From positions 1-64,000 of the forward strand of contig OMYY01000006.1 in assembly GCA_900315435.1 (NCBI GenBank): a stretch of DNA of 64,000 bases. The letters run 5' to 3'. A program made the translations under genes and the position numbers. The notes below the pieces were generated by a model. It worked only from the letters and a program-made list of their open reading frames with translations, had not been told where the DNA came from and ran no database searches. The DNA comes from an uncultured Spirochaetaceae bacterium. GTDB taxonomy: Bacteria > Spirochaetota > Spirochaetia > Sphaerochaetales > Sphaerochaetaceae. Of this stretch, positions 1 through 64,000 are shown piece after piece (position 1 is the first letter of the stretch; the number at the start of each line of letters is the position of its first letter).

Positions 1-516
1 GACCTCGCCGAGGTGGTCTCGGTCTGGATCTTCCTCAGGCCGGCGGAGAAGGACCAGGGGCGGGTGGTGGAGTGGAGCATGGCCGGCAGGCAGCTGTCCA
101 ACCTGGACGAGAGCGACACCAGGTGGAAAGGCGGACTGAAAGGGCTGAAGGTCGTGGCGGTTTGCGTCCCGGACCAGAAGCATGTACAATCGAAGACGGT
201 GGCGGACCTGCTGGGGGTATGGCTGAACGCCCTGCTTCCGGCCGGGGAGCGGAGCGAGAGGCTGAGGGACGGATGGGACGTCCATCTTCCGCCCCAGACA
301 GAGGAGGATACGGGCATGTTCGAGGGCGCTGGCCGTTCCTTGTGGAAGGAAGGACGCCAACTAGGACGCGAGGAAGGCAAGGAAGCTACATTGTTGGAAA
401 ACATCCAGAGCCTTGTCAAACGGCTCCACCTGTCGACAGAGCAGGCGATGGATGTGTTGGATATTCCTCCGGAGGAACGGGAGGGCATCCGTAAGAAACT
501 CCTGCCGTCTTCATGA
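1..516 (+). CDS. Rpn/PD-(D/E)XK nuclease-type transposase-like protein, C-terminal part (runs off left edge)
   Basis: The frame is open to the left window edge, so the 5' end is missing. The first visible residues (VVSVWIFLRP) resemble the core strand that follows the nuclease motif in Rpn-family recombination-promoting nucleases and PD-(D/E)XK family transposases. The rest is the charged helical tail of that family, ending in REGIRKKLLPSS. The catalytic residues would lie upstream and cannot be checked. About 270 bp of the 3' end, plus the terminator after it, recur near 54 kb at high identity, which marks this as one member of a dispersed multicopy family. Family assignment rests on overall resemblance; activity is not shown. 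Confidence 0.55.
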   Translation, partial: DLAEVVSVWIFLRPAEKDQGRVVEWSMAGRQLSNLDESDTRWKGGLKGLKVVAVCVPDQKHVQSKTVADLLGVWLNALLPAGERSERLRDGWDVHLPPQTEEDTGMFEGAGRSLWKEGRQLGREEGKEATLLENIQSLVKRLHLSTEQAMDVLDIPPEEREGIRKKLLPSS

Positions 517-605
517 GGGAAGAGAGGTATTGGATATGAAAGGGAATGTTGTTCGGTACACGTACAACATTCCCTTTTTTCTATCCCTGCCTTCCCGCTT
601 CATCC
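244..605 (+). repeat. Dispersed repeat, copy 1 (3' end of Rpn-like gene plus terminator and flank)
   Basis: The segment from the GERSER-coding stretch through the stop codon, the terminator hairpin and the following CTATCCCT/TTCCGCTTCATCCC/TCCACATCT flank matches the segment at about 53970-54340, at roughly 85-90% identity by eye. The shared 3' flank beyond the stop shows that the duplicated unit included the terminator. Confidence 0.75.
542..580 (+). terminator. Rho-independent terminator of the Rpn-like gene
   Basis: Perfect 10-bp stem GGGAATGTTG (542-551) with CAACATTCCC (565-574), followed by six T. The same stem is found behind the second copy at 54262-54301. Confidence 0.9.
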
Positions 606-644
606 CTTCCACATCTGGAGAGGACCTTTTTGAGAAGCCCGTCC

Positions 645-1097
645 TTAGTCGTAAATCTTGAAGGTGACCTTCTTCACCTTCGCGGGAAAACCGATGGCGA
701 CGCCGGTCTTGTGGGGCTCGCCGGGCAGAAAGACGGCGAAACGGCTACGGGCCGCATGCCAGACAGCCAGCGGCTCACCAGTGGTGTACTGCACGTCGTT
801 TTCCTTGTCATAGGGCTTGTCAGCCTCCTTGACCGCTTCCCTCCAGGAGACGCTCATCAGCTCTTCCCCCTCCAGCATGATCTGCACGTCGGTCGCCCTG
901 CGGTGGATCTCGTACGGCTTCTCCTTGCTGTCCGTCTCGTACTCGCTGATGATGTAGCGGACCTTCGGATCCTTGGTCTGGTAGGAGCCCGGCTCCATGC
1001 CGTACACGTCACCCTTGTCCATGATTTCGACCACCGTCTGCATGCGTGGCACCTCGGGATAGTACAGTTCGAGATTATCCAATGAATCGAACAGCAT
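645..1097 (-). CDS. YhcH/YjgK/YiaL (EbgC/NanQ-like) family protein
   Basis: A 150-residue protein of the DUF386 cupin-fold family. Characterised members include EbgC and YhcH/NanQ, which act on the anomeric or ring form of sugars such as sialic acid. Typical features are the start MLFDSLDNLE, the central KPYEIHRRATDVQIMLEGEE (the H and E match the family metal site) and the C-terminal FAVFLPGEPHKTG with its conserved E and H. The start at 1097 is chosen because GGAGG precedes it by six bases; a longer frame to 1175 would have no ribosome-binding site. It is divergent from the aldose epimerase gene, sharing a 77-bp gap, which suggests a joint role in sugar anomer or epimer handling. Substrate unknown. 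Confidence 0.85.
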   Translation of the reverse strand: MLFDSLDNLELYYPEVPRMQTVVEIMDKGDVYGMEPGSYQTKDPKVRYIISEYETDSKEKPYEIHRRATDVQIMLEGEELMSVSWREAVKEADKPYDKENDVQYTTGEPLAVWHAARSRFAVFLPGEPHKTGVAIGFPAKVKKVTFKIYD

Positions 1098-1174
1098 CTT
1101 CGCCTCCGCTACAACTATAGCCAATTGCCATAGCGCTTGCCAGAGGTGTATGCTCTTCGCAGAGGAATTGAACA

Positions 1175-2035
1175 ATGGTTACCTTATCCAATGTGCACCT
1201 GAGCCTCGCGATCAGCGAACATGGTGCGGAAATGCAGAGCCTGAAGAACAAACATACGGGAATTGAATATATCTGGAACGGCAATCCGACCTATTGGCCT
1301 CGCCGCGCCCCGATTCTCTTTCCGATGTCAGGACCGACCAAGGAAGACAAAATCAGTGTCGACGGGACCGAGTATCACATGCCGGGCAACGGTTTCGCCC
1401 GCGACATGGACTGGACGCTCGTGGACAGCAATGAGAGCAGCGCCACTTTCACGCTCGAGGACAACGCCACCACCCGCGGATATTTCCCCTTCGGCTTCCG
1501 GCTCACCACCACCTACACGCTGGACGACGACGAAATCAGCATCAAGACCGTCGTGGAAAGCAAGACGAACGACATGCGCTTCGTCTATGCCCTGCATCCG
1601 GCCTTCATGCTCGACATGAACCGCGATGCCCAGATTGACGACTACATGATCAGCTTCAATGACGACGAGAACGTCGCGAAACTGATCAAGGTAGGTCCCC
1701 TTTTCAAAGACACGGGCGTCAGGATTTCAGGAAAACTGATGAAGCTCTCCCGGGCGGACCTCGACCAAGGCGCGATCGCGCTGAAGAATCTGGCCAGCAA
1801 GAAGGTCAGCCTGCTCTGCGGCGTGGGAAACCACGGCGTCGAACTGTCGATGGGAGACCTGCACACGCTGGTCTGCTGGTCCCCCGAGGGCAAGAAGGCA
1901 CCGTTCGTCTGCGTCGAGCCGATGCTCAGCTTCGGCGACACATCCCGGCCGATGGACCTGAAGCAGATGGAAGGCCTCGCGAAGCTGAACGCAGGGCAGA
2001 AAAAGAGTTTCACCAACACGATCAGGCCTTTCTGA
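1175..2035 (+). CDS. Aldose 1-epimerase family protein (LacX-like)
   Basis: 286 residues with the galactose-mutarotase-like beta-sandwich pattern. It opens with LSNVHLSLAISEHGAEMQSL and IEYIWNGNPTYWPRRAPILFP, the usual N-terminus of LacX-like aldose epimerases. The YALHPAF segment carries the likely catalytic His, and the CVEPMLSFGD segment near the C-terminus carries the likely catalytic Glu. No signal peptide, so cytoplasmic interconversion of sugar anomers is expected. A GAGGAA sequence lies nine bases before the ATG. It is divergently paired with the YhcH-like gene. The sugar specificity cannot be read from the sequence. Confidence 0.85.
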   Translation: MVTLSNVHLSLAISEHGAEMQSLKNKHTGIEYIWNGNPTYWPRRAPILFPMSGPTKEDKISVDGTEYHMPGNGFARDMDWTLVDSNESSATFTLEDNATTRGYFPFGFRLTTTYTLDDDEISIKTVVESKTNDMRFVYALHPAFMLDMNRDAQIDDYMISFNDDENVAKLIKVGPLFKDTGVRISGKLMKLSRADLDQGAIALKNLASKKVSLLCGVGNHGVELSMGDLHTLVCWSPEGKKAPFVCVEPMLSFGDTSRPMDLKQMEGLAKLNAGQKKSFTNTIRPF

Positions 2036-2052
2036 GCGGACAACCATCACCG

Positions 2053-2105
2053 AAGAGTACCGATTCCAGCATGCTTGCCAATCCTGGGAGCGGTACTCTT
2101 TTTAC
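2053..2105 (+). terminator. Rho-independent terminator after the aldose epimerase
   Basis: Ten-bp stem AAGAGTACCG (2053-2062) with CGGTACTCTT (2091-2100), an inner CCAG/CTGG pairing, and a short T run running from 2099 to 2103. Confidence 0.75.
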
Positions 2106-2154
2106 GGGCCGATGGCGCTTTTCTTTTCTTCGCTTCTTTCCTAAGATAGTGGGC

Positions 2155-2796
2155 ATGATTACCGATATCGCCTGGGATTTCGACGGGACGCTGTGTGACA
2201 GCTATCCCCTGATCACCTATTCGTTCCAGACAGCTCTGGAACAAGTTGGAGTCCACGTCAGCATGCAGGAGGTACGCAAATGGGTCACCATTACCGTCCC
2301 CGACGCGGCAACGCATTTCCATCAGCTCTACCACTTCGACCTTCCCGTCATGATGCAGCTGTTCCGACAGCGCAACGAGCAGATCGACTATGAGCGTGTC
2401 GTTCCGTTTCCCGGAGTCGGCGACGCGCTGAGGCAGGTGGTCGCCCATGGCGGGAGAAACCACCTGTACACCCACCGGCTTGCCACTTCTGTCCTGCAAT
2501 ACCTGGACCATTATGGCCTCAGGAAGTATTTCACCATCGAGCTCACCGCGGACAAGGGATTTCCCCGCAAGCCCGACCCTACCGCCTTGCTGACGCTGAT
2601 GGAGAAAGGAAAAATCAAGGCGGAGCATCTGCTGATGGTGGGAGACCGCCCGATCGATATCGATGCCGCATTCAACGCCCATGCCGCAAGCTGCTTCTTC
2701 AACTCCAACCACCTTTCCATACCGGTACACGCCACCTACGCGGTAGACTCCTATCCGGAATTCTGCAGTCTGCTGGAGCAGCTGATGAGAGCGTAA
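2155..2796 (+). CDS. HAD-superfamily hydrolase (phosphoglycolate phosphatase-like)
   Basis: 213 residues with all four HAD motifs: DFDGTLCDS at residues 8-16 (nucleophile and acid-base Asp), the Thr in LYTHR (motif II), Lys in FPRKPDP (motif III) and MVGDRPIDIDAA (motif IV). An alpha-helical C1 cap sits between motifs I and II, as in phosphoglycolate phosphatase and beta-phosphoglucomutase relatives. It should dephosphorylate a small phosphometabolite in the cytoplasm; the substrate is not predictable. The start is chosen at MITDIAWDFDG. There is no Shine-Dalgarno; instead TAAGAT (2142-2147) sits seven bases before the ATG, so the mRNA may be leaderless. Confidence 0.85.
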   Translation: MITDIAWDFDGTLCDSYPLITYSFQTALEQVGVHVSMQEVRKWVTITVPDAATHFHQLYHFDLPVMMQLFRQRNEQIDYERVVPFPGVGDALRQVVAHGGRNHLYTHRLATSVLQYLDHYGLRKYFTIELTADKGFPRKPDPTALLTLMEKGKIKAEHLLMVGDRPIDIDAAFNAHAASCFFNSNHLSIPVHATYAVDSYPEFCSLLEQLMRA

Positions 2797-3061
2797 AGAC
2801 AAGAAAGGCAACCTTTGAGTGCACCATGTGCACTGCGTAGGTTGCCAAACATATGGTAGAATGAGGAACCACCGATCTGCTTCTGTGCATTAGCTTTTGA
2901 AGCAGCCCTGATTCTCACCAAGTTCTGAATCAGCAAGCTTCTCGCTTGTTCTGTATAACTATAACCATCTTTTTCCAGCGCGTCAAGGCCCCACCGAAAA
3001 AGTTTTCACCTTGCCGACAATCCTGTTTGGAAGTATCTTAGAAACGAAGAGGAGTCGCCCA
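2797..3061. other. Intergenic region with a hairpin, between the HAD gene and the DtxR gene
   Basis: Contains an inverted repeat GGCAACCT (2807-2814) with AGGTTGCC (2839-2846), enclosing AGTGCA/TGCACT. No T run follows on the plus strand; a T-rich stretch (TTTCTTGTCTTT) follows on the minus strand. It could be a weak HAD terminator or a bound element. The rest (2850-3040) is AT-richer and presumably holds the DtxR promoter. Confidence 0.4.
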
Positions 3062-3430
3062 ATGGTCATGCAGGAAGCAGGCGAGATGTATCTCGAGACA
3101 ATCTTGAGGATCCAGGAAGAGCAGGGATATGCCCGTTCCATCGACGTCGCCAACCGCATGGGGTATTCGAAACCCACCATCAGCGAGCAGATGAAGAAGT
3201 TCCGCGAGGCGGGGCTGGTCTCGTTTGACGACGAGATGCATATCATCCTCACCCAGAAGGGGCTGAAAATCGCCAAGAAAACCTATGAAAGGCATGTGGC
3301 GATCACCCGCTTCCTTGAGGCGATCGGCGTCAGCCCGGCAACCGCCGAGAACGACGCCTGCCGTTTCGAGCACTATATCAGCGACGAAACCTTCAACTGC
3401 ATGAAAGCCTTCGCAAAGGAACACGCCTAG
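3062..3430 (+). CDS. DtxR/MntR-family metal-dependent repressor, iron-type metal site
   Basis: 122 residues: an N-terminal winged helix (helix-turn-helix about 25-50, VANRMGYSKPTISEQMKKF), wing LTQKGLKIAKK, and the helical dimerisation and metal-binding domain. Comparison with DtxR places Met9, Cys100, Glu103 and His104 at the DtxR primary metal site (Met10, Cys102, Glu105, His106), and ACRFEH closely matches DtxR ACRWEH. Bacillus MntR has Asp and Glu in place of the Met and Cys, so iron is the likelier cofactor. The C-terminal SH3-like domain of DtxR is absent, as in MntR. GAGGAG lies seven bases before the ATG. It probably represses the convergent feo operon through the operator-like palindromes at 6654-6697. 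Confidence 0.85.
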   Translation: MVMQEAGEMYLETILRIQEEQGYARSIDVANRMGYSKPTISEQMKKFREAGLVSFDDEMHIILTQKGLKIAKKTYERHVAITRFLEAIGVSPATAENDACRFEHYISDETFNCMKAFAKEHA

Positions 3431-3453
3431 CAGTAACCGTTCCGACATGCATG

Positions 3454-3490
3454 AAGGCCCTCCCCATCGGAATCGGAGGAGGGCCTTTGT
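3454..3490 (+). terminator. Rho-independent terminator after the DtxR gene
   Basis: Ten-bp stem AAGGCCCTCC (3454-3463) with GGAGGGCCTT (3478-3487), followed by TTGTTGGTTTT. It lies between convergent transcripts. Confidence 0.8.
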
Positions 3491-3505
3491 TGGTTTTGCA
3501 CCCGG

Positions 3506-3895
3506 TCACTGCCGGCTCGTCATCCTGATGGCCTGCACCACGCTGGAGCCGCCAGCAAGGACCATCGCGAGTGCAACCGCCTCGAGATGGTCGCTGGAAA
3601 GCCCCAGTGTCCGGGACAGGTACGCCTCCGTCTCTCGCAGGGAATCCCGTAGCCTGACCGCGCTCTCCCTGCCCTTTTCCGTCAGAGACACCTTTCCGTA
3701 GGACTCTTTCCAGACCAGGTCATGTGCCGCCAGCCGGGAAAGCATCGCGCTCACGCTGGACTTCTGGACCCCAAGGTGGAGCGCAAGATCCACCGAGCGG
3801 ACCTCGTTGCCACCCCGGGCAAGGATTGCCAGCAGATAGCGTGCCTCACGGTCGCTTATCCGAGCTCTGGCAGTGGCGGTCACAGCTTCCTGCAT
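3506..3895 (-). CDS. DtxR-like winged-helix protein lacking metal ligands, last gene of the feo operon
   Basis: 129 residues. The N-terminal winged helix is clear (REARYLLAILARGGNEV, VDLALHLGVQKSSVSAMLSRL, then the wing KVSLTEKGRESAVRLRD), and its arrangement matches the DtxR/MntR family. When aligned with the iron-type regulator at 3062-3430, every primary metal-ligand position is changed: Met to Arg19, Cys to Val107, Glu to Ala110, His to Met111, and the ancillary His to Leu86. It therefore probably does not sense metal in the usual way. It occupies the place where FeoC, another small winged-helix protein, is found in enterobacterial feo operons. The start overlaps the preceding Cys-rich gene by 50 bp and has no clear ribosome-binding site, so translational coupling is likely. 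Confidence 0.7.
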   Translation of the reverse strand: MQEAVTATARARISDREARYLLAILARGGNEVRSVDLALHLGVQKSSVSAMLSRLAAHDLVWKESYGKVSLTEKGRESAVRLRDSLRETEAYLSRTLGLSSDHLEAVALAMVLAGGSSVVQAIRMTSRQ

Positions 3896-4001
3896 AAGGG
3901 CAGAAGGCGCAATGTCCTTTCTTGTGCTGGCCGACCAGGTACCGGATGATGCCGATGACGATCGCCAGCAGGATCAGCGAGATACTGATGGTTGCAACCA
4001 T
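3846..4001 (-). CDS. FeoB-associated Cys-rich membrane protein
   Basis: 51 residues: one transmembrane helix (about residues 4-22, ISISLILLAIVIGIIRYLV), a basic HKKGH turn, then a cysteine cluster CAFCPYAGSCDRHC (Cys31, 34, 40, 44). This is the pattern of the small FeoB-associated Cys-rich proteins (PF12669) encoded directly after feoB in many bacteria. They are presumed to help FeoB handle or accept Fe(II), but their role is not proven. A run of eight G forms the ribosome-binding site, and the gene starts 11 bp after the feoB stop. Confidence 0.85.
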   Translation of the reverse strand: MVATISISLILLAIVIGIIRYLVGQHKKGHCAFCPYAGSCDRHCQSSDKRP

Positions 4002-4012
4002 AATCCCCCCCC

Positions 4013-6166
4013 TTACACACGGGCAGCCGCGTAGTCGACCCCACGACTCGTCGTGGTACCCTTCCGGAACAAAGCATACAGCAGGAAGGCGAGCGCGGCA
4101 AACCCGAAGACCGTACCGATTCCAAAGTGGCCCGTCTGGATGAACGACCCGAGCTGGTAGATGATCAAGGCAAGCAGGTAGGCAAGACCGCACTCGTAGC
4201 CGATGGCGATCATCGTCCACTTGCCATTGTTCATCTCGCGCTTGATGGCGCCGATAGCGGCGAAACAGGGAGCGCAGATCAGGTTGAAGACCATGAAGGA
4301 GAAGCCGGCGAGCGGAGTAAAGGCCTGCTGCAGGTCGCCCCAGATTTCCGTTCCGTCCTCGCTCAGCTCACCACCGAAGTGGAACAGGATGCCGAAAGTG
4401 CCGACGACGTTCTCCTTGGCGATCAGGCCGGTGACCGTCGCGGCGACAGCCCTCCAGTTGCCCCAGCCAAGCGGAGCGAAGATCCACTTGACCGCACCAC
4501 CAAAAGCAGCCAGCAACGAGAAATCCATCTCCTCGTCGCCGAGCATCTGGAACCTGCCGTCCATGAAACCGAAATAGGAGAGGAACCAGACCAGGATGGT
4601 CGCCAAGACGATGACCGAACCGGCCTTCTTGGCGAACGAGGAGGCCCGTTCCCAGACGCTATGCAGAATGGCGCTGAACGTCGGCATGTGGTAGGCCGGC
4701 AATTCCATGACGAACGGAGCGGGATCGCCACTGAACAACTTGGTCTTCTTCAGGATGATGCCGCTGATGACAATGGCGGCGATACCGATGAAATAAGCGC
4801 TCGTGGCGACCCAAGCGGCGCCACCGAAAAGCGCTCCGGCAATCAGGGCGATGATCGGCAGCTTGGCAGAACAGGGAATGAACGTGGTGGTCATGATCGT
4901 CATGCGGCGGTCATTCTCGCTCTCGATCGTCCTGCTCGCCATGACGCCAGGGACACCACAACCGGTACCGATGAGCATCGGGATGAAGCTCTTGCCGGAA
5001 AGCCCGAACTTGCGGAAGACACGGTCGAGGATGAAGGCGATACGGCTCATGTAGCCACACTCCTCCAGGAAAGCCAGGAAGACGAACAGGACAATCATCT
5101 GCGGCAGGAAGCCGAGGACGGCGCCCATGCCGTTGACGATGCCGTCAGAAATCAAACCGGTCAGCCACGGGGCGGTGCCCAGCCTCTCCAGCAGGGTCGC
5201 GACACCCGGGACAATCCATGTTCCGAAGAGCACGTCGTTGACCCAGTCGGTTCCCATGGTTCCCAGCGTGGAAATGGAAACATAATAGACAAGGAACATG
5301 ACGGCCACGAAGATGGGAAGCCCGAGCCACCGGTTGGTGACGATGCGGTCGATCTTGTCGCTCATCGTCCGGGTGACCTGCTGGCGCTTGATGTAGCACG
5401 CGCCGACAATCTGCGCGATCACCGCATAGCGCTCGCTGGTGATGATGCTCTTCGCGTCATCATCCATCTCCTTCTCGCAGGCCTTGACGTCCCCCTCGAT
5501 GTGGGAAAGCACCTTCGGATCCAAGTCCAGCATCTTCTGCACGCGCTCGTCGCGCTCAAAGAGCTTGATGGCGAACCAGCGTTGCTGGTTCTGCGGCAAG
5601 GAATGGACAGTCGCCTCCTCGATGTGGGCGATGGCATGCTCGACGGAACCAGTGAATGCATGCTTCGGCATCGGAAGCTTCCTGCTCTTCACGATCTTGA
5701 TGGCTTCTTCTGCCACCTCCATGATGCCGGTTTCCTTCAAGGCGGAAATCTGGACCACCGGACAGCCAAGGTCCTCGGAGAGCCGCTTCAGGTCAATGAC
5801 GTCACCACGTTTCTCGACCAGGTCCGCCATGTTGATGGCGACCACCATCGGGATGCCGAGCTCAAGCAGCTGGGTGGTGAGGAACAGGTTCCTTTCCAGG
5901 TTGGTCCCATCAATCAGGTTGATGATGGCGTCAGGATGCTCTCCAATCAGGTAGTTGCGGGCGACAACCTCTTCCAACGTATAGGGAGAAAGAGAATAAA
6001 TGCCAGGAAGGTCGGTAATGGTGACATCCTTGTGGCCCTTCAAGGTTCCCTCTTTCTTCTCGACGGTGACGCCAGGCCAGTTGCCGACATACTGGTTGGC
6101 TCCGGTGTAGGCGTTGAACAATGTGGTCTTTCCACAGTTTGGGTTTCCTGCCAATGCTATCTTCAT
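4013..6166 (-). CDS. feoB: Ferrous iron transporter FeoB
   Basis: 717 residues, a normal length. The N-terminal G domain has G1 GNPNCGKTT (residues 7-15), G3 DLPG (52-55), G4 NMAD (112-115) and G5 SALK (141-144), followed by the helical GDI-like domain. The membrane part has two Gate-type repeats, including GTGCGVPGVMASRTIE and LEECGYMSRIAFILDR, and the late conserved CAPC motif. It is a GTP-dependent inner-membrane Fe(II) importer. GAGGAGAAAACG precedes the ATG. It forms an operon with two feoA genes upstream and the Cys-rich and DtxR-like genes downstream, probably iron-repressed. Confidence 0.97.
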   Translation of the reverse strand: MKIALAGNPNCGKTTLFNAYTGANQYVGNWPGVTVEKKEGTLKGHKDVTITDLPGIYSLSPYTLEEVVARNYLIGEHPDAIINLIDGTNLERNLFLTTQLLELGIPMVVAINMADLVEKRGDVIDLKRLSEDLGCPVVQISALKETGIMEVAEEAIKIVKSRKLPMPKHAFTGSVEHAIAHIEEATVHSLPQNQQRWFAIKLFERDERVQKMLDLDPKVLSHIEGDVKACEKEMDDDAKSIITSERYAVIAQIVGACYIKRQQVTRTMSDKIDRIVTNRWLGLPIFVAVMFLVYYVSISTLGTMGTDWVNDVLFGTWIVPGVATLLERLGTAPWLTGLISDGIVNGMGAVLGFLPQMIVLFVFLAFLEECGYMSRIAFILDRVFRKFGLSGKSFIPMLIGTGCGVPGVMASRTIESENDRRMTIMTTTFIPCSAKLPIIALIAGALFGGAAWVATSAYFIGIAAIVISGIILKKTKLFSGDPAPFVMELPAYHMPTFSAILHSVWERASSFAKKAGSVIVLATILVWFLSYFGFMDGRFQMLGDEEMDFSLLAAFGGAVKWIFAPLGWGNWRAVAATVTGLIAKENVVGTFGILFHFGGELSEDGTEIWGDLQQAFTPLAGFSFMVFNLICAPCFAAIGAIKREMNNGKWTMIAIGYECGLAYLLALIIYQLGSFIQTGHFGIGTVFGFAALAFLLYALFRKGTTTSRGVDYAAARV

Positions 6167-6183
6167 CGTTTTCTCCTCGCTCC

Positions 6184-6411
6184 TCAGACCACGTGGATGA
6201 TCGCTGCATCCTTCTTCCGGATAGTCAGCTGGTACCCACGAACCGTCACCTGGATCGGATCCCCGAGCGGCGCGACTTTCTCGACGTGCAGGGAGACTCC
6301 TTTGATGATTCCCATGGCCATGATGCGTTGTTTCAGCGCTCCATCGCCCGAGATACCCTTGACCACGGCGTCCTCTCCGACGTTGACCTCTGCCAATGTT
6401 CGATCACTCAT
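6184..6411 (-). CDS. feoA: FeoA-family protein (second of two)
   Basis: 75 residues with the SH3-like FeoA fold pattern: TLAEVNVGEDAVVKGI, LKQRIMAMGIIKG, and GDPIQVTVRGYQLTIRKKDAAIIHV. FeoA is a small cytosolic partner required for FeoB-dependent Fe(II) uptake. A GAGGAG ribosome-binding site lies eight bases before the ATG, and the gene is 17 bp ahead of feoB. Two adjacent feoA genes are seen in several anaerobic bacteria; whether the two subunits differ in role is unknown. Confidence 0.92.
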   Translation of the reverse strand: MSDRTLAEVNVGEDAVVKGISGDGALKQRIMAMGIIKGVSLHVEKVAPLGDPIQVTVRGYQLTIRKKDAAIIHVV

Positions 6412-6423
6412 CTCAACAACTCC

Positions 6424-6639
6424 TCAAACAAGAATACGCGCCGCCATCTCGCGACCAAGCGCGACGCGGGCATCGTCTTTTACCTTGACAATCAGATTCC
6501 CAGCCATCGAAGAGACGACTGTCACCTTGCTGCCTTCCACAATTCCAAGCTCACCGAGAAACTGCCTGATCCGGGGTTTCCCTCCGACAGAGCGGACAAC
6601 ATACTCTGTACCGATTTCACTTAATGTCAGTGGCAACAC
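6424..6639 (-). CDS. feoA: FeoA-family protein (first gene of the feo operon)
   Basis: About 71 residues from the chosen GTG start: LPLTLSEIGTEYVVRSV, IRQFLGELGIVEGSKVTVV, then the C-terminal strands with the basic-polar surface usual in FeoA. An ATG at 6663 would extend the frame, but it lies inside an operator-like palindrome and only a few bases from the predicted transcription start, with no ribosome-binding site. GAGGGG lies five bases before the GTG at 6639 and eight before a TTG at 6636; either gives the usual FeoA N-terminus. It is 12 bp ahead of the second feoA. Confidence 0.88.
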   Translation of the reverse strand: MLPLTLSEIGTEYVVRSVGGKPRIRQFLGELGIVEGSKVTVVSSMAGNLIVKVKDDARVALGREMAARILV

Positions 6640-6653
6640 GTACACCCCTCGCA

Positions 6654-6671
6654 GGTTAGCCATTGCTAACC
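6654..6671. promoter_or_regulatory. Candidate DtxR-type operator O1 upstream of feo
   Basis: Perfect palindrome with 7-bp arms GGTTAGC (6654-6660) and GCTAACC (6665-6671), resembling the GGTTAG/CTAACC half-sites of the DtxR/IdeR box. It lies just downstream of the predicted feo transcription start. Confidence 0.6.
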
Positions 6672-6679
6672 ATTCAAGA

Positions 6680-6708
6680 AGTTAGCAAACACTAACCATG
6701 TGTGTCAA
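6680..6708 (-). promoter_or_regulatory. Predicted feo operon promoter
   Basis: On the minus strand, consensus -35 TTGACA (6703-6708), a 17-bp spacer, and a weak -10 CTAACT (6680-6685). The spacer and -10 coincide with operator O2. Confidence 0.5.
6681..6697. promoter_or_regulatory. Candidate DtxR-type operator O2 inside the feo promoter
   Basis: Inverted repeat GTTAG (6681-6685) with CTAAC (6692-6696), sharing half-sites with O1. It overlaps the predicted -10 region and spacer, a classic repression position. Confidence 0.5.
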
Positions 6709-6846
6709 GGTATGTTCGATGTATCTAACTTTTTAGTTTAGAACAACTTATATAGATAACGCAAAAGATGTTCCCATGCAACAAGTTAGCAACGCCTACC
6801 ATCAAAGAGACAGGAAACCATCGTATTCCCCGCCACCCATTCACAG

Positions 6847-8187
6847 GTGTTGTTCCAGGAAGCTAGGAACCTGGTTTTCTCCTCCGCAAATCAGATGCAT
6901 GGAGGATGGCCACAGACGAAGAGGGCAAAGCCCAAAGGTGGCACCACAACTCCGGACAAAATGCCGAACTCGCATCCCGAGATGAGCGTGCACATCCTGA
7001 AAATATCCGATAGAATCAAGGACAACATCTCGCCTAGCGCCTTGGGATTATTCGATAGTGTCACAGAGGAAATCGAGGGAAAGCAGGTAATCAAAGTCCT
7101 TGTTTCCAGCGGACTTGAAAAACCCTATTACATCAAACGAAACGGAATGTCCCCTTCCGGTTGCTACAAGAGGGTTGGTACCTCTACCCTCCCCATGCCA
7201 ACGGCCATGATAGACGCTCTCTACTCAAGACGAATTCATACAACACTCAGAAACATCAAATCTCCCCGGCAAGATTTGGAATTCGCCCAATTGATGATCT
7301 ACTATCAGCAAAAAAGATTCGAGTTAAACGACCAATTTCTCAAAAGCTTGGAGCTCTATACAGAGGACGGGAAATTCAATTACGTCGGATATCTCCTGGC
7401 CGACGAAAACGCCGTTTCCATGAAAGTAGCGAAATATGCAGGAACCGACAAAGTCGACCTCCTGGAAAATGACGAATACGGATACTGCTCCATCATACAG
7501 GCGACCTACAGCATTCTGCAACGATTTCAGGTGGAGAACACGACGAAGGCGAGAATCACGAGTACGGTTAGGGAAGAGAAGAACCTTGTCGACCCAGTGG
7601 CGTTACGTGAGGCAATCATCAACGCTGTTGTCCATAACGACTTCACTCGCGAGATTCCTCCAGTCTTTGAGATTTTTTCAAACAGAATTGAAATCACCTC
7701 TTACGGCGGTCTCATTCTCGGACAGACCAAGGAAGATTTCTTCTCCTGCAGGAGTGTCCCTAGGAATAGGGAGCTGATGCGGGTGTTCAAGGACCTTGGT
7801 CTGGTAGAACAACTTGGTTCCGGAATGAGCAGAATATTGAAGGCCTACAATCGGTCCATTTTCAAAATCTCCGACAACTTCATCCAAGTCGTATTCCCTA
7901 TAGATAATACGAATGAGGGAATAAATGAGGGAATAAATGAGGGAATAAATGAGGGAATAAATGAGGGAATAAATGAGGGAATAAGCCAACGAGAAATCGA
8001 GATTGTGAAACAAATAAAGCTTAATCCTTCAATAACAATGAACGAAATCTCCCACCATCTAGGAGTCTCCATAGCAACTGTCGAACGCGATTTCGATGGT
8101 CTCAAAAAGAAGAAGATTATTGAGCGAAGGGGCTCTTTCAAGAACGGCGTGTGGATCGTGCAAGATCAATCCTCAAAACTCGATTGA
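6847..8187 (+). CDS. AlbA_2/divergent-AAA-type ATP-binding transcriptional regulator-like protein, N-terminus decayed
   Basis: The C-terminal two thirds matches putative regulators of the AlbA_2 (Schlafen AlbA_2) plus HATPase_c_4 type: DPVALREAIINAVVHNDF (N box), FSNRIEITSYGGL (G1-like), RNRELMRVFKDLGLVEQLGSGM, then a linker of six NEGI-type repeats and a winged helix (NEISHHLGVSIATVERDFDGL). The AlbA_2 part is damaged. The start frame gives ARNLVFSSANQMHGG, the expected continuation MATDEEGKA is in the +1 frame (about 6890-6995), and ILKISDRIKDNISPS returns to the first frame. An in-frame TAG at 6787 removes the usual N-terminus. It is either an expressed remnant (GTG 6844, TTG 6847 or ATG 6961) or an early pseudogene. 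The region is AT-richer than its neighbours. Confidence 0.6.
   Translation: MLFQEARNLVFSSANQMHGGWPQTKRAKPKGGTTTPDKMPNSHPEMSVHILKISDRIKDNISPSALGLFDSVTEEIEGKQVIKVLVSSGLEKPYYIKRNGMSPSGCYKRVGTSTLPMPTAMIDALYSRRIHTTLRNIKSPRQDLEFAQLMIYYQQKRFELNDQFLKSLELYTEDGKFNYVGYLLADENAVSMKVAKYAGTDKVDLLENDEYGYCSIIQATYSILQRFQVENTTKARITSTVREEKNLVDPVALREAIINAVVHNDFTREIPPVFEIFSNRIEITSYGGLILGQTKEDFFSCRSVPRNRELMRVFKDLGLVEQLGSGMSRILKAYNRSIFKISDNFIQVVFPIDNTNEGINEGINEGINEGINEGINEGISQREIEIVKQIKLNPSITMNEISHHLGVSIATVERDFDGLKKKKIIERRGSFKNGVWIVQDQSSKLD
7912..7983 (+). repeat. Six perfect 12-bp tandem repeats (AATGAGGGAATA)
   Basis: Six identical in-frame copies encode a repeated N-E-G-I linker between the ATPase-like domain and the winged helix. 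The absence of any base difference between copies points to recent slippage-driven expansion. Copy-number changes would alter linker length but not the frame. Confidence 0.95.
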
Positions 8188-8340
8188 GTTGATTGGCATT
8201 CCCGCAGGAAATCCCTTTGGGAGGATGATGGTGGACAACTTCTCTCGGGTTCCATGGTAAGGGAAATACCACATATTGATGGCCAGGTACGCCAAATGAG
8301 TCAATTTCTTTGTTTTGGTGCCTGTTCTGATGCCACTTTT

Positions 8341-8386
8341 GATAAAAAGAAAGCTCCTAATCTTTATATTGTAAAGAATTAGGAGC
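8341..8386 (-). terminator. Terminator of the initiator tRNA gene
   Basis: On the minus strand, a 9-bp stem GCTCCTAAT/ATTAGGAGC (8353-8361 and 8378-8386) with a further CTTT/AAAG inner stem, followed by TTTCTTTTTATC. Confidence 0.8.
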
Positions 8387-8396
8387 CTAAACACTT

Positions 8397-8469
8397 TAGC
8401 AGGGGTAGGACTCGGACCTACGGCCTCCGGGTTATGAGCCCGACGAGCTGCCAACTGCTCTACCCTGCG
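8397..8469 (-). tRNA. Initiator tRNA-fMet (anticodon CAT)
   Basis: A 73-nt cloverleaf: acceptor CGCAGGG with CCCTGCT, D arm GAGC/GCTC, anticodon arm with CTCATAA loop, T arm GTAGG/CCTAC with TCCGAGT loop. Two initiator hallmarks are visible: the 1:72 pair is a C-U mismatch, and three G-C pairs (GGG/CCC) flank the anticodon loop. The 3' CCA is not encoded (A73 is followed by AAG), so it must be added by nucleotidyltransferase. The gene stands alone with its own promoter and terminator. Confidence 0.95.
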
Positions 8470-8484
8470 TCGAATAGCAACGTC

Positions 8485-8513
8485 ATACTACCCATTATCC
8501 TGAATAGTGTCAA
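8485..8513 (-). promoter_or_regulatory. Promoter of tRNA-fMet
   Basis: On the minus strand, -35 TTGACA (8508-8513), 17-bp spacer, -10 TAGTAT (8485-8490), with the mature tRNA 5' end 15 bases after the -10. It is a near-consensus sigma-70 promoter and a useful in-window reference for promoter shape. Confidence 0.85.
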
Positions 8514-8559
8514 CCCTATCCGGGAAAAATGATCCATTTCTTTTCCTGAAAACGAGAAA

Positions 8560-9489
8560 TCAAGCGGAAAGGACCCTCAGCGCGTTGCCACTCCACATGG
8601 CATCCAGCTCGCTTTGGGAAAGACCGGCCTTTGCCAGCCTATCGCGCAGTCGGTCCATCTCGGCCACACTTTTCAGCTCGAGCGTTCCCCCGATTCCATC
8701 GAAGTCGGTCCCGATGGCAAGCACCTGGCTGCCTCCGACATTGCGCTCATGGAGCACGTGGCGGACCATATCGTCGACACGGCTCTCGTGCAGCCCGTCA
8801 TCGGAAAGGAAGGATGGGCAGAAATTCAGCCCCATCACCCCTCCCTTGTCACTAAGCGCCCGAATCATCGAGTCGCTCATGTTGCGGGTGGCGCCGGTAA
8901 CAGCCCTGGCATTGCTGTGGCTCGCCCAGAAAGGCTTGGTACTGTACTTGACCACATCCCAGAACCCGCCGTCGTTCAGGTGCGAGACATCGACGATGAT
9001 ATGGTTCTGCTCAAGCAGGCCGACGGCTTCGATTCCCTTCTCCTTCAGCCCCTTCGCCATGACGATCGGGTCCTTGCTGTTCGGCCAGGCAAGCTCGTTC
9101 TCGAAGTTCCAGGTAAGGGTGAAACTCCGCACGCCCCAGCTGGCAAGCGTGGCAACCCTGCCAAGCTCACCCTCAAGGATTCCTCCCTCCTCGGTAGTGA
9201 GAATCGCTCCGCACTTCTGGTTCTGATGGATTTCCCGGGCAGTGCGGACCTGGCTGATTCTGTCCTTGTGCAGTTCCATCTGCCTGACGAACTCGTCATG
9301 CAGGTCGTTCACCCGCTTCCACGGACTCTCCTGGCGCCCTAGATGCACGAACAAGGCGAAGCACTGGGTGCTCCTGTGGTTCGCCTCCAGTTTCTCGATA
9401 TCGACGGAAAGGTCGTTGTGCACGAAGTCCTTATGGTCATCCAGCACGTGGTAGATTGTATCGCAGTGAAGGTCAATCATCGTATCCAT
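8560..9489 (-). CDS. Membrane dipeptidase-type (M19 family) zinc dipeptidase
   Basis: 309 residues. The renal-dipeptidase/M19 fold is recognisable from the metal motifs: IDLHCDTIYHVL (His-x-Asp), the bridging Glu in NFENELAW, His in VDVSHLND and in WASHSNARA, and Asp in GTDFDGIGG. These enzymes cleave dipeptides, often with a D- or dehydro-residue at the C-side. No signal peptide, so it is cytoplasmic here despite the family name. The start at 9489 is chosen because CATACT lies seven bases upstream with TTGTAC 17 bp further up, giving a leaderless mRNA; no Shine-Dalgarno exists for any candidate start. It is divergent from thioredoxin. Confidence 0.87.
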   Translation of the reverse strand: MDTMIDLHCDTIYHVLDDHKDFVHNDLSVDIEKLEANHRSTQCFALFVHLGRQESPWKRVNDLHDEFVRQMELHKDRISQVRTAREIHQNQKCGAILTTEEGGILEGELGRVATLASWGVRSFTLTWNFENELAWPNSKDPIVMAKGLKEKGIEAVGLLEQNHIIVDVSHLNDGGFWDVVKYSTKPFWASHSNARAVTGATRNMSDSMIRALSDKGGVMGLNFCPSFLSDDGLHESRVDDMVRHVLHERNVGGSQVLAIGTDFDGIGGTLELKSVAEMDRLRDRLAKAGLSQSELDAMWSGNALRVLSA

Positions 9490-9496
9490 GTCCAAG

Positions 9497-9525
9497 AGTA
9501 TGGCACCTTCCCCTCTTGCGTACAA
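9497..9525 (-). promoter_or_regulatory. Promoter of the M19 dipeptidase gene (leaderless type)
   Basis: On the minus strand, -35 TTGTAC (9520-9525), 17-bp spacer, -10 CATACT (9497-9502), then seven bases to the ATG. The predicted transcription start coincides with the start codon. Confidence 0.65.
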
Positions 9526-9531
9526 GCGGAC

Positions 9532-9560
9532 TTGCCGCTCCTCAATGCCGTGTGTATGTT
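9532..9560 (+). promoter_or_regulatory. Promoter of the thioredoxin gene (leaderless type)
   Basis: -35 TTGCCG (9532-9537), 17-bp spacer, -10 TATGTT (9555-9560), then six bases to the ATG. The -35 boxes of this promoter and the divergent dipeptidase promoter are only six bp apart. Confidence 0.65.
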
Positions 9561-9566
9561 AATGCC

Positions 9567-9881
9567 ATGATTGTCAACGTGACGAAAGATACATTCCGGC
9601 AGGAAGTGCTGGAAAGCGGCAAACCGGTAATCGTCGATTTCTGGGCCACCTGGTGCGGTCCGTGCCAGATGCAGGCCAGGATTTTCGAAGAGCTGGAAAA
9701 GACCGAGGGCGACAAGATCAAGATCTGCAAGGTCAATGTGGACGAGAACGAGGAACTGGCCGGCCAGTTCGGCATCGAGTCCATTCCCACCCTGCTCTTC
9801 TACAAAAACGGCAATCAGATTGGAGAAGCCGTCGGAGTCAGACCCCGGGGAAGCCTGCTCGCATACCTGGACATGCAGTAA
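9567..9881 (+). CDS. Thioredoxin
   Basis: 104 residues, a typical length, with the active site WCGPC (residues 29-33) in VDFWATWCGPCQMQAR, the cis-Pro in SIPTLLFYKNG, and the conserved Asp in VNVDENEELA. It is a cytosolic dithiol-disulfide oxidoreductase. There is no ribosome-binding site before MIVNVTKDTF; a -10-like TATGTT lies six bases upstream. The stop codon abuts the stop codon of the convergent yitT gene with no spacer and no terminator. Confidence 0.93.
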   Translation: MIVNVTKDTFRQEVLESGKPVIVDFWATWCGPCQMQARIFEELEKTEGDKIKICKVNVDENEELAGQFGIESIPTLLFYKNGNQIGEAVGVRPRGSLLAYLDMQ

Positions 9882-10772
9882 TCAGTTCAGGCTCTGGGCG
9901 TCGACGATGCGCTGGATCGGCACAAAGCCCTCACCCAGCACCTGATAGGCCTCGACGACCATCATGAAGGCTTTCGGATCGGCCTCGTGGACGATAATCT
10001 CGAGCTTGCGGATCTGCTGGTTCGGCACGACCGCCATCAGCATGGTCCTGCTTTTGCCGGTGAAGATCCCCACACCGGTGAAAAGCGTTCCTCCGTGATG
10101 GAGCTCGTTCACGATCCGTCTCCCGATTTCCTCGTGATGGCTGCTGAAAATGAAGGCAGTCTTCCCATACCGGGTGCCGATGTCCATCACCACGAAGTTC
10201 TCCACCATCGAGCAGACATACAGGGAAAGCACGGCGAACAAGGCCTGCTCCAAGCCGAAGATGGCAAACCCGGCAAAGATGACCAGGCAATCGGGAATGA
10301 AGGCACAGATGCCAATGGGAAGCGGCGTGTACTTGTTCATGATCTGGGCGATGATATCGGTGCCACCGGTGTTCGACCCGCTCTTCATGACAATGCCGAT
10401 ACCGGCACCCAGGAGCGCACCACCAAACACCGCCGCAAGCAGGACATCCATGCGGTCACCCACGGAAAGCACGCTCCGGTATCCGGAGAGTTTGCCGAAA
10501 AAGGAGACCCAGAGGGAAAGCAGGACTGACCCGAGGACGCTCCTGACCCCGTACATGCGCCCGAACACCTGCATACCCCAGAGCAACAAGGGAATGTTGA
10601 TGGCCAGCATGACCATACCGGTGTCCCACCCGAAAAGGTGGAGCAAGATGGTTCCGATACCGTTGACACCGCCACTGGCCAGTTTCGCCGGTGCGGTGAA
10701 CAGGGCAACTCCGATTCCTCCCAGCATAGTCCCGAACAGGATGTAGCAGAAATCGACCAGTTTCCGTCTCAT
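9882..10772 (-). CDS. YitT family membrane protein
   Basis: 296 residues. Five or so hydrophobic helices (for example GTMLGGIGVALFTAPAKLASGGVNGIGTILLHL and GSNTGGTDIIAQIMNK) form the YitT_membrane unit, followed by a soluble DUF2179 domain (TLFTGVGIFTGKSRTMLMAVV to GFVPIQRIV). The GGxNG and GGTDI motifs are typical. Its function is not established in any species. It starts nine bp after the nagB-type gene stop, so the two are probably cotranscribed; no strong ribosome-binding site is visible. It converges on thioredoxin with zero spacing. Confidence 0.88.
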   Translation of the reverse strand: MRRKLVDFCYILFGTMLGGIGVALFTAPAKLASGGVNGIGTILLHLFGWDTGMVMLAINIPLLLWGMQVFGRMYGVRSVLGSVLLSLWVSFFGKLSGYRSVLSVGDRMDVLLAAVFGGALLGAGIGIVMKSGSNTGGTDIIAQIMNKYTPLPIGICAFIPDCLVIFAGFAIFGLEQALFAVLSLYVCSMVENFVVMDIGTRYGKTAFIFSSHHEEIGRRIVNELHHGGTLFTGVGIFTGKSRTMLMAVVPNQQIRKLEIIVHEADPKAFMMVVEAYQVLGEGFVPIQRIVDAQSLN

Positions 10773-10781
10773 AGGCTTAGG

Positions 10782-11534
10782 TCAATTGGTCCTGAGATCC
10801 CCATAGACCAACGTCGCGCTCTGCCGGTCGAGGAAGATGTCGCAATCCGAGTGCCAGCGGAGCGTCGCGCACGGTGCCGCCGGACTTACCTCGTCGAACA
10901 GGCTCATAGCCACGCCCCTCGCCTTGCGGACTCCAGGGACGGTAGCGATCAGGCTCTTGCTCTGGATCATCTCCCAGACGCTCATCGTGATCCCGTCGTG
11001 AGGAACCTCTCCGATGGTAGGGAACCAACCCTCGTTGACCTGTTGCTTGCGGCCTCGCTCGCTAAGCTGCACGCGGATATAGGCGTCATGGGTCCTCAGG
11101 TCGGCGGGAGGATCGTTGAAAGCCAAATGCCCGTTCTCGCCGATGCAGATGAAGCCGACGTCCAGCCGCTTTCCCTCCATCAGCTCGTTCAGACGGGCCA
11201 ACTCGGCGGGAATATCCGCGGCGGTACCTTCAATCGCATGGAAAGCCCCAAGTGCGGGAACCTTGCTGAGAAAATTCCGCTTGAGGAAGCTGCGGGTACT
11301 GGAAGGATGTTCGCTCGGCAACCCGATGAAGTCGTCAAGCTGGAATGCGGTGACCTTGCTCCAGTCAACCTTCTCCTTGACCAAAAAGGACAGCATGTCG
11401 ACCTGGCTCAACCCTGTCGTGACCGCAATGGTCGCGCTCCCTTGAGCCGCAATAGCCTCGTTGATTTTCCTTGCCCCGGTCTGGGCCGCGGCCTGCGCCA
11501 TACTAATCTTGTCGTCACTCAGAATCACCCGCAT
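10782..11534 (-). CDS. nagB: Glucosamine-6-phosphate deaminase/isomerase family protein
   Basis: 250 residues of the NagB/6-phosphogluconolactonase fold: phosphate-binding loop ATIAVTTGLSQ, the general-base Asp in FQLDDFIGL, and the catalytic loop CIGENGHLAFNDP with its His. It should convert glucosamine-6-phosphate to fructose-6-phosphate and ammonia, or act on a related amino-sugar phosphate. GAGGAG precedes the ATG by six bases. It precedes yitT in a likely two-gene operon and is divergent from an AraC-family gene. A second, distant homologue lies at 29575-30378, so at least one may have a different substrate. Confidence 0.85.
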   Translation of the reverse strand: MRVILSDDKISMAQAAAQTGARKINEAIAAQGSATIAVTTGLSQVDMLSFLVKEKVDWSKVTAFQLDDFIGLPSEHPSSTRSFLKRNFLSKVPALGAFHAIEGTAADIPAELARLNELMEGKRLDVGFICIGENGHLAFNDPPADLRTHDAYIRVQLSERGRKQQVNEGWFPTIGEVPHDGITMSVWEMIQSKSLIATVPGVRKARGVAMSLFDEVSPAAPCATLRWHSDCDIFLDRQSATLVYGDLRTN

Positions 11535-11882
11535 GGAACACTCCTCACCGAGAAGATACTTGGTTCCTTTCCAAGGGTCAATTCTCCCCGTACGGAAATG
11601 AACGCGCCCGCGCGCGTACGAATCCGCACTTTTCCACGGAAAAAGACGTCTTTCCCACCCTTACAAACACTATGTTTTCTTTTTTCGTATCTACACAACA
11701 CATAATTGCGTACTCAAAGAGAAATTAACTATTAAACTTGCATTTTGTTATGCAATATTGTCAGAAAATGGTAAAGTCGTGCAAGTTCGTATACAGAAAC
11801 ACTTTCGCTTTGCGTCTGATATAGAATATAGTTCTAGCATCAAACACAAATTCGTGGTAAAGTACTTACAAAGGAAACTACA
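11535..11882. other. Intergenic region between nagB-type gene and AraC gene
   Basis: 348 bp holding divergent promoters. Next to nagB is a GC stretch with CGTACG at 11589-11594 and 11615-11620 flanking alternating CGCG, which can form competing hairpins. From 11640 to 11880 the sequence becomes strongly AT-rich, as expected of a promoter region. No coding frame is supported. Confidence 0.5.
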
Positions 11883-12707
11883 ATGAACTGCAACATCACC
11901 TTTTCCGCCCGGTTCCATTATCGGGCCAACGGAGGGGTTGGACCCCACCACCATGACAAGGATTACCAGGTCCAACTCATCTACGGCGGAACCGCCAACA
12001 TCGTCGTCAACGACACACACTACGCGGTGAAGGAAGGAGACGTCGTTTTCATTCCCCAAAGCGCGAGCCATCGCTTCCAAGCTGGAAGAGAAGGGATGAA
12101 AACGCTGGAGGTCAAATTCTCCACCCAGGACCCAGAGATGCTCGACATCCTGTCCCACATCGATTGTTACTTCTCCGCCAAGGACAAGCAGCTGTTCGAC
12201 CTGTTCAGCCGCATCGTCGACGAAGGGCTCCGGCAGGCGCCCGGATACAAGATCATGTGCGACGCGTTGCTTATCGAGAGCCTGACGGTGATGATGCGTT
12301 ACTGCTCCAACGCCACCCCGGCCAACGAGCAGAACCAGTTGAAGTTCCCGGAGTCCACCACCTGCACCAGCCCGGCGATCCAAGCGGCCAACGAATACAT
12401 CTTCCGCCACATCAACACCAACTTCTCGATTGTCGACCTGGCCAAGGGATGCGGATACAACCAGGACTACCTGTACCGCACCATCAAGAAGGCCTTCGGC
12501 ATCAGCGCGATCCAATATGTCAACAAACTGCGCTTCGAGCAGGCCAAGCGGCTGATGGAGCACACCGACCTCTCCCTTTCCGAGATTGCGTGGAACCTTG
12601 GCTTCGACTCCATCCAGTACTTCTCCAAATTCTTCCGCCAGCATGCGGGAACCTCACCCACCGAATATTGCAACCGGGTGAGAAGTTCGGTGCGCATCGA
12701 TTACTAA
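11883..12707 (+). CDS. AraC-family transcriptional regulator with cupin sensor
   Basis: 274 residues. The N-terminal cupin sensor has PHHHDKDYQVQLIYGG and KEGDVVFIPQSASHRF, the metal- or sugar-binding pocket usual for sugar-responsive AraC proteins. The C-terminal pair of helix-turn-helix motifs comprises FSIVDLAKGCGYNQDYLYRTIKKAFG and LSLSEIAWNLGFDSIQYFSKFFRQHAG. AAAGGAAA precedes the ATG. It sits directly upstream of the beta-propeller polysaccharide-active gene and divergent from nagB, so it may control either or both. The effector is unknown. Confidence 0.92.
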   Translation: MNCNITFSARFHYRANGGVGPHHHDKDYQVQLIYGGTANIVVNDTHYAVKEGDVVFIPQSASHRFQAGREGMKTLEVKFSTQDPEMLDILSHIDCYFSAKDKQLFDLFSRIVDEGLRQAPGYKIMCDALLIESLTVMMRYCSNATPANEQNQLKFPESTTCTSPAIQAANEYIFRHINTNFSIVDLAKGCGYNQDYLYRTIKKAFGISAIQYVNKLRFEQAKRLMEHTDLSLSEIAWNLGFDSIQYFSKFFRQHAGTSPTEYCNRVRSSVRIDY

Positions 12708-12749
12708 TCTACGGATTTCCGTAACATTTTCCCCTGTTTTCCCCTACTC

Positions 12750-12809
12750 CACCTCCGAAGAATCCCCAATAATTCGGAGGTGAGGTTTGTGTCAGCCCGT
12801 CACGGGCTG
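12750..12809 (+). promoter_or_regulatory. Two tandem hairpins before the beta-propeller gene
   Basis: Hairpin 1 has 10-bp arms CACCTCCGAA (12750-12759) and TTCGGAGGTG (12773-12782). Hairpin 2 has 7-bp arms CAGCCCG (12793-12799) and CGGGCTG (12803-12809) with a 3-nt loop. Neither is followed by a T run, so a processing, stability or regulatory element is likelier than a terminator. Confidence 0.55.
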
Positions 12810-12839
12810 GGGCAGACCGATCTACGGTGAGGTATCTCT

Positions 12840-14849
12840 ATGGGTGACACAATACTGATCAACGAGGATTTCCATACCTTCGAGCTGGGGGACTTCCCCT
12901 TCGACAGGGAGCACTCCGCCATGGGCGAGTACCACTTCTACCCCGAAAAAGGCTACAAGGGCATCTGGTACGACCCGATCACCAACTGGTCCTACCGGGG
13001 ACCGTCTTGGATGGTCACCGATCCGGCGCTTGACGGAAGACACTGCATGGAACAGCAGCGCATCGCAGCCCCGGGACTGAAAAAAGCGGTTCCGGTGCTT
13101 CGCGCAGGAGAGACCGACTGGAAAGACTACACCGTCACAGTGGAACTCCGTCCCGCCATCGACAGCCAGATCAGCGGCATCGCCTTCCGTTATCAGACCA
13201 GTATGATGCACTACGGTTTCTTCCTGGTGAAAGGAGGAGTCGAACTGCATCGGGTCAACAAGCTGGAACGCACCGTCATCGCCAACGCCGCGCTGTCCTG
13301 GTCCACCGACGAGTTCCATACACTCTCCGTGACCGTCAAGGGAAACCATTTCTCCTGCTTCCTGGACGGCACATTGGTCATGGAAGCCACCGACGAGACC
13401 TGGAAGGAAGGATGCATCGCCCTTTCCGCCTCGATTCCCACCCAATACCGTTCCGTCGTCGTGACCATGCCCGAAGGGGCATGGAAGGAACTCGAGGCAT
13501 GCAGGGCAGCCCACTCCGAGGCCGTCAAGCGCAAGGCGGCGACCTATCCGAAAGCCAAGCTCTGGAAAACCATCGACCTGAAGGATTTCGGAGGAGGACG
13601 GCAGATCCGCTTCGGGCATCTGACCGGAACCAAGGAAACATTCTTCGTCATCTGCCAGAACCAGCGGCGCGTCTATAAGGACCGCTACCCCTTCATCAGC
13701 TGCATGACCGCCGTCAGTTTCGACACCGGCAACGTGCTCTGGCAAATCGGGGAACCGAACAAGAAAGACGACACGACCATGCTGACCACCGACCTTCCCT
13801 TCCAGGTCTACGACATCAATGGTGACGGCAAAGACGAGGTAATCTGCAGCTGGGACTCCCAGCTGATGGTCCTCGAAGGGGCGACAGGCAACGTGCTGAA
13901 GCGCATGCCGACCCCACCGAACGACCAGGATCCGGCGACGGTCACCGGCCTGGAGTTCGGAACCTACGCCTCGAGCCGGCTCAACGTCGACGCGATCCGG
14001 ATCGTCAACGTTTCCGGAAACAAACGGCCGAGCGACATCCTGATCAAGGACCGGTACAGCCGGATCTGGATCTACGACAAGGACTTCCATCCGCTGTGGA
14101 AGTTCAGCCATTACAACACCGGGCATTTCCCCTACAATTACGATTTCGATGGCGACGGAAAGGACGAAATCTTCAGCTGCTACAACATGATCGACCACGA
14201 CGGGAAGCTCCTGTGGAGCCTGCCGATCACCGTCGACCATACCGACGAGATCATCGTCGGACGCTTCAACCCTGACGACCCGGACGAGGAAATCGCCATC
14301 GTCAGCGGTTGGGAAGGTTTCATGATCCTGGACAAACACGGCACCATTCTCAAGCGGGACATCAACGGGCACGCCCAACGGATTTCCATCGGGAACTACC
14401 TGCCGGAGCGCAGGGGGCTGGAAATCTGCACCACCACCTACTGGGGAAACAACGCCATCATCTACATGCACGACTGCAAGGGAAACGAGCTGTGGCATAA
14501 GGAGCTGCTGTGCAACGGCAACATCATCACCCCGGTCAACTGGGATGGCAGCGGCACAGACCTCATCCTGCTCAATGGCGATGTCACGCATGGCGGGCTG
14601 GTCGACGGCAACGGGGATGTCATGGTACGTCTTCCCGACGACGGACACCCGACGCTCTGCTGCGAGGTACTCGATGTCACAGGCGACAGCAGGCCGGAAA
14701 TCCTTTGCTGGGACAACAAGCGGCTTTGCATCTACACGCAGGATGGAGAGGCGAAACCCAACAGGAAAGGAGTCTACGACCCGGAAGGATACGCGGTCTA
14801 CAATGCCTCCAACTACCGAGGAGAGTTCAGCTTCCCGCGATGGAGATGA
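12840..14849 (+). CDS. LamG/DUF1080-like plus beta-propeller protein, rhamnogalacturonan lyase-like
   Basis: 669 residues without a signal peptide. Residues about 1-215 form a jelly-roll-like unit (KDYTVTVELRPAIDSQISGIAFRYQ, FHTLSVTVKGNHFSCFLDG) as in DUF1080/laminin-G domains. Residues about 240-650 form a bladed propeller with repeated calcium-loop motifs such as YDINGDGKDEV and YDFDGDGKDEI, the style of family-11 rhamnogalacturonan lyases and FG-GAP proteins. A role in breaking or binding pectic or other acidic oligosaccharides in the cytoplasm is inferred. It follows an AraC gene and two hairpins. The catalytic residues could not be identified with confidence. Confidence 0.65.
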   Translation: MGDTILINEDFHTFELGDFPFDREHSAMGEYHFYPEKGYKGIWYDPITNWSYRGPSWMVTDPALDGRHCMEQQRIAAPGLKKAVPVLRAGETDWKDYTVTVELRPAIDSQISGIAFRYQTSMMHYGFFLVKGGVELHRVNKLERTVIANAALSWSTDEFHTLSVTVKGNHFSCFLDGTLVMEATDETWKEGCIALSASIPTQYRSVVVTMPEGAWKELEACRAAHSEAVKRKAATYPKAKLWKTIDLKDFGGGRQIRFGHLTGTKETFFVICQNQRRVYKDRYPFISCMTAVSFDTGNVLWQIGEPNKKDDTTMLTTDLPFQVYDINGDGKDEVICSWDSQLMVLEGATGNVLKRMPTPPNDQDPATVTGLEFGTYASSRLNVDAIRIVNVSGNKRPSDILIKDRYSRIWIYDKDFHPLWKFSHYNTGHFPYNYDFDGDGKDEIFSCYNMIDHDGKLLWSLPITVDHTDEIIVGRFNPDDPDEEIAIVSGWEGFMILDKHGTILKRDINGHAQRISIGNYLPERRGLEICTTTYWGNNAIIYMHDCKGNELWHKELLCNGNIITPVNWDGSGTDLILLNGDVTHGGLVDGNGDVMVRLPDDGHPTLCCEVLDVTGDSRPEILCWDNKRLCIYTQDGEAKPNRKGVYDPEGYAVYNASNYRGEFSFPRWR

Positions 14850-14946
14850 CCCAGAAGGGTCCTGAATGGAAGGGCGGTATCGGTACCATGGAAGCATTCC
14901 GCGCCAAGGCTTCTCTTTCCATCGGCAAACGGATACACTTTCGCCC

Positions 14947-15612
14947 ATGAGCGAGATGTGCTACCGCTGTTTCCGGCCCAAATCGAACTGCCTGTGCCCG
15001 TACATCCACGAGGCGGACACTGGCGTCAAATTCGTCATCCTCATGCACCCCAAGGAGGCATTCCACCAAAGAACAGGAACGGGCAGGCTGGCGCAGCTCG
15101 CCTTGCAAGAAAGCGAGATCATCATCGGCATCGATTTCAGCGGCAACGAGCGGCTGAACAAACTACTGGGGGATCCACAATACTATCCGGTGATGCTCTA
15201 TCCGGGTGTCGACGCCTATACCAGTGACAGTCCCCTGCTCCGGCAGCAGGTGGGGAAAGGCCGCAGACTCCTGGTGGTGGTAGTCGATGCCACGTGGTTC
15301 CTTGCCGCGAAGATGGTACGATTGAGCAGGAATCTGCAACTTCTACCAAAGCTCTCGTTCAATCGAGGCTATCATTCGGAGTTCACCTTCAAGCACGAAC
15401 CGGCAGAGTATTGTCTCTCTACCATCGAGAGTTGCTACTATCTGGTCAAGGAATTGCAGGAAGGGGGGATCGCCAAACCCTGCGATGTGGAATCGATGAT
15501 GGGGGTATTCCGGAGAATGGTCAAACACCAGCTGGACAGCGAGGCGGCACGACGGGCAATCGAGGGAGACGGCCCCCAGCATCCCTGGAAACACGACAGG
15601 GACAACTGCTAG
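14947..15612 (+). CDS. DTW-domain protein (tRNA-uridine aminocarboxypropyltransferase family)
   Basis: 221 residues. An N-terminal zinc-type cysteine set CYRCFRPKSNCLC (Cys5, 8, 15, 17) is followed by the HPKEAFHQRTGTGR motif and the DxTW signature (Asp114-Ala-Thr-Trp117 in VVDATW). DTW proteins such as E. coli TapT transfer an aminocarboxypropyl group from S-adenosylmethionine to uridine in tRNA. The start at MSEMCYRC is preferred over longer frames; there is no ribosome-binding site, but TACACT (14934-14939) lies seven bases before the ATG. Its stop overlaps the recX stop on the other strand by four bases. Confidence 0.85.
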   Translation: MSEMCYRCFRPKSNCLCPYIHEADTGVKFVILMHPKEAFHQRTGTGRLAQLALQESEIIIGIDFSGNERLNKLLGDPQYYPVMLYPGVDAYTSDSPLLRQQVGKGRRLLVVVVDATWFLAAKMVRLSRNLQLLPKLSFNRGYHSEFTFKHEPAEYCLSTIESCYYLVKELQEGGIAKPCDVESMMGVFRRMVKHQLDSEAARRAIEGDGPQHPWKHDRDNC

Positions 15613-16208
15613 TCGTCGCGGCTTTCCAGCATCCACCGGATTTCTCCATAGGAGAACCCCTTGCGCTGCATGCGCATCAGGCACTTCTGCCGGTCAGGGC
15701 TCTGCCGCCGCGCCATGTCCCAGGCAGTCCGGACATACTGCTCGCCATGCTCAGCAAAAGCCTCGTCCACCACCCTTCTTGCAAGCTGGGAGGAAACGCC
15801 CTTCGCCGCGAGGCGTTCGAGCAGCAGCACCTTCCCTTCCGGATTCCGCCTCTGGCGGCTACGGACCATGATGTCCGCATACCGCTCATCGCTCTGGGCG
15901 CCATTCTCCTGCAATGCCTTGAGCGTTGCGGCGATGACGGCAGGGGAATACTGCTTCTGCGTAAGCTTCTGACGGAGCTCCTTGGCTGTATGCTCGCGCA
16001 CGGCAAGGTATTTCACCGCCTGCTCCATACAGGAAGAGGCGTCATGCAGCGCCTTTATCCGGAGATACTGCTCCTCATCAAGCTGGGCACCTTCCTCAAG
16101 ATGCCATGCCTCAAGCTGCTTCGGGGAGATATAAAAAGGAGGATTCTCCTGTGAGAGGGCGAAAAAGCCCTCTCCGGAGGATCCTCTCTTGATGGTAGCG
16201 TATGCCAA
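15609..16208 (-). CDS. recX: RecX family regulatory protein
   Basis: 199 residues built of three-helix repeats typical of RecX: AVKYLAVREHTAKELRQKLTQK, DERYADIMVRSRQRRNPEGKVLLLERLAAKGVSS, and the third repeat ending KGFSYGEIRWMLE. RecX binds RecA filaments and limits their activity. The start codon appears to be TTG, six bases from the rpsI stop on the same strand, with no clear ribosome-binding site, which suggests coupling to rpsI translation. The linkage to a ribosomal protein operon rather than to recA is worth noting. It converges on the DTW gene with overlapping stops. Confidence 0.8.
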   Translation of the reverse strand: MAYATIKRGSSGEGFFALSQENPPFYISPKQLEAWHLEEGAQLDEEQYLRIKALHDASSCMEQAVKYLAVREHTAKELRQKLTQKQYSPAVIAATLKALQENGAQSDERYADIMVRSRQRRNPEGKVLLLERLAAKGVSSQLARRVVDEAFAEHGEQYVRTAWDMARRQSPDRQKCLMRMQRKGFSYGEIRWMLESRDD

Positions 16209-16211
16209 CGG

Positions 16212-16628
16212 TTAACGCTTGCTGAACTGGAATCTGCGGCGTGCCTTCTTCTGGCCGTACTTCTTGCGCTCGACCATACGGGAGTCACGGGTAAGATATC
16301 CATTCGCACGGAGAGCCGGCTTGTTCGCCTCATCCTCGACGACCAATGCCCTTGCCAGACCATGGCGGCAGGCGCCAGCCTGACCGGCAGGACCACCACC
16401 GACGACGTTGATCAGGACGTCAAACTTATCGGCGTTATTGGTGACCTCGAGAGGCTTCCGGACTTGGTTGGCCTGCAGCGGGTTCACGAAGTACGCGCTC
16501 AGTTCCTTCCCGTTCACCGTAATCTTTCCATCGCCTTCGCGGAGGTACACGCGGGCAACGGCAGTCTTGCGTCTTCCGACGCCAGTGCCAAGATTTTCCA
16601 CTTTCTTTGCTTCTTTCTTAGTTGCCAT
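16212..16628 (-). CDS. rpsI: 30S ribosomal protein S9
   Basis: 138 residues. It has GVGRRKTAVARVYLREGDGKITVNG near the N-terminus, GGGPAGQAGACRHGLARAL in the centre, and the conserved C-terminus RRRFQFSKR whose last residues contact tRNA in the P site. It lies 11 bp behind rplM, the universal rplM-rpsI order, and ahead of recX. Confidence 0.98.
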   Translation of the reverse strand: MATKKEAKKVENLGTGVGRRKTAVARVYLREGDGKITVNGKELSAYFVNPLQANQVRKPLEVTNNADKFDVLINVVGGGPAGQAGACRHGLARALVVEDEANKPALRANGYLTRDSRMVERKKYGQKKARRRFQFSKR

Positions 16629-16639
16629 ATTGCGTCCCC

Positions 16640-17071
16640 TTACTTGACTTCGATAACTTCAGGCTTCTGGGCCATATGCGGATGATCCGGACCAGCATAG
16701 ACATGCACGTTCCTCATCAACCTGCGGCCAAGTCTGTTGTTCGACAGCATGCCCTGGACAGCTTGCTCCATCGGATAGACGGGATTGCGCTTCAGGGTGT
16801 CGTTGTAGTTCTCGGCTCTCAGGCCACCAATGTAGCCAGAGTGGCGATAGTACATCTTGTCCTTGGCCTTGTTGCCGGAAAGCGCGGCCTTCGCGGCATT
16901 GATGATGACGACGTAATCACCGATTTCCTGATGAGGCACATACTCAGGCTTGTGCTTGCCACGAACCAAGGAGGCGGCCAGAGCGGCTACCCTGCCAAGT
17001 TCCTTTCCCTCTGCATCGATCAGATACCATTTTCTCTGGAACTGCGACGGCTTCAAAAAGATCGTGTCCAT
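16640..17071 (-). CDS. rplM: 50S ribosomal protein L13
   Basis: 143 residues of normal length. Recognisable segments are RKWYLIDAEGKELGRVAALAASLVRGKHKPEYVPH, the central DYVVIINAAKAALSGNKAKDKMYYRHSGY, and the C-terminal LRNVHVYAGPDHPH. It is first gene of the rplM-rpsI(-recX) operon and follows a long untranslated leader. GAAAGGG lies before the ATG. L13 is known to autoregulate this operon in E. coli, and a leader of about 300 nt here would allow a similar control. Confidence 0.98.
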   Translation of the reverse strand: MDTIFLKPSQFQRKWYLIDAEGKELGRVAALAASLVRGKHKPEYVPHQEIGDYVVIINAAKAALSGNKAKDKMYYRHSGYIGGLRAENYNDTLKRNPVYPMEQAVQGMLSNNRLGRRLMRNVHVYAGPDHPHMAQKPEVIEVK

Positions 17072-17373
17072 AAGACCCTTTCCTTCTCGCAGGAATGTCC
17101 TGCAAATTCGCTACCCGCGCGCTGCGGGCGCCCGTCATGCCTTCTTCCTGAATGGTCCGGTTCCCTCGTCCGAAGACGTGTCGAACCGAGGCCAATCCTC
17201 CTCTTGGCTCTCCGATGCGACCACGCAATGCTCCCCTGTACTCCTTGGGAAAGGGCAGAATGTTGGAAGAGTAGGTACTCCGCCGACGGGAACATTGCGT
17301 CTCTTTCACCGGTTCCCCGCAAGGAGAAACACCAGGATGGAGACACTCCGCTTCTGTACGCCTGAACGTACAG
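17072..17373 (-). promoter_or_regulatory. Long structured 5' leader of rplM-rpsI
   Basis: From the predicted start near 17374 to the rplM ATG there are about 300 untranslated bases. The 5' end folds into CTGTACG/CGTACAG (17354-17373). A long-range RNA stem of 13 pairs links 17288-17300 with 17223-17235 (one G-U pair), enclosing 52 nt. A 126-codon frame across the leader (17053-17433) shows no protein-like features and is not called. Confidence 0.5.
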
Positions 17374-17380
17374 CGAATCC

Positions 17381-17410
17381 ATCTTATCGCACAGGCTTGC
17401 ACCATGTCTA
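17381..17410 (-). promoter_or_regulatory. Predicted rplM promoter
   Basis: On the minus strand, -35 TAGACA (17405-17410), an 18-bp spacer and -10 TAAGAT (17381-17386), between the pcrA stop and the leader. Confidence 0.55.
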
Positions 17411-17445
17411 GTGGTGACCAAGAAATAATCCAACCACCTCCACGC

Positions 17446-19761
<2,316 letters not shown>

Positions 19762-21098
19762 GAATCCTCCAATGCGACAGCTTCCAAATCCATGTCCTTG
19801 ACGGAACGGATACCGGCCTGCACCACAGATCCGGGCTTCAGGTCGCTGCCGATGACAACCGTCAATCCATCGACATCAGGAGCCTGGCCGTAGATGCGGC
19901 CCAAGGCAAGCTCCTCGCCCTTGACCGGTTCCTCGATCAGGACAGGGAAGCTCTTGCCGACAAAGCGCTCCAGCCGCTTGTGGCTGATCTCGCTCTGCAA
20001 GCTTTCCAACTCTTCCTTATAGAGTACCGCTTTCTTGTGGGCTGCGGCGTGTTCTTTCCCGCTACGCATCGTGTAGCCCTTGGTGCCCTGCTCCCTACTG
20101 TAGCAGAAGACACCCATCCAATCGAACTGGGCTTTCTTGAGGAACTCCTTGACCGTCCGCTGGCTCTCCTCGGTCTCGCCGGGGAAACCGGTCATGATGG
20201 TGGTGCGGATCACCGCATCGGGAAGCTCCTTGCGGATCGCTTCGACCAGCGCCAGGTACGTTTGCGGATTCCCCACCCTTCCCATCTTGGAGAGTACCTC
20301 GACCGCCGCATGCTGCATCGGCACGTCGAAATAGGGCATCACCTTGTCTTCGTGCTCCTTGACAAAGGCGGGAAGCCACTCGGGAAACCAATCGGGGTGG
20401 ATGTAAAGCATGCGATACCGGAACTGCCCGGGAATCCGGACCAAAGCCTCCATCAATTCGCGGAAGTGGCGCTTGCCGTCCCAGTCGGAGCCATAGGCGG
20501 CAAGATCCTGGGCGATCACGTTGATTTCCCGGACACCCTTGGCGGCAAGGCTTCTCGTTTCCTCAAGGATCTGGTCCATCGGGCGGCTGCGGAGCTCGCC
20601 CCGGATCAGGGGGATGGCGCAGTAAGAGCACCAGTGGTTGCACCCCTCGCTGATTTTCAGGAAGGCGCTGCCGGGATACCCGAACAGCTCGTCACGCTGC
20701 CACGCGTCGTTGTCCGGATCGGGATACTCGGGCACCAGCTCGGCACGTTCGCCCGCTTCCACCTGGTCGACCACCGTCCCGATTTCCTTCAGGTCACGGT
20801 TTCCGAAGATAGCGTCCGCCTCGGGAAGTTCCTTGAACAACTCGTCTGCGTAGCGCTGGGCCATGCATCCGGTCACCACGAATTTGGCTTTGGAATTCTG
20901 CTTTCTCAGGGAGAAAAACGTGTTGACGCTCTCCTCCCGGGCGGTATCGATAAACCCGCAGGTATTGACCAGGACCAGATCTGCGGCGGCGACCTCTTCG
21001 GTTCGCTCGTAGCCTTTCGCTTCCAATTGCTTCAGCATCACTTCGGCATCAACCTGGTTCTTCGCGCATCCCAGGCTCTCGATATAGACCTTCCTCAC

Positions 21099-21479
21099 GT
21101 CTCGGCTCCTCGGCTACCAACCTTACCCCAGATGGGAGGAACCACGCAAGGGCGCTTTCCATTAACTCATTTCCTTCCAACAGGTTGGATTTTTCTTTCC
21201 CCGCATGAATCAACTCCCTCCATTCCAAGGCAGGCTTGGCATTGCGTTTGGAACAACGTTTTTTGCACAATCAGGGCATATTGTGGGGAATTGGTGGGAT
21301 TTCTGTATGTTTATGCGAAAGCAGATGCAAAATATCTCCTTTCATTGTAATTATATAGCAATTTTATTCAACTCTTTATTGCCACGAATATACTCTTGAG
21401 ATATTATTACACCGAATGTTTTTAGAGGGGCGCTTTGTCCCTATTTTCGTATAAACAAACCAGAACTCAGAGGAAAGTA
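21099..21479. other. Intergenic region between rimO and oppB
   Basis: 381 bp between divergent genes. The half next to oppB is strongly AT-rich (about 21300-21425) and holds the opp promoter at 21379-21407. No coding frame, tRNA or clear terminator is seen. Confidence 0.5.
21379..21407 (+). promoter_or_regulatory. Predicted promoter of oppBCDF
   Basis: -35 TTGCCA (21379-21384), 17-bp spacer, -10 TATTAT (21402-21407), giving an untranslated leader of about 65 nt before oppB. Confidence 0.6.
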
Positions 21480-22409
21480 ATGGCGAAGTATATTGTCAAG
21501 AGAATCATTGGCATGATTCCTACCATGCTGATCATCATCACCTTGAGCTTCTTCATCGTGCGTATCGCCCCCGGCGGTCCGTTCGCTTCGGAGAGAGCGC
21601 TCACGGAGACCATCCAGAAAAACATCGAGGCGAAATATCACATGGACGAACCCCTCGTCAAGCAGTATGGACGGTATCTGTTCGATGTCCTGCGGGGCGA
21701 CCTTGGTCCTTCCTATAAGTACAAGGATTATGACGTCAACTACTACATCGGGCACAGCCTTCCCAATTCGATGGCGCTTGGTTCCATCGCGATGGTGCTG
21801 GCGATCCTGGTGGGCGTCACGCTGGGAATCTTGGCAGCCGTCTACCAGAACAGCTGGATCGACTATCTCTGCATGGCGCTCGCGGTGTTGGGCATATCGA
21901 TTCCGCTCTTCGTCATAGCTCCGGTCCTCCAGCTGGTATTCAGCCTGAAGCTCAACTGGTTCCCGACCAGCGGCTGGGTGACCACCGGCGAAGGCTGGAA
22001 GACGGTCGTGCTGCCCACCATCGCCCTTTCGTTCAGCTACTTCGCCACCATCGCCCGCCTCACCCGCTCCTCCATGCTGGAGACGCTGCGCAGCGACTAC
22101 ATCCGTACCGCGAAGGCGAAGGGCATGAAGGGTTCCACCATCGTCCTGAAGCACGCCATGAAGGGGGCGATGCTTCCGATTGTCAGCTACCTCGGTCCCG
22201 CATTCGCGGGCATCATGACCGGCTCGGTCGTCGTCGAGCAGATCTTCCGCGTGCCCGGCCTTGGCAAGTTCTTCGTGCAGAGCTCGTTCAACCGCGACTA
22301 CACGCTGATTGTCGGTGTCGTCATCGTCTACTCGGTGATCCTGATCATCGCCAACCTGATTGTCGATATCATCTATGCGCTGCTTGACCCCCGCATCGCC
22401 TACAAATAA
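21480..22409 (+). CDS. oppB: Oligopeptide ABC transporter permease OppB
   Basis: 309 residues with six predicted helices, starting MAKYIVKRIIGMIPTMLIIITLSFFIVRIAPGGPF as in OppB/DppB. The EAA loop RSDYIRTAKAKGMKGSTIVLKHAMK contacts the ATPases. It forms the inner-membrane channel with OppC. GAGGAAAG precedes the ATG; a longer frame from 21435 has no ribosome-binding site. First gene of oppBCDF, 11 bp before oppC. Confidence 0.93.
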   Translation: MAKYIVKRIIGMIPTMLIIITLSFFIVRIAPGGPFASERALTETIQKNIEAKYHMDEPLVKQYGRYLFDVLRGDLGPSYKYKDYDVNYYIGHSLPNSMALGSIAMVLAILVGVTLGILAAVYQNSWIDYLCMALAVLGISIPLFVIAPVLQLVFSLKLNWFPTSGWVTTGEGWKTVVLPTIALSFSYFATIARLTRSSMLETLRSDYIRTAKAKGMKGSTIVLKHAMKGAMLPIVSYLGPAFAGIMTGSVVVEQIFRVPGLGKFFVQSSFNRDYTLIVGVVIVYSVILIIANLIVDIIYALLDPRIAYK

Positions 22410-22420
22410 GGAGACCTGAC

Positions 22421-24019
22421 ATGTTTTTCAAGAAAAAGAACCAGAAAGCAGTCAACGAGTTCAATCAGGTCGTCGAAGGGAACAGCCTTACCAAGGATGC
22501 ATGGAAGCGTCTGCGAAAGAACAAGATGGCGGTCATCGGCATGGTCGTCGTCATCTTTTACGCGCTGATTGCCTTGAGCGCCTCGATCCTGCCGATTTAC
22601 CGCTATGACGAAATCATCCTCGACCACCAGAACCTTCCCCCCTCGCTCACCAAGACGGCGGGAGAGCTGATGATGAAGAACCGCCTGCAGAGCGTCTATT
22701 TCGACGCGTGGAAGGCCGGCGAGCTGAAGGTGACCGAGGAGGAATCCCGGCAAATCAACGAGTGGATCCAGAAGAACGAGTCCACCAAGGTCTGGAACTG
22801 GATGTATGCGGAGGGAGAGCGGCAGCGCGAAGCCGGCACCTTCACCTTCAACAAAAGCGCGCAGCGCATCTACGACCGCCTCGTGAAGAAAATCAACACC
22901 GACCTGCTGGTCTCCGTGACCAAGGCCTGGTATGTGGCTGATTCGGGCAAGCGCGTCAATCTGCAGAAGATGAGCGCGGACGAGCTCGCCCGGATCTACG
23001 CCGACATGCTCGGCATGGACAAGCAGGTGGTCGCCGATGCCACCGACAAGGAGGTCGAGACCGCCTTGGTCAACGACCTGAAGGCCAAGAATCCCGACAT
23101 GAGCGACGAGGACGCCAACGCCAGCGTCGCGATGGAAATGGAAAGCCGTGGCGACAAGGCGATCGAGCGCATGAAGAAGACCAACCTGTACGGCAAGATC
23201 ATCCTTCAGGGCACCAAGAGCCTGAAGAAATCGCTGGAAGCCAAGGCAGCGGAGGGTTCCATCAAGTTTCCGTTCAACGAGACCACGCAGGTCAACGACC
23301 ACCTGATCCTGAAGGTAAAGGCGACCAAGATGCACGAGCGCAGATATCTGCTCGGTACCGACTATGTCGGCCGCGACATGCTCAGCCGCGTGATCTACGG
23401 CGGACAGGTCTCCATCTCGATCGGCCTCGTCGGGGCCATCACCAGCGTGCTGATCGGCATCCTGGTCGGGTCCCTGGCCGGATACCTGGGAGGAAAGATC
23501 GACTATGTGCTGATGAGGTTCGTCGACATCATGTACGGGCTTCCCTACATGCTGCTGGTCATCATCTGCATGGCCATCTTCGGCAGGAACATCATGAACC
23601 TCTTCATAGCGCTCGCGATGGTAAGCTGGCTCACCATTGCCCGTATGGTCCGAGGCCAGATCATGAGCCTGAAGAACAGCGAGTTCGTCGAGGCCGCCCG
23701 CTCCATGGGTGCCTCCACCGCAAGAATCATCGTGCGCCACATGATTCCGAACTCCCTGTCGGTCATCATCGTCTATACGACGCTGCGTGTCCCCTCCTTC
23801 ATCATGCAGGAGTCTTTCCTGTCGTTCCTCGGCCTTGGTGTCTCGGCACCGTTCACCTCCTGGGGTTCCCTCGTCGGTGACGCCGTCGACGCCATGACCC
23901 TGTATCCCTGGAGACTGCTCTTCCCCGCCGCGGTCATGACGGTCTTCCTCTTCGCCATGAACTTCTTCGGCGATGGTCTCCGCGATGCCTTCGACCCGCA
24001 GTCGAAGAACCAGCAGTAA
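22421..24019 (+). CDS. oppC: Oligopeptide ABC transporter permease OppC with a large periplasmic insertion
   Basis: 532 residues, about 200 more than usual. Helix 1 is at about 36-58. The usual pre-channel motif LGTDYVGRDMLSR appears only at about 311-323, and five more helices with the EAA loop EAARSMGASTARIIVRHMIPNS follow. Residues about 61-308 are hydrophilic, rich in Lys, Glu and Ala and predicted helical, and should face the periplasm. The reading frame and base usage are continuous with the rest, so this is a true insertion rather than a fusion error. The second importer's DppC (58912-59787) lacks it. An extended OppC has a possible role in docking the OppA lipoprotein, an inference. 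Confidence 0.9.
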   Translation: MFFKKKNQKAVNEFNQVVEGNSLTKDAWKRLRKNKMAVIGMVVVIFYALIALSASILPIYRYDEIILDHQNLPPSLTKTAGELMMKNRLQSVYFDAWKAGELKVTEEESRQINEWIQKNESTKVWNWMYAEGERQREAGTFTFNKSAQRIYDRLVKKINTDLLVSVTKAWYVADSGKRVNLQKMSADELARIYADMLGMDKQVVADATDKEVETALVNDLKAKNPDMSDEDANASVAMEMESRGDKAIERMKKTNLYGKIILQGTKSLKKSLEAKAAEGSIKFPFNETTQVNDHLILKVKATKMHERRYLLGTDYVGRDMLSRVIYGGQVSISIGLVGAITSVLIGILVGSLAGYLGGKIDYVLMRFVDIMYGLPYMLLVIICMAIFGRNIMNLFIALAMVSWLTIARMVRGQIMSLKNSEFVEAARSMGASTARIIVRHMIPNSLSVIIVYTTLRVPSFIMQESFLSFLGLGVSAPFTSWGSLVGDAVDAMTLYPWRLLFPAAVMTVFLFAMNFFGDGLRDAFDPQSKNQQ

Positions 24020-24031
24020 GAGGTGCAGCCC

Positions 24032-25066
24032 ATGTTGATTGAAAACGCAAAGACCGTTCTTTCGGTCCAAGACCTGAAAACCTACTTCAAGACTGACGCC
24101 GGTATCGTCAAGGCGGTCGACGGAGTCTCCTTCGACCTGCACGAGGAAGAGGCGCTCGGCATCGTCGGCGAGTCCGGATCCGGAAAGAGCGTCACCAACC
24201 TCTCGATCATGCGTCTGATCCCCATGCCCCCGGGCAAGATTGTGGGCGGACATATTTATTTCGACGGGCAGGATATCGTCAGCATGCCCGAGAACCAGCT
24301 CAGAAACATCCGGGGCAACAAGGTCAGCATGATCTTCCAGGACCCGATGACCAGCCTGAACCCGTTCCTCCGCATCTCCACGCAGATGATCGAGACAATC
24401 CGCCTGCACGAGAAAGGAGTCAGCAAGAAAGAGGCCCTCGAGCGCTCCATCAACCTGCTGAAGCAGGTCGGTATCCCTGCGGCGGAGAGCAGGATTTTCT
24501 GCTATCCCCACCAGTTCTCGGGCGGCATGAGACAGCGGGTCATGATCGCCATGGCTCTCTCCTGCAAGGCCGAGGTGCTGATTGCCGATGAGCCGACTAC
24601 GGCTTTGGACGTCACCATCCAGGCCCAGATCCTGGAGCTGATCAAGGACATGTCCGCCAAGCGCCATACCGCCGTCATCATCATCACCCACGACCTCGGC
24701 GTCGTTGCCGGCATGTGTGACCGCGTCTGTGTCATGTACGCCGGCCGCATCGTCGAGAAGGCCCTGACGGACGACCTGTTCGCCAACCCGATGCATCCTT
24801 ACACAGAAGGACTGATTGCCTCGGTGCCGCATATGGACCCCACCAAGAAGAAGGAACGCCTCTTCTCCATCGAGGGGCAGCCGCCGAATGTCATCGACCT
24901 GAAACCCTGCTGTCCCTTCTATCCCCGCTGCCACAAGAGCCAGGCCGTCTGCGAGAAGGCCTATCCGCCAAAGTACGAGGTGAATGGCGAACACAGCGTC
25001 TCCTGCTGGCTGTACGCTACGGAAGAACAGAAGAAACAGGCCCTCGAGGAGGTCAATGCAAGATGA
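24032..25066 (+). CDS. oppD: Oligopeptide ABC transporter ATP-binding protein OppD
   Basis: 344 residues. Walker A GESGSGKS, Q loop in IFQDPMTSLNP, signature FSGGMRQRVMIAMAL, Walker B VLIADEPTTALD and the His switch IITHDLGVV are all intact. The C-terminal oligopeptide-type extension contains the cysteine cluster CCPFYPRC...C...CW that binds a 4Fe-4S cluster in this family. The ATG at 24032 follows AGAGG by eight bases; a GTG nine bases upstream is less likely. It overlaps oppF by four bases. Confidence 0.93.
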   Translation: MLIENAKTVLSVQDLKTYFKTDAGIVKAVDGVSFDLHEEEALGIVGESGSGKSVTNLSIMRLIPMPPGKIVGGHIYFDGQDIVSMPENQLRNIRGNKVSMIFQDPMTSLNPFLRISTQMIETIRLHEKGVSKKEALERSINLLKQVGIPAAESRIFCYPHQFSGGMRQRVMIAMALSCKAEVLIADEPTTALDVTIQAQILELIKDMSAKRHTAVIIITHDLGVVAGMCDRVCVMYAGRIVEKALTDDLFANPMHPYTEGLIASVPHMDPTKKKERLFSIEGQPPNVIDLKPCCPFYPRCHKSQAVCEKAYPPKYEVNGEHSVSCWLYATEEQKKQALEEVNAR

Positions 25067-26097
25067 GCGAACAGAAAGAACCGTTACTCAGAGTCGTCGG
25101 ACTCAAACAGTACTTCCCCATCCATGCCGGTTTCTTCAACCGCGAGGTAGGGTATATCCGCGCGGTCGACGACGTTTCCTTCGACGTCTATCCCGGCGAG
25201 ACGCTTGGCATCGTCGGCGAGTCCGGATGTGGCAAGTCGACTACCGTCAGAAGCCTCAGCCAGCTCTACAAGCCCACTGCTGGCGAGATCTGGTTCCAGG
25301 GCAAGGACCTCTGCAAGGCGAACGAGAAGGACCTGCTGCTTGCCCGCAAGGACATGCAGATGATCTTCCAGGATCCGTATGCGTCCCTCGACCCACGTAT
25401 GACCGTCCGCTCGATCATCGGCGAACCGCTGCACATCTACAACAACCGCGGCATGCTGGACCACAAGTGGACCGAGAGCGAGATCGAGCAGCGCGTCGAG
25501 GACCTGATGGAACGTTGCGGCCTGAACAAGATGTTCAAGAACCGCTACCCGCATGAGTTCTCCGGCGGACAGCGTCAGCGCATCGGCATCGCCCGCGCCC
25601 TCGCCCTGAACCCGCAGATCATCCTTGCCGACGAGCCGGTCAGCGCCTTGGACGTCTCCATCCAGGCCCAGATCCTGAACCTGCTTGGCGACCTGCAGCA
25701 GGAGCTTGGCCTGACCTACATCTTCATCGCCCACGACCTGGCGGTCATCCAGCATATCTCCACCCGTGTCATGGTCATGTATCTTGGCGCCGCGATGGAG
25801 ACGGCAGACGCGCTGGAACTGTACGCCAACCCGTTGCACCCCTATACCCAGGCCCTGCTCTCAGCTGCCCCGATTCCCGACCCGAAGGTCGAGCGCCAGA
25901 GGCAGCGCATCATCCTGACCGGCGACGTGCCTTCTCCGGACAAGGAATACCAGGGTTGCAGGTTCTACGACCGTTGTCCGAAGAAGATGGAGTTCTGCAA
26001 GAACCATATCCCCTCTTTCCACGAGGTCAAACCGGGCCACCGGGTCAACTGCTGGCTCTTCGATCCCGACCTGCAGAAAAAGCAAGTGGAAAACTAG
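25063..26097 (+). CDS. oppF: Oligopeptide ABC transporter ATP-binding protein OppF
   Basis: 344 residues. Walker A GESGCGKS, MIFQDPYASLDPRM, signature FSGGQRQRIGIARAL, Walker B IILADEPVSALD and His switch FIAHDLAVI are present, followed by the C-terminal cysteine-containing extension (GCRFYDRCPKKMEFC). It pairs with OppD as the asymmetric ATPase dimer. It starts within an ATGA overlap with oppD and ends the operon ahead of a strong terminator. Confidence 0.93.
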   Translation: MSEQKEPLLRVVGLKQYFPIHAGFFNREVGYIRAVDDVSFDVYPGETLGIVGESGCGKSTTVRSLSQLYKPTAGEIWFQGKDLCKANEKDLLLARKDMQMIFQDPYASLDPRMTVRSIIGEPLHIYNNRGMLDHKWTESEIEQRVEDLMERCGLNKMFKNRYPHEFSGGQRQRIGIARALALNPQIILADEPVSALDVSIQAQILNLLGDLQQELGLTYIFIAHDLAVIQHISTRVMVMYLGAAMETADALELYANPLHPYTQALLSAAPIPDPKVERQRQRIILTGDVPSPDKEYQGCRFYDRCPKKMEFCKNHIPSFHEVKPGHRVNCWLFDPDLQKKQVEN

Positions 26098-26119
26098 TCA
26101 GGCAACCCGAGGCGGAGGG

Positions 26120-26163
26120 AAGGGACTGTCGCGAAACGAAGGTTCGTGGCAGTCCCTTCTTGC
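26120..26163 (+). terminator. Terminator after oppF
   Basis: Nine-bp stem AAGGGACTG (26120-26128) with CAGTCCCTT (26150-26158), an inner GCGAA/TTCGT pairing, then TCTTGC. The T run is short. Confidence 0.65.
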
Positions 26164-26173
26164 ATACCTGCTG

Positions 26174-26728
26174 TCAATCCCGGAAAGAGACATGAAGGTC
26201 CTGGTCGAACGGCCGGTCGACATCCAGCGCCAGTCCGCTGACGGCGCCGATTGCCTGTGCGGCCCGCTCGGTACGCCCCAGGCTGGTCCGCTCAGGGATG
26301 ATCTCGATGGTGTGGCTCTCGTCGTCCTTGGTCACCAGGCTGAAGACCACCATCGCCTTCTTGTGGCGCTTGCGGCTGGGCTTCGCGTCCGCTTTCGTGT
26401 CGCCTTTGACGAAATGGGTGATGGCCAGCCCCTTGATTTCCTCGTAGGGAAACACCTTCTTCTTGACAAACGGGCCGAAACCGAACAAGGAAACCACCGT
26501 CTTCTTCTGTGGGTCGAATACCCATCCCTCCCGATAGAGCAGCCCGAAGAAACAGAGCAGGGAGCAGGCAATGGGAACCGCGAACGAGCCAGTGGCCTCG
26601 GGATCGCCCATGGTGACCACCATCCCCCAAAGGAAAAAAGCAAGGGAAAGCGCGTATATGGCCTTCCGGAACGAGGTGGCCTGGTAGACAATCCGACCAG
26701 CCTTCCGTTTTGTCGTCATACGGATCAT
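26174..26728 (-). CDS. Two-helix membrane protein of unknown function
   Basis: 184 residues from the ATG at 26728, which follows GGGGGCGAAG. A basic N-terminus (MTTKRKAGR) leads into two hydrophobic helices (YALSLAFFLWGMVVTMG and FAVPIACSLLCFFGLLY). A cytoplasmic soluble domain follows, with beta-rich segments such as WVFDPQKKTVVSLFGFGPFVKKKVFPYEEIKGLAI and MVVFSLVTKDDESHTIEIIPE, reminiscent of a bacterial PH-like (bPH) fold. It lies between oppF and oppA on the opposite strand. No family could be named with confidence. Confidence 0.65.
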   Translation of the reverse strand: MIRMTTKRKAGRIVYQATSFRKAIYALSLAFFLWGMVVTMGDPEATGSFAVPIACSLLCFFGLLYREGWVFDPQKKTVVSLFGFGPFVKKKVFPYEEIKGLAITHFVKGDTKADAKPSRKRHKKAMVVFSLVTKDDESHTIEIIPERTSLGRTERAAQAIGAVSGLALDVDRPFDQDLHVSFRD

Positions 26729-26785
26729 GCTTCGCCCCCTATATACACCAAACTGCATTTTCTTACAGATTCTTTTGCAAACAGT

Positions 26786-26848
26786 TTGATTTTTTTAGGA
26801 AATGATGGTGTAATGTACTCTAAGATATTTCTGGTATTTTGAATACCA
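26786..26848 (+). promoter_or_regulatory. Predicted oppA promoter and leader hairpin
   Basis: -35 TTGATT (26786-26791), 17-bp spacer, -10 TGTAAT (26809-26814). The leader carries a 7-bp hairpin TGGTATT/AATACCA (26832-26848, 3-nt loop) four bases before the AAGGAG ribosome-binding site. Confidence 0.5.
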
Positions 26849-26868
26849 TTACGAAGGAGATTCAGTCT

Positions 26869-28629
26869 ATGAAGAAAACCATGACTTTTGCCATTGGCGC
26901 GCTTCTTGCCAGCTCCCTTTTCGTTTCTTGCGGAAAGAAAGCTGCTGAGACCAGTGCCGCTCCGGCCGCACAGACTGCCGCCAAGCCCGCCGCAGCTGCC
27001 GCTACCGCCGCCCCGGCTGCAAAGCCCGCTGCCGCTGCTCCTGCCGCTACTGCCGCTCCGGCTCAGGCCGCTGCACCCGCAGCCGCTCCTGCCGCTGCCG
27101 CTCCTGCTGCCAAGAGTGATGAGGTGGTGTTCCGCATCGCCAATGGTGCCGAACCCGAGTCCATCGATCCGGCTCTGATCCAGGGCGTTCCTGAGCACAG
27201 AATCTACGAGGCGCTCTTCGAGGGTCTGGTAGCCACCAATCCGAAAGATGCCAGCCCGATTCCGGGTGTCGCCGAAAGCTGGGAAATCAGTGATGATGGT
27301 ACCCGGTATACCTTCCATCTGAGAGATGCCAAGTGGTCTGATGGCGAGCCGATCACTGCGGACGATGTCGTCTACACCTGGTTGCGCGAGCTGAATCCGG
27401 CTACCGGTTCCCGCTATGCGTGGTTCCCCTGCATGTTCCTGAAGGGCGCTTCCGAATACAACAGCGGCAAGGCTGACGCTTCCGCCGTGCAGATTCGCGC
27501 GCTGGATGCCCACACCTTCCAGATGGATCTGGTCGGGCCCCTTCCGTACGCGCTCGGCGCTCTGATCCACTATTCCTTCGCCATCCTGCCGAAGCATGCG
27601 ATCGAGAAGTATGGCGCTGACTGGACCAAGCCCGAGAACTTCGTCGGCAATGGCCCGTACGTGCTGAGCGAGCACCTTCCTCAGACCTCCCTCACCGTCG
27701 TCAAGAACCCCAACTACTGGGATGCTGACAACGTGAAGCTCGACAAGGTCGTCTTCTACGCTTCCGACAGCCTCACCACCAACTACAACATGTATCTGAA
27801 TGGCGAGATTGACTGGGATACCTCCGTTCCGCTTGACCAGCTTGACGCTGCCAAGATGAGACCGGACTTCAACTCCGCCCCGCAGCTGTCCACCTACTAC
27901 TACGTCCTCCAGAACGAGAAGGCTCCGGTGAACGACGTCAGAGTCAGAAAGGCTCTCGCGCTTGCCATCGACCGCCAGGCTCTGGTCGACCAGGTCACCA
28001 AGGCCGGTCAGATTCCCGCTTGGGGCATCGTCCCGTCGATGGCCGGCTACGATTCGCTGGAGTTCCCCAATGGCGACGACCATGAGGCCGACATCGAGCA
28101 GGCACAGAAGTATCTGGCTGACGCCGGTTATCCGAATGGTGTCGGTTTCCCGACCCTGACCGTCCTGTACAACACCAACGACTCCCACAAGAAGGTCGCT
28201 GAGTTCGTCCAGCAGGAGTGGAAGACCAACCTCGGAATCAACGTCGTCCTGGAGAACCAGGAGTGGCAGACCTATCTGGCCAACAGAAACGCCGGCAACT
28301 TCCTTGTCGCCCGCGCTGGCTGGGTTGGCGACTACCAGGATCCGAACACCTTCCTTGACATGTTCATCACCGGTGCCGGCATGAACGGCGGAAGATACTC
28401 CAACGAAGAGTACGACCTGCTGATCAACGAAGCCGCCCGCATGCCGGCCGGCGAGGATCGCTTCGAGGTCCTGAAGACCGCGGAAGACATCATGATCAAC
28501 CAGGATCAGGCGCTCATCCCGTTCTACTACTACACCACTCTCAACATGATTGATACCAACAAGTGGGGTGGCTGGTATCCGAACACCATGGACTACCATC
28601 CGGTCAAGGATGTCTACCTGAAGAAGTAA
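26869..28629 (+). CDS. oppA: Peptide-binding lipoprotein OppA (SBP family 5) with long Ala/Pro tether
   Basis: 586 residues. The signal peptide ends in the lipobox LFVSC with Cys21 as lipidation site. Residues 22-82 are a low-complexity Ala/Pro/Lys/Thr tether. The binding domain then begins DEVVFRIANGAEPESIDPAL, the usual start of SBP family 5, with WEISDDGTRYTFHLRDAKWSDGEPITADDVVYTW and FVGNGPYVL. It delivers peptides to OppBCDF, encoded just upstream beyond one opposite-strand gene. GGAGA precedes the ATG. It has its own promoter and terminator, allowing higher expression than the permease genes. Confidence 0.93.
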   Translation: MKKTMTFAIGALLASSLFVSCGKKAAETSAAPAAQTAAKPAAAAATAAPAAKPAAAAPAATAAPAQAAAPAAAPAAAAPAAKSDEVVFRIANGAEPESIDPALIQGVPEHRIYEALFEGLVATNPKDASPIPGVAESWEISDDGTRYTFHLRDAKWSDGEPITADDVVYTWLRELNPATGSRYAWFPCMFLKGASEYNSGKADASAVQIRALDAHTFQMDLVGPLPYALGALIHYSFAILPKHAIEKYGADWTKPENFVGNGPYVLSEHLPQTSLTVVKNPNYWDADNVKLDKVVFYASDSLTTNYNMYLNGEIDWDTSVPLDQLDAAKMRPDFNSAPQLSTYYYVLQNEKAPVNDVRVRKALALAIDRQALVDQVTKAGQIPAWGIVPSMAGYDSLEFPNGDDHEADIEQAQKYLADAGYPNGVGFPTLTVLYNTNDSHKKVAEFVQQEWKTNLGINVVLENQEWQTYLANRNAGNFLVARAGWVGDYQDPNTFLDMFITGAGMNGGRYSNEEYDLLINEAARMPAGEDRFEVLKTAEDIMINQDQALIPFYYYTTLNMIDTNKWGGWYPNTMDYHPVKDVYLKK

Positions 28630-28646
28630 CTTCAAGCAGAGTCACC

Positions 28647-28678
28647 AAAAGCCGCTCCGAAAGGGGCGGCTTTCTTGT
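28647..28678 (+). terminator. Terminator after oppA
   Basis: Stem AAAGCCGCTCC with GGGGCGGCTTT (one wobble pair, GAAA-type loop), then CTTGTCTT. Confidence 0.85.
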
Positions 28679-29533
28679 CTTCGGGATCAAGTGCCACGAG
28701 AAGGATGCCGCCCTTGCGCAAAGAAATTCCAACCTAGGGCTCGGCATCTCATCTCCCGTGTAAGGAAAGCTCAAAACAAGGAGACCGAATACAGCCTCCT
28801 TGGAACCCTCAAAGGGGAGATGACATGCAGTCATTTGTTTCCCAGGGAAACGAGTTGTATTACCGGATCTGCCAAAAAAACGGGAAGCACGCATTTGTGC
28901 GAACTTGATTTCCTCCTTCCCGATGACGCAAAAGCCATCCCGGTCGAATCTAGAGCTCGCGTACGAAAGAACATGCCTCGATTGACGCGTTCAAGCAGAA
29001 ATTCCCGGCTCTTGCCACCAATCCCTGCATCATCAGCCAGAAAGACAAAGATATCCATATGTATCCCTGCTATCTTGCATGGTGTAGCAAAGCAAAAAAG
29101 ACGCAAGGTTTTCTGCCATCCCCGCAATAAGGCCTAAAAACTTCTCGTTCTCCGTAAAAGACATGTTGGACCATCATGTACCACATAAATTGCGGCAGTG
29201 CCTGATATGGACTCAAAGGGGGCGTTCTAAACGAATGGAGAGAATCAATGTGCTTGAAGATAAAACCCACACCCTTATATGCTTTCGGCTTCCACGGTTT
29301 ATGACAATCTTCTGATTTTTCCCTTAGTTTAGGCATTGAGCATCTCGCCACCCCAGCCAGAAATAAGACTCTCTAGCACCACCGGCAGCCATGCAGATGC
29401 CTCACCTTCTCTTCCTGTCCGTACACCACCATGACCAGAGCTTACATCGCACAGGAAACTGTAGCAGTCCATAGATATCTTCTTGATAGAATCAAAAAAT
29501 CCTTGACGCAATAGCGAAACTATCACAGAGTAT
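28679..29533. other. 855 bp without a supported gene
   Basis: Base composition shifts here from GC-rich to AT-richer. Short open stretches occur in several frames (for example a 27-codon frame from 28824, and an open segment near 28975-29130 that starts after a TAG), but none has a ribosome-binding site or a recognisable domain. It looks like decayed coding sequence at the left edge of the nagB-TRAP cluster. The last 60 bases hold that cluster's promoter region. Confidence 0.45.
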
Positions 29534-29559
29534 AGGAAACGATTACGTAAACGTTTCCT
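29534..29559. promoter_or_regulatory. Candidate LacI-family operator before the nagB-TRAP cluster
   Basis: Inverted repeat AGGAAACG (29534-29541) with CGTTTCCT (29552-29559), enclosing the palindrome TTACGTAA (29543-29550). CG-centred palindromes of this kind are typical LacI-family sites, and a LacI-family gene ends the cluster. The site lies 16 bp before the first ATG. Confidence 0.6.
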
Positions 29560-29574
29560 TAAAAGAAGGCTATC

Positions 29575-30378
29575 ATGGACGAATCTCTTCACTACTCATT
29601 CAAGATGACCATCTCTCCCTGCCGCAAAGCGATGGGAGTTGCTGCCGGCATATGTGGCGAGCGTATACTGTGCAGTCTGTTGGAGGAAAAAGCACATGTT
29701 CGTGTAATTATGGGATCTGCTCCCAGCCAAGACGATGTTCTAGCTTACCTCCGGAACAGTAAGAAAATCGATTGGACAAGGATTGAAGTGTTCCACATGG
29801 ACGAATACGTCGGAATCTCTCCTGATGACAAAGCCGCATTCTCAAACTATCTGTGTAGAACGCTCCTCGATTATGTCCCGATTGGAGCCTTCCACAGGAT
29901 AATCGCCGACACCAGAGAGCCGGAAGAAATATGCAAAGAATATGGAGCCCTTCTCAATGAGGCACCGATAGACCTGGTTTTCCTCGGAATAGGGGAAAAC
30001 GGACATATTGCTTTCAACGACCCAGCCATGGCGGATTTAAGAGATCCTCTCACCATGAAAGTCGTCCAACTAGACGATGCTTGCAGAATGCAACAAGTAC
30101 ATGACGGTTGTTTCCCAACCATTGATGCAGTACCTAAACAGGCGGTCACGCTTACAGTTCCCACATTGTTGAAAGGATCCCATCTGGTCTGCACTGTTCC
30201 AACCATCAGAAAGAACAATGCATGCCTGCGACTGGTCATGGGAAGCATCAGCGCCGCTTGTCCCGCAACAGCGATGAGGATACACCCTGATGCAAACATT
30301 TTCATGGACAATGAGTCAGGGAAAGGCATTCCAGAGTTTGAAACTGCCGAAACATGTATCGGCAAAAAAGACAAATAG
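29575..30378 (+). CDS. NagB-family amino-sugar phosphate deaminase/isomerase
   Basis: 267 residues. NagB fold motifs: VRVIMGSAPSQDD (phosphate loop), VFHMDEYVGIS (general-base Asp) and LGIGENGHIAFNDPAMADL (catalytic His loop). It is clearly diverged from the nagB at 10782-11534. AGAAGG precedes the ATG. It is first in a cluster with a TRAP transporter, a cupin-like protein and a LacI regulator, so a role in the catabolism of an imported amino sugar or amino-sugar acid is inferred. Base usage is AT-richer than in flanking operons. Confidence 0.85.
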   Translation: MDESLHYSFKMTISPCRKAMGVAAGICGERILCSLLEEKAHVRVIMGSAPSQDDVLAYLRNSKKIDWTRIEVFHMDEYVGISPDDKAAFSNYLCRTLLDYVPIGAFHRIIADTREPEEICKEYGALLNEAPIDLVFLGIGENGHIAFNDPAMADLRDPLTMKVVQLDDACRMQQVHDGCFPTIDAVPKQAVTLTVPTLLKGSHLVCTVPTIRKNNACLRLVMGSISAACPATAMRIHPDANIFMDNESGKGIPEFETAETCIGKKDK

Positions 30379-30388
30379 GAGGTTTGTC

Positions 30389-31384
30389 ATGAAAAAACTA
30401 TTGTCAGCATTGGCAATCGTTTCCGTGTTGTTGGTTCCATTGTTCGCAAATGGGAAACAAGAGCAGAAAGAGGCTGTTACAGGCAAAGGCCCGTATGAAG
30501 TGAAATTCTCTACCGAGAATGGAGCAGAAGACGTAGAGACAAAAGCCCTAATGGAAATCAAGGAAATCCTCAACAAAAGCGGGAAATTCAAGATTGAGGT
30601 ATTCATCGGCGGAGCTCTTGGAGAAAACGACGACACACTCGAGCAGGCGATTCAAGGCGCACCTATTGTAACCGTATCAGATCCGGGACGGCTTATGAGT
30701 TTCGTCAACGCCTATGGAATCATACAGATGCCATACTTCATCGACGACATCTCGGTCGTCAACAGGCTTATGGATACGGACATCTACAAGAACTGGGAAG
30801 ACCAGTTTGAAAGCCAAGGAATCAAGCTCCTTACGTCAAATTGGTACAGTGGGCCACGGAATTTCATCCTCAACAAGGAAGTCCATCAACCTTCCGACCT
30901 GAAGGGACAGAAAATCAGGACAATTGCCAGTCCTCTGTTCACGGAAAGCGTCAATGCGATGGGTGCCGTTGCGACTCCCATGTCATGGACCGAAGTCTAT
31001 TCCGGCATCGAGCAAAAAGCCATCGATGGCTGCGAAGCACAAACACCGACCTCGTATGCATCCCATCTCTGGGAAATCTGCAAGTACACAAACAAGACTG
31101 AGCATTTTCAGCTGATTGGGTGCCCCTGCATCGGAACTACGACATTCAACAGTTGGGATCCAGAAGCCCAAAATCTGTTTGTGCAGACCTTCCGTGACGT
31201 TGGGAAAAAATACCAGACACTCGTTCTCAACATGATTGAGGAAGAAGAGAAAGAGATGGCTAAGAAAGGAATGGTATTTGTCCAAGTTGACAAAACGCCC
31301 TTCAAGAAGGCCGTCGAACCCGTGTACGAAAAGCTTGGTTATACCGAACTGAAAGAACAATTGGTCAAGGAACTTGGCCTATAA
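30389..31384 (+). CDS. dctP: TRAP transporter substrate-binding protein DctP
   Basis: 331 residues with a signal peptide (KKLLSALAIVSVLLVPLFANG; no lipobox Cys). The DctP-type fold is marked by FIGGALGENDDTLEQAIQGAP, PSDLKGQKIRTIASPLFTESVNAMGAVATPMSWTEVYSGIEQKAIDG and the late conserved WDPEAQNLF. It binds the substrate, usually a carboxylate, in the periplasm for the sodium-driven DctQM permease. AGGAGG overlaps the nagB stop, ten bp before the ATG. A hairpin separates it from dctQ. Confidence 0.93.
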   Translation: MKKLLSALAIVSVLLVPLFANGKQEQKEAVTGKGPYEVKFSTENGAEDVETKALMEIKEILNKSGKFKIEVFIGGALGENDDTLEQAIQGAPIVTVSDPGRLMSFVNAYGIIQMPYFIDDISVVNRLMDTDIYKNWEDQFESQGIKLLTSNWYSGPRNFILNKEVHQPSDLKGQKIRTIASPLFTESVNAMGAVATPMSWTEVYSGIEQKAIDGCEAQTPTSYASHLWEICKYTNKTEHFQLIGCPCIGTTTFNSWDPEAQNLFVQTFRDVGKKYQTLVLNMIEEEEKEMAKKGMVFVQVDKTPFKKAVEPVYEKLGYTELKEQLVKELGL

Positions 31385-31392
31385 TCTTATCA

Positions 31393-31418
31393 GGTTCCCC
31401 GCCTTTTGGTGGGGAACC
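31393..31418 (+). other. Hairpin between dctP and dctQ
   Basis: Eight-bp stem GGTTCCCC (31393-31400) with GGGGAACC (31411-31418), no T run. It probably stabilises the dctP message relative to the permease genes. Confidence 0.7.
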
Positions 31419-31432
31419 GTTGGGAGAAAGAT

Positions 31433-31939
31433 ATGGCGGAGAGAAAAAAAGCCCCATTGAGGGTTTTGTATGAATATGTCTGCAAGGGGGAGCAATACTT
31501 GGCTGCTGCACTGTTCATCACGATTGTTGCCCTCGTATTTATTTCAGCATTGACCCGCAAAATGGGATTTCCCATCCAATGGACCATGGATATCACCAAA
31601 ATCTGCTTTGCATGGCTCTCCTTCATAAGCGGAGACATTGCTCTGCGCAATGGAGCTCTCCCAAGCATGGACATGTTGGTGAAGAAACTACCAGACAAAC
31701 TACAACTCATCATCAAGTACATGGTTTGGCTGATGATGCTGGCGTTGTTGGTTTTCTTTGTGTATTTCGGACTGAAGCTTGCTAGCTCAAATTCCAAACG
31801 TCAGTTTCAGACCTTGGCGGTCAGCTACTCGGTGGTCTCCATGAGCCTTCCTGTTTGTGCTCTCTGCATGTGTTTCTCCGTCATGTACTCCATTGCAAAT
31901 GATGTCAAATCTCGATGGGAAAACAGGAGGGGAAAATGA
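31433..31939 (+). CDS. dctQ: TRAP transporter small permease DctQ
   Basis: 168 residues with four predicted helices. The family pattern LVFISALTRKMGFPIQWTMDITKICFAWLSFISGDIALRNG is evident. It forms the membrane complex with DctM. GGGAGAAAG precedes the ATG, and the last codons overlap dctM in an ATGA. Confidence 0.9.
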   Translation: MAERKKAPLRVLYEYVCKGEQYLAAALFITIVALVFISALTRKMGFPIQWTMDITKICFAWLSFISGDIALRNGALPSMDMLVKKLPDKLQLIIKYMVWLMMLALLVFFVYFGLKLASSNSKRQFQTLAVSYSVVSMSLPVCALCMCFSVMYSIANDVKSRWENRRGK

Positions 31940-33222
31940 TAATTCTTCTCGTATTGTTCGTATCATTGCTTTTGTTAGGGATGCCAATCGCCTTTGTAAT
32001 CGGCATCGCCGGCACTGGTTTTTTCTTCACATCACACTCGGTTCCCTGGACGGTGCTGGTACAACGTGTTGTCGCTCAGACCCAGTCGTTTACCTTTCTT
32101 GCGGTTCCATTCTTCATTTTTGCCGGAAACTTGATGAACGAGACAGGCATCACCAAAAACCTTCTTTCGCTTGCCCGCCTCCTCACGCGCAGCATGTATG
32201 GAGGGGTCGCTCAGGTCAACGTCGTTCTTTCCACGTTGATGGGAGGAGTTTCCGGCTCGGCAGTAGCGGATGCCAGCATGGAAATCCGCGTTCTCGGCCC
32301 AGAAATGGACCGGCAAGGTTACCCCAAAGGGTATACTGCCGCAATCACGTGCCTCTCCGGACTTATCACCGCCACTATCCCTCCAAGCCTCGGTCTGATC
32401 CTCTACGGTTTTCTGGGGAATGTCTCAATCGGCAGGCTTTTTGTGGCAGGCATCATTCCCGGCCTTCTCATGTGTCTCTTCCTCATGGTTACGGTGACCA
32501 TGACAGCAAAGAAGCACCACTACGACCCGCCCAAAGAGGGGGCAAAGGCTCCGACCTGCAAGGAACTCTGCACAAACCTGAAAACTTCCATCTGGGCGCT
32601 GTTGTTCCCATTGATTCTCATTGTCGGCATCCGTTTTGGGGTTTTCACGCCTTCTGAAGCGGGAGCTTTCGCTGTGGTATATGCTCTTTTCTGTGGTGCG
32701 TTCATCTACAAGGAACTCTCTTGGACCAAGTTCAAGAAAGCTTTGAAAAATGCCATCTCAGACCTAGGAAGCATCATCATCATTATCGCTTTCAGTGGGA
32801 TTTTCGGATATGCGCTCACTTACGGAGAAGTACCCGTATTGATGAGCAAGGCCCTGCTCTCCATTACCGATAACGGCACATTGATGATGCTGATCATGAT
32901 GGCTTTCCTCTTTTTCGCAGGCATGTTTCTGGACAGCGATGTAAACACGTTGCTCTTGACTCCCCTCTTCGTTCCGGTCGTGACTGCCATGGGTATCGAC
33001 CCCGTCCATTTCGGTATCTGCATGTCTACCATGATCACCCTTGGTTGCATGACACCCCCGGTAGGAACCGGCATCTACGTGGTGTGCGGCATCGAAGGCT
33101 GTTCGATTGGAGACTTCATCAAAGAATCCATTCCCTTCTTTGTGGCAATCCTCATCGAAGTACTGGTTCTTATTCTCATTCCCCAGTTGTCTCTCTTCTT
33201 GCCGAATCTGGTATTTGGATAA
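31936..33222 (+). CDS. dctM: TRAP transporter large permease DctM
   Basis: 428 residues, multi-helix. Family motifs include FTFLAVPFFIFAGNLMNETGIT, MGGVSGSAVADASMEIRVLGPEM, TIPPSLGLILYG, and GCMTPPVGTGIYVVCGIEG near the C-terminus. It is the sodium-coupled translocating subunit. GGAGGGGAAA precedes the ATG, which overlaps the dctQ stop. Confidence 0.95.
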   Translation: MIILLVLFVSLLLLGMPIAFVIGIAGTGFFFTSHSVPWTVLVQRVVAQTQSFTFLAVPFFIFAGNLMNETGITKNLLSLARLLTRSMYGGVAQVNVVLSTLMGGVSGSAVADASMEIRVLGPEMDRQGYPKGYTAAITCLSGLITATIPPSLGLILYGFLGNVSIGRLFVAGIIPGLLMCLFLMVTVTMTAKKHHYDPPKEGAKAPTCKELCTNLKTSIWALLFPLILIVGIRFGVFTPSEAGAFAVVYALFCGAFIYKELSWTKFKKALKNAISDLGSIIIIIAFSGIFGYALTYGEVPVLMSKALLSITDNGTLMMLIMMAFLFFAGMFLDSDVNTLLLTPLFVPVVTAMGIDPVHFGICMSTMITLGCMTPPVGTGIYVVCGIEGCSIGDFIKESIPFFVAILIEVLVLILIPQLSLFLPNLVFG

Positions 33223-33226
33223 GACC

Positions 33227-33625
33227 ATGCGGAAAATCAATATCAGAACCAATTCCATTCATGGTTTCCAGGATGCGTATGCTAACACATCCTGGAGAAT
33301 TTCCCATGCAAGGTATGATGCAAGGACCAACGACATCGCAACCTTCGGCATCCTTGAGAAACACCTCGAGACTGAAGAGGCTTTTTTGCTACTGGAAGGA
33401 AACGCGTTCCTCGTGACCGCAGGCAAAGAAAATATACCATCTCCCCCATTGGTAACTCCCTTTACGAAGGGGGAAGTTCTCCTTGTAGAGAAGGCCGAAT
33501 GGCATGTATGTATACATACCCCAGGCAGTCATATCCTCATCATCGAGAACGGGAAAGAATCGAAAAGCGAACAGAGCGTTATCGACGCATCCATGCGCAA
33601 GGCGATTGTTAGTCGTGTTTCATAG
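33227..33625 (+). CDS. Small cupin-like protein
   Basis: 132 residues. The central part FGILEKHLETEEAFLLLEGNAFLVTAG and GEVLLVEKAEWHVCIHTPGSHILIIENG reads like one cupin barrel with conserved His and Glu at metal-binding positions. It starts five bases after dctM without a strong ribosome-binding site, so coupling is likely. By position it may handle an anomer or epimer step for the substrate of the TRAP transporter. Precise family not recognised. Confidence 0.65.
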   Translation: MRKINIRTNSIHGFQDAYANTSWRISHARYDARTNDIATFGILEKHLETEEAFLLLEGNAFLVTAGKENIPSPPLVTPFTKGEVLLVEKAEWHVCIHTPGSHILIIENGKESKSEQSVIDASMRKAIVSRVS

Positions 33626-33681
33626 ACGGCCTGCCGATTTACGCATATGATGAACAAGAAGAAAGAATTGGTGGCACGCTG

Positions 33682-34740
33682 ATGGCTACGCTCAAAGATA
33701 TATCGAAAGCAACCGGTTACTCGCTTGTCTCCATTCACCGGGCCCTTTACCATAAGGAGGGTTTGAGTGACGAAACAAGGCAAAAAATCCTTGATACCGT
33801 CAAAGCGATGGGATACGAGGTCAACTACATGGCATCCTCTCTCAAGAGGAAACCCCTGCATGTCGTCTTCGTAGGCAAGAAACCCCGAAAACCATTTGAT
33901 TACCATGATATGCTCTCCCAAGGAGTAAGGGATGCCTTCCACCAAAACCAAGGGCTGAACATCGAGTTGAAGGAGTATTACTTTTTTGGCGCATCTCCTG
34001 TCGAGCAAGAAGAGATGCAATGCCAAATTCTAGATACCCTCTATGGTCTTCCCAACCTTGACGGAGTCGTGATCATGCCTGCCAGTACAGACATCAAACT
34101 CCAGTTTGCCGTTCAGAAACTGATAAGCAGGAAGATTCCTGTTGTTTTTGCCGACGACTCTTTCGAACAAATGGACTATTTCTGTGCAGTCCAACCATTC
34201 AATGACCGCATTGGGCAAACAGGTGCGGAATTCATGAGCATGATCTGCCCTCCAGGCAAAATACTTGTCGCTCTTGGAAGTCCCAACAGCAAGGGCCAGT
34301 CGCAAAATTTCCAAGGATTCGAAACCTATCTCAAGGAACATGCCCCCCGTTATTCGTGCATCCCTGTGGAGAGTTGCGACAACGAGGAACAGCTGGTACG
34401 GAATCTGGCTTCCAAAATTGATGGCCAGGTCGTCGGTCTCTACACAGTCCGGGAATCCAACACTCCGGCCCTGTGTAAGGCGGCACGGCTCTCCGGCCGC
34501 ACAGACCTGCGGGTCATCGGATGCGACCTCTCCAAGGAAAACCAAGCGTTCCTCGAAAAAGGCATCCTTACCGCCATTCTTGACATGGACTCCTATCGCC
34601 AAGGCTACCTGGCGATGCACGCATTGCAAGACTATCTGCTCAAGGGCACCACTCCCAGCCACAAGCTCATGACCGTCCCCGTCCGGCTGGTGATCAGAAG
34701 CAATCTGGACTATTACAAGGCAGAGCTTCCAAACAGCTGA
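33682..34740 (+). CDS. LacI-family transcriptional regulator
   Basis: 352 residues. N-terminal helix-turn-helix LKDISKATGYSLVSIHRALYHKEGLSDETRQKI with hinge helix NYMASSLKRK, then a periplasmic-binding-protein-like sensor (LDGVVIMPAS, KIPVVFADDSFEQMDYFCAVQPFNDRIGQTGAEFM). The recognition helix begins SLVSIHRAL instead of the common SxxTVSRAL, so its operator may differ. It is the last gene of the nagB-TRAP cluster and the natural candidate to bind the palindrome at 29534-29559. Confidence 0.9.
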   Translation: MATLKDISKATGYSLVSIHRALYHKEGLSDETRQKILDTVKAMGYEVNYMASSLKRKPLHVVFVGKKPRKPFDYHDMLSQGVRDAFHQNQGLNIELKEYYFFGASPVEQEEMQCQILDTLYGLPNLDGVVIMPASTDIKLQFAVQKLISRKIPVVFADDSFEQMDYFCAVQPFNDRIGQTGAEFMSMICPPGKILVALGSPNSKGQSQNFQGFETYLKEHAPRYSCIPVESCDNEEQLVRNLASKIDGQVVGLYTVRESNTPALCKAARLSGRTDLRVIGCDLSKENQAFLEKGILTAILDMDSYRQGYLAMHALQDYLLKGTTPSHKLMTVPVRLVIRSNLDYYKAELPNS

Positions 34741-34757
34741 GGCTTGTCAGGCAAGCC
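34741..34757. other. Short hairpin between convergent genes
   Basis: GGCTTG (34741-34746) with CAAGCC (34752-34757) in the 19-bp gap between the LacI and acyltransferase stops, with no T run. Confidence 0.4.
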
Positions 34758-34759
34758 CC

Positions 34760-35626
34760 CTACAGGACAGATCCATCCCATCCTGCGATATCGTCGCTAC
34801 TGAATGGAGCGTCAATCGGTTTGCCGTAGATGTTCTCGTAGGCCGCCTTCTTCATCTGGTAGTCCGCCTCGGCCATCCGCACGCTCGCCTCGCGGGGACT
34901 TGCCCCTTTGGGGGGATAGAGCACACCGAGCAGGTGCAGGGTGTAGCGCACCTTGTGGAATGGAACCTTGTCCATCCGCTTCTCGTCCCGGATCTCGACA
35001 AAACAGGAAACAACCGGCTTGTCAAACAGGCAGGCGTAGTAATAGGCCCCGCGCTTGCATGGCCTGGGCCTTCGCCACCCCCACCACATCTCCTGCTCGG
35101 GGTATATCAGCACATAGCCGCCCTTGTCCAACGCCTTGTGCATCTCCGGCTCAAAGAAATTCCGCAGGTAGAAGCTGTCAGAGGCAATCGGAATCAGGTC
35201 GGTGTTGGTCAGCAGGAAGCCAAGCAAGCCCGGAAGCAGCAGGTTTCCCAGCTGGCTGACCACATACAGTCTGCGCTTCCCCTGCTTGATGGCGAAGTGG
35301 CGCAACACGCAGTTGTCGAACTGACTGAAGTGGTTGCTGGTCAGGATCGCTCCCCCTTGCAGGCCTTTCAGCTTCTCTTGCCCGACAATCCGGGTATGCA
35401 TGTTGCAAATGAACTTCTCTCCGACACCAATCATCAGGTCGGCAGCGAGGTTCTTCAGAGGGAAAAGCAAGCTTTTCCGGCCTGCAACGAACTTGTCCAG
35501 CACCTTCTGGCTCTCCTCAGGGGAAAGCACCGGGTCGGAGAACTCCGCCTTAGCATGGAAATCCCCCCGCTCGAAGTTGGAACGGATGTTTCCGATGACA
35601 CGCAGGCGGTCGGGACCGAGAATCAT
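34760..35626 (-). CDS. Lysophospholipid acyltransferase-family protein (PlsC-like)
   Basis: 288 residues. The acyltransferase catalytic motif is SNHFSQFDN (His-x4-Asp type), with later GYVLIYPEQEMWWGWRRPRP taking the place of the usual FPEGTRS block. It probably acylates a glycolipid or lysophospholipid at the inner membrane. The start at 35626 overlaps the upstream glycosyltransferase stop by four bases (ATGA); a longer frame upstream has no ribosome-binding site. Last gene of a four-gene overlapping operon. Confidence 0.82.
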   Translation of the reverse strand: MILGPDRLRVIGNIRSNFERGDFHAKAEFSDPVLSPEESQKVLDKFVAGRKSLLFPLKNLAADLMIGVGEKFICNMHTRIVGQEKLKGLQGGAILTSNHFSQFDNCVLRHFAIKQGKRRLYVVSQLGNLLLPGLLGFLLTNTDLIPIASDSFYLRNFFEPEMHKALDKGGYVLIYPEQEMWWGWRRPRPCKRGAYYYACLFDKPVVSCFVEIRDEKRMDKVPFHKVRYTLHLLGVLYPPKGASPREASVRMAEADYQMKKAAYENIYGKPIDAPFSSDDIAGWDGSVL

Positions 35627-36582
35627 AAGCGCGGCTCCTTGTCCTCGACAAAAACCTTCCGGAAGGTCAGGTCGCTGTGGCTGATCTGACGGGCACGTTC
35701 GACCATCAGGCGCATGTGTTCGCCGTCCTGCGCCACCTGTTCGGGACCATAGTTCCGCTTGACCTTCAGGATTTCCGGATAACAGGAACAACGGCTGGCA
35801 TACTTCCAGAAATAGTCCTCATAAGCGACCCCATCGTAATGCCACGGCTTCTCGTAGAGGTTGTAATGGATCAATAGAGGATCGGTGATAGGAGCCTCGC
35901 CCTTGACCGGCATGGTATCCCACCGGGAATCGATATAGGCGATCTTGCCAGCGCACAACGCGTTCAGATAGTCCTGGTCGGGAGCGATACAGTCGAACTG
36001 ATACGTATCGTAGTAGTGAAGGAAACTGGCAGCCAGGTTATGCTCGCGCAATGCCTTCATGCCCAACAGCAATACCCCGCTGTTGATATAGTCGGTGCGC
36101 TTCACGCCAATCGCTTTTTCCAGATACTCGACCAGAACGGGGACGTGCTGGATCGAGTGGTCGGCTACCGCGCCAATCAAGTTCTCCCCGAGGTCGATAT
36201 CGTACATCTTGGCGATATCGGCATTCAGGACGACGTCGCTGTCGATATAGATCCCTTTATCGTACTCGGGAAAGAGCCTGGGCAGGAACAGGCGGTAGAA
36301 AATCGTGATCGTGAAGAAATCGGCACGCAGGCGGTTGCCCATGCGGTCGGTGATGGCGGACAAGTTTTCCGTCATAGGCCGGAACACGATCTCCACGTTC
36401 GGTCTGGCGAAACTGCTCATCGAAGCGCGATGCGCTTCGGAAAGATTCTGGTAAAGGACAATCAGCCGGTACTGGCGGGCGGGGTCGACATGGTCGACCA
36501 GACTGGCGACAGCAACCGTGCAGAACGGCGCGAACGCGTCATCAATCGTAAAGAAAACCGGAATCACGTCATGTTCAGTCAT
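35623..36582 (-). CDS. Glycosyltransferase family 8 protein
   Basis: 319 residues. GT8 features: VIPVFFTIDDAFAPFCTVAVASLVDH at the start, the metal-binding DxD in GIYIDSDVVLN, YINSGVLLLGMKALREH, and DQDYLNALCAGKI. Family members transfer glucose or galactose from UDP-sugars to lipid A core, teichoic acids or glycolipids. AAGGAG precedes the ATG at 36582. It overlaps the next upstream GT8 gene by eight bases. Confidence 0.9.
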   Translation of the reverse strand: MTEHDVIPVFFTIDDAFAPFCTVAVASLVDHVDPARQYRLIVLYQNLSEAHRASMSSFARPNVEIVFRPMTENLSAITDRMGNRLRADFFTITIFYRLFLPRLFPEYDKGIYIDSDVVLNADIAKMYDIDLGENLIGAVADHSIQHVPVLVEYLEKAIGVKRTDYINSGVLLLGMKALREHNLAASFLHYYDTYQFDCIAPDQDYLNALCAGKIAYIDSRWDTMPVKGEAPITDPLLIHYNLYEKPWHYDGVAYEDYFWKYASRCSCYPEILKVKRNYGPEQVAQDGEHMRLMVERARQISHSDLTFRKVFVEDKEPRL

Positions 36583-37423
36583 TTTTGACTTCTCCTTGCG
36601 AACGAATCGCGGACATGTGGTACGCATATTGGGAAAGCAGGTCGTCATAGACATGCAGATGCAGGATATCGTGCATCCGGTCCACCTGCCATGGCTTCAC
36701 GGTGACAGCGTGCAACCAGGGAAGAAACCGGAAACTCGTGGTGAAATGCTGCAGGATGGTGCGGCGATGGAGCCTGCGCTGCTCGTTGTATCTCCTCGGT
36801 AACAGTTTCTTCTCCGCAGCCAGTTTGTTCAGGGCCGACTGGTCGGGCATGAAAAGCTGTTGGGTGGCGCACATGTGCCTGCACCGCCGCAACAGCCCGG
36901 ATTTCCGGATCTGGACCATATTCATAACCAATACCCCGCTGTTCAGGTAATCGAAGACATGGCGGCCATGGTGGAAGAACCAGCGGCCATAATAGTCAAG
37001 GACACCGGCAATCTCGAAGCCCTCCATGTCGGTATGGTACAGGTCGTCCAACGGCGCACGGGCGATCACGTCGGCATCCAAGTACAGCAACCGGTCGGGA
37101 AGGTCATCCAACAGGTCGACATACAGGCGCAGCATGCACAGCGGAGAGAAACGGGTCTCCATGTTTGGGGCAGGAGGTTCAGCCATGAACTGGCTGGTCA
37201 TGTCGTACAACCGGACCCAGTTGCCGGGGTTCTTCTCTTTGGCCAGCTTGTCCAGGTATCCGGCAAAAAAGGAAGGAATCTTCTGATAGGCACGCGTGGA
37301 GGTCCGGCATTCCATGGTCAGCACGCGCACATGCAGTTCGGCTGTTTCCTGTTTGAGCACGGACAGCAAGGAAATCAGAATCCCGTCCTCTGCATTCCGG
37401 TCACCGCAGTAGAGCAGTTCCAT
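36575..37423 (-). CDS. Glycosyltransferase family 8 protein
   Basis: 282 residues. MELLYCGDRNAEDGILISLLSVL opens the nucleotide-sugar fold, DxD is LLYLDADVIAR, and DYLNSGVLVMNMVQIRKSG and PDQSALNKL follow as in GT8. It differs considerably from its neighbour, suggesting successive transfer steps rather than a recent duplication. AGAAGG precedes the ATG. It overlaps genes on both sides (8 and 23 bp). Confidence 0.88.
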   Translation of the reverse strand: MELLYCGDRNAEDGILISLLSVLKQETAELHVRVLTMECRTSTRAYQKIPSFFAGYLDKLAKEKNPGNWVRLYDMTSQFMAEPPAPNMETRFSPLCMLRLYVDLLDDLPDRLLYLDADVIARAPLDDLYHTDMEGFEIAGVLDYYGRWFFHHGRHVFDYLNSGVLVMNMVQIRKSGLLRRCRHMCATQQLFMPDQSALNKLAAEKKLLPRRYNEQRRLHRRTILQHFTTSFRFLPWLHAVTVKPWQVDRMHDILHLHVYDDLLSQYAYHMSAIRSQGEVKND

Positions 37424-38231
37424 CGTCCTTCTCCTCTGCCGGCAGATACGTCACATAGGCGTACCTGCTCTCTTTCGCCGCGCAGGCCTGCATGAGGCTC
37501 GCCACCCCATCGCACAACGCCCGCTTGCGCTCCCGCCTTGTCAGGCCCGTATCGTCCCCGACGGGCCCCTCCAGGTAGACGGTCGTCCTCGGCCTCTTGC
37601 CGAAGCGCCGCCTCTGGTAGGTTGTTGTCGCCACATACACCGGAGCGTCAAGCTTCACCGGATAGGTGAATGACACCGGAGCGAAGGGACGGATACCCGT
37701 GTACCAAGGCCAGACGTGCGCCTCGGGATAGACATAGATGCCACAGCCCTCACGCACCCGCTGGGCGACCGCATCCTCGAACGCATGCATCTGCCCCACA
37801 CTCGAGGGAACCGGCAGGATCCCCCACATCGGAAGAAGCCTGCCCGCCAAGGGAATTCCAAGGTTCGCGCTGCTCCCGATCCAATACTTGCGCCTAGAAG
37901 GGTTTTCCAGAAACGGCATCACGACATCGCCGAACGGCTGGGTATGGTTGGCGTACACGAAGTACCCCTGTTTCCGGTCCTTGGGAAACCTGGCCCGGTT
38001 CACCACCTTCAGATGAAGGGCAAAGCGGCAGTAGACCAAAGCAATCAGGAAGCCACACCCGTAGAGCAAGTGGCTCAGCAAGCGGTAGAAGGGATTGGCG
38101 TGCACGAACCGGTAGTGTTCATCCACCGTCTTCGCCTGATTGGCCGTCTGGACGAAGTCCTCGGTAAACGAACGGTAGTACCGCACCCGACCCTCTGTCT
38201 GTCCTCGTTCCTCCCTCATATGTCGTTCCAT
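37401..38231 (-). CDS. Acyltransferase-family protein (PlsC-like)
   Basis: 276 residues. The motif NHTQPFGDV fits the His-x4-Asp catalytic block, and GCGIYVYPEAHVWPWYTGIRPF replaces the glycerolipid-binding FPEG block. One or two hydrophobic segments near the N-terminus (LLYGCGFLIALVYCRFAL) suggest membrane association. The ATG at 38231 is favoured by AGGTAAG before it, though an ATG at 38219 is possible. First gene of the acyltransferase-GT8-GT8-acyltransferase operon. Confidence 0.8.
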   Translation of the reverse strand: MERHMREERGQTEGRVRYYRSFTEDFVQTANQAKTVDEHYRFVHANPFYRLLSHLLYGCGFLIALVYCRFALHLKVVNRARFPKDRKQGYFVYANHTQPFGDVVMPFLENPSRRKYWIGSSANLGIPLAGRLLPMWGILPVPSSVGQMHAFEDAVAQRVREGCGIYVYPEAHVWPWYTGIRPFAPVSFTYPVKLDAPVYVATTTYQRRRFGKRPRTTVYLEGPVGDDTGLTRRERKRALCDGVASLMQACAAKESRYAYVTYLPAEEKDDGTALLR

Positions 38232-38299
38232 CTTACCTGACGGCAAAGGAAAAGGCAATTCAATGTGGACAGTCACGATTTTCTAGTGTCATAGTTGGT

Positions 38300-38329
38300 T
38301 TGCACTATCTCTTCGATTAAAATTATAAT
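38300..38329 (+). promoter_or_regulatory. Promoter of the SGNH hydrolase gene (leaderless type)
   Basis: -35 TTGCAC (38300-38305), 18-bp spacer, perfect -10 TATAAT (38324-38329), then eight bases to the ATG at 38338. The predicted start is one or two bases before the ATG and no ribosome-binding site exists. Confidence 0.75.
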
Positions 38330-38337
38330 CATCACAC

Positions 38338-38979
38338 ATGAGAAGATGGATCTGCCTGCTCGCCATGCTTTTTGCCTCGACCGCCCTGCCGGCCGTGCCG
38401 GTCCGTGTCGCCTGCGTCGGGGACAGCATCACCTATGGGCTGCGGCTCATCGACCGGAAGAAGGACTGCTACCCGGCAGTGCTGCAACGACTGCTGGGGA
38501 ACGGATACGAGGTACGCAATTACGGAGCCAACAGCGCCACCGTCCAGGAGAGCGGGAACCGTCCCTATACCCGTAAGGACGTCTACCGGGAAAGCCTTGC
38601 CTGGCAACCTGACATCGTCCTCCTGCTCCTCGGCACCAACGACTCCAAGAAACAGAATTGGGAAGGCGTCGATTCCTACATGGAAGCAATGCGCAAAATG
38701 GCCGCAAGCTACGAGAACCTTCCGAGCAACCCGGAGATCTATGTGATGACGCCACCGAAGGCTTTCAGCGGCTATGCCGGAATCAACGACGACCATATCG
38801 GGGAGGAAGCCGAGGCGCTCCTCGCCCAGAACGGCTACCCGGTCATCGACCTGCGCGCGGCCTTCGAGGGACACCGGCAGTGGATCGGCAAGGACGGCAT
38901 CCATCCCAACAGGGAAGGCGCCTCGGAAATTGCAACACGCATTGCCAAAAAGTTGCAATACGATGCTGGAAAACCCTAA
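38338..38979 (+). CDS. Secreted SGNH/GDSL hydrolase
   Basis: 213 residues with a signal peptide (RRWICLLAMLFASTALPA). The four SGNH blocks are visible: GDSITYG (nucleophile Ser), NYGANSATVQ (Gly/Asn oxyanion), LLLGTNDSK (Asn) and KDGIHPN (catalytic Asp and His). Members include sialate and acetyl-xylan esterases and lysophospholipases. Periplasmic or exported carbohydrate-ester cleavage is plausible. It stands between the acyltransferase/GT8 operon and the BMP gene. Confidence 0.87.
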   Translation: MRRWICLLAMLFASTALPAVPVRVACVGDSITYGLRLIDRKKDCYPAVLQRLLGNGYEVRNYGANSATVQESGNRPYTRKDVYRESLAWQPDIVLLLLGTNDSKKQNWEGVDSYMEAMRKMAASYENLPSNPEIYVMTPPKAFSGYAGINDDHIGEEAEALLAQNGYPVIDLRAAFEGHRQWIGKDGIHPNREGASEIATRIAKKLQYDAGKP

Positions 38980-39005
38980 AAGCCTGTACTATCAGCGCAA
39001 ATCCT

Positions 39006-39035
39006 TTGACAGTTCGCAACAACCGTTCGTATACT
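39006..39035 (+). promoter_or_regulatory. Promoter of the BMP-type nucleoside importer operon
   Basis: Consensus -35 TTGACA (39006-39011), 18-bp spacer, -10 TATACT (39030-39035). Confidence 0.8.
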
Positions 39036-39037
39036 CA

Positions 39038-39057
39038 CCTTAGCCGCTAGGCTAAGG
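39038..39057 (+). promoter_or_regulatory. Leader hairpin overlapping the ribosome-binding site of the BMP gene
   Basis: Eight-bp arms CCTTAGCC (39038-39045) and GGCTAAGG (39050-39057) with a 4-nt loop at the very 5' end of the predicted mRNA. The right arm shares AAGG with the AAGGAG ribosome-binding site (39055-39060). It could be a protein-binding palindrome, an mRNA 5' stabiliser, or a translational switch. Confidence 0.65.
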
Positions 39058-39065
39058 AGAACCGT

Positions 39066-40103
39066 ATGAAAAAACTGATTTCTTTGGCTCTGTCCCTCTC
39101 TCTTGCAACAGCATTGTTTGCAGGTGGCGCGTCCGAAGCTCCCGGAAAAACGGCAGCCTCCAGTCAACAGTCCGGCCCGAAGGCCTACAAGGTAGCCCTG
39201 ATCATCGAGAACACCATCGACGACAAAGGCTGGTGCCAGGCCATGCACGACGGCATCCTCGAGGCCCAGAAAGAGCTTCCCGGACGCATCGAGTACAGCT
39301 ACAGCGAGAAGATGGCGCCGGTTGACGCCGGATCTGTCGCCCGCCAGTATGCGGCCAAGGGCTACGACCTGATCATCTGCCATGGAGCCCAGTACAAGAA
39401 CCTGGTCATGGAAATGGCTGACGAATATCCCAACATCACCTTCGCTTTCGGTACCAGCGCCGAAATCGGGCCGAAGAACGTCTTCACCTATATGCCCCAG
39501 AGCGAGGAAACCGGATACCTGTCCGGCATCATCGCAGGCCTGACCACCAAGACCGGCACCATCGGCATCGTCGGACCAGTAGATGGCGGAGATGCGGCCC
39601 GCTATAACCGCGGCGTCGTCCTCGGCGTCAAGGCGGTCAATCCCAAGGCGAAGATCCTGGTCGCCCATACCGGTTCCTTCAGCGACTTCGTCAAGGCTGG
39701 CGATCTGGCCAAGGTCCAGATGCAGCAGGGTGCCGATATCCTGACAGGATCCTCCCAGCAGGCGATTGGAGCCCTCCGCGCCGTCGCCGAGGAGAAGGAC
39801 AAGGACATCTACTGGGTTGCCCAGGATGGAGCTCTGCTGACCATTCCTGAAGGCTATAAAGTCATCGCATCCTCTTCCTACAACTACGGCGCCGTCATGG
39901 CCGGGCTGGTCGGGAAGCTTGATGCCGGGGTCAAGGGCGGAGAGTGCATCCCGATGAACTTCAACAACGGTGGTTTCATCTGGGCGTGGAACGACAACCT
40001 GAAGAAGGCGGATGTCGCAGCCAAGGTCGACGAAGCCATGGCCAAGTTCAAGGCCAAGGCCGACACCCTCGACTGGGCGAGCGTCGATTACTCCAAGCTC
40101 TGA
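39066..40103 (+). CDS. BMP-family ABC substrate-binding protein (nucleoside-type)
   Basis: 345 residues. Signal peptide ALSLSLATALFAGG without a lipobox Cys. The Bmp fold is marked by VALIIENTIDDKGWCQAMHDGI, GYDLIICHGAQY, ITFAFGTS, EETGYLSGIIAGLTTKTGTIGIVG and DAARYNRGVVLGVKAVNPKAKILV. Characterised members (PnrA/TmpC, NupN) bind purine nucleosides. It heads an operon with an ATPase and two permeases of the matching type; a hairpin with a T-rich tail follows, so it is probably expressed in excess of the membrane genes. Confidence 0.9.
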   Translation: MKKLISLALSLSLATALFAGGASEAPGKTAASSQQSGPKAYKVALIIENTIDDKGWCQAMHDGILEAQKELPGRIEYSYSEKMAPVDAGSVARQYAAKGYDLIICHGAQYKNLVMEMADEYPNITFAFGTSAEIGPKNVFTYMPQSEETGYLSGIIAGLTTKTGTIGIVGPVDGGDAARYNRGVVLGVKAVNPKAKILVAHTGSFSDFVKAGDLAKVQMQQGADILTGSSQQAIGALRAVAEEKDKDIYWVAQDGALLTIPEGYKVIASSSYNYGAVMAGLVGKLDAGVKGGECIPMNFNNGGFIWAWNDNLKKADVAAKVDEAMAKFKAKADTLDWASVDYSKL

Positions 40104-40113
40104 TCTCCCACGG

Positions 40114-40156
40114 AACCGGCTCCCTCTTTCCGGGGGCCGGTTGCTCTTTTCTTTTC
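40114..40156 (+). terminator. Partial terminator between BMP protein and its ABC genes
   Basis: Stem AACCGGCTCCC (40114-40124) with GGGGGCCGGTT (40132-40142, one wobble), then GCTCTTTTCTTTT. Its position inside the operon suggests attenuation rather than full stop. Confidence 0.65.
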
Positions 40157-40170
40157 CTGCAAGGAAACAC

Positions 40171-41685
40171 ATGGAACGAATCACCAGTCTCCGCATGGAG
40201 CACATCACCAAGCGGTTCCCCGGAACCCTTGCGAGCGACGACATCTCCATCTCTGTCGGCGAAGGCGAGGTTCTCGCGCTTGTCGGTGAGAACGGCGCGG
40301 GCAAAACCACCTTGATGAACATCCTGATGGGCCTGTACCAGGCCGATGAGGGAACCATCTTCATCAATGACAGACCAGTCCATTTCTCCTCCCCCAACGA
40401 CGCCTTCGCGGCCGGGTTGGGAATGGTCCACCAGCAGTACATGCTGGTCCCCAACATGACCGTCACGGAGAATATCGCCCTTGGCTACAAGCAGGCGTGG
40501 AAACCCCTGAAACTGCATACAGCCATGGTGCGCAGGCGCATCCTGGAAATCTCTGAGAAATACGGGCTTGCCGTAGACCCCGACGCCTATATCTGGCAGT
40601 TGTCGGTCGGGGAGCAACAACGAGTCGAGCTGGTCAAGACACTCTGCCTTGGAGCCAGGTTCCTCGTGCTCGATGAACCCACCAGCGCCCTGACCCCCCA
40701 GGAAACCGACGAGCTGATCCTGCTGTTGAAGCGGATGACCAAGGAGCTCTCGATCATCTTCATCAGCCATAAGCTGCAGGAAGTCGAGAGCCTTTCCGAC
40801 CGCATCACGATCCTGCGTCACGGACGCGTGGTCTTCAACGGCAACACCAAGGACCACCCCGCCGGAGAGATCGCGGCCCTGATGACCGGCCACGAGGTGG
40901 TCATGCCGGTCAATGACAGCAAGCCGGCCGAAGGAGCGAACGCCTTGGAGATCGAGCACCTGGTGGTTCCCAGCGACCGGGGCTTTTTGGCGATCAACGA
41001 CCTGGACCTGACCATCAAGGCAGGCGAGATTGTCGGCCTGGCCGGCGTTTCCGGAAACGGACAGCGCGAACTTGCTGAAGCCATCAACGGCTTGAGGACC
41101 CCAAGCGGGGGCACCATCCGTCTGCTCGGCCAGGACATCACCGGGAAATCGGTCAGGGAAATCATCTCCATGGGTTGTGGATATATTCCCGAGGAACGCA
41201 ATATCGAAGGTATCGTCCCTTCCTTCAGCATCCAGGAGAACCTGATCCTGAAGGATGCGGACAAGCCCCCCTTCTCCAGGGGAATCTTCCTTGACCGGAA
41301 GAAGATCGCCAGTTATGCCGAGGAAATGCGGGATACGTTCGACATCCGCTGTCCGGGCGTCAATGTCGCGGCCGGAAGCCTGTCGGGCGGCAACATCCAA
41401 AAGGTGATTCTCGCCCGCGAGCTGAACCGCAAGCCGAAGTTCCTGGTCGCCGTCTATCCGATCCGCGGCCTTGACCTGGGCGCGGCCCAGTTCATCCACG
41501 AACAGCTGCTCGCATTCCGGGCGAAAGGCTACGGAGTCCTCCTGATCAGTGAGGAGCTGGACGAGATCCTCCAGCTCTCCGACCGGATCGCGGTCATCTT
41601 CAAGGGCAACATCCAAGCAGTCCTGGGCAAAGGCGAAGCGACCAAGGAACGCCTTGGCGTCCTCATGGCGGGGGTACAGTCATGA
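40171..41685 (+). CDS. Nucleoside ABC transporter ATP-binding protein (NupO/YufO-like, two ABC domains)
   Basis: 504 residues with two ABC modules. The first has GENGAGKTT, LSVGEQQRVELVKTL, FLVLDEPTSAL and FISHKLQEV. The second has a relaxed P-loop GVSGNGQRELAE, LSGGNIQKVILAREL and YPIRGLD in place of a full Walker B, the degenerate pattern usual in RbsA/YufO-type proteins. AAGGAAA precedes the ATG. It overlaps the first permease by four bases. Confidence 0.92.
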   Translation: MERITSLRMEHITKRFPGTLASDDISISVGEGEVLALVGENGAGKTTLMNILMGLYQADEGTIFINDRPVHFSSPNDAFAAGLGMVHQQYMLVPNMTVTENIALGYKQAWKPLKLHTAMVRRRILEISEKYGLAVDPDAYIWQLSVGEQQRVELVKTLCLGARFLVLDEPTSALTPQETDELILLLKRMTKELSIIFISHKLQEVESLSDRITILRHGRVVFNGNTKDHPAGEIAALMTGHEVVMPVNDSKPAEGANALEIEHLVVPSDRGFLAINDLDLTIKAGEIVGLAGVSGNGQRELAEAINGLRTPSGGTIRLLGQDITGKSVREIISMGCGYIPEERNIEGIVPSFSIQENLILKDADKPPFSRGIFLDRKKIASYAEEMRDTFDIRCPGVNVAAGSLSGGNIQKVILARELNRKPKFLVAVYPIRGLDLGAAQFIHEQLLAFRAKGYGVLLISEELDEILQLSDRIAVIFKGNIQAVLGKGEATKERLGVLMAGVQS

Positions 41686-42767
41686 ACAAGCGATTCATCC
41701 TCATCTACAAGAGCTGCATCGTCCTGCTGGCGGTCATCGCCGCCATGGCGCTGGGCAGCGTCATCCTGATCGCCATCGGGGCGAACGTGCCCAAGACCTA
41801 CGCGGTCATCGTCTTCGAACCGCTGAAGAACATCGGCCTGCTCGCCGAGGTGGGCATCCGCATGATACCCCTGACCATCATCGCCCTGGGCATCGCGGTA
41901 GCCTATCGCAGCGGAATCATCAACATCGGTGCCGAAGGGCAGATGATGATGGGCATCCTCGGGGCGGCGGCAGTGGCCCTAGCCATGCCGGAAACGCCCA
42001 AGCCGATCCTGATACCCACCGCCATGCTGGCAGGCTTTGTCTGTGGCGGACTGTGGGGGGCGCTTGCAGGCTACCTGAAGGCAAAACTGCAGGTCAGCGA
42101 GCTGCTCTCCACCGTCATGCTGAACTACATCGCCGAGCAGTTCTACACCTTCTGCCTGCGCAAACCGATGCTCGATCCGGCTGAAATCACGATGGGAAGC
42201 GGCACCCCGCAGACCATGCGGCTGACCAAGAACATCTGGCTCTCCCGCATCATCACCGGCACCAGGCTCCACACCGGACTGTTCATCGCCATCATCCTCG
42301 CCGTGCTGGTCTACTTCCTGCTCTGGCGAACCTCGTTCGGCTTCAAGATGCGCGCCGCGGGAGCAAGCGCCCGAGCGGCACGCTACGGGGGCATCGCCGT
42401 CGGCACCTGCCTCGTCGCCGCCATGGTCATCAGCGGAGGTCTGGCCGGCCTTGCCGGGGCGATCGAGGTAATGGGTGTCCATCACCGGGCCATCGGCGGC
42501 ATCACCAGCGGCTATGGCTTCTCCGGCATCGTCGTCGCGCTGTTCGGAGGCCTGCACCCCGCCGGCATCATTCCAGCCGCCTTCTTCTTCGGCCTGCTCC
42601 TTGTCGGAGGCAACATGACCCAGAACGCGGTGGGAGTCCCCGCCAACATGGTCAGCGTCCTGCAGGGCGTCATCATCCTCGTCATCGTCGCGACCCAGAT
42701 GGTGCTTTCCAACAAGTACCTGATGGAACGGGTCTGGAGACACTTTCAGAAGGAGCAAGCAGCATGA
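41682..42767 (+). CDS. Nucleoside ABC transporter permease (NupP-like)
   Basis: 361 residues, about nine helices of the BPD_transp_2 type: GIRMIPLTIIALGIAVAYRSGIINIGAEGQMMMGI, LQVSELLSTVMLNYIAEQ, ASARAARYGGIAVG and GYGFSGIVVALFGGLHP. These match YufP/NupP. The start overlaps the ATPase stop and the end overlaps the next permease, both ATGA. Confidence 0.92.
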   Translation: MNKRFILIYKSCIVLLAVIAAMALGSVILIAIGANVPKTYAVIVFEPLKNIGLLAEVGIRMIPLTIIALGIAVAYRSGIINIGAEGQMMMGILGAAAVALAMPETPKPILIPTAMLAGFVCGGLWGALAGYLKAKLQVSELLSTVMLNYIAEQFYTFCLRKPMLDPAEITMGSGTPQTMRLTKNIWLSRIITGTRLHTGLFIAIILAVLVYFLLWRTSFGFKMRAAGASARAARYGGIAVGTCLVAAMVISGGLAGLAGAIEVMGVHHRAIGGITSGYGFSGIVVALFGGLHPAGIIPAAFFFGLLLVGGNMTQNAVGVPANMVSVLQGVIILVIVATQMVLSNKYLMERVWRHFQKEQAA

Positions 42768-43708
42768 ATTATCTCGTCACCATCCTCACGCTGGCCATCG
42801 CCAGCAGCGTCTCCCTCCTGCTCGCCTCTCTCGGCGAAATGATCAACCAGCGCAGCGGCGTCTTCAACCTCGGTTGCGAGGGCATCATGGCGGTCGGGGC
42901 CTTCCTCGGCATGTTGGTTCCCTATCTGGTCGGGAAAGGCGGGCCGACAAGCGGGATCTACAACGTGCTGGGACTGTTGCTCGCCACCGGCATCGGAGCC
43001 CTGCTCGGCCTCTTCTTCGCCATCTTCGTCGTCACCTTCCGGGCCCCTCAGGGCATCGCCGGCATCGGCTTGGAAATGTTCGGTCTGGGTGTCGCAGGCA
43101 CGCTGTTCCGCCACTTCATCGGCGGCACGCAGAGCGTTCCCGGCATCACCACGCCTCCGATTCCCCTGCTGTCGAAGATCCCCGTCCTCGGCCCGGTCCT
43201 CTTCAGCCAGAACATCCTGGTCTACGTCGCCTATCTTTGCGTGCCTCTGTCCTGGTACCTGCTCTTCAAGACTCCCTGGGGGCTGAAGGCAAGAGCCTGC
43301 GGCACGACACCACGGGCAGCCGACTCGATCGGCATCAACGTCAACCGCATGCGCTACCAGGCCTTGGCCATCGGCGGAGCCATGGCGGGTCTCGCCGGGG
43401 CATACCTCTCGCTCTGCCAGGCGAAGATGTTCAGCGACAGCCTGATCAGCGGACGTGGCTTCATCGCCGTCGCCCTGGTCTACTTCGGACACTGGAAGCC
43501 GGTGAAGATCATGTGGGGCGCACTGCTCTTCAGCCTCGCCCAGACCTTCCAGAACGTCATCCAGTCCCTCGGCATCAACTTTCCCTACGAGTTCGCCGTC
43601 ATGTTGCCCTATGTGCTGGTCATCCTGGTCCTCGCTTTTGACCGGGAAAGCCAACGGCTCGGCCCTACAGCCCTAGGAGCTCCGTTCAACAGGGAAATCA
43701 GGACCTGA
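42764..43708 (+). CDS. Nucleoside ABC transporter permease (NupQ-like)
   Basis: 314 residues, BPD_transp_2 type: ASLGEMINQRSGVFNLGCEGIMAVGAFLG, LKARACGTTPRAADSIGINVNRMRYQALAIGGAMAGLAGAYLSL and SGRGFIAVALVYFGHWKP. It is the second half of the heteromeric channel. It ends the operon, with a strong terminator eight bases after the stop. Confidence 0.92.
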   Translation: MNYLVTILTLAIASSVSLLLASLGEMINQRSGVFNLGCEGIMAVGAFLGMLVPYLVGKGGPTSGIYNVLGLLLATGIGALLGLFFAIFVVTFRAPQGIAGIGLEMFGLGVAGTLFRHFIGGTQSVPGITTPPIPLLSKIPVLGPVLFSQNILVYVAYLCVPLSWYLLFKTPWGLKARACGTTPRAADSIGINVNRMRYQALAIGGAMAGLAGAYLSLCQAKMFSDSLISGRGFIAVALVYFGHWKPVKIMWGALLFSLAQTFQNVIQSLGINFPYEFAVMLPYVLVILVLAFDRESQRLGPTALGAPFNREIRT

Positions 43709-43715
43709 TTCCTCA

Positions 43716-43742
43716 CTCCCCGTCCTGCGGGGAGGCTTTTTT
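43716..43742 (+). terminator. Terminator of the nucleoside importer operon
   Basis: Seven-bp stem CTCCCCG (43716-43722) with CGGGGAG (43728-43734), then GC and six T. The T run overlaps the -35 of the next promoter. Confidence 0.9.
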
Positions 43743-43771
43743 GACGCATTGAATGAACGTTCACCTATAAT
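43741..43771 (+). promoter_or_regulatory. Promoter P1 of the LacI/sugar-importer operon with palindrome in the spacer
   Basis: -35 TTGACG (43741-43746), 19-bp spacer, perfect -10 TATAAT (43766-43771). The CG-centred palindrome TGAACGTTCA (43754-43763) lies in the spacer, a typical LacI-family repression site. Confidence 0.65.
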
Positions 43772-43810
43772 TTCCGTATCATTTTTGCTTTTTCCATGCA
43801 ATATTTTCTT

Positions 43811-43842
43811 GGATGAACGATTTTTCGTGTTAACATTCATCC
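43811..43842. promoter_or_regulatory. Wide inverted repeat just before the lacI-type start codon
   Basis: GGATGAA (43811-43817) with TTCATCC (43836-43842). A second possible promoter, TTGGAT (43809-43814), 16-bp spacer, TAACAT (43831-43836), lies inside it, seven bases before the GTG start. The half-site TGAA is shared with the palindrome at 43754. Confidence 0.5.
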
Positions 43843-43843
43843 T

Positions 43844-44854
43844 GTGAGCGTGACACTGAAGGACATCGCACAGGCTACGGGATACTCCATCAACACCGTC
43901 AGCAGGGCGCTACGGGACGACCGGCGTATCAGTGATGAAGCCAAAGAGAAGATCCATGGCGAGGCCAAACGGCTCCGCTATATCCCCAACGCGATCGCCA
44001 GCGCGATGCGCTCAGTCCACACCAAGAGTATCGGGGTGGTCACCGCCGACAGCGCCAATCCTTTCTTCAGCGAGGTGAACAAGGGAATCGAGGCGATGGC
44101 GGAAAAAGCCGGCTGCCATATTCTGGTGGGCAGCACCGAGGAATCCCTTACCCGGGAGAAGAACCTGGTCAACCTCTTCCTTTCCCGCATGGTCGACGGC
44201 CTGGTGGTCATGCCGGTCTCCGACACGAGCGAGGAGCATCTGGAGCTCTACCGCTCGCTCCCCGTCCCTTTCATTTTCGCAGGCAGGCATCTGGAAGGCT
44301 TTGACGACCACTGCATCCTCCACGACGACGTCACCGGGGAAAAGGAGGTGGTCCGCCACCTCTTCTCCCACGGACACCGGCAGATCCTGATCCTTACCGG
44401 ACCGGAGCAGGTGTCCAACACACAAGACCGGCTGCAGGGGGTGCGCGAGGCGTTCAGGGAAGCAGGGGTCCCCTTGGAAGAGTCCTCCATCTGGGCGACG
44501 AACGGCCATGCCGAAGAGGGATATGCCGCCGTCAACCAGGCGCTGAACAAGGGCCTTCCCTTCACCGCGATCACCTGCTTCAACGACCTGGTCGCCATGG
44601 GAGCGTTGAAAAGTCTTTCCGAGAACGGGCTTTCCTGCCCGCGCCAAGTGGAGGTGGTCGGCTATGACAACCTGTACATGTCCCAGTTCATGCAACCGGC
44701 CCTGACCACTGTCGATGTCCCGAAGTTCCGCCTGGGCTATACCGCCATGGACCGCTTGGTCTGCCATATCAAGAATCCGTCGGCGGCTTATGAGAAGGTA
44801 ATGATGCCCACCCGGCTGGTATTCCGTGAAAGTACCAGGGGTGGCAAGTACTAA
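43844..44854 (+). CDS. LacI-family transcriptional regulator
   Basis: 336 residues. Helix-turn-helix LKDIAQATGYSINTVSRALRDDRRISDEAKEKI, hinge PNAIASAMRSVHTKSIG, then the sensor domain (VDGLVVMPVSD, PVPFIFAGRHLEGFDDHCILHDDVTG, ITCFNDLVAMGAL, VVGYDNLYMSQFMQPALTTVDVP). The start is GTG with no ribosome-binding site. It lies 33 bp ahead of the sugar-binding protein gene on the same strand, so it is probably part of, and controls, the sugar-importer operon. Confidence 0.92.
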   Translation: MSVTLKDIAQATGYSINTVSRALRDDRRISDEAKEKIHGEAKRLRYIPNAIASAMRSVHTKSIGVVTADSANPFFSEVNKGIEAMAEKAGCHILVGSTEESLTREKNLVNLFLSRMVDGLVVMPVSDTSEEHLELYRSLPVPFIFAGRHLEGFDDHCILHDDVTGEKEVVRHLFSHGHRQILILTGPEQVSNTQDRLQGVREAFREAGVPLEESSIWATNGHAEEGYAAVNQALNKGLPFTAITCFNDLVAMGALKSLSENGLSCPRQVEVVGYDNLYMSQFMQPALTTVDVPKFRLGYTAMDRLVCHIKNPSAAYEKVMMPTRLVFRESTRGGKY

Positions 44855-44887
44855 GACCGATTCATGGTGAGAAAAGGAGGTTTCCAC

Positions 44888-46159
44888 ATGAAGAAGAAAT
44901 TGATGGTTGCGCTAGCCGTTTTGCTCGCGGCATCCGGCTTGTTCGCGCAGGGAAGCAAGGAGCAGGGACAAAGCCAGAAGGCTTCAGGTCCCGTCGAGAT
45001 CACCTTCTGGTCGTTGTTCACCGGTGGTGACGGCGAGTTCTTCGACGCGATGGTCGACGAATTCAACAAGAGCCAGAACGAAGTGGTCATGAAGAATGAC
45101 ACGGTCAAGTTCGACAACTACTACACGAAGCTGACGACCGCACTCGCCGCCAAGAACGCTCCGGACGTGGTGGTCTGCCATCAGGCGAACCTGATGAGCT
45201 ACGCCCCGAACGGCGCGTTCGTCGCCCTGGACGACTATGTGTCCAAGGATGTGCTGGACGATTTCCCGGCAGCCCCGCTTGACGCCTGCAGGTACAATGG
45301 CAAGCTCTACAGCCTGCCGCTGGACGTCCACCCGATCGTCATGTACTACAACACCGACATCCTCAGCCAGGCAGGTATCACCAAGCTGCCTTCCACCGCC
45401 GACGAGTTCCTCCAGGCCTCCAAACAGGTCAAGGAGAAAACGGGAAAGTGGGGCATGCTGGTCGACAATACCACGGGAACCTACAAGGCCTACACCCTCT
45501 TCCGTCTCTTCTACTCGATGATCTACCAGCAGCACGGCACCTTCCTGACCGACGACAACAAGGCCGCGGCCTTCAATACCGAGGCGGGAGCAAAGGCGCT
45601 CGACTGGCTGAAGGAAGGAGTCGCCGATGGAGTCAACCCGAATGGGTTGGACTACGACGCCGCCATGAACATGTTCAAGCTGGGCGACGGAGCCTTCTAT
45701 TTCAACGGCGTCTGGGCGACCGGCACGCTCGAGAAAGTCGACGGCCTGCACTTCCAGGCCGCCCCGCTTCCCGCGCTGATGGGACCGGAACCGTGGGCTT
45801 GGGGTGGATCCCACACGCTGGCGGTTCCCGTCCAGAAGCACATGGACGAGACCAAAGTCAAGGCAGCGGTCACCTTCATCGAATGGATGACCGGCCATGG
45901 CGAGATGTGGGCGAAAGCAGGACACATTCCTGTCCGCAGCAGCGTCCAGAAGAAGGAAGCCTTCAAGGCCCTGCCCTATCGTCCTGGTTACGCAGGAGCA
46001 GCCGGCTATGTGAAGGCCTGCCCCGGCATTCCCGCGTGGGAGGAGATCTACGGTACCTGCAGCGACCTGCTGGAAGCGGCGGTAACCAAGAACCAGGATA
46101 CCAAGACGGCGCTTGCCAACATGGAGAAGACCGTCAACGACATCCTCGCCAAGTATTGA
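44888..46159 (+). CDS. CUT1 sugar ABC transporter substrate-binding protein
   Basis: 423 residues. Signal peptide VALAVLLAASGLFAQG with no lipobox Cys. SBP family 1 pattern: VEITFWSLFTGGDGEFFDAMVDEFNKS, TKLTTALAAKNAPDVVVCHQANL, LDVHPIVMYYNTDIL, DGAFYFNGVWATG. It should bind an oligo- or disaccharide in the periplasm. AGGAGG precedes the ATG by seven bases. Three consecutive hairpins separate it from the permease genes. Confidence 0.9.
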   Translation: MKKKLMVALAVLLAASGLFAQGSKEQGQSQKASGPVEITFWSLFTGGDGEFFDAMVDEFNKSQNEVVMKNDTVKFDNYYTKLTTALAAKNAPDVVVCHQANLMSYAPNGAFVALDDYVSKDVLDDFPAAPLDACRYNGKLYSLPLDVHPIVMYYNTDILSQAGITKLPSTADEFLQASKQVKEKTGKWGMLVDNTTGTYKAYTLFRLFYSMIYQQHGTFLTDDNKAAAFNTEAGAKALDWLKEGVADGVNPNGLDYDAAMNMFKLGDGAFYFNGVWATGTLEKVDGLHFQAAPLPALMGPEPWAWGGSHTLAVPVQKHMDETKVKAAVTFIEWMTGHGEMWAKAGHIPVRSSVQKKEAFKALPYRPGYAGAAGYVKACPGIPAWEEIYGTCSDLLEAAVTKNQDTKTALANMEKTVNDILAKY

Positions 46160-46170
46160 CCAGCACCATC

Positions 46171-46194
46171 CCTGCACCCCAGCTGGGGTGCAGG
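46171..46194 (+). other. Perfect 24-bp palindrome after the sugar-binding protein gene
   Basis: CCTGCACCCCAG followed directly by its reverse complement CTGGGGTGCAGG, a self-complementary hairpin with no T run, 12 bp after the stop codon. It probably protects the binding-protein mRNA or reduces read-through. Confidence 0.85.
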
Positions 46195-46195
46195 A

Positions 46196-46250
46196 CATAT
46201 GGCTGGACGCTTTGCGAAAGCAGCCAGCCATATGCAATAGGAGGTATTGC
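46196..46250 (+). promoter_or_regulatory. Hairpins controlling the permease ribosome-binding site
   Basis: An 11-bp stem CATATGGCTGG (46196-46206) with CCAGCCATATG (46224-46234) is extended by an inner GCTTT/AAAGC. Directly next to it, GCAATA (46234-46239) and TATTGC (46245-46250) flank the GGAGG ribosome-binding site (46240-46244), which is thus the 5-nt loop of a 6-bp hairpin ending exactly at the ATG. The two stems share base 46234 and so compete. Confidence 0.75.
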
Positions 46251-47120
46251 ATGATTCCAGGCAATAAGGACAACCGGGACGGATGGCTCTTCTCGATTCC
46301 CTTCCTGTCCGTATTCGGCTTGTTCATGGTCTATCCGCTCGCGTTCGGTTTCTGCATCAGCTTCTTCAAGTGGAATATCCTCGGGACTCCCTCCTTCATC
46401 GGACTGAAGAACTACCTTGACCTCTTCGCAGACCCGAAATTCTTCAGCAGCCTCTGGCACACGCTCAAGTTCGTGCTCATCACCACCCCGGTACTGCTGG
46501 TGCTCGGATTCCTGATGGCGTTGCTTGCCACCAGCAAGAGCCCTCTCGCCTCGGCCATGGAGACGGTGTTCTTCATGCCCTACATCTTCAGCATGACGGT
46601 AGTCTCCACCCTCTGGGCCTGGCTGATGCAGAAGGATTTCGGCATCTTCAACCACTGGCTGACCCAGCTGGGCCTTCCCCCAGTGGGCTGGCTGACTAGC
46701 GACAAGGTCGCCATCTGGTCGGTCTGCATCGCCACCTTCTGGTGGACCGCAGGATTCAACATGGTCCTCTTCACCGCCGGCATCAAGCAGATCCCGAAGG
46801 AAGTCTACGAAAGCGCCTCCATCGACGGAGCCGGGGGCTGGACCCAAGTCTTCCATATCACCATCCCGCTGGTCTACCGTACCACGATCCTCTGCCTGAT
46901 CCTGCAGGTGATCGCCTCGTTCAACGTCTTCGGACAAGTCTATGTCATGACCGGCGGCGGTCCCGCCGGCTCGACCAGAGTGCTGGTCCAATACATCTAC
47001 GAGAATGGATTCAAGTACTTCAAGATGGGATACTCGGCGGCCATGAGTTACGTGCTCTTTGCCATCATCCTCCTGGTTTCCCTCATCCAATATCTGATTC
47101 TCGACCGGAAGGAGGCGTGA
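46251..47120 (+). CDS. CUT1 sugar ABC transporter permease (MalF-like)
   Basis: 289 residues, six helices, starting DGWLFSIPFLSVFGLFMVYPLAFGF. The EAA loop is EVYESASIDGAGGWTQVFHITIPLV, the CUT1 form, followed by VYVMTGGGPAGSTRVLVQYIYENGF. It pairs with the next gene. Its ribosome-binding site lies in a hairpin loop, so translation may be regulated. No ATPase is encoded in the cluster. Confidence 0.92.
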   Translation: MIPGNKDNRDGWLFSIPFLSVFGLFMVYPLAFGFCISFFKWNILGTPSFIGLKNYLDLFADPKFFSSLWHTLKFVLITTPVLLVLGFLMALLATSKSPLASAMETVFFMPYIFSMTVVSTLWAWLMQKDFGIFNHWLTQLGLPPVGWLTSDKVAIWSVCIATFWWTAGFNMVLFTAGIKQIPKEVYESASIDGAGGWTQVFHITIPLVYRTTILCLILQVIASFNVFGQVYVMTGGGPAGSTRVLVQYIYENGFKYFKMGYSAAMSYVLFAIILLVSLIQYLILDRKEA

Positions 47121-47121
47121 C

Positions 47122-47970
47122 ATGGCGCATAGCAATTCGGTCTACAAGCGCGAGAAACTGGTCCTGGACATGCTCAAGCGCCTGGCAGAGCTCCTTCTCA
47201 TCGTCATCTGGCTTTTTCCCCTCGTCTGGCTGGTAATCACCAGTCTGAAGACGGAGGGTGAAGTGGTCACCAAGGTCTTTACCTTCCTTCCCGTCCACCC
47301 CACCCTGTACAACTATACCAAGGCCTTCACCTCGACCTACATCCTCAACTGGCTGGGCAACTCGCTTTTCGTCAGTCTCGTCACCATGGTCCTGACCATC
47401 CTGGTGGACGCCCCGGTGGCCTACGCCTTCGCCAAAATCCATTTCAAGGGAAGCACTGCCCTCTTCTGGATGGTCATGGCAGGGATGATGGTGCCGTTCC
47501 AGGTCCTGATCGTCCCGCTCTATCTGCAGTTCAACGCCTATGGACTGGTGGACACCCTTACCGGAGCCCTGCTGCCCCGGCTCGCCATGCCTATCGGCAT
47601 TTTCATCCTCAAGCAGTTCTTCGAGGAAATCCCCGACGCGTTGGAAGAGGCAGCCTTTATCGACGGGGCTTGCCGGTTCTCGATCTTCCGCCGCGTCATT
47701 CTGCCGTTGGGCAAGGCCGCCATCACCACCGTCATCATCCTTTCCTTCATCAACGCCTGGAACGACTTCCTCTGGCCTCTGATCATCATCAACGACACCA
47801 TCAAGTACACGATCACCGTCGGCATCGCCAACTTCCAGGGAACCAACGGCACCGAATACGCACTGATTATGGCAGGAGCAGCCATCGCCAGCCTGCCGCA
47901 AATCGTCTTCTTCCTCGCCTTCCGCCGCCAGATCATCGAGGGAATCGCCATGAGCGGCATCAAGGGATAA
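47122..47970 (+). CDS. CUT1 sugar ABC transporter permease (MalG-like)
   Basis: 282 residues, six helices. LIVIWLFPLVWLVITSLKTEGEV opens the protein, and the EAA loop is ALEEAAFIDGACRFSIFRRVILPLGKAAI, followed by FINAWNDFLWPLIII, typical MalG-type. GGAGG overlaps the end of the previous gene; spacing is one base. Confidence 0.93.
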   Translation: MAHSNSVYKREKLVLDMLKRLAELLLIVIWLFPLVWLVITSLKTEGEVVTKVFTFLPVHPTLYNYTKAFTSTYILNWLGNSLFVSLVTMVLTILVDAPVAYAFAKIHFKGSTALFWMVMAGMMVPFQVLIVPLYLQFNAYGLVDTLTGALLPRLAMPIGIFILKQFFEEIPDALEEAAFIDGACRFSIFRRVILPLGKAAITTVIILSFINAWNDFLWPLIIINDTIKYTITVGIANFQGTNGTEYALIMAGAAIASLPQIVFFLAFRRQIIEGIAMSGIKG

Positions 47971-47974
47971 GGGC

Positions 47975-49984
47975 ATGCCTGACAACCAGCCACTTCCGAT
48001 ATTCGGCCCCGAGGGGCTTCTGCTCTCCTTCAACCAGGATTGGAACGGAAAGGACAACCCGCAGATTGGCGCCACATCATCCGGACAGGGATTCCGGATC
48101 CAGTTCCAGAACGGAAACAGCCTGCAGGTCCAGGTGGTCCGGAAGGGCAATCTTGCCCGGATCGCCACTCGCTGGCGCTTCGCCCAAGAAGGCGGATACC
48201 GCCTGTACGCCACCACCCGGCTCTCCCATGAACAGAAAGCCCCGGAAATCTTCCTTCCCGCCATCTGGTACCAGGGCAACCGTCAGGGAGAGGGAAAGTT
48301 CCCCTCAGAGACCATCGCCGAGAACTTTTCCTTCCTGGAGACCCGTTCCAGCCTGCCCTGCGCGATTGTCCTTGCCGGGAGCAGGAACACCCTGTGCCAG
48401 TGCATCTCCCCTGCCCCCTGCGAGCCTCTCGCCTCGGTCAGCTGGAGGGGCGATTGCGCCATCACCACTATTCCCGGGGCTGAATGGCCCTATTCCTACA
48501 GGGGAAAGGGGAAACTGGTTTCCACCCAGGACGAGACCAAGCCACGCTGGCACTTCGCGCAAGGAACGGAGTACGAACGGGAATGGACCATGATGCTCAC
48601 CCCCTCGGACGGAGTGCTTGCCGCATGGGAATGTTTTGTCCGTGCGTTGGAGGTGCGACCTCTGTGGAAACCCGCCCTCAGCTGGGAGCAGTACGGAACC
48701 ACCAAGCTTGCCCATCTGCTTTCCCTGATCCGCTTCGAGGACGGCGAGCCCTACCTGCTCATGGGCTCCGGCAACGGCGAGGAACAACAAGTCTACGAGT
48801 TCACCGCGGGTTCCTTCCTGGTCAAGGGGCTGGAGGCGGCGACCGAGTTCGCCACCACCCCAGCCTGGATGCTGCAAGAACCCCATGTCAGGGAAAGGCT
48901 GGGCGCGCTCATGCCCAGACTTGGAATCTCCCGTCTGGAGGAGGCGCTTCCCCTCTTGGCCTTGCGGCTGGGGCGCTACTATCTCAAGGCCGAACGCGCT
49001 CCAGGCATCTGGCAGGACTGCCATGACCTGGAAAGCGGACTCTGGGGAGGCTACCTTGGCATCGGCGAGCATCCAGAGTTCCGGATGATGGTGAACAGCC
49101 GCACTACCGGTGAAGCCATGCGGCAGTACGTGTGTCTGTATGAGGCGCTGGAACCATACGGTCTGGCTGACGGGCGCTTCCTGGAAGTCGCCGGCCGGGT
49201 CGCCCAGTTCTTCTGCGACATCCAGATCTCCGGAGGCTCCTTCGGCCGGTGGTGGACCACCAAGGGAAGACCGGAGAACACCAGCGGAACCAATGGAGCC
49301 TATATCGCCACGTTCCTCTGCACCCTTTTGCGCCATAAGGACGACGAACGGCTGAAAAGCCACCTGTTGCTTGCCTTGGAGTACTACGGCAGATTGATTG
49401 ATGACGGGAGATTCTACGGAGATACGCTGGACGCCGACTCCTGCGACAAGGAGGCGGGAGTGGCCCTGCTCGACCTGATGCTCCACGCATGGAACCTACT
49501 GGAGGACCAGCGATACCTCGACTGGGCGCGAAAGGCTGCCCGCTTCGTCCTTTCCTGGACCTGGCAGACGGACGGGTGGCTGGAACCGGATTCGCCGATG
49601 GCCAAGCGCCATTTCCACACCCAAGGAATGACCAGCGTCTCGATTGCCAACCAGCACCTGGATTTCTATGGCATGCTCGTCGCCCTGCTCTTCGAACGGC
49701 TTTCCAAAGCAAGCGGAGATCCTTTCTGGCACCGGCAGGCGGTGATGATGGAAAACGCATCCCGGCAGCTGGTCGCCACCGAAGCCGACATGTTGGGAAG
49801 GAGCGAGGCATATTATGGCTGGCAACCGGAACAGATGAACCATACCGACTGGGACTACTTTGACCGGGAAGACCAGATCCGCGGCACCTTCGCGATCGAC
49901 ATCGCCTGGGTGGCGGTTCTTGGATATGGCGCCTGGCTGACCTTGCAAGAGGAGGGATACATCACATGCGACGAATCAGTCTGA
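47975..49984 (+). CDS. Cytoplasmic (alpha/alpha)6-barrel glycosidase-like protein
   Basis: 669 residues, no signal peptide. The first 240 residues look beta-rich. The remainder consists of amphipathic helical hairpins, for example TGEAMRQYVCLYEALEPYGL, AYIATFLCTLLRHKDDERLKSHLLLALEYYGRLIDDG and ALLDLMLHAWNLLEDQRYLDWARKAARFVLSWTW, the pattern of six-hairpin glycosidases. Acidic and aromatic residues such as WQDCHDLESGLWGGYLG could line an active site. It follows the sugar permeases by four bases, so it probably processes the imported saccharide. No specific glycoside hydrolase family could be assigned. Confidence 0.6.
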   Translation: MPDNQPLPIFGPEGLLLSFNQDWNGKDNPQIGATSSGQGFRIQFQNGNSLQVQVVRKGNLARIATRWRFAQEGGYRLYATTRLSHEQKAPEIFLPAIWYQGNRQGEGKFPSETIAENFSFLETRSSLPCAIVLAGSRNTLCQCISPAPCEPLASVSWRGDCAITTIPGAEWPYSYRGKGKLVSTQDETKPRWHFAQGTEYEREWTMMLTPSDGVLAAWECFVRALEVRPLWKPALSWEQYGTTKLAHLLSLIRFEDGEPYLLMGSGNGEEQQVYEFTAGSFLVKGLEAATEFATTPAWMLQEPHVRERLGALMPRLGISRLEEALPLLALRLGRYYLKAERAPGIWQDCHDLESGLWGGYLGIGEHPEFRMMVNSRTTGEAMRQYVCLYEALEPYGLADGRFLEVAGRVAQFFCDIQISGGSFGRWWTTKGRPENTSGTNGAYIATFLCTLLRHKDDERLKSHLLLALEYYGRLIDDGRFYGDTLDADSCDKEAGVALLDLMLHAWNLLEDQRYLDWARKAARFVLSWTWQTDGWLEPDSPMAKRHFHTQGMTSVSIANQHLDFYGMLVALLFERLSKASGDPFWHRQAVMMENASRQLVATEADMLGRSEAYYGWQPEQMNHTDWDYFDREDQIRGTFAIDIAWVAVLGYGAWLTLQEEGYITCDESV

Positions 49985-50700
49985 TCAGTTTGAACCTTTG
50001 GAATACCGAGCGTCTGGATGAGCGAAAGGATTGCCTGGTCTCCTTCGTGCAGTGTTACCAGGCAGACCTGTTCTGCTTCCAGGAAATCAGACCAGTGCTC
50101 TGCGACCTGTTCGACCAGGCGCTTCCCGGATACCGGCGGGTCGAAGGAGCCGAACCTGGGTGGAAGGAAGAAGGATCCATCTACTATCGCGAAGAACTTT
50201 TCCAAGAAATCGGGCACGGCTATGTCGACCTGCATATGCCTGAGCGAAAACGCGGACTTTTCTGGGTCCGGCTCCAGGACCAGGATGGGAGGCGCTTTGT
50301 CTGCGCCACCGTCCACTTCACCCACCAGCTCAACGCCGACGAGAACCGGAGCGGACTTCCCTGGCGTCCGGCCGAGGCCCGGCTTGCCGGCAAGGCGCTG
50401 AACGAAATCGCCAAAGACGAGCCTGTCATCCTTGCCGGGGATTTCAACGACCCGGTCCAAGTGGTCAGAATCCTGCATGAGGAATACGGACTCGAGGACC
50501 TGTTCAGGAAGATGGGCGTCCCCAGTCCCTGCACCTTCCCCTGCCTTTTCCTCTCCGACGAAGACTGGCAGGTCGAGGCAATCGACAAACTGATGGGAAG
50601 GAACATACGGCCTTTGGTGGCCACCAGCCCCCACTACCACACCACCGGCCACGTGCTCAGCGACCATTGGCCGGTCATGACGATCTTCGAGCTGGAATAA
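49966..50700 (+). CDS. Endonuclease/exonuclease/phosphatase (EEP) fold protein
   Basis: 244 residues. EEP motifs: ISLISLNLWN (Asn), LFCFQEIRP (metal-binding Glu), ILAGDFNDP (Asp and Asn) and the terminal LSDHWPVM (catalytic His). Members hydrolyse phosphodiesters in nucleic acids, inositol phosphates or lipids; in sugar clusters a phosphatase or phosphodiesterase on a carbohydrate is possible. It overlaps the glycosidase-like gene by 19 bp and has GAGGAGGG before its ATG. Confidence 0.85.
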   Translation: MRRISLISLNLWNTERLDERKDCLVSFVQCYQADLFCFQEIRPVLCDLFDQALPGYRRVEGAEPGWKEEGSIYYREELFQEIGHGYVDLHMPERKRGLFWVRLQDQDGRRFVCATVHFTHQLNADENRSGLPWRPAEARLAGKALNEIAKDEPVILAGDFNDPVQVVRILHEEYGLEDLFRKMGVPSPCTFPCLFLSDEDWQVEAIDKLMGRNIRPLVATSPHYHTTGHVLSDHWPVMTIFELE

Positions 50701-50727
50701 GCGGCCGATTTCCCGCATACTGTCCCC

Positions 50728-51705
50728 ATGCGTCTGACCATGCTATTCCTTTCCTCGATCCTGCTGCTTTCCGGGTGCCGGCAGCAGGGCTACGACCGGC
50801 AGAGCCTGATCGCCTTGGGAACCGTCTGCACGATCCAGCTTCCCGCCGGTACCAACCCAAAGGTCTATGACCAAGTGCAGAAGGCGATAGATACCGTCGA
50901 TGGAGAACTTTCCCGCACCAAGGACTCCAGCCAGATCGCCATCCTCAACAAGGAAAAACAGGCGGTCCTCTCCGATGACGTGCTGGCGCTCCTGGAAGAA
51001 GGCATCGAGGTGGCGGAGAAGACCGATGGAGCCTTCGACCCGGCAATCGGCGCGCTGACGGACATGTGGGCGATCGCCACCGACCATCCCCGGGTGCCTA
51101 GCGAGGAGGAAATCCGGGGAGCCGACACCAACTGGCGGCACATCCGGATTGCGGGAAACCTGGTTACCATCCCCTCCAACATGGAAATCGACCTAGGAGC
51201 CATCGGCAAGGGCTACGCCGCCGACCGGATCAAGAAAACGCTATGGGAGAACGGTATTACCAGCGCGCTGGTCAACCTAGGCGGCAACATCTACGCCATC
51301 GGGGAAAAACAAGGTGGCGACCCTTGGGTCATCGGTCTGAGGGACCCGAACGGAAGCGAGGGACAAGCCTTCATCACCATCCAGGTCCGTGATCTCTCCT
51401 TGGTCACGAGCGGCGCCTACGAGCGCAACTTCACCCAGGACGGGGTCACCTACCACCATATCCTGGACCGAAAGAGCGGCTACCCGGCCGAAAGCGACCT
51501 CTCCTCCGCCAGCATCATAGGCCCTTCCAGCACCCTCTGCGACGCTCTCTCGACCAGCGTCTTCGTGCTGGGAAGCGAGAAAGGAATGGAACTTGTCGAA
51601 TCCCTGTCCGGATACGCCTGTGTCCTGGTAAAGAAAGATGGCACGATCCTTTTTTCCCATGGGTTCCCCTACCCGTACCAGCTGGTCAAGCACGTATCTG
51701 GTTGA
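50728..51705 (+). CDS. apbE: FAD:protein FMN transferase (ApbE), lipoprotein
   Basis: 325 residues. The lipobox LLLSGC places Cys17 at the mature N-terminus. ApbE motifs: DGAFDPAIGAL, MEIDLGAIGKGYAADRI, ALVNLGGNIYAIG, SGAYERNF and HHILDRKSGYPA with Mg-binding residues. It attaches FMN covalently to Thr residues of exported flavoproteins such as RnfG/NqrC subunits. There is no ribosome-binding site; CATACT lies six bases before the ATG. No flavinylated partner is encoded nearby. Confidence 0.93.
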   Translation: MRLTMLFLSSILLLSGCRQQGYDRQSLIALGTVCTIQLPAGTNPKVYDQVQKAIDTVDGELSRTKDSSQIAILNKEKQAVLSDDVLALLEEGIEVAEKTDGAFDPAIGALTDMWAIATDHPRVPSEEEIRGADTNWRHIRIAGNLVTIPSNMEIDLGAIGKGYAADRIKKTLWENGITSALVNLGGNIYAIGEKQGGDPWVIGLRDPNGSEGQAFITIQVRDLSLVTSGAYERNFTQDGVTYHHILDRKSGYPAESDLSSASIIGPSSTLCDALSTSVFVLGSEKGMELVESLSGYACVLVKKDGTILFSHGFPYPYQLVKHVSG

Positions 51706-51725
51706 AGTAAACGCTTTATTCTCTC

Positions 51726-51754
51726 TTGACCAAGCGCCTTGATGCTCCGATGAT
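51726..51754 (+). promoter_or_regulatory. Predicted promoter of the M55/RpiR genes
   Basis: -35 TTGACC (51726-51731), 17-bp spacer, -10 GATGAT (51749-51754). Confidence 0.45.
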
Positions 51755-51776
51755 TGGAGTAAGAGGTAGCACACCA

Positions 51777-52616
51777 ATGAAAAAAGTATTCATGAGTCTG
51801 GATACTGAGGGCCTCAGCGGCCTGACCAGCTGGAAAGAGATGACTGACGACCCGACCGCCGCCGGGAAAGCCTATATACGTGAGTTGCAATGGATTCTGG
51901 ACGAGCTCTTCCAAGCCGCCCCGGAACTGGAAGAAGTGACAATCTGCGATTCCCATGCCCGCGGGGAAAACCTGCCCTACGGGGTATTCACCGACCCGCG
52001 TGTCACCATGATCAGCGGATATCCGCGGCAGGACTACATGCTGGCGACCCTGGATGCCTCATACGACATGCTGATGCTGGTCGGCTACCATGGCATGATC
52101 GGAAGCAAGTATGCGTTGATGGACCACTCCTACTCCAGTAGCGCCATCTACAATGTCAGGATCAACGGCGTGGCGGTCGGCGAGACCGAACTGAACTGCT
52201 ACTACGCCGCGACCTTTGGCGTCCCCCTCGGCTTCGTCGATGGTGACGACGTTCTGGAAGAAGAACTGAAGCACACCGGCTTGAAGCCTGCCTTCGTCCG
52301 TACCAAGGAAGGACTCGGGCGCTTTGCCGCGAAACTGTACAGCCCCGGATACCTCGAGCCGAGATTCCGCGAGGCAGTGCGCAAGGCGGTTTCGGATTGC
52401 AAGGCCAGCAGACTGCCGGTGATCAAGGCGGAAAGCCCTACCACGCTGGAAATCGATGTGATGACGACCGTCATGGCCGACGCCGTCGAGATGATTCCCG
52501 GGGTGACCCGAGTCGGGGGAAGGACCATCTCCTACACCAGCGCCTCGTTCAGGGACATCATGCACATCATCCTGGTTACCGCCCTGCTGGCCGGCCGCTA
52601 CCATGACTACCGCTGA
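51777..52616 (+). CDS. D-aminopeptidase DppA family (M55)
   Basis: 279 residues. M55 metal motifs: FMSLDTEGLSG (Asp-x-Glu), ICDSHARGENL (His), LMLVGYHGMIGS (His) and MDHSYSSSAI. The family forms decameric zinc D-aminopeptidases, such as Bacillus DppA, that cleave D-Ala-containing peptides from cell-wall turnover. AGAGG lies before the ATG with a long spacing. The end overlaps the RpiR gene by 14 bp, implying joint expression and a role in D-amino-acid or muropeptide use. Confidence 0.9.
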   Translation: MKKVFMSLDTEGLSGLTSWKEMTDDPTAAGKAYIRELQWILDELFQAAPELEEVTICDSHARGENLPYGVFTDPRVTMISGYPRQDYMLATLDASYDMLMLVGYHGMIGSKYALMDHSYSSSAIYNVRINGVAVGETELNCYYAATFGVPLGFVDGDDVLEEELKHTGLKPAFVRTKEGLGRFAAKLYSPGYLEPRFREAVRKAVSDCKASRLPVIKAESPTTLEIDVMTTVMADAVEMIPGVTRVGGRTISYTSASFRDIMHIILVTALLAGRYHDYR

Positions 52617-53493
52617 CATGCAGCTCATCGAACGGATCCGTCAGGCATACCCGACCTACAACAAGACGCGCAAGCGCATCGCCTCGTGCATCCTGAACAA
52701 CCCCGCCAAGTGCTGTTTCCTTTCCTTGAAGGAGTTCTCAGCCCTTACCGAGACGGCAGAGCTGACCATCCTGAACTTCTGCAAAAGCGTCGGTGCCGAC
52801 GGCTATATCGAGCTACGGCACCAGCTGCAGGAGTACGTGATGCAGTGGTCACATCCCTTGGACCGCATCAACGCCCTGCAGGCTACCGAGAACGGCGGCG
52901 AGGAGGAATTCTACCAGAACATCTGGAACCGGGAACGGAACGCCATGGAAGCCACGGCACAAAGGAATCCGTATGGGACAATCCGGCAGGCGATGGGACT
53001 GATCGCCAAGGCAGACAGCATCTTCATCGCCGCGCACAACGCCAGCCACATCGCCGCCGACTACCTGGCAATCCGCTTCCACACGTACGGCATCGTCATG
53101 CGCCACCTTGACCTGGAGAACCCCAGCAAGTGCATCCCCGAGCTGTTCGACACCCGCTACAAGCACCCGCTGCTCATCGCCATCGCCACCCTGCCCTATG
53201 GCAAGGACACGACGGCAATCACCCGCCTGTGCAAGGAACAGAACGTGGCGGTCATCTCCTTCACCGACAGCGACAGAAGTCCTTTGGTAGCCAACTCGAC
53301 CTGCTCGATCATCTGCCCGACCAGCGAGGCCTTCGGCGGACTGGTGAACGTCTACACCCCCTTCATCGCCATGTTCGACACCATCTCGATCCTCTTCAAC
53401 CGCTACTACAAGTCCAACTCCAACGACCAGAACGAGCGTAGGCTGGAAAGCCAGTATGCGGCCATGCTGGAGGAGCCGATCACCACGCTCTGA
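52603..53493 (+). CDS. RpiR-family transcriptional regulator (HTH plus SIS domain)
   Basis: 296 residues. N-terminal RpiR helix-turn-helix (LKEFSALTETAELTILNFCKSVGADGYIELRHQLQ) followed by a SIS sugar-isomerase domain (ADSIFIAAHNASHIAADYLAIRF, PLLIAIATLPYGKDTTAITRLCKEQNVAVISFTDS). RpiR proteins sense phosphosugars; MurR, which senses MurNAc-6-phosphate, is an example, and that would fit with the D-aminopeptidase gene it overlaps. The target is unproven. Confidence 0.9.
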   Translation: MTTADMQLIERIRQAYPTYNKTRKRIASCILNNPAKCCFLSLKEFSALTETAELTILNFCKSVGADGYIELRHQLQEYVMQWSHPLDRINALQATENGGEEEFYQNIWNRERNAMEATAQRNPYGTIRQAMGLIAKADSIFIAAHNASHIAADYLAIRFHTYGIVMRHLDLENPSKCIPELFDTRYKHPLLIAIATLPYGKDTTAITRLCKEQNVAVISFTDSDRSPLVANSTCSIICPTSEAFGGLVNVYTPFIAMFDTISILFNRYYKSNSNDQNERRLESQYAAMLEEPITTL

Positions 53494-53791
53494 CGGAGAC
53501 GACCTGGTTTTCACGCCGTCAGCAGGGGATTACCCGAGAAGCAATTCGCCTTTTTCTGAGGATCGTGCGAATCGCATGGCTCTGTTTTGTATCCGAAGAA
53601 AAGAGAATCCACACCCGCCCAGAGCGGGATTTTCCCGCTACCTCCTATCCACTTCCCTCCCGATCCATGCAAAAGAGAGAAATTATTATTTCCTTTCCCT
53701 GCAACATGTTGTATCCACAATCCGGAATCTTTTCCCTTTTTTCATGCATCAAACCTCCGAGAACGCCGGTATGGTAGTTTGGAGGTGATAT
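53494..53791. other. Intergenic region between rpiR-type gene and Rpn-like pseudogene
   Basis: 298 bp, AT-richer. It contains a weak terminator-like hairpin CCCGC (53614-53618) with GCGGG (53624-53628) followed by ATTTTCCC, and the ribosome-binding site TGGAGGTG for the following gene. No coding frame is supported. Confidence 0.45.
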
Positions 53792-54233
53792 ATGTACCAT
53801 GCAAAGGAAGGCACCCTTGTCGACGAGGAACTGAAGGACCGGCTGATGAGCAAGGAGATCCTCGCCTACATCGCCAGCCAGTTCGTCGACGACTTCGCCC
53901 ACATGAGCTGGAAGCAGGTCCTGCCCTACCTGGAGGTACCTGGAGGACCCGCTGGGCGGCGGCGTCTCCAAGGGGGAGCGGAGCGAGAGGCTGAAGGACG
54001 GGTGGGACGTCGAGCTTCCGCCCCAGGAAGAGGAGGATACGGGCATGTTCGAGGGCGCAGGCCGCTCCTTGTGGAAGGAAGGAGTCCAACAAGGCAAGGA
54101 AGCTACATTGTTGGAAAACCTCCAGAGCCTTGTCAAACGGCTCCACCTGTCGACAGAGCAGGCGATGGACGCGCTGGATATTCCTCCGGAGAAACGGGAG
54201 GGTATCCGTAAGAAACTCCTGCCCTCTTCATGA
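53792..54233 (+). pseudogene. Rpn-like gene copy frameshifted by a 10-bp duplication
   Basis: A good ribosome-binding site (GGAGGTG) and ATG start a frame MYHAKEGTLVDEELKDRLM...LPYLE that is thrown out of register at 53937. Removing one copy of the 10-bp tandem duplication TACCTGGAGG restores a continuous 143-codon frame: ...YLEDPLGGGVSKGERSERLKDGWDVELPPQ...REGIRKKLLPSS. The C-terminal half is nearly the same as the gene at 1-516. The restored protein is shorter than a full Rpn nuclease, so it may already be an internal-deletion derivative. It could be a dead remnant or a slippage-switchable gene. Confidence 0.75.
53927..53946 (+). repeat. 10-bp tandem duplication causing the frameshift
   Basis: TACCTGGAGG occurs twice in direct succession (53927-53936 and 53937-53946). 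Because 10 is not a multiple of three, each gain or loss changes the frame. Confidence 0.9.
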
Positions 54234-54340
54234 TGGGAGAGAAGTATTGGATGTGAGATGAGGGAATGTTGCCGGCAAAAGCGCGCAACATTCCCTTTTT
54301 TCTATCCCTACCGTTCCGCTTCATCCCTTCCACATCTAGA
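53970..54340 (+). repeat. Dispersed repeat, copy 2 (matches about 244-605)
   Basis: High identity with the first 370 bases or so of the window from the GERSER-coding stretch through stop, terminator and the CATCCCTTCCACATCT flank. Copy 1 has about 12 extra bases in the QLGREEGKE-coding part. Confidence 0.75.
54262..54301 (+). terminator. Terminator of the Rpn-like pseudogene
   Basis: GGGAATGTTG (54262-54271) with CAACATTCCC (54286-54295), then six T. The stem is the same as that at 542-574, but the loop differs. Confidence 0.9.
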
Positions 54341-54423
54341 GAGAGCGCCCCAAGAAAGAGGATGAGGAACCTCAATTTCTGTCGGAGTGCGGCAACCACA
54401 CGGTTTCCCCCATCCTTGGACAG

Positions 54424-54463
54424 AAAAAAGGAGCTGTCTCTCCAGTCCGTCAGGACTATGGGA
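54424..54463 (-). terminator. Terminator of the M18/M42/dpp operon
   Basis: On the minus strand, 10-bp stem AAGGAGCTGT/ACAGCTCCTT (54454-54463 and 54428-54437) with an inner AGTCC/GGACT hairpin, followed by six T (54424-54429). Confidence 0.85.
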
Positions 54464-54497
54464 ACAGCTCCTTTTCCTGTCACCAAACCTCTTTCAT

Positions 54498-55817
54498 TCA
54501 GCAAAGCTGGAGGAAGGCGTAGTAGGCCTTGTAGGCCTGGTAGATGTCGAACTTGCTGGTCAACTCCCAAGGAGCGTGCATGCTCAGCACGGGAACTCCG
54601 CAGTCGATGACCTGCATGCCCCAGGAGGCCGCCATGTGGGCGATGGTGCCACCGCCGCCGATATCGACCTTCGCCAGCTCGGCAATCTGCCAGGTGACAC
54701 CACCTTCGTTCATCATCTTCCTGAGCTTCGCGATGAACTCGGGGTTGGCATCGCTCGCCCCGCTCTTGCCACGGCTACCGGTATACTTGTTGAAAACCAC
54801 CCCGTGGGCCAAAGGCGAAGCGTTGTCCTTGTCGTACAGGCCGGCGTTCAGCGGATCGTAGGCGCTGTTCACGTCACTGGAAATCATCAAGGAGTTCTCC
54901 AAGGCACGGCGGAGCGCGAACTCGCCACCGCCAAGACGGTCAACCACTTCCATGGTGGCGTTGTCGAAGAAGTGCCCGCGCATGCCGGTCGCGCCGAAAC
55001 TGCCGACTTCCTCCTTGTCCACCAGCACACAGGCGCTGGTGTAGGCAGGAATCGCCTCCTCCTGGTCCAGCAGGGCCTGCAGCGAAGGATAGGAGCAGGA
55101 GCGGTCGTCCTGTCCATAGGCAAGGACCAAGTCACGCAGCAATCCGCTGTCGCGGGCCTGCCCCATCGGAACGATCTCCAGCTCGGCAGAACGGAAATCC
55201 TCCTCCTCGATGCCAAGCTCCCGCTTGACGAAGTCCAGAATCTGCTTCTTGCCCTCATCGTCTTTCTTCGCGAAAGCGCCGAGCACCAAGTCAAGGTTCT
55301 CGCCGTCGACGAACTCGCCGGCCGTCTTCTTCATCTGCTCCTGGGCGATATGGGGAAGGATGTCGCTGATACAGAAGACTGGATCCTCCGGCTTCTCGCC
55401 GATGCAGACATCCACCTGGGTACCGTCCTGCTTGAAGACCACTCCATGGATGGCAAGCGGGAGAGCCAGCCACTGGTACTTCTTGATGCCGCCATAGTAA
55501 TGGGTGTTCAGGTAGACCACCTCGTCCTTCTCATAAATCGGGTTGGGCTTGGCGTCCAGCCGGGGAGAATCGATATGGGCGCCAAGGATGCGCATGCCTT
55601 TCTCAATCGGTTCCCTGCCGATCCGGTACAGGGCGATGCTCTTTCCCATCTTGTTGCAATAGACCTTGTCGCCTGGCTTCAGGCTGGAAACGGCAAGGAC
55701 GTTCCTGTATCCGGCTTTCTCGGCGGCGGCGACAATCTGCCGGGCGCACTCACGCTCCGTCTTCCCATGGTCGAGAAAATGCTTGTACCCCTCAATCAAC
55801 TGCGGTAAATCCTGCAT
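54498..55817 (-). CDS. M18-family metalloaminopeptidase
   Basis: 439 residues. M18 motifs: ILGAHIDSPRLDAKP (His and Asp), AYGQDDRSCSYPSLQALL (bridging Asp), DKEEVGSFGATGMRGHFFD (catalytic Glu-Glu) and the late LSMHAPWELTSKFD (His). Aspartyl-type cytosolic aminopeptidases of this family trim acidic or neutral N-terminal residues. The ATG at 55817 follows GGAG by seven bases; the frame could extend five codons to a TTG. It is last in the peptide-uptake operon, 11 bp after the M42 gene. Confidence 0.92.
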   Translation of the reverse strand: MQDLPQLIEGYKHFLDHGKTERECARQIVAAAEKAGYRNVLAVSSLKPGDKVYCNKMGKSIALYRIGREPIEKGMRILGAHIDSPRLDAKPNPIYEKDEVVYLNTHYYGGIKKYQWLALPLAIHGVVFKQDGTQVDVCIGEKPEDPVFCISDILPHIAQEQMKKTAGEFVDGENLDLVLGAFAKKDDEGKKQILDFVKRELGIEEEDFRSAELEIVPMGQARDSGLLRDLVLAYGQDDRSCSYPSLQALLDQEEAIPAYTSACVLVDKEEVGSFGATGMRGHFFDNATMEVVDRLGGGEFALRRALENSLMISSDVNSAYDPLNAGLYDKDNASPLAHGVVFNKYTGSRGKSGASDANPEFIAKLRKMMNEGGVTWQIAELAKVDIGGGGTIAHMAASWGMQVIDCGVPVLSMHAPWELTSKFDIYQAYKAYYAFLQLC

Positions 55818-55828
55818 GGCTTGCTCCT

Positions 55829-56908
55829 TCAAAACTGTGCGATGACGTCGGCATCCAACGCCTTGATGACCTCGACGGCCAGACGGGTGCTTTCCTCCAC
55901 ATCGCGGTACTTGGCGATGCCATAGTGGGTATGAATGTACCTCACAGGCACTCCTATGACGATAACAGGTGTCGCCTTTTCACTCAAGTGAATCGGAGCG
56001 CCGTTGGTCGACCCGCCAGTGCGGACGCCGCTCTGTACCGGGATGCCGAGTTTTCCGGCAAGATCCAAGGCGAAACGCTGGTAGCGGGGGTTGGTGATCA
56101 TCCGCTTGTCGATGAAACGCAGCATCGGCCCTTTGCCGATCCTCGTCTGTTTGGCGTACTCGCCCACTACCGTATCGTCGGCAGGACAACCCTCGAAGAC
56201 AATGGCGATATCCGGCTTGACCCGCTGGACCGTCACGGTAGCCCCACGGGTACCCACCTCCTCCTGCACACTGAAGGCAGCGGTCACATTGACCCCCAAG
56301 GACCTCTCGTCCTTGAGCGCCTCGAGCGTCTTGACGATACAGGCGCAACCCAGGCGGCAGTCAAACGCCTTGCCGATCAGATTATCGTGCTCCTCATCGT
56401 AGGTTGTAGTCACCGCGGGGACGGCCGGCTCGCCGATACGGATGCCATACTCCTTCACCGCCTCCTCATAGCTGGAGGCTCCGACGTCGATGGTCAGCGA
56501 AGCGACATCCAGCGGAGCGTTGCGCTCCGCCTCGGACATATAGTGGGGCGGCACGCTGGTAATCAGGCCGGGGATATAGGCGCCACTGGCGTTCCGGACC
56601 ATCACCTTGTGGGCGGGAAGGTCATGAGTGACGATACCGCCAAGGACGATGAAATCCAAAGTCCCGTCCGGGCGGATATCCTTGATCATGAAGCTCACCT
56701 CGTCGGTATGGGCGTCCAGCATCATCACCGGCTTGCCGGCGCCTTGACCGGGCATCTCCACATACAAGTTGTGGAGGTGGTCCTCTTCCTGACGGCCATA
56801 ACCCTTGGTGTACTCCCTCAGGACATTGACGGCGTCATACTCGAACCCCGACGCCCCGTAGGCATCGGAGACACGCTTGATCATTGCAATAGATGCTTCT
56901 TTGTTCAT
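55829..56908 (-). CDS. M42-family metalloaminopeptidase
   Basis: 359 residues. M42 motifs: MMLDAHTDEVSFMI (His and Asp), GKAFDCRLGC (bridging Asp), FSVQEEVGTRGA (Glu-Glu), VFEGCPADD, and the C-terminal RYIHTHYG (His). These dodecameric TET-type enzymes degrade short peptides in the cytosol. The ATG at 56908 has AGAAGG six bases upstream; an in-frame ATG two codons earlier has none. It lies between dppF and the M18 gene, consistent with hydrolysing the imported peptides. Confidence 0.92.
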   Translation of the reverse strand: MNKEASIAMIKRVSDAYGASGFEYDAVNVLREYTKGYGRQEEDHLHNLYVEMPGQGAGKPVMMLDAHTDEVSFMIKDIRPDGTLDFIVLGGIVTHDLPAHKVMVRNASGAYIPGLITSVPPHYMSEAERNAPLDVASLTIDVGASSYEEAVKEYGIRIGEPAVPAVTTTYDEEHDNLIGKAFDCRLGCACIVKTLEALKDERSLGVNVTAAFSVQEEVGTRGATVTVQRVKPDIAIVFEGCPADDTVVGEYAKQTRIGKGPMLRFIDKRMITNPRYQRFALDLAGKLGIPVQSGVRTGGSTNGAPIHLSEKATPVIVIGVPVRYIHTHYGIAKYRDVEESTRLAVEVIKALDADVIAQF

Positions 56909-56923
56909 CTTCATCCTTCTTTT

Positions 56924-57904
56924 TCATAACGGAAAATGACAGGCGCACATATGGCCGCTCGCCACCTCGCGCATGTCGGGAACTTCATTCTTGCAAATAT
57001 CCTTGCAATAGGGACACCGGGTATGGAACTTGCATCCCGTGGGGACGTCGATCGGGCTGGGAGGCTCCCCCTCGATCACATACGTCCGCTTCCGATCACG
57101 GGGATCCAATTTCGGCGAGGCGTCCATCAGCACCTTGGTATAGGGATGCGCCGCATGGGCGAACACCTCTTCCGTCGCCCCATACTCGACGATCGAGCCG
57201 AGGTACATCACCTCGACCTTCTGGGTGATGTGGTGGATGACGGCAAGGTCATGGCTGATGAAGAGCATGGTCTGTCCGAGCTTCTCCTCCAGGCTCCGTA
57301 GCAAATTCAGGATCTGCGCCTGGATCGAGACATCCAGGGCGGAAACCGGCTCGTCGGCCACAAGGAACGAGGGATGCAGGGCAAGGGCCCGGGCGATGCC
57401 GACCCTCTGCTGCTGGCCGCCGGAGAACTCCCCGGGATAGCGACCCATCACCTCCTTCTGCAACCCGCAGAGGGCCAAGAGTTCCTCGACACGGCTGTCA
57501 ACCTGCTCCTCGGGGACCACATGGTGGACACGCAGCACCTCGGCGATGATGTCATGGACATTCATGCGCGGGTTGAGCGACGAGGACGGGTCCTGGAAGA
57601 CCATCTGCATCTTCGGCCGGATGTTTCGGAGAGCCTCACCCTCCAGGCTTGTGATATCGGTACCATCCAGGACGATACGGCCCTTGGTGGGTTTGTACAG
57701 TCGGAGCACGCACTTGGCCAGCGTGCTCTTGCCGCAACCGGACTCCCCGACCAGACCGAGGTTCTGCCCCTTCTCGATCGAGAAGCTGACATCATCCACC
57801 GCCTTCAGGTACTTCTGCTTGCGGCCGCGGACCAGGTCTACCACCGTCCGCTTCTCGGCGAAATACTTGGACACATGATCGACTTGCAACACCGTTTCAG
57901 CCAT
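56924..57904 (-). CDS. Dipeptide/oligopeptide ABC transporter ATP-binding protein (OppF/DppF-type)
   Basis: 326 residues. Walker A GESGCGKS, MVFQDPSSSLNPRM, signature FSGGQQQRVGIARAL, Walker B FLVADEPVSALD, His switch FISHDLAVI and the C-terminal cysteine extension (GCKFHTRCPYCKDIC) are intact. GAGGAGGTGG precedes the ATG. It overlaps dppD by eight bases. Confidence 0.93.
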   Translation of the reverse strand: MAETVLQVDHVSKYFAEKRTVVDLVRGRKQKYLKAVDDVSFSIEKGQNLGLVGESGCGKSTLAKCVLRLYKPTKGRIVLDGTDITSLEGEALRNIRPKMQMVFQDPSSSLNPRMNVHDIIAEVLRVHHVVPEEQVDSRVEELLALCGLQKEVMGRYPGEFSGGQQQRVGIARALALHPSFLVADEPVSALDVSIQAQILNLLRSLEEKLGQTMLFISHDLAVIHHITQKVEVMYLGSIVEYGATEEVFAHAAHPYTKVLMDASPKLDPRDRKRTYVIEGEPPSPIDVPTGCKFHTRCPYCKDICKNEVPDMREVASGHMCACHFPL

Positions 57905-58910
57905 GGACCACCTCCTCGACGGGAATCAATCCGGCAAACCGCTCCACCACATCGAAGCGGTGGCAACGGGTCAGATGCCCCGCCTCGATCTCCCGCAGTT
58001 CAGGAAGCGTGGTGAAACATTCCCCCTCGGCATACTTGCACCTTGGGGCGAAGGGGCATCCGACAATCTCCATGGAGAGATTCGGCGGCGTGCCGCTGAT
58101 CGTCTCCAGTTGGTCCTGCTTGCCGTTGGGAATCGAATTCATCAATGCCTTGGTATAGGGATGGCGGGGCTTGGAGAACAGGGTGACCGTGTCGGTCATC
58201 TCCACAATCCGTCCGGCGTACATGACCGCCACCCGGTTGCACATCTGGGCGATGACCCCGAGGTTGTGGGTCACCATGATCAGGCTCATGCCCATCTCTC
58301 CTTTCAACTGCTCGATCAGGGTAAGGATCTGGTCCTGGATGGTGACGTCCAAGGCAGTGGTAGGCTCATCGGCGAGCAGCAGCGCGGGATGCTCGGCAAG
58401 CGCGATGGCGATCATCGCCCTCTGCCGCATGCCACCGGAGAACTGGTGCGGATACTCTCCCAGCCGCTTCTCCGGCTCGGGAATCCCCACCAGCTTCATC
58501 ATCTCGACCGACTTCGCCTCGCGCTCGGCCTTGCTCAGGCCGTCACGCTCGAAAGCCTCGTAGATCTGCTTGCGGATGGGAAGCACCGGGTTGAGCGCCG
58601 TCATCGGCTCCTGGAAAATCTGGGCAATCTGCGCCCCACGGATTTCCCGCATCTGCCTCGGGCTCATCCCCACCAGGTCCTGCCCGCGGAAGAGAATCTG
58701 TCCCCCGACAATCCTGCCAGGCTGCTTCAACAGCCCGAGGATCGAACGGAGCGTCTGGCTCTTGCCGCAGCCGGACTCTCCCACCAGCCCGAAGCTGTCC
58801 CCCTCGTAGAGGGTGAACGACACCCCGTTGACGGCCTTTACCGTCTCATGACGCCCAACGAAATAGGTCTTGAGGTCCTTGACCTCGAGCAGTACGTTCC
58901 GGTTTTCCAT
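57897..58910 (-). CDS. Dipeptide/oligopeptide ABC transporter ATP-binding protein (OppD/DppD-type)
   Basis: 337 residues. Walker A GESGCGKS, IFQEPMTALNP, signature FSGGMRQRAMIAIAL, Walker B LLLADEPTTALD, His switch MVTHNLGVI and the cysteine extension GCPFAPRC. It lies directly after the permease gene with one base between. Confidence 0.93.
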   Translation of the reverse strand: MENRNVLLEVKDLKTYFVGRHETVKAVNGVSFTLYEGDSFGLVGESGCGKSQTLRSILGLLKQPGRIVGGQILFRGQDLVGMSPRQMREIRGAQIAQIFQEPMTALNPVLPIRKQIYEAFERDGLSKAEREAKSVEMMKLVGIPEPEKRLGEYPHQFSGGMRQRAMIAIALAEHPALLLADEPTTALDVTIQDQILTLIEQLKGEMGMSLIMVTHNLGVIAQMCNRVAVMYAGRIVEMTDTVTLFSKPRHPYTKALMNSIPNGKQDQLETISGTPPNLSMEIVGCPFAPRCKYAEGECFTTLPELREIEAGHLTRCHRFDVVERFAGLIPVEEVVHG

Positions 58911-58911
58911 C

Positions 58912-59787
58912 TCAGCGCCCCTTCCTTCTCAGGATATCGGTCAGACAATCACCGAGCAGCGAGAAACCCACTCCGCAGATGGCGAGGAAAAGCCCGGGGA
59001 AGAAGGTGATCCACCAGGCATAGCTGATGAAGGCACGTCCCTCGTTCAGGATGGCGCCCCATTCCGGCGAAGGAATCTGGACACCCAGTCCGAGGAAACT
59101 CATCGATGCTCCGGTGAGCATCGTCATGACGATGTCGCTCGCCCCATAGACGATCGAGCTGGAGATGACGTTGGGAAGCAGGTGGCGTAGCAGGATGCGC
59201 CGGTCGGTGAAACCCTCCACACGGGCCGCCTGGATGAACTCCACATCCTTCAGCCGCAACACCTCGCCACGAACCAGACGGGTGTAGCTCATCCATCCCA
59301 CCAGCCACAGGGCGATGAAGACATTCTGGATGCCCGGACCGAGGATGGCCATGATCACGATGACCAGGATGGTGAACGGGAACGCCATCAGCACATCGAT
59401 GATCCGCATGACGACGTTGTCCAGAAGCCCGCCATAATACCCTGCCAGCAAACCCAGCACAGTACCGATGGCAAAGGGGACGATGACGCCAAGGACTCCC
59501 ATCTCCAAATCAATCCTGGCGCCGTAGATCACGCGGGTATAGATGTCGCGGCCGTAATCGTCCGTACCAAAGAAATGGACCCGGCTTGGTCCCTGCAGAG
59601 CCTGTGCGACATTGATCTCCAGCGGGTCGCCATGGGCGAAAAGCCCCGGGAAGAGGGAAATCAGGAAGAAGACCGCCACAATGACCGAGGCGACAATGAA
59701 GGTCGGCCTACGGGCCCAATCAGGGATGCGGACCGAGGGATCCTTCGCCCGTCGTTCCATATGTGCTTTCAGGTTGACATTACTCAT
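58912..59787 (-). CDS. Dipeptide ABC transporter permease (DppC-type)
   Basis: 291 residues of normal length. The OppC_N segment and helix 1 (PTFIVASVIVAVFFLISLFPGLF) are followed closely by FFGTDDYGRDIYTRVIYGARIDL, and the EAA loop is QAARVEGFTDRRILLRHLLPNV. It has none of the extra domain seen in the OppC at 22421-24019. It overlaps the dppB gene by eight bases. Confidence 0.92.
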   Translation of the reverse strand: MSNVNLKAHMERRAKDPSVRIPDWARRPTFIVASVIVAVFFLISLFPGLFAHGDPLEINVAQALQGPSRVHFFGTDDYGRDIYTRVIYGARIDLEMGVLGVIVPFAIGTVLGLLAGYYGGLLDNVVMRIIDVLMAFPFTILVIVIMAILGPGIQNVFIALWLVGWMSYTRLVRGEVLRLKDVEFIQAARVEGFTDRRILLRHLLPNVISSSIVYGASDIVMTMLTGASMSFLGLGVQIPSPEWGAILNEGRAFISYAWWITFFPGLFLAICGVGFSLLGDCLTDILRRKGR

Positions 59788-60727
59788 GGTAGCTGACCCT
59801 CGGATCCAGAAAAGAATACAAGATATCGGTGAGCAGGTTGATGACCATCACCATGGCGGCGAAGATCAGCACCAGCGACTGGACGACCGCATAATCACGT
59901 CCAAAAATGGAATCAATCATCAACTTCCCGATTCCAGGAAGGGCGAAGACGCTCTCGGTGATGACACTGCCGCCAAGCATGTAGGCAATGCGGATGGAAA
60001 GCAACGTCACATAGCTGATCAACGCGTTGCGGAAAATATGGCGTCCTTTCACCTCGCTCTCGGGAATGCCCTTGCTGCGGGCGAAGTCGACATAATCCAT
60101 CCGGGAAATATCGACCACCGAGTTGCGCAGGTCCCGCATCAGCAGCGCGATCAGGCTGAGCGAATGCGTCAGGGCGGGAAGCAACAGGCTCTTGCACTGG
60201 GTCCAGAAGTTGGTCGAGTCCCAGCCCCCGGCAGGAAGCCAGCCAAGCCTGACCCCGAAGAGCATCATCAGCAACAAGCCGACCCAGAAGGAGGGCATGG
60301 CGATGAAGACCAAAGCCAAGGCCCGGATGCCTTGGTCCGCAGGCCTGTCCTTGTACTTGCCTGCCAAGTATCCCAACGGAAGGCTGATCAGGATGGAGAG
60401 AAAAGCGGAGAGGACGGTCAGCTTGACGGTGACCGGGAAACGGGCCGCGACCAGTTCCGCCACCGGGCGACGGACCGAAAGCGAGGTGCCCAGGTCACCA
60501 TGCAGGATATCCCGCATGTAGCGGACATACTGGATGGGAAGCGGATCGTCCAGACCGGCCCTCTGATGGAAGGCGGCAATCGCCTCGCTGGTCGCCTTGT
60601 CCCCCAGGACCATGACCGCGGGATCCCCTCCGATGAAGCGCATGAGGAAGAAGATCACCACGGAAATGACAAACAGCACGGGGATGATCTGCAACACACG
60701 CCTGACGCAGTAATTCAATCGCTCCAT
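59780..60727 (-). CDS. Dipeptide ABC transporter permease (DppB-type)
   Basis: 315 residues. YCVRRVLQIIPVLFVISVVIFFLMRFIGGDPA opens the protein; VRYMRDILHGDLGTSLSVRRPVAELV and the EAA loop DYVDFARSKGIPESEVKGRHIFRNA are typical. The ATG at 60727 follows GGAGAG by six bases; a longer frame from 60790 has no ribosome-binding site. Confidence 0.92.
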   Translation of the reverse strand: MERLNYCVRRVLQIIPVLFVISVVIFFLMRFIGGDPAVMVLGDKATSEAIAAFHQRAGLDDPLPIQYVRYMRDILHGDLGTSLSVRRPVAELVAARFPVTVKLTVLSAFLSILISLPLGYLAGKYKDRPADQGIRALALVFIAMPSFWVGLLLMMLFGVRLGWLPAGGWDSTNFWTQCKSLLLPALTHSLSLIALLMRDLRNSVVDISRMDYVDFARSKGIPESEVKGRHIFRNALISYVTLLSIRIAYMLGGSVITESVFALPGIGKLMIDSIFGRDYAVVQSLVLIFAAMVMVINLLTDILYSFLDPRVSYHE

Positions 60728-60802
60728 TTCATACTCTCCAACCAAGGCAAACGCAGGAAACCGGCCACCCGAAGGCGGCCAGCTCCGCACAAAACCAGAA
60801 CA

Positions 60803-62374
60803 TCAAAGTTCCTTGACCCAGTTCTTGCACTCATAGACGCCGAACATGTTGACCGAGACTCCACTGACCTTCTTGCTCTCGGCCCAGGCGAATCCGTTGC
60901 TGTACAGCGGAATCACGTTGGCGTTGTCGTACACCCTCTGCTGGATCTCATGGTACATCTGGATGCGCTTGGTCTCGTCCAGCTCCCTGAAAGCCGCAGC
61001 GTTCAAGTCCTCCAACGGCTGGTCGACAAGACCGGTATACCAGGCCTTGCACTGGTCGTAGTCGACCGTCCAGCCGGTCACCTCGGAAGGATCCTGGATG
61101 TCGTCAATCCACATCAGCAACGTGCATTGATGCTGCAGGCCACGATACTTGGCAGAAAGGCTGGCCCGCTCCATCAGTTCGATGGTGCAGTCGAACCCCG
61201 CCTTGTCCACCTCGCTCTTGATCAGCGTTGCCGCTTGCTCGTAGAAGGTGCTGCCGCTGGAAACGGAGATAGTGAACTTGACCGGTTCGGTGTATCCTGC
61301 CTCCTTCAGCATCTGCTTGGACTTTTCCGGATCGTAGGTGGTCACCGGCAGGTCCAGGTTGCACCACTTGCCCTCGGTCGGGCTGACCAAGGCGACAACC
61401 GGCTTGCCGAAACCGCCGGCCAGAGTGGAGAGTTCCTCCTTGTTCAGGGCGTAATACATGGCCCTGCGTACCGCCGGATCATTGAACGGCTCCAGCGTGG
61501 TGTTCAGAATCAGATACCGGATCTGGGTCGACTCAAAGACATCCAGGTTCAAGTTCTTGTTGTTCCTGATCATCGGCAGCAGCGAATACGGCACATCATT
61601 GATCACATCGACCTGTCCGGACTGCAACTGCATCAGGCGCGTGTTGTCGTCGCTGATCAGGTTGTAGCGGATACGTTTGGTCTTCGGATACCGGGAATCC
61701 CAGTAATAGGGGTTGGCCACCAAGGTGAGAGACTCGCCACGGTTCCAGTTCTCCAACATGTAGGGGCCGGTTCCGAGGGGCTGGGCGCCGAACTCGGCGT
61801 CGCCGACCGACTCCCAGTGCTTCTTGCTGCCGACCACCATGTTGAAGTTGGCCAAGTCGTACAGGAAGGGAGCGGCAGGCTCCTTCAGCTTGATCACCAC
61901 CTGGCTGTCGGTCGCCTCGACGGTATCAATCATCTCTGCGATGAAACGATAGCTGGACTCCTCGTAGTCTCGGGCACGGTACAGCGACCAGACCCAGTCG
62001 TCGCCAGTGACCGGCGTGCCATCGGAGAACTTGACTCCCTGGCGGAGATTGAAGGTATAGGTCATGCCGTCAGGACTGATAGTCCAATCGGTGGCGAGCA
62101 CCGGAAGAATGTTTCCATCAGGACCGACGGTGACCAGGCCCTCGTACACCTGCTGGGTGACACCGACCTCGGCCCCGCCGACACCCGCTCCATTCGGATC
62201 CAAGGTAAGCGGCTCGGAGAGCTTGCCGACCACAATCTGGTCAGCGTACTTCGGCGCCGCAGCGGCTGTTCCGCCCTTTGATGCCGGAGCGGATGACTCG
62301 GAAGCGCCTCCTGCAACGACTGGCAGCAGTGCGAACAATGATACGACAGCCAGCGCCAACAACGTTTTCTTCAT
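60803..62374 (-). CDS. Peptide ABC transporter substrate-binding protein (SBP family 5)
   Basis: 523 residues. Signal peptide TLLALAVVSLFALLPVVAGG with no lipobox Cys, so it is probably soluble in the periplasm. SBP family 5 marks: LTLDPNGAGVGGAEVGVTQQVYEGLVTV, WTISPDGMTYTFNLRQGVKFSDGTPVTGDDWVWSLYR and LGTGPYMLENW. GGAGGTG precedes the ATG at 62374. First gene of the operon SBP-dppBCDF-M42-M18, behind a good promoter with paired TGTATACA sites. Confidence 0.92.
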   Translation of the reverse strand: MKKTLLALAVVSLFALLPVVAGGASESSAPASKGGTAAAAPKYADQIVVGKLSEPLTLDPNGAGVGGAEVGVTQQVYEGLVTVGPDGNILPVLATDWTISPDGMTYTFNLRQGVKFSDGTPVTGDDWVWSLYRARDYEESSYRFIAEMIDTVEATDSQVVIKLKEPAAPFLYDLANFNMVVGSKKHWESVGDAEFGAQPLGTGPYMLENWNRGESLTLVANPYYWDSRYPKTKRIRYNLISDDNTRLMQLQSGQVDVINDVPYSLLPMIRNNKNLNLDVFESTQIRYLILNTTLEPFNDPAVRRAMYYALNKEELSTLAGGFGKPVVALVSPTEGKWCNLDLPVTTYDPEKSKQMLKEAGYTEPVKFTISVSSGSTFYEQAATLIKSEVDKAGFDCTIELMERASLSAKYRGLQHQCTLLMWIDDIQDPSEVTGWTVDYDQCKAWYTGLVDQPLEDLNAAAFRELDETKRIQMYHEIQQRVYDNANVIPLYSNGFAWAESKKVSGVSVNMFGVYECKNWVKEL

Positions 62375-62445
62375 ACCAACACCTCCAAAATTGAAGTAGA
62401 ACCAAAAGCTCCTCCCCATCGAGAGGATGCTTATCCGTTGCAGAT

Positions 62446-62474
62446 ATAGTATCTACTTTAAAAACCAGTAACAA
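62446..62474 (-). promoter_or_regulatory. Promoter of the second peptide-import operon
   Basis: On the minus strand, -35 TTGTTA (62469-62474), 17-bp spacer, -10 TACTAT (62446-62451). Confidence 0.7.
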
Positions 62475-62479
62475 GCACC

Positions 62480-62518
62480 TGTATACATATTTTTGCAAAA
62501 TCTTACATGCTGTATACA
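62480..62518. promoter_or_regulatory. Pair of identical palindromes TGTATACA upstream of the peptide operon
   Basis: TGTATACA occurs at 62480-62487, five bases upstream of the -35, and at 62511-62518. The 31-bp offset equals about three helical turns, so a dimeric regulator could bind both on one face. The position upstream of the -35 fits an activator, or a GntR-type repressor forming a loop. Confidence 0.6.
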
Positions 62519-62572
62519 AAAACAATTTGAAACAACCTTTCCCATTTATCCACTTTCTGCTAGATTGTGGGC

Positions 62573-63820
62573 ATGCAGTCCATACGCCTTTTGCCACATA
62601 CCTACCGGGGAACCATCAGGATTCCCGGATCGAAAAGCCAGACAATCCGCGCCACCCTGATCGCCACCTTCGCCCATGGCGTCAGCACCATAGCAGGAGT
62701 CCTGCAGAGCAGGGACACCAAGGCGTGTTTCCATCTGGCCGAAAGCCTTGGAGCAAAGCTTTCCTTCAGCAAGGATGGCTCGACCCTTACCGTGGACAGC
62801 ACCCACCTGGCCCTGCGGGACGGACTCGCGCTGGACTGCATGAACAGCGGCACCACCCTGTACCTTGCCACCGCCATGCTCGCCACCCTGCCGTTCCGGT
62901 TCCTCATCACCGGGGACGAGCAGATGCAGAAACGTCCGGTCAAACCGCTCCTCGACGCCCTCTCCTCCCTGGGAGCGAAGTGCGAAGGGGACCACGCTCC
63001 CTTTACCATCCAGGGACCGATTGCCGGCGGCACCTGTACCATCGAGTGCCCGACCAGCCAGTACCTGTCGGCCCTGTTGCTCGGCCTGGCCATGGCAGAC
63101 GGGCCCAGCGAGATCGAGGTACCGCTCCTCTACGAGCGGCCCTATGTCGGCATGACCTTGCAATGGCTGGAAGAACAGGACATCTCCTACCAGGCCAATG
63201 GAGACTGGAGCCATTTCCATGTGGCCGGGAGACAGCGCTATCAGCCTGTGCGGGCCCAGGTTCCCGGAGACTACAGCTCCGCATCCTTCTTCTTCGCCCT
63301 CGCCGCGCTGGACGGAAGCACCATCACCGTCACCGGACTGGAGAGGAACGACAGCCAAGGGGATAAGGAAATCCTGCGGATCCTCGAGGCGATGGGATGC
63401 GAGGTCACCTACGGCGAGCACAGTGTCACCGTCACCGGTGGCAAACGCCTCCACGGCGGCACCTTCGACCTGAACAACATCCCTGACGCCCTTCCCGCGC
63501 TCTGCGCCGTCGCGACGGCGTGCGCGGGGACGGTCAGACTGACCAACGTCGCCCAGGCCCGCATCAAGGAAACCGACCGCATCGCCGTCATGCGGACGGA
63601 ACTGGAGAAGCTCGGAGCGGAAGCCACCGAAGAGCCGGATGGCATCATCATCCAAGGGGGGAAACCCCTGCACCAGGCTGCTGTCAAGGGACATGGGGAC
63701 CACCGGATCATCATGGCTCTCAGCATCCTTTCCAGCAGAGTACCCTTGACCATCGACGACACCAGTGCGGTGGACGTCACCTTTCCCTCCTTCTATTCCC
63801 TGTTGGAGAGTCTGCGATGA
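62573..63820 (+). CDS. aroA: 3-phosphoshikimate 1-carboxyvinyltransferase (EPSP synthase)
   Basis: 415 residues. Motifs: RIPGSKSQTIRATLIA (Lys-Ser at the substrate site), CMNSGTTLYLA, DEQMQKRPVKPLLDAL, SQYLSALLLGLA, IKETDRIAVMRTEL and GHGDHRIIMAL, ending TFPSFYSLL. It joins shikimate-3-phosphate and phosphoenolpyruvate in the aromatic pathway. At position 97 a Tyr replaces the Arg commonly found in the SGTT-x-R block. The start MQSIRL has no ribosome-binding site; TAGATT lies six bases before the ATG. The stop overlaps the next start. Confidence 0.88.
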   Translation: MQSIRLLPHTYRGTIRIPGSKSQTIRATLIATFAHGVSTIAGVLQSRDTKACFHLAESLGAKLSFSKDGSTLTVDSTHLALRDGLALDCMNSGTTLYLATAMLATLPFRFLITGDEQMQKRPVKPLLDALSSLGAKCEGDHAPFTIQGPIAGGTCTIECPTSQYLSALLLGLAMADGPSEIEVPLLYERPYVGMTLQWLEEQDISYQANGDWSHFHVAGRQRYQPVRAQVPGDYSSASFFFALAALDGSTITVTGLERNDSQGDKEILRILEAMGCEVTYGEHSVTVTGGKRLHGGTFDLNNIPDALPALCAVATACAGTVRLTNVAQARIKETDRIAVMRTELEKLGAEATEEPDGIIIQGGKPLHQAAVKGHGDHRIIMALSILSSRVPLTIDDTSAVDVTFPSFYSLLESLR

Positions 63821-64000
63821 AAACCACCATCTATGTCATGAGCGCCACCGGCAACAGCCTGTATGCGGCGCAAAAGCTGGCCCAGTCGCTCGGAGAGAGC
63901 GAAATCGTACTGCTTCCCAGCGACAAACCGGTCATCCTTACCGAACGGGTCGGCATCATCGGACCAGTCTATGACGGATTTCCCTCGCCCCCTGTCGTCA
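63817..64000 (+). CDS. Flavodoxin-like protein, possibly EFR1-type ferrodoxin, N-terminal part (runs off right edge)
   Basis: Only the first 61 codons are visible. TIYVMSATGNSLYAAQKLAQSLG matches the FMN-binding SxTGNS loop of EFR1-family proteins (flavodoxin domain followed by 2[4Fe-4S] ferredoxin), and VGIIGPVYDGFPSPP follows as in that family. The ATG overlaps the aroA stop (ATGA), so the genes are cotranscribed. The ferredoxin part, if present, lies beyond the window. Confidence 0.7.
   Translation, partial: MKTTIYVMSATGNSLYAAQKLAQSLGESEIVLLPSDKPVILTERVGIIGPVYDGFPSPPVV

What the first reader, a model, noticed from the sequence alone, without database searches (positions are those of the whole stretch)
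2142..62572. Recurring leaderless-gene signature across the window
At least eight genes have no Shine-Dalgarno but carry a TANNNT/CATACT-like hexamer ending 6-8 nt before the start codon: HAD (2142-2147), M19 (9497-9502), thioredoxin (9555-9560), DTW (14934-14939), SGNH hydrolase (38324-38329), LacI at 43844 (43831-43836), apbE (50716-50721) and aroA (62561-62566). Genes with a clear Shine-Dalgarno do not show this. Leaderless mRNAs with exactly this spacing are well known in Actinobacteria and Deinococcus; I know of no description in this lineage. Good -35 boxes are present for four of the eight (M19, thioredoxin, SGNH hydrolase, LacI).
Basis: partly seen in the sequence, partly recalled or inferred. 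Interest (0 to 1): 0.7.

Follow-up and report, generated by a model that had tools for sequence, protein, structure and literature searches.

The report
Leaderless genes in a spirochaete
About one gene in thirteen of this spirochaete appears to be copied into RNA starting right at its protein start codon, with no ribosome landing site in front; this is a known style of gene expression, here shown by computation to be common in many relatives of the same class.

Summary
In 733 kb (26%) of the window's genome, genes were called from coding score alone. Genes without a Shine-Dalgarno (SD) carry TANNNT 6-8 nt before the start at 38 sites in 214 genes, against 6.9 expected; SD genes show 3 in 239. 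The sites come with TTG at a 17-nt spacer (12 of 38), a pyrimidine at -1 (33 of 37 genes), and are rare inside operons. A motif search over the last 20 nt, no motif given, finds TATAAT 6-7 nt before the start. A model trained on other genomes estimates 7.7% of genes, 15% of operon-first genes, 0% of SD genes. The lineage is Spirochaetota. The signal passes p<1e-3 in 94 of 118 class genomes sampled. aroA keeps it in 21 of 29 orthologues at mostly 46-57% protein identity. In the sister species the eight hexamers keep 47 of 48 bases; M19 is the weakest case. Leaderless transcription from ordinary sigma70-type promoters is the best reading. It is not new for the phylum: Leptospira interrogans was mapped experimentally in 2017, and spirochaetes were predicted in 2011. 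No transcript was measured here.

The parts
2142..2147 (+). -10 hexamer TAAGAT of the HAD hydrolase gene 2155-2796 (gap 7)
   Evidence: sequence; identical in G002
2155..2796 (+). HAD hydrolase gene, leaderless candidate
   Evidence: PF13419
9520..9525 (-). -35 TTGTAC of M19, spacer 17
   Evidence: sequence; kept in G002
9497..9502 (-). -10 hexamer CATACT of M19 (gap 7); weakest of the eight
   Evidence: identical in G002; the 8 tested orthologues outside the species pair show no TANNNT at gap 4-9
8560..9489 (-). peptidase M19 gene
   Evidence: PF01244
9532..9537 (+). -35 TTGCCG of thioredoxin, spacer 17
   Evidence: sequence; kept in G002
9555..9560 (+). -10 hexamer TATGTT of thioredoxin (gap 6)
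   Evidence: kept in G002 although 7 of 17 spacer bases differ
9567..9881 (+). thioredoxin gene, leaderless candidate
   Evidence: PF00085
14934..14939 (+). -10 hexamer TACACT of DTW gene (gap 7)
   Evidence: identical in G002
14947..15612 (+). DTW-domain gene, leaderless candidate
   Evidence: PF03942
38300..38305 (+). -35 TTGCAC of the SGNH gene, spacer 18
   Evidence: sequence; TTG not kept at this place in G002
38324..38329 (+). -10 hexamer TATAAT of the SGNH gene (gap 8)
   Evidence: TATACT at the same gap in G002 despite a 6-nt gap in the spacer alignment
38338..38979 (+). SGNH/GDSL hydrolase gene, leaderless candidate
   Evidence: PF13472
43809..43814 (+). -35 TTGGAT of LacI, spacer 16
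   Evidence: sequence
43831..43836 (+). -10 hexamer TAACAT of LacI (gap 7)
   Evidence: identical in G002
43844..44854 (+). LacI-family regulator gene, GTG start, leaderless candidate
   Evidence: PF00532, PF00356
50716..50721 (+). -10 hexamer CATACT of apbE (gap 6), 27 nt between gene and upstream gene
   Evidence: identical in G002
50728..51705 (+). apbE gene, leaderless candidate
   Evidence: PF02424
62561..62566 (+). -10 hexamer TAGATT of aroA (gap 6)
   Evidence: TANNNT at gap 6-8 in 21 of 29 orthologues
62573..63820 (+). aroA (EPSP synthase) gene, leaderless candidate with deep conservation
   Evidence: PF00275

Best explanation
These are leaderless genes. An ordinary housekeeping-type promoter (often a TTG-like -35, 17-nt spacer, TANNNT -10) sits so close to the gene that its -10 box lies at about -12 to -7 relative to the start codon, which puts the first transcribed base on the A of ATG or within a few nt of it. 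The mRNA has no room for a Shine-Dalgarno, so the ribosome must recognise the 5'-terminal AUG with initiator tRNA, as known for leaderless mRNAs elsewhere (70S or 30S-IF2 route; established knowledge, not tested here). The genome uses two routes: leaderless starts at roughly 8% of genes, mostly the first gene of an operon, and Shine-Dalgarno initiation for most genes inside operons and many first genes. Shown here: promoter anatomy, position, phase with the start, conservation. Inferred: the transcript 5' end and the ribosomal route.
For: Peak: 38 TANNNT sites (37 genes) at gap 6-8 in 214 non-SD genes against 6.9 expected; best non-overlapping triple of gaps 14 (adjacent), at most 11 further off. 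SD genes 3 of 239, Fisher p 4e-10; operon-first 44 of 345, operon-internal 6 of 227, p 1.4e-5. -35: TTG at spacer exactly 17 in 12 of 38 sites; 5 or 6 matches to TTGACA in 11 of 38, against 1 of 95 at internal ATGs and 5 of 67 at other gaps of non-SD genes (SD genes, gap 15-30, where real promoters are expected: 11 of 70). Pyrimidine at -1 in 33 of 37 (89%) against 59% in SD genes; ATG in 35 of 37. EM on the last 20 nt of 472 pooled non-SD operon-first genes, no motif given: TATAAT at gap 6-7, fraction 0.30. Trained without G000: 31% [21-42] of its non-SD first genes, 7.7% of all, 0 in its internal and SD genes; slid 6 nt or more, 0-3.5%. Whole genome: TTG-N20-TANNNT-N6-ATG 61 hits, N9 18, N12 13. 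aroA 21 of 29 orthologues against 0 of 22 for an SD-led permease. Sister species: 47 of 48 hexamer bases kept, 105 of 136 spacer bases, one-sided p 3e-4.
Against: No RNA data. A first EM run with 45 nt upstream on G000 alone gave a GGAAAA motif instead. M19 has CATACT, an SD-like stretch and no counterpart in the 8 tested orthologues outside the species pair. apbE also has CATACT and only 27 nt to its upstream gene. The DTW orthologue of G001 has its TANNNT at gap 9. Four of the eight (HAD, DTW, apbE, aroA) lack a TTG -35. 8 of 29 aroA orthologues lack the signal at gap 6-8. 24 of 118 class genomes do not pass p<1e-3. 16S rRNA was not found in this assembly, so the anti-SD could not be read.
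Confidence: 0.9

Rival explanations
1. The hexamers are real promoters but the true start codon lies downstream, so the mRNAs have ordinary leaders with a Shine-Dalgarno.
For: In 6 of 37 candidate genes a downstream in-frame start with an SD match of 5 or more lies within 90 nt.
Against: The rate is no higher than in the other non-SD genes (27 of 177) or SD genes (60 of 239); seven of the eight window genes have no such start, M19 has one GTG at +66. Most aroA orthologues have their ATG within two codons of the proposed start. The phase with ATG, the pyrimidine at -1 and the ATG preference would be unexplained.
Confidence: 0.04
2. The TA-rich hexamer is a translation signal (unstructured or S1-binding stretch), not a promoter.
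For: AT-rich biases upstream of non-SD genes are discussed as Pribnow boxes or S1 sites in other phyla (PMC5397173, passages).
Against: TTG at exactly 17 nt (12 of 38), rarity in operon-internal genes (6 of 227), and TANNNT letters rather than general A+T richness.
Confidence: 0.03
3. Chance matches in A+T-rich intergenic DNA.
For: TANNNT is a loose pattern; two of the eight hexamers do not even match it.
Against: Peak over flanking positions and internal-ATG controls, out-of-sample mixture with shifted controls, repeated in seven other genomes, orthologue conservation.
Confidence: 0.02

Closest known systems
Leaderless transcripts of Leptospira interrogans (2017, PMC5243855; passages read)
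   Same: Same phylum; about 440 genes with 5' UTR under 10 nt, out of about 2865 primary start sites, experimentally mapped.
   Different: Other class by my knowledge of the taxonomy; apart from sigma54 elements the authors found no common promoter motif, whereas here a -10 and a 17-nt-spaced -35 are clear. In 54 genomes of other classes of the phylum my pattern shows a small excess (2878 against 2151).
Predicted leaderless genes in Spirochaetes (2011, PMC3160421; Table 2 and passages read)
   Same: Same idea, by computation; 6 of 18 spirochaete genomes, average 3.9% (1.8-6.9%).
   Different: Here 7.7% [4.2-11.1] of genes in this genome by an out-of-sample mixture. The genomes it used were not seen by name.
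Leaderless transcription in Akkermansia muciniphila and Bifidobacterium pseudolongum (2016, PMC4782308; passages read)
   Same: 10% and 15% of mapped start sites lie on the start codon; mixed with leadered transcripts.
   Different: Other phyla.
Leaderless genes of Actinobacteria and Deinococcus-Thermus
   Same: -10 box about 7 nt before the start (recalled).
   Different: Higher fractions there: 19.2% and 39.4% on average in PMC3160421 Table 2.

Membership tests
bacterial leaderless genes | 5' end of the mRNA at the start codon (5' UTR of about 0-5 nt) | not testable with these tools
   no RNA data for this genome
bacterial leaderless genes | -10 element ending about 6-8 nt before the start codon | tested here: met
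   38 sites in 214 non-SD genes against 6.9; found without a preset motif in the last 20 nt, not in a wider run on G000 alone
bacterial leaderless genes | -35 element at a normal spacer from that -10 | tested here: met
   as a group: TTG at spacer 17 in 12 of 38; 11 of 38 against 1 of 95. Of the eight window genes four have a TTG -35
bacterial leaderless genes | no Shine-Dalgarno in these genes, the signal absent from SD genes | tested here: met
   3 of 239 SD genes; mixture fraction 0 in SD genes. For M19 alone doubtful
bacterial leaderless genes | mostly first genes of transcription units | tested here: met
   44 of 345 against 6 of 227; operons inferred from spacing under 40 nt
bacterial leaderless genes | conservation of the architecture in orthologues | tested here: met
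   TANNNT at gap 6-8: aroA 21 of 29, DTW 2 of 3, M19 0 of 10, permease control 0 of 22. Met for aroA, not for M19; the other five were compared with G002 only
bacterial leaderless genes | ribosomes start on the 5'-terminal AUG without SD pairing | not testable with these tools
   needs biochemistry

The most novel reading that the evidence does not exclude
Leaderless initiation is an ancestral, selectively kept mode throughout much of the class Spirochaetia. It has been fixed on particular genes such as aroA for about as long as this family has existed, and is paired with a second discrete architecture in which transcription starts at the Shine-Dalgarno itself, so that in these bacteria the promoter position decides which of two initiation routes a transcript uses.
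Probability: 0.35. Interest if true: 0.55.

Novelty: new member of a known kind. Interest (0 to 1): 0.35.

Why it matters
It extends leaderless expression, measured in Leptospira, to the family of this spirochaete and, by computation, to most sampled genomes of its class. It gives gene-start annotation a usable signal there, since gene finders that expect an SD may misplace such starts. It also names a testable case, aroA, in which the leaderless layout is kept over deep divergence, so cultured members of the class could be used to ask what leaderless starts are selected for.

Tried and rejected
Guess that the lineage was Verrucomicrobia (from size and GC; paper searches): rejected, aroA matches Spirochaetales. 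De novo motif search on 45 nt upstream of the 164 non-SD first genes of G000 alone: its best motif was GGAAAA spread over many positions, not the -10. Restricted to the last 20 nt and pooled over eight genomes it gave TATAAT; that restriction was my choice after the first run. The same run on 137 operon-internal non-SD genes gave an ATACTG-like motif without a position peak. First ortholog comparison by reciprocal best hits gave too few pairs (2 candidate genes); replaced by DNA alignment. In G001 only 2 candidate genes could be aligned and the result was uninformative. M19 orthologues do not support an old leaderless start. 16S search in the own genome found nothing, so the anti-SD was not read. 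In the class scan 24 of 118 genomes did not reach p<1e-3, among them two of the own family (G017, G007) and all seven of family f19, which shows no excess (184, 201, 238); the one-genome families f21 (21, 23, 18) and f30 (70, 73, 36) show none over the N9 control either. f19 has small genomes and may be Borrelia, which I did not test; a paper says leaderless transcripts are frequent in Borrelia, so my pattern may simply fail in very A+T-rich genomes. No outgroup outside the phylum was searched with the pattern. The names of G060, G043 and G023 in my notes are recalled from genome lengths, not from a call. The gene caller is home-made; it missed part of a low-GC stretch (about 28.7-31.9 kb) and placed some starts wrongly (aroA and SGNH in G002; probably 33808 in the window). 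Rows dropped: 596 genes called, 587 with usable upstream sequence; 15 more without a known upstream neighbour are left out of the first/internal comparison. In one search: aroA, the 30 loci given of 52 genomes with a match, 1 dropped for want of a start; permease, 23 of the 30 loci given (L182-L204; the other 7 mostly match only the C-terminal half), 1 dropped; M19, 10 (L160-L169) of 19 loci. Papers opened without relevant content: PMC12687308 and PMC4105405 mention the word in their references only; [quoted passage not shown] the GeneMarkS-2 paper itself is not held.
Full report
What was checked. The finding names eight genes with a -10-like hexamer 6-8 nt before the start codon. All eight are at the stated places, the protein names are right, and a gene caller that uses only coding score chose the same eight starts.

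Where the window comes from. The genome is a draft of 2.80 Mb in 85 contigs; the window is part of contig C38. The sampled GC is 56.6%. The aroA protein is closest to a MAG named Spirochaetales bacterium (89%, JAQYHB010000002.1), then to other spirochaetes at 48-50%, among them Candidatus Aphodenecus pullistercoris. The 89% relative is G002, in the same genus. So the lineage is Spirochaetota.

Genome-wide test. In 733,320 bases of this genome 596 genes were called and 587 had usable upstream sequence. Genes were split by the longest match to AAGGAGGTGAT between -20 and -4: under 4 is 'non-SD' (214), 5 or more is 'SD' (239), 134 lie between. TANNNT ending 6-8 nt before the start occurs at 38 sites in 37 non-SD genes; the flanking positions predict 6.9. 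In SD genes there are 3 in 239 (Fisher p 4e-10). Operon-first genes have it in 44 of 345, operon-internal genes in 6 of 227. The same peak appears in the two congeners G002 (16 against 3.3) and G001 (21 against 4.1), in three other genomes of the family, G023 (8 against 1.9), G004 (10 against 2.3) and G012 (9 against 0.6), and in two of the class, G060 (14 against 2.6) and G043 (4 against 0.9).

It is a promoter. Measured from the hexamer, TTG peaks at exactly the 17-nt spacer (12 of 38 sites; 4 at 16 and 3 at 18). Five or six matches to TTGACA occur in 11 of 38 sites, against 1 of 95 for TANNNT before internal ATGs and 5 of 67 at other gaps of non-SD genes; SD genes at gaps 15-30, where promoters of leadered genes are expected, have 11 of 70. 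The base before the start is C or T in 33 of 37 candidates (89%), against 59% in SD genes, which fits a transcription start at the A of ATG; start codons are ATG in 35 and GTG in 2. An EM search without a preset motif, on the last 20 nt of 472 pooled non-SD operon-first genes from eight genomes, returns TATAAT with the position mass at gaps 6 and 7 and a mixture fraction of 0.30; 137 operon-internal non-SD genes give a motif without a position peak. An earlier, wider run on G000 alone did not find it. A model trained without G000 estimates 31% [21-42] of its non-SD first genes, 15% of its first genes, 7.7% [4.2-11.1] of all genes, and 0 for internal and SD genes; when the same model is slid upstream by 6 nt or more the fraction in non-SD first genes falls to 0-3.5%.

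Conservation. In the sister species G002 all eight hexamers are found at the same gap, 47 of 48 bases identical, while the 17-nt spacers keep 105 of 136 (one-sided p 3e-4). Thioredoxin is the clearest: 7 of 17 spacer bases differ but TATGTT and TTGCCG stay. For aroA, 21 of 29 orthologues have TANNNT at gap 6-8 and 2 have an SD match of 5 or more. These are 17 of 21 in the family, own genome included, and 4 of 8 in other families of the class. Apart from G002 (89%) the identities are 46-57%, where intergenic DNA is not expected to align; the commonest hexamer is TATAGT (10 of the 21). An SD-led permease used as control has 0 of 22. M19 has 0 of 10, so its case rests on the species pair only; DTW was found in 3 of 61 genomes, 2 of which have it at gap 6-8 and one at gap 9. 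The other five genes were compared with G002 only.

Distribution. Whole-genome counts of TTG-N20-TANNNT-N6-ATG against the same pattern with 9 or 12 N: own genome 61, 18, 13. Over 118 genomes of the class the sums are 8163, 3553 and 2763; 108 of 118 genomes have more N6 than either control and 94 of 118 pass p<1e-3. Family f19 (7 genomes) has no excess (184, 201, 238), nor have the single genomes of f21 and f30 over N9. In 54 genomes of other classes of the phylum the ratio N6 to N9 is only 1.34 (2878 to 2151). This pattern needs a TTG -35 and is blunt in A+T-rich genomes, so a lack of excess is weak evidence; one paper states that leaderless mRNAs are frequent in Borrelia, and another maps about 440 in Leptospira without a shared promoter motif other than sigma54 elements.

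Alternatives. A downstream start with an SD is no commoner among the candidates than among other genes (6 of 37 against 27 of 177 and 60 of 239). A pure translation signal does not explain the -35 spacing or the rarity in operon-internal genes.

Novelty. Leaderless transcription is long known in bacteria, and in this phylum it is mapped in Leptospira (PMC5243855) and predicted in 6 of 18 spirochaete genomes (PMC3160421 Table 2). My literature searches (open-licence PMC only, seen as listings, with passages of the papers named) found no report for this family and no class-wide survey; the GeneMarkS-2 paper, which classified thousands of genomes, is not held. The finding is therefore a well-supported new member of a known kind. 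The added value is the size of the effect here, its spread in the class, and the deep conservation at aroA.

What is shown and what is inferred. Shown: promoter anatomy, its phase with the start codon, its rarity in SD and operon-internal genes, its conservation. Inferred: that the transcript begins on the start codon, and that ribosomes start there without an SD.

Noticed in passing
SD-led operon-first genes of eight genomes; in G000 TANNNT gap 18: A second promoter position: in 359 SD genes TANNNT peaks at 17-20 nt before the start (64 sites) with TTG at spacer 17 (13), i.e. the transcript would begin about at the Shine-Dalgarno itself. Gaps 7-15 hold few sites, partly because the SD lies there.
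   Followed up: partly
window 28691-34740: Stretch with low GC (0.487 at 28-32 kb) holding a glucosamine-6-phosphate-isomerase-like protein, TRAP transporter DctP and DctM, and a LacI-type regulator; my gene caller missed part of it, so it may be horizontally acquired.
   Followed up: partly
window 6847-8187: Protein with a RecG-C-terminal-like (HATPase_c_4) and a weak Schlafen AlbA_2 match plus HTH matches, not called as a gene by composition, next to tRNA-Met 8397-8469.
   Followed up: no
window 9490-9566: Divergent M19 and thioredoxin genes only 77 nt apart; their two -35 boxes lie back to back, 6 nt apart (9520-9525 on -, 9532-9537 on +).
   Followed up: no
aroA orthologues L052-L079: The -10 of aroA takes the form TATAGT in 10 of the 21 orthologues that have it at gap 6-8; some have TTG about 17 nt upstream.
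   Followed up: partly
family f19 genomes G054, G076, G092, G106, G117, G128, G138: The only family with several sampled genomes in the class that shows no excess of the leaderless pattern; small genomes, identity not tested.
   Followed up: no

Follow-up and report, generated by a model that had tools for sequence, protein, structure and literature searches.

DtxR-family repressors are textbook metal switches. The iron uptake locus that opens the window (the whole 64,000-nucleotide stretch that we analysed, from an uncultured Spirochaetaceae bacterium) encodes two proteins of this family beside its feo genes: P1, which carries the primary metal ligands, and P2, in which they have been lost. 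What could a DtxR-type protein do at an iron uptake locus once its primary metal site is gone? The argument below refers to the following features.

3062..3430, plus strand: P1, DtxR-family sensor of 122 aa with an M-type primary metal site (open reading frame, Pfam, predicted structure)
3456..3490: GC-rich inverted repeat (GGCCCTCC...GGAGGGCC) where the P1 and P2 genes converge, read by eye
3506..3895, minus strand: P2, ligand-less (R-type) DtxR paralogue of 129 aa, ATG at 3895
3846..4001, minus strand: FeoB-associated Cys-rich protein of 51 aa (PF12669), overlapping the 5' end of P2
4013..6166, minus strand: FeoB (TIGR00437)
6184..6411, minus strand: FeoA2 (PF04023)
6424..6663, minus strand: FeoA1 (PF04023), first gene of the operon
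6655..6670, no strand assigned: exact DtxR-like box, GTTAGCCATTGCTAAC, over the feoA1 start
6681..6696, no strand assigned: exact DtxR-like box, GTTAGCAAACACTAAC, upstream of feoA1
6714..6729, no strand assigned: box with one mismatch, GTTCGATGTATCTAAC
6785..6800, no strand assigned: box with one mismatch, GTTAGCAACGCCTACC

Both reading frames are present where the original prediction had placed them, and both adjoin feo. The genes feoA-feoA-feoB-PF12669-P2 form one operon on the minus strand with P2 as its last gene; P1 is not a member of it and lies outside, convergent with the operon and facing P2. P2 had been described as encoded inside the feo operon at the place of FeoC, and of this the operon membership stands and the place is weakened, the slot after feoB being already filled by the PF12669 gene. 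An alternative P2 start is possible at a GTG (3883) with AGGA upstream, and the inverted repeat at 3456-3490 is a probable terminator common to P1 and P2. In a profile search of the source genome, no DtxR-like protein other than P1 and P2 rose above background. A predicted regulator (ORF 6847-8187) is divergent from feoA1, with two one-mismatch boxes in the intergenic stretch, and an in-frame tandem repeat at 7900-8020 encodes NEGINEGINEGI near its C-terminus.

The complete DtxR primary site ascribed to P1 is borne out: Met9, Cys100, Glu103 and His104 are all present, together with His78, and both Pfam domains score well above cut-off (PF02742 57.2 bits, PF01325 54.3 bits). Its ancillary site is poor (His78, Thr82, Glu96), and there is no SH3/FeoA-like domain. 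The predicted structure of P1 (pLDDT 93.2) has the same topology as the P2 model described below, at a sequence identity between the two proteins of only about 20%.

From its long helix up to and including helix 5, P2 itself aligns with DtxR ungapped, and because of this its residues at the primary site can be read off directly: Met10, Cys102, Glu105 and His106 of DtxR correspond to Arg19, Leu109, Val112 and Leu113. Of the residues first proposed for these positions (Arg, Val, Ala, Met) the arginine is right and the other three (107, 110 and 111) are shifted by two residues, and the loss of the primary site holds in either register. The ancillary-site positions hold Leu86, Glu90 and Glu105, with Glu90 kept at the place of DtxR Glu83 and Glu105 at that of His98, the latter shared only with the orthologue in the sister genome G004, so that P2 is stripped of its primary ligands and not, as had been claimed, of all metal ligands. 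In the Pfam search the N-terminal domain (PF01325) reaches 26.7 bits, just above the cut-off of 26 (33.4-35.4 bits in the orthologues), and the metal-binding and dimerisation domain (PF02742) reaches 20.9 bits, below the cut-off of 27. P2 also has no SH3 domain.

To see what fold such a sequence adopts we turn to an AF2 model of P2, built with 24 window and locus sequences (pLDDT 87.8, pTM 0.78). All six DtxR helices are present together with the wing (H15-26, H34-41, H45-57, a two-stranded wing, H73-97, H101-115, H117-128), giving the DtxR/MntR fold, an N-terminal winged helix followed by dimerisation helices. Foldseek against the PDB returns 87 matches at E<=0.001, and the 50 listed are all of the DtxR/MntR/IdeR class (MntR, from B. 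halodurans, E. coli and B. subtilis, DtxR, IdeR, SloR, ScaR and DR2539), the best with TMq of about 0.76-0.77, although by sequence the best Pfam score of P2 is to MarR_2 (PF12802, 33.1 bits against a cut-off of 27). The winged helix is thus kept, as predicted, both by PF01325 score and by predicted structure, and a fold of another kind, which would have spoken against the prediction, is not what the model gives.

Is P2 an isolated oddity? We searched 139 genomes of the order, spanning 22 genera in one family, with profiles and aligned 125 DtxR-like rows. Position 10 is Asp in 82 of them, whose site is otherwise complete, Met in 29 (the P1 type) and Asn in 4; four rows are odd, each in its own way, and the last six combine Arg with the loss of every primary ligand. 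These six are five distinct proteins, P2 occurring twice, and they come from three genera: P2, G004 (86% identical to P2), G024 (39%), G020 and G022. Arginine stands at the Met10 position in all five and in none of the 119 other rows, and it is the sole invariant residue at a ligand position among them; the primary site (Met/Asp 10, Cys/Glu 102, Glu105, His106) is absent in all five, P2 included, and the residues of the former pocket vary within the clade. P2 lacks cysteine, and its three histidines are not conserved; across the five proteins neither Cys nor His is conserved at any position, and on this ground we reject alternative metal ligands. A class-wide search (395 genomes) with a profile built from these five gives them 175-187 bits and everything else less than 88 bits. 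A collection scan with a P2 profile, whose patterns are narrow, returned one close relative, G004, and the ligand-less type was not among its other matches.

All five ligand-less genes adjoin feoAAB, and the predicted pairing of an iron-type sensor with a ligand-less paralogue at feo is supported, among other things by orthologues in three genera. In genus g1 (three genomes) the P2-type gene lies downstream of feoB and PF12669; in G020 and G022 it is divergent from feoA-feoA-feoB, the place taken by the P1-type gene in other genera. Profile searches found no P1-type (Met) sensor in either G020 or G022, whose DtxR-like relatives are Asp-type and Asn-type, respectively. In G020 a DtxR-type protein with ligands Asp, His, His, Glu and His and a C-terminal FeoA-like region (L139:3401-4078) is encoded directly after the third feoA-feoB. 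Proximity to feo is ordinary for DtxR-like regulators in the family, feoB lying in the flanks of 27 Asp-type genes in the survey of the order.

In a tree from which the ligand columns were removed the five ligand-less proteins form one clade (bootstrap support 100/99), and in a wider tree this clade (98/93) lies apart from the one that unites P1 with the family's other ligand-bearing sensors (98/95), long branches being a caution in both trees. By these sequences the five have a single origin, and P2 as a recent duplicate of P1 is not supported, with the same caution about long branches.

Arginine at the Met10 place also marks a second group of DtxR-like proteins, found in eight genomes (L275-L282) that belong to a different family within the class. 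This group has Ala/Glu/Gln for Cys102/Glu105/His106, keeps His79 and carries conserved C-terminal cysteines (LCRLVQF...C..LC..LYG...C), which suggest that these DtxR-like proteins have a site for metal or Fe-S; the group may read a different iron signal. One member (L281:3354-4145) lies directly 3' of feoB (L281:1008-3335).

P2 is also maintained by selection. Between P2 and its G004 orthologue dN/dS is 0.24 (0.07 for P1 and 0.06 for FeoB), with 0.10 over residues 1-72 (HTH and wing) and 0.44 over residues 73-127, the regulatory half. Compared with the G024 orthologue, P2 keeps 48% identity over the DNA-binding half and 23% over the remainder; for P1 and its orthologue the same two halves give 62% and 67%. 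Selection on P2 is purifying and constrains the DNA-binding half most; dN/dS and the orthologues together reject a pseudogene. The fast divergence of the regulatory half is compatible with a relaxed function as well as with a new one, and in that half the P2-type proteins of G020 and G022 share 48% identity.

Where might such a DNA-binding half act? The window holds four GTTAG-N6-CTAAC boxes (at most one mismatch) against 0.41 expected, all of them at feo (6655-6800), and the source genome has 9 exact boxes against 1 for a reversed control, counts on which we reject chance. Exact boxes against reversed control number 9 and 2 in G004, 15 and 3 in G020, and 5 and 3 in G024; G022 has the box without genome-wide enrichment (1 against 2). 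In the source genome boxes precede a FeoA-FeoB fusion, a 4Fe-4S ferredoxin and an MMPL transporter, all three boxed in G004 too, and further boxed genes encode a flavodoxin, an HMA protein with a weak FeoB_associated match and an ABC transporter; NifH-family proteins are boxed in G024 and G020. Because of these identities the boxed genes look like an iron regulon. The fusion (L160:1588-3930, G000:C33), with an exact box (39848) 34 bases upstream, is by its sequence a second ferrous iron transporter of the regulon. A 128-residue protein (L163:4040-4423) joins a PF12669-like membrane segment to an HMA domain and lies 18 bases behind an exact box (G000:C54:8721), and in G024 a similar HMA-like protein (L135:14792-15244) is encoded upstream of feo near two boxes.

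The P2-type gene appears to belong to the iron regulon in all three genera, since it lies either in a boxed operon or next to boxes of its own. G020 has two boxes near it, between it and the divergent feoAAB, and in G022 the genome's only exact box sits at its start, again between it and the divergent feoAAB. The boxes are presumably also read by P1-type sensors and therefore do not prove a P2 target; where P1-type genes stand beside feoAAB in other genera, boxes lie between them in 9 of 10 cases. Moreover, the DNA site of P2 could differ from the DtxR-type site, because the recognition-helix positions of DtxR are changed in the P2-type proteins (Pro39 to Ala/Ser, Gln43 to Ala/Thr/Gly/Val).

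We lean, with moderate confidence, towards the reading that P2 is a metal-blind DtxR-type DNA-binding regulator, made from the feo operon and acting on the GTTAG-N6-CTAAC boxes, which limits or reshapes feo expression. That P2 is a dedicated regulator working without metal sensing is probable because a ligand-less gene stands beside the same uptake genes in three genera, the evidence base for the type being five sequences; its binding to the boxes, its metal-independence and its limiting of feo are what we infer. At low iron P1 would release the boxes and the feo operon would come on, and since P2 is the last gene of feoA-feoA-feoB-PF12669 its level should rise when P1 lets go. P2 would then bind those same boxes without iron, either paired with itself or in mixed dimers with P1, and set the ceiling or the slope of feo expression, as a feedback brake or as a competitor of P1.

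How could the fold work without its metal? The invariant Arg19 suggests a built-in cation in place of the metal, and one could imagine that an arginine at the Met10/Asp8 place locks the repressor in its DNA-bound form, which would make P2 a metal-independent feedback brake on ferrous iron uptake. We regard this version as unlikely; the acidic partners of Arg19 are missing, which speaks against a simple metal mimic. We take B. subtilis MntR E11K (PDB 4hx8) to be a precedent for a metal-site change of this kind. Like P2 it and related entries have a basic residue at the metal site, and the P2 model matches 4hx8 in the PDB search; unlike P2 it is an artificial single substitution at another position, whereas P2 has lost the acidic partners too.

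It is likewise improbable, in our judgement, that P2 reads some other signal (a small molecule, a redox state or a partner protein) through a remodelled, hydrophobic ex-metal pocket. The regulatory half does remain under purifying, though weaker, selection and is shared to the extent noted above by G020 and G022, and the L275-L282 group, with the same arginine and its cysteine set, hints that such a change is feasible. However, the P2 clade has no conserved Cys, His or polar pocket residue besides Arg19, and the pocket residues themselves are variable.

A role chiefly as heterodimer partner of P1, poisoning or tuning it as a dominant negative, is a good deal more doubtful. The two proteins have the same predicted fold and occur in the same genome, and the P2 operon promoter carries boxes of P1-type sensors, but they belong to different clades with little sequence identity, and G020 and G022 have the P2-type protein without a P1-type sensor.

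The original prediction had also suggested that P2 may modulate FeoB; a FeoC-like role of this kind we now consider very improbable. P2 resembles FeoC (PF09012) in its small size, its winged helix and a gene that follows feoB in the same direction, as P2-type genes do throughout genus g1, and the G024 orthologue matches PF09012 at 13.0 bits. This is far under the cut-off of 21, however, and P2 has no PF09012 match (E<=1), carries DtxR dimerisation helices in its model and is constrained in its HTH half; its counterparts in G020 and G022 are encoded divergently from feo. FeoC has a C-terminal Cys motif, absent in Vibrio (PMC8749426); P2, unlike FeoC proteins with this motif, has no cysteines, and with no family match either, an identity as FeoC is rejected. 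That P2 is a metal sensor in decay is scarcely credible, since despite the fast divergence of its regulatory half the open frame, neighbourhood and constraint are kept in three genera, and dN/dS (0.10 in the HTH half) with conservation at 36-39% protein identity largely refutes it.

More generally, the fold and the gene setting of P2 are of known kinds. As in the DtxR/IdeR/MntR systems (C. diphtheriae DtxR, B. subtilis and E. coli MntR, D. radiodurans DR2539), we find a predicted winged helix with dimerisation helices and DtxR-like palindromic boxes at metal uptake genes; P2 differs in its four replaced primary ligands, with Arg at the Met10/Asp8 place, its missing SH3 domain and its PF02742 score under cut-off. 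Among spirochaetes, T. denticola TroR is a member of the DtxR/IdeR/MntR family (PMC2628430). For a ligand-less DtxR at feo the open-access literature that we searched held nothing relevant, and a survey of Feo systems does not mention DtxR (PMC8749426).

A conserved branch that retains fold, DNA-binding half and genomic address while discarding the switch would show a metal sensor turning into a metal-blind regulator. It would make the replacement of a metal by an arginine testable, and for anaerobic spirochaetes it points to a Feo regulator.
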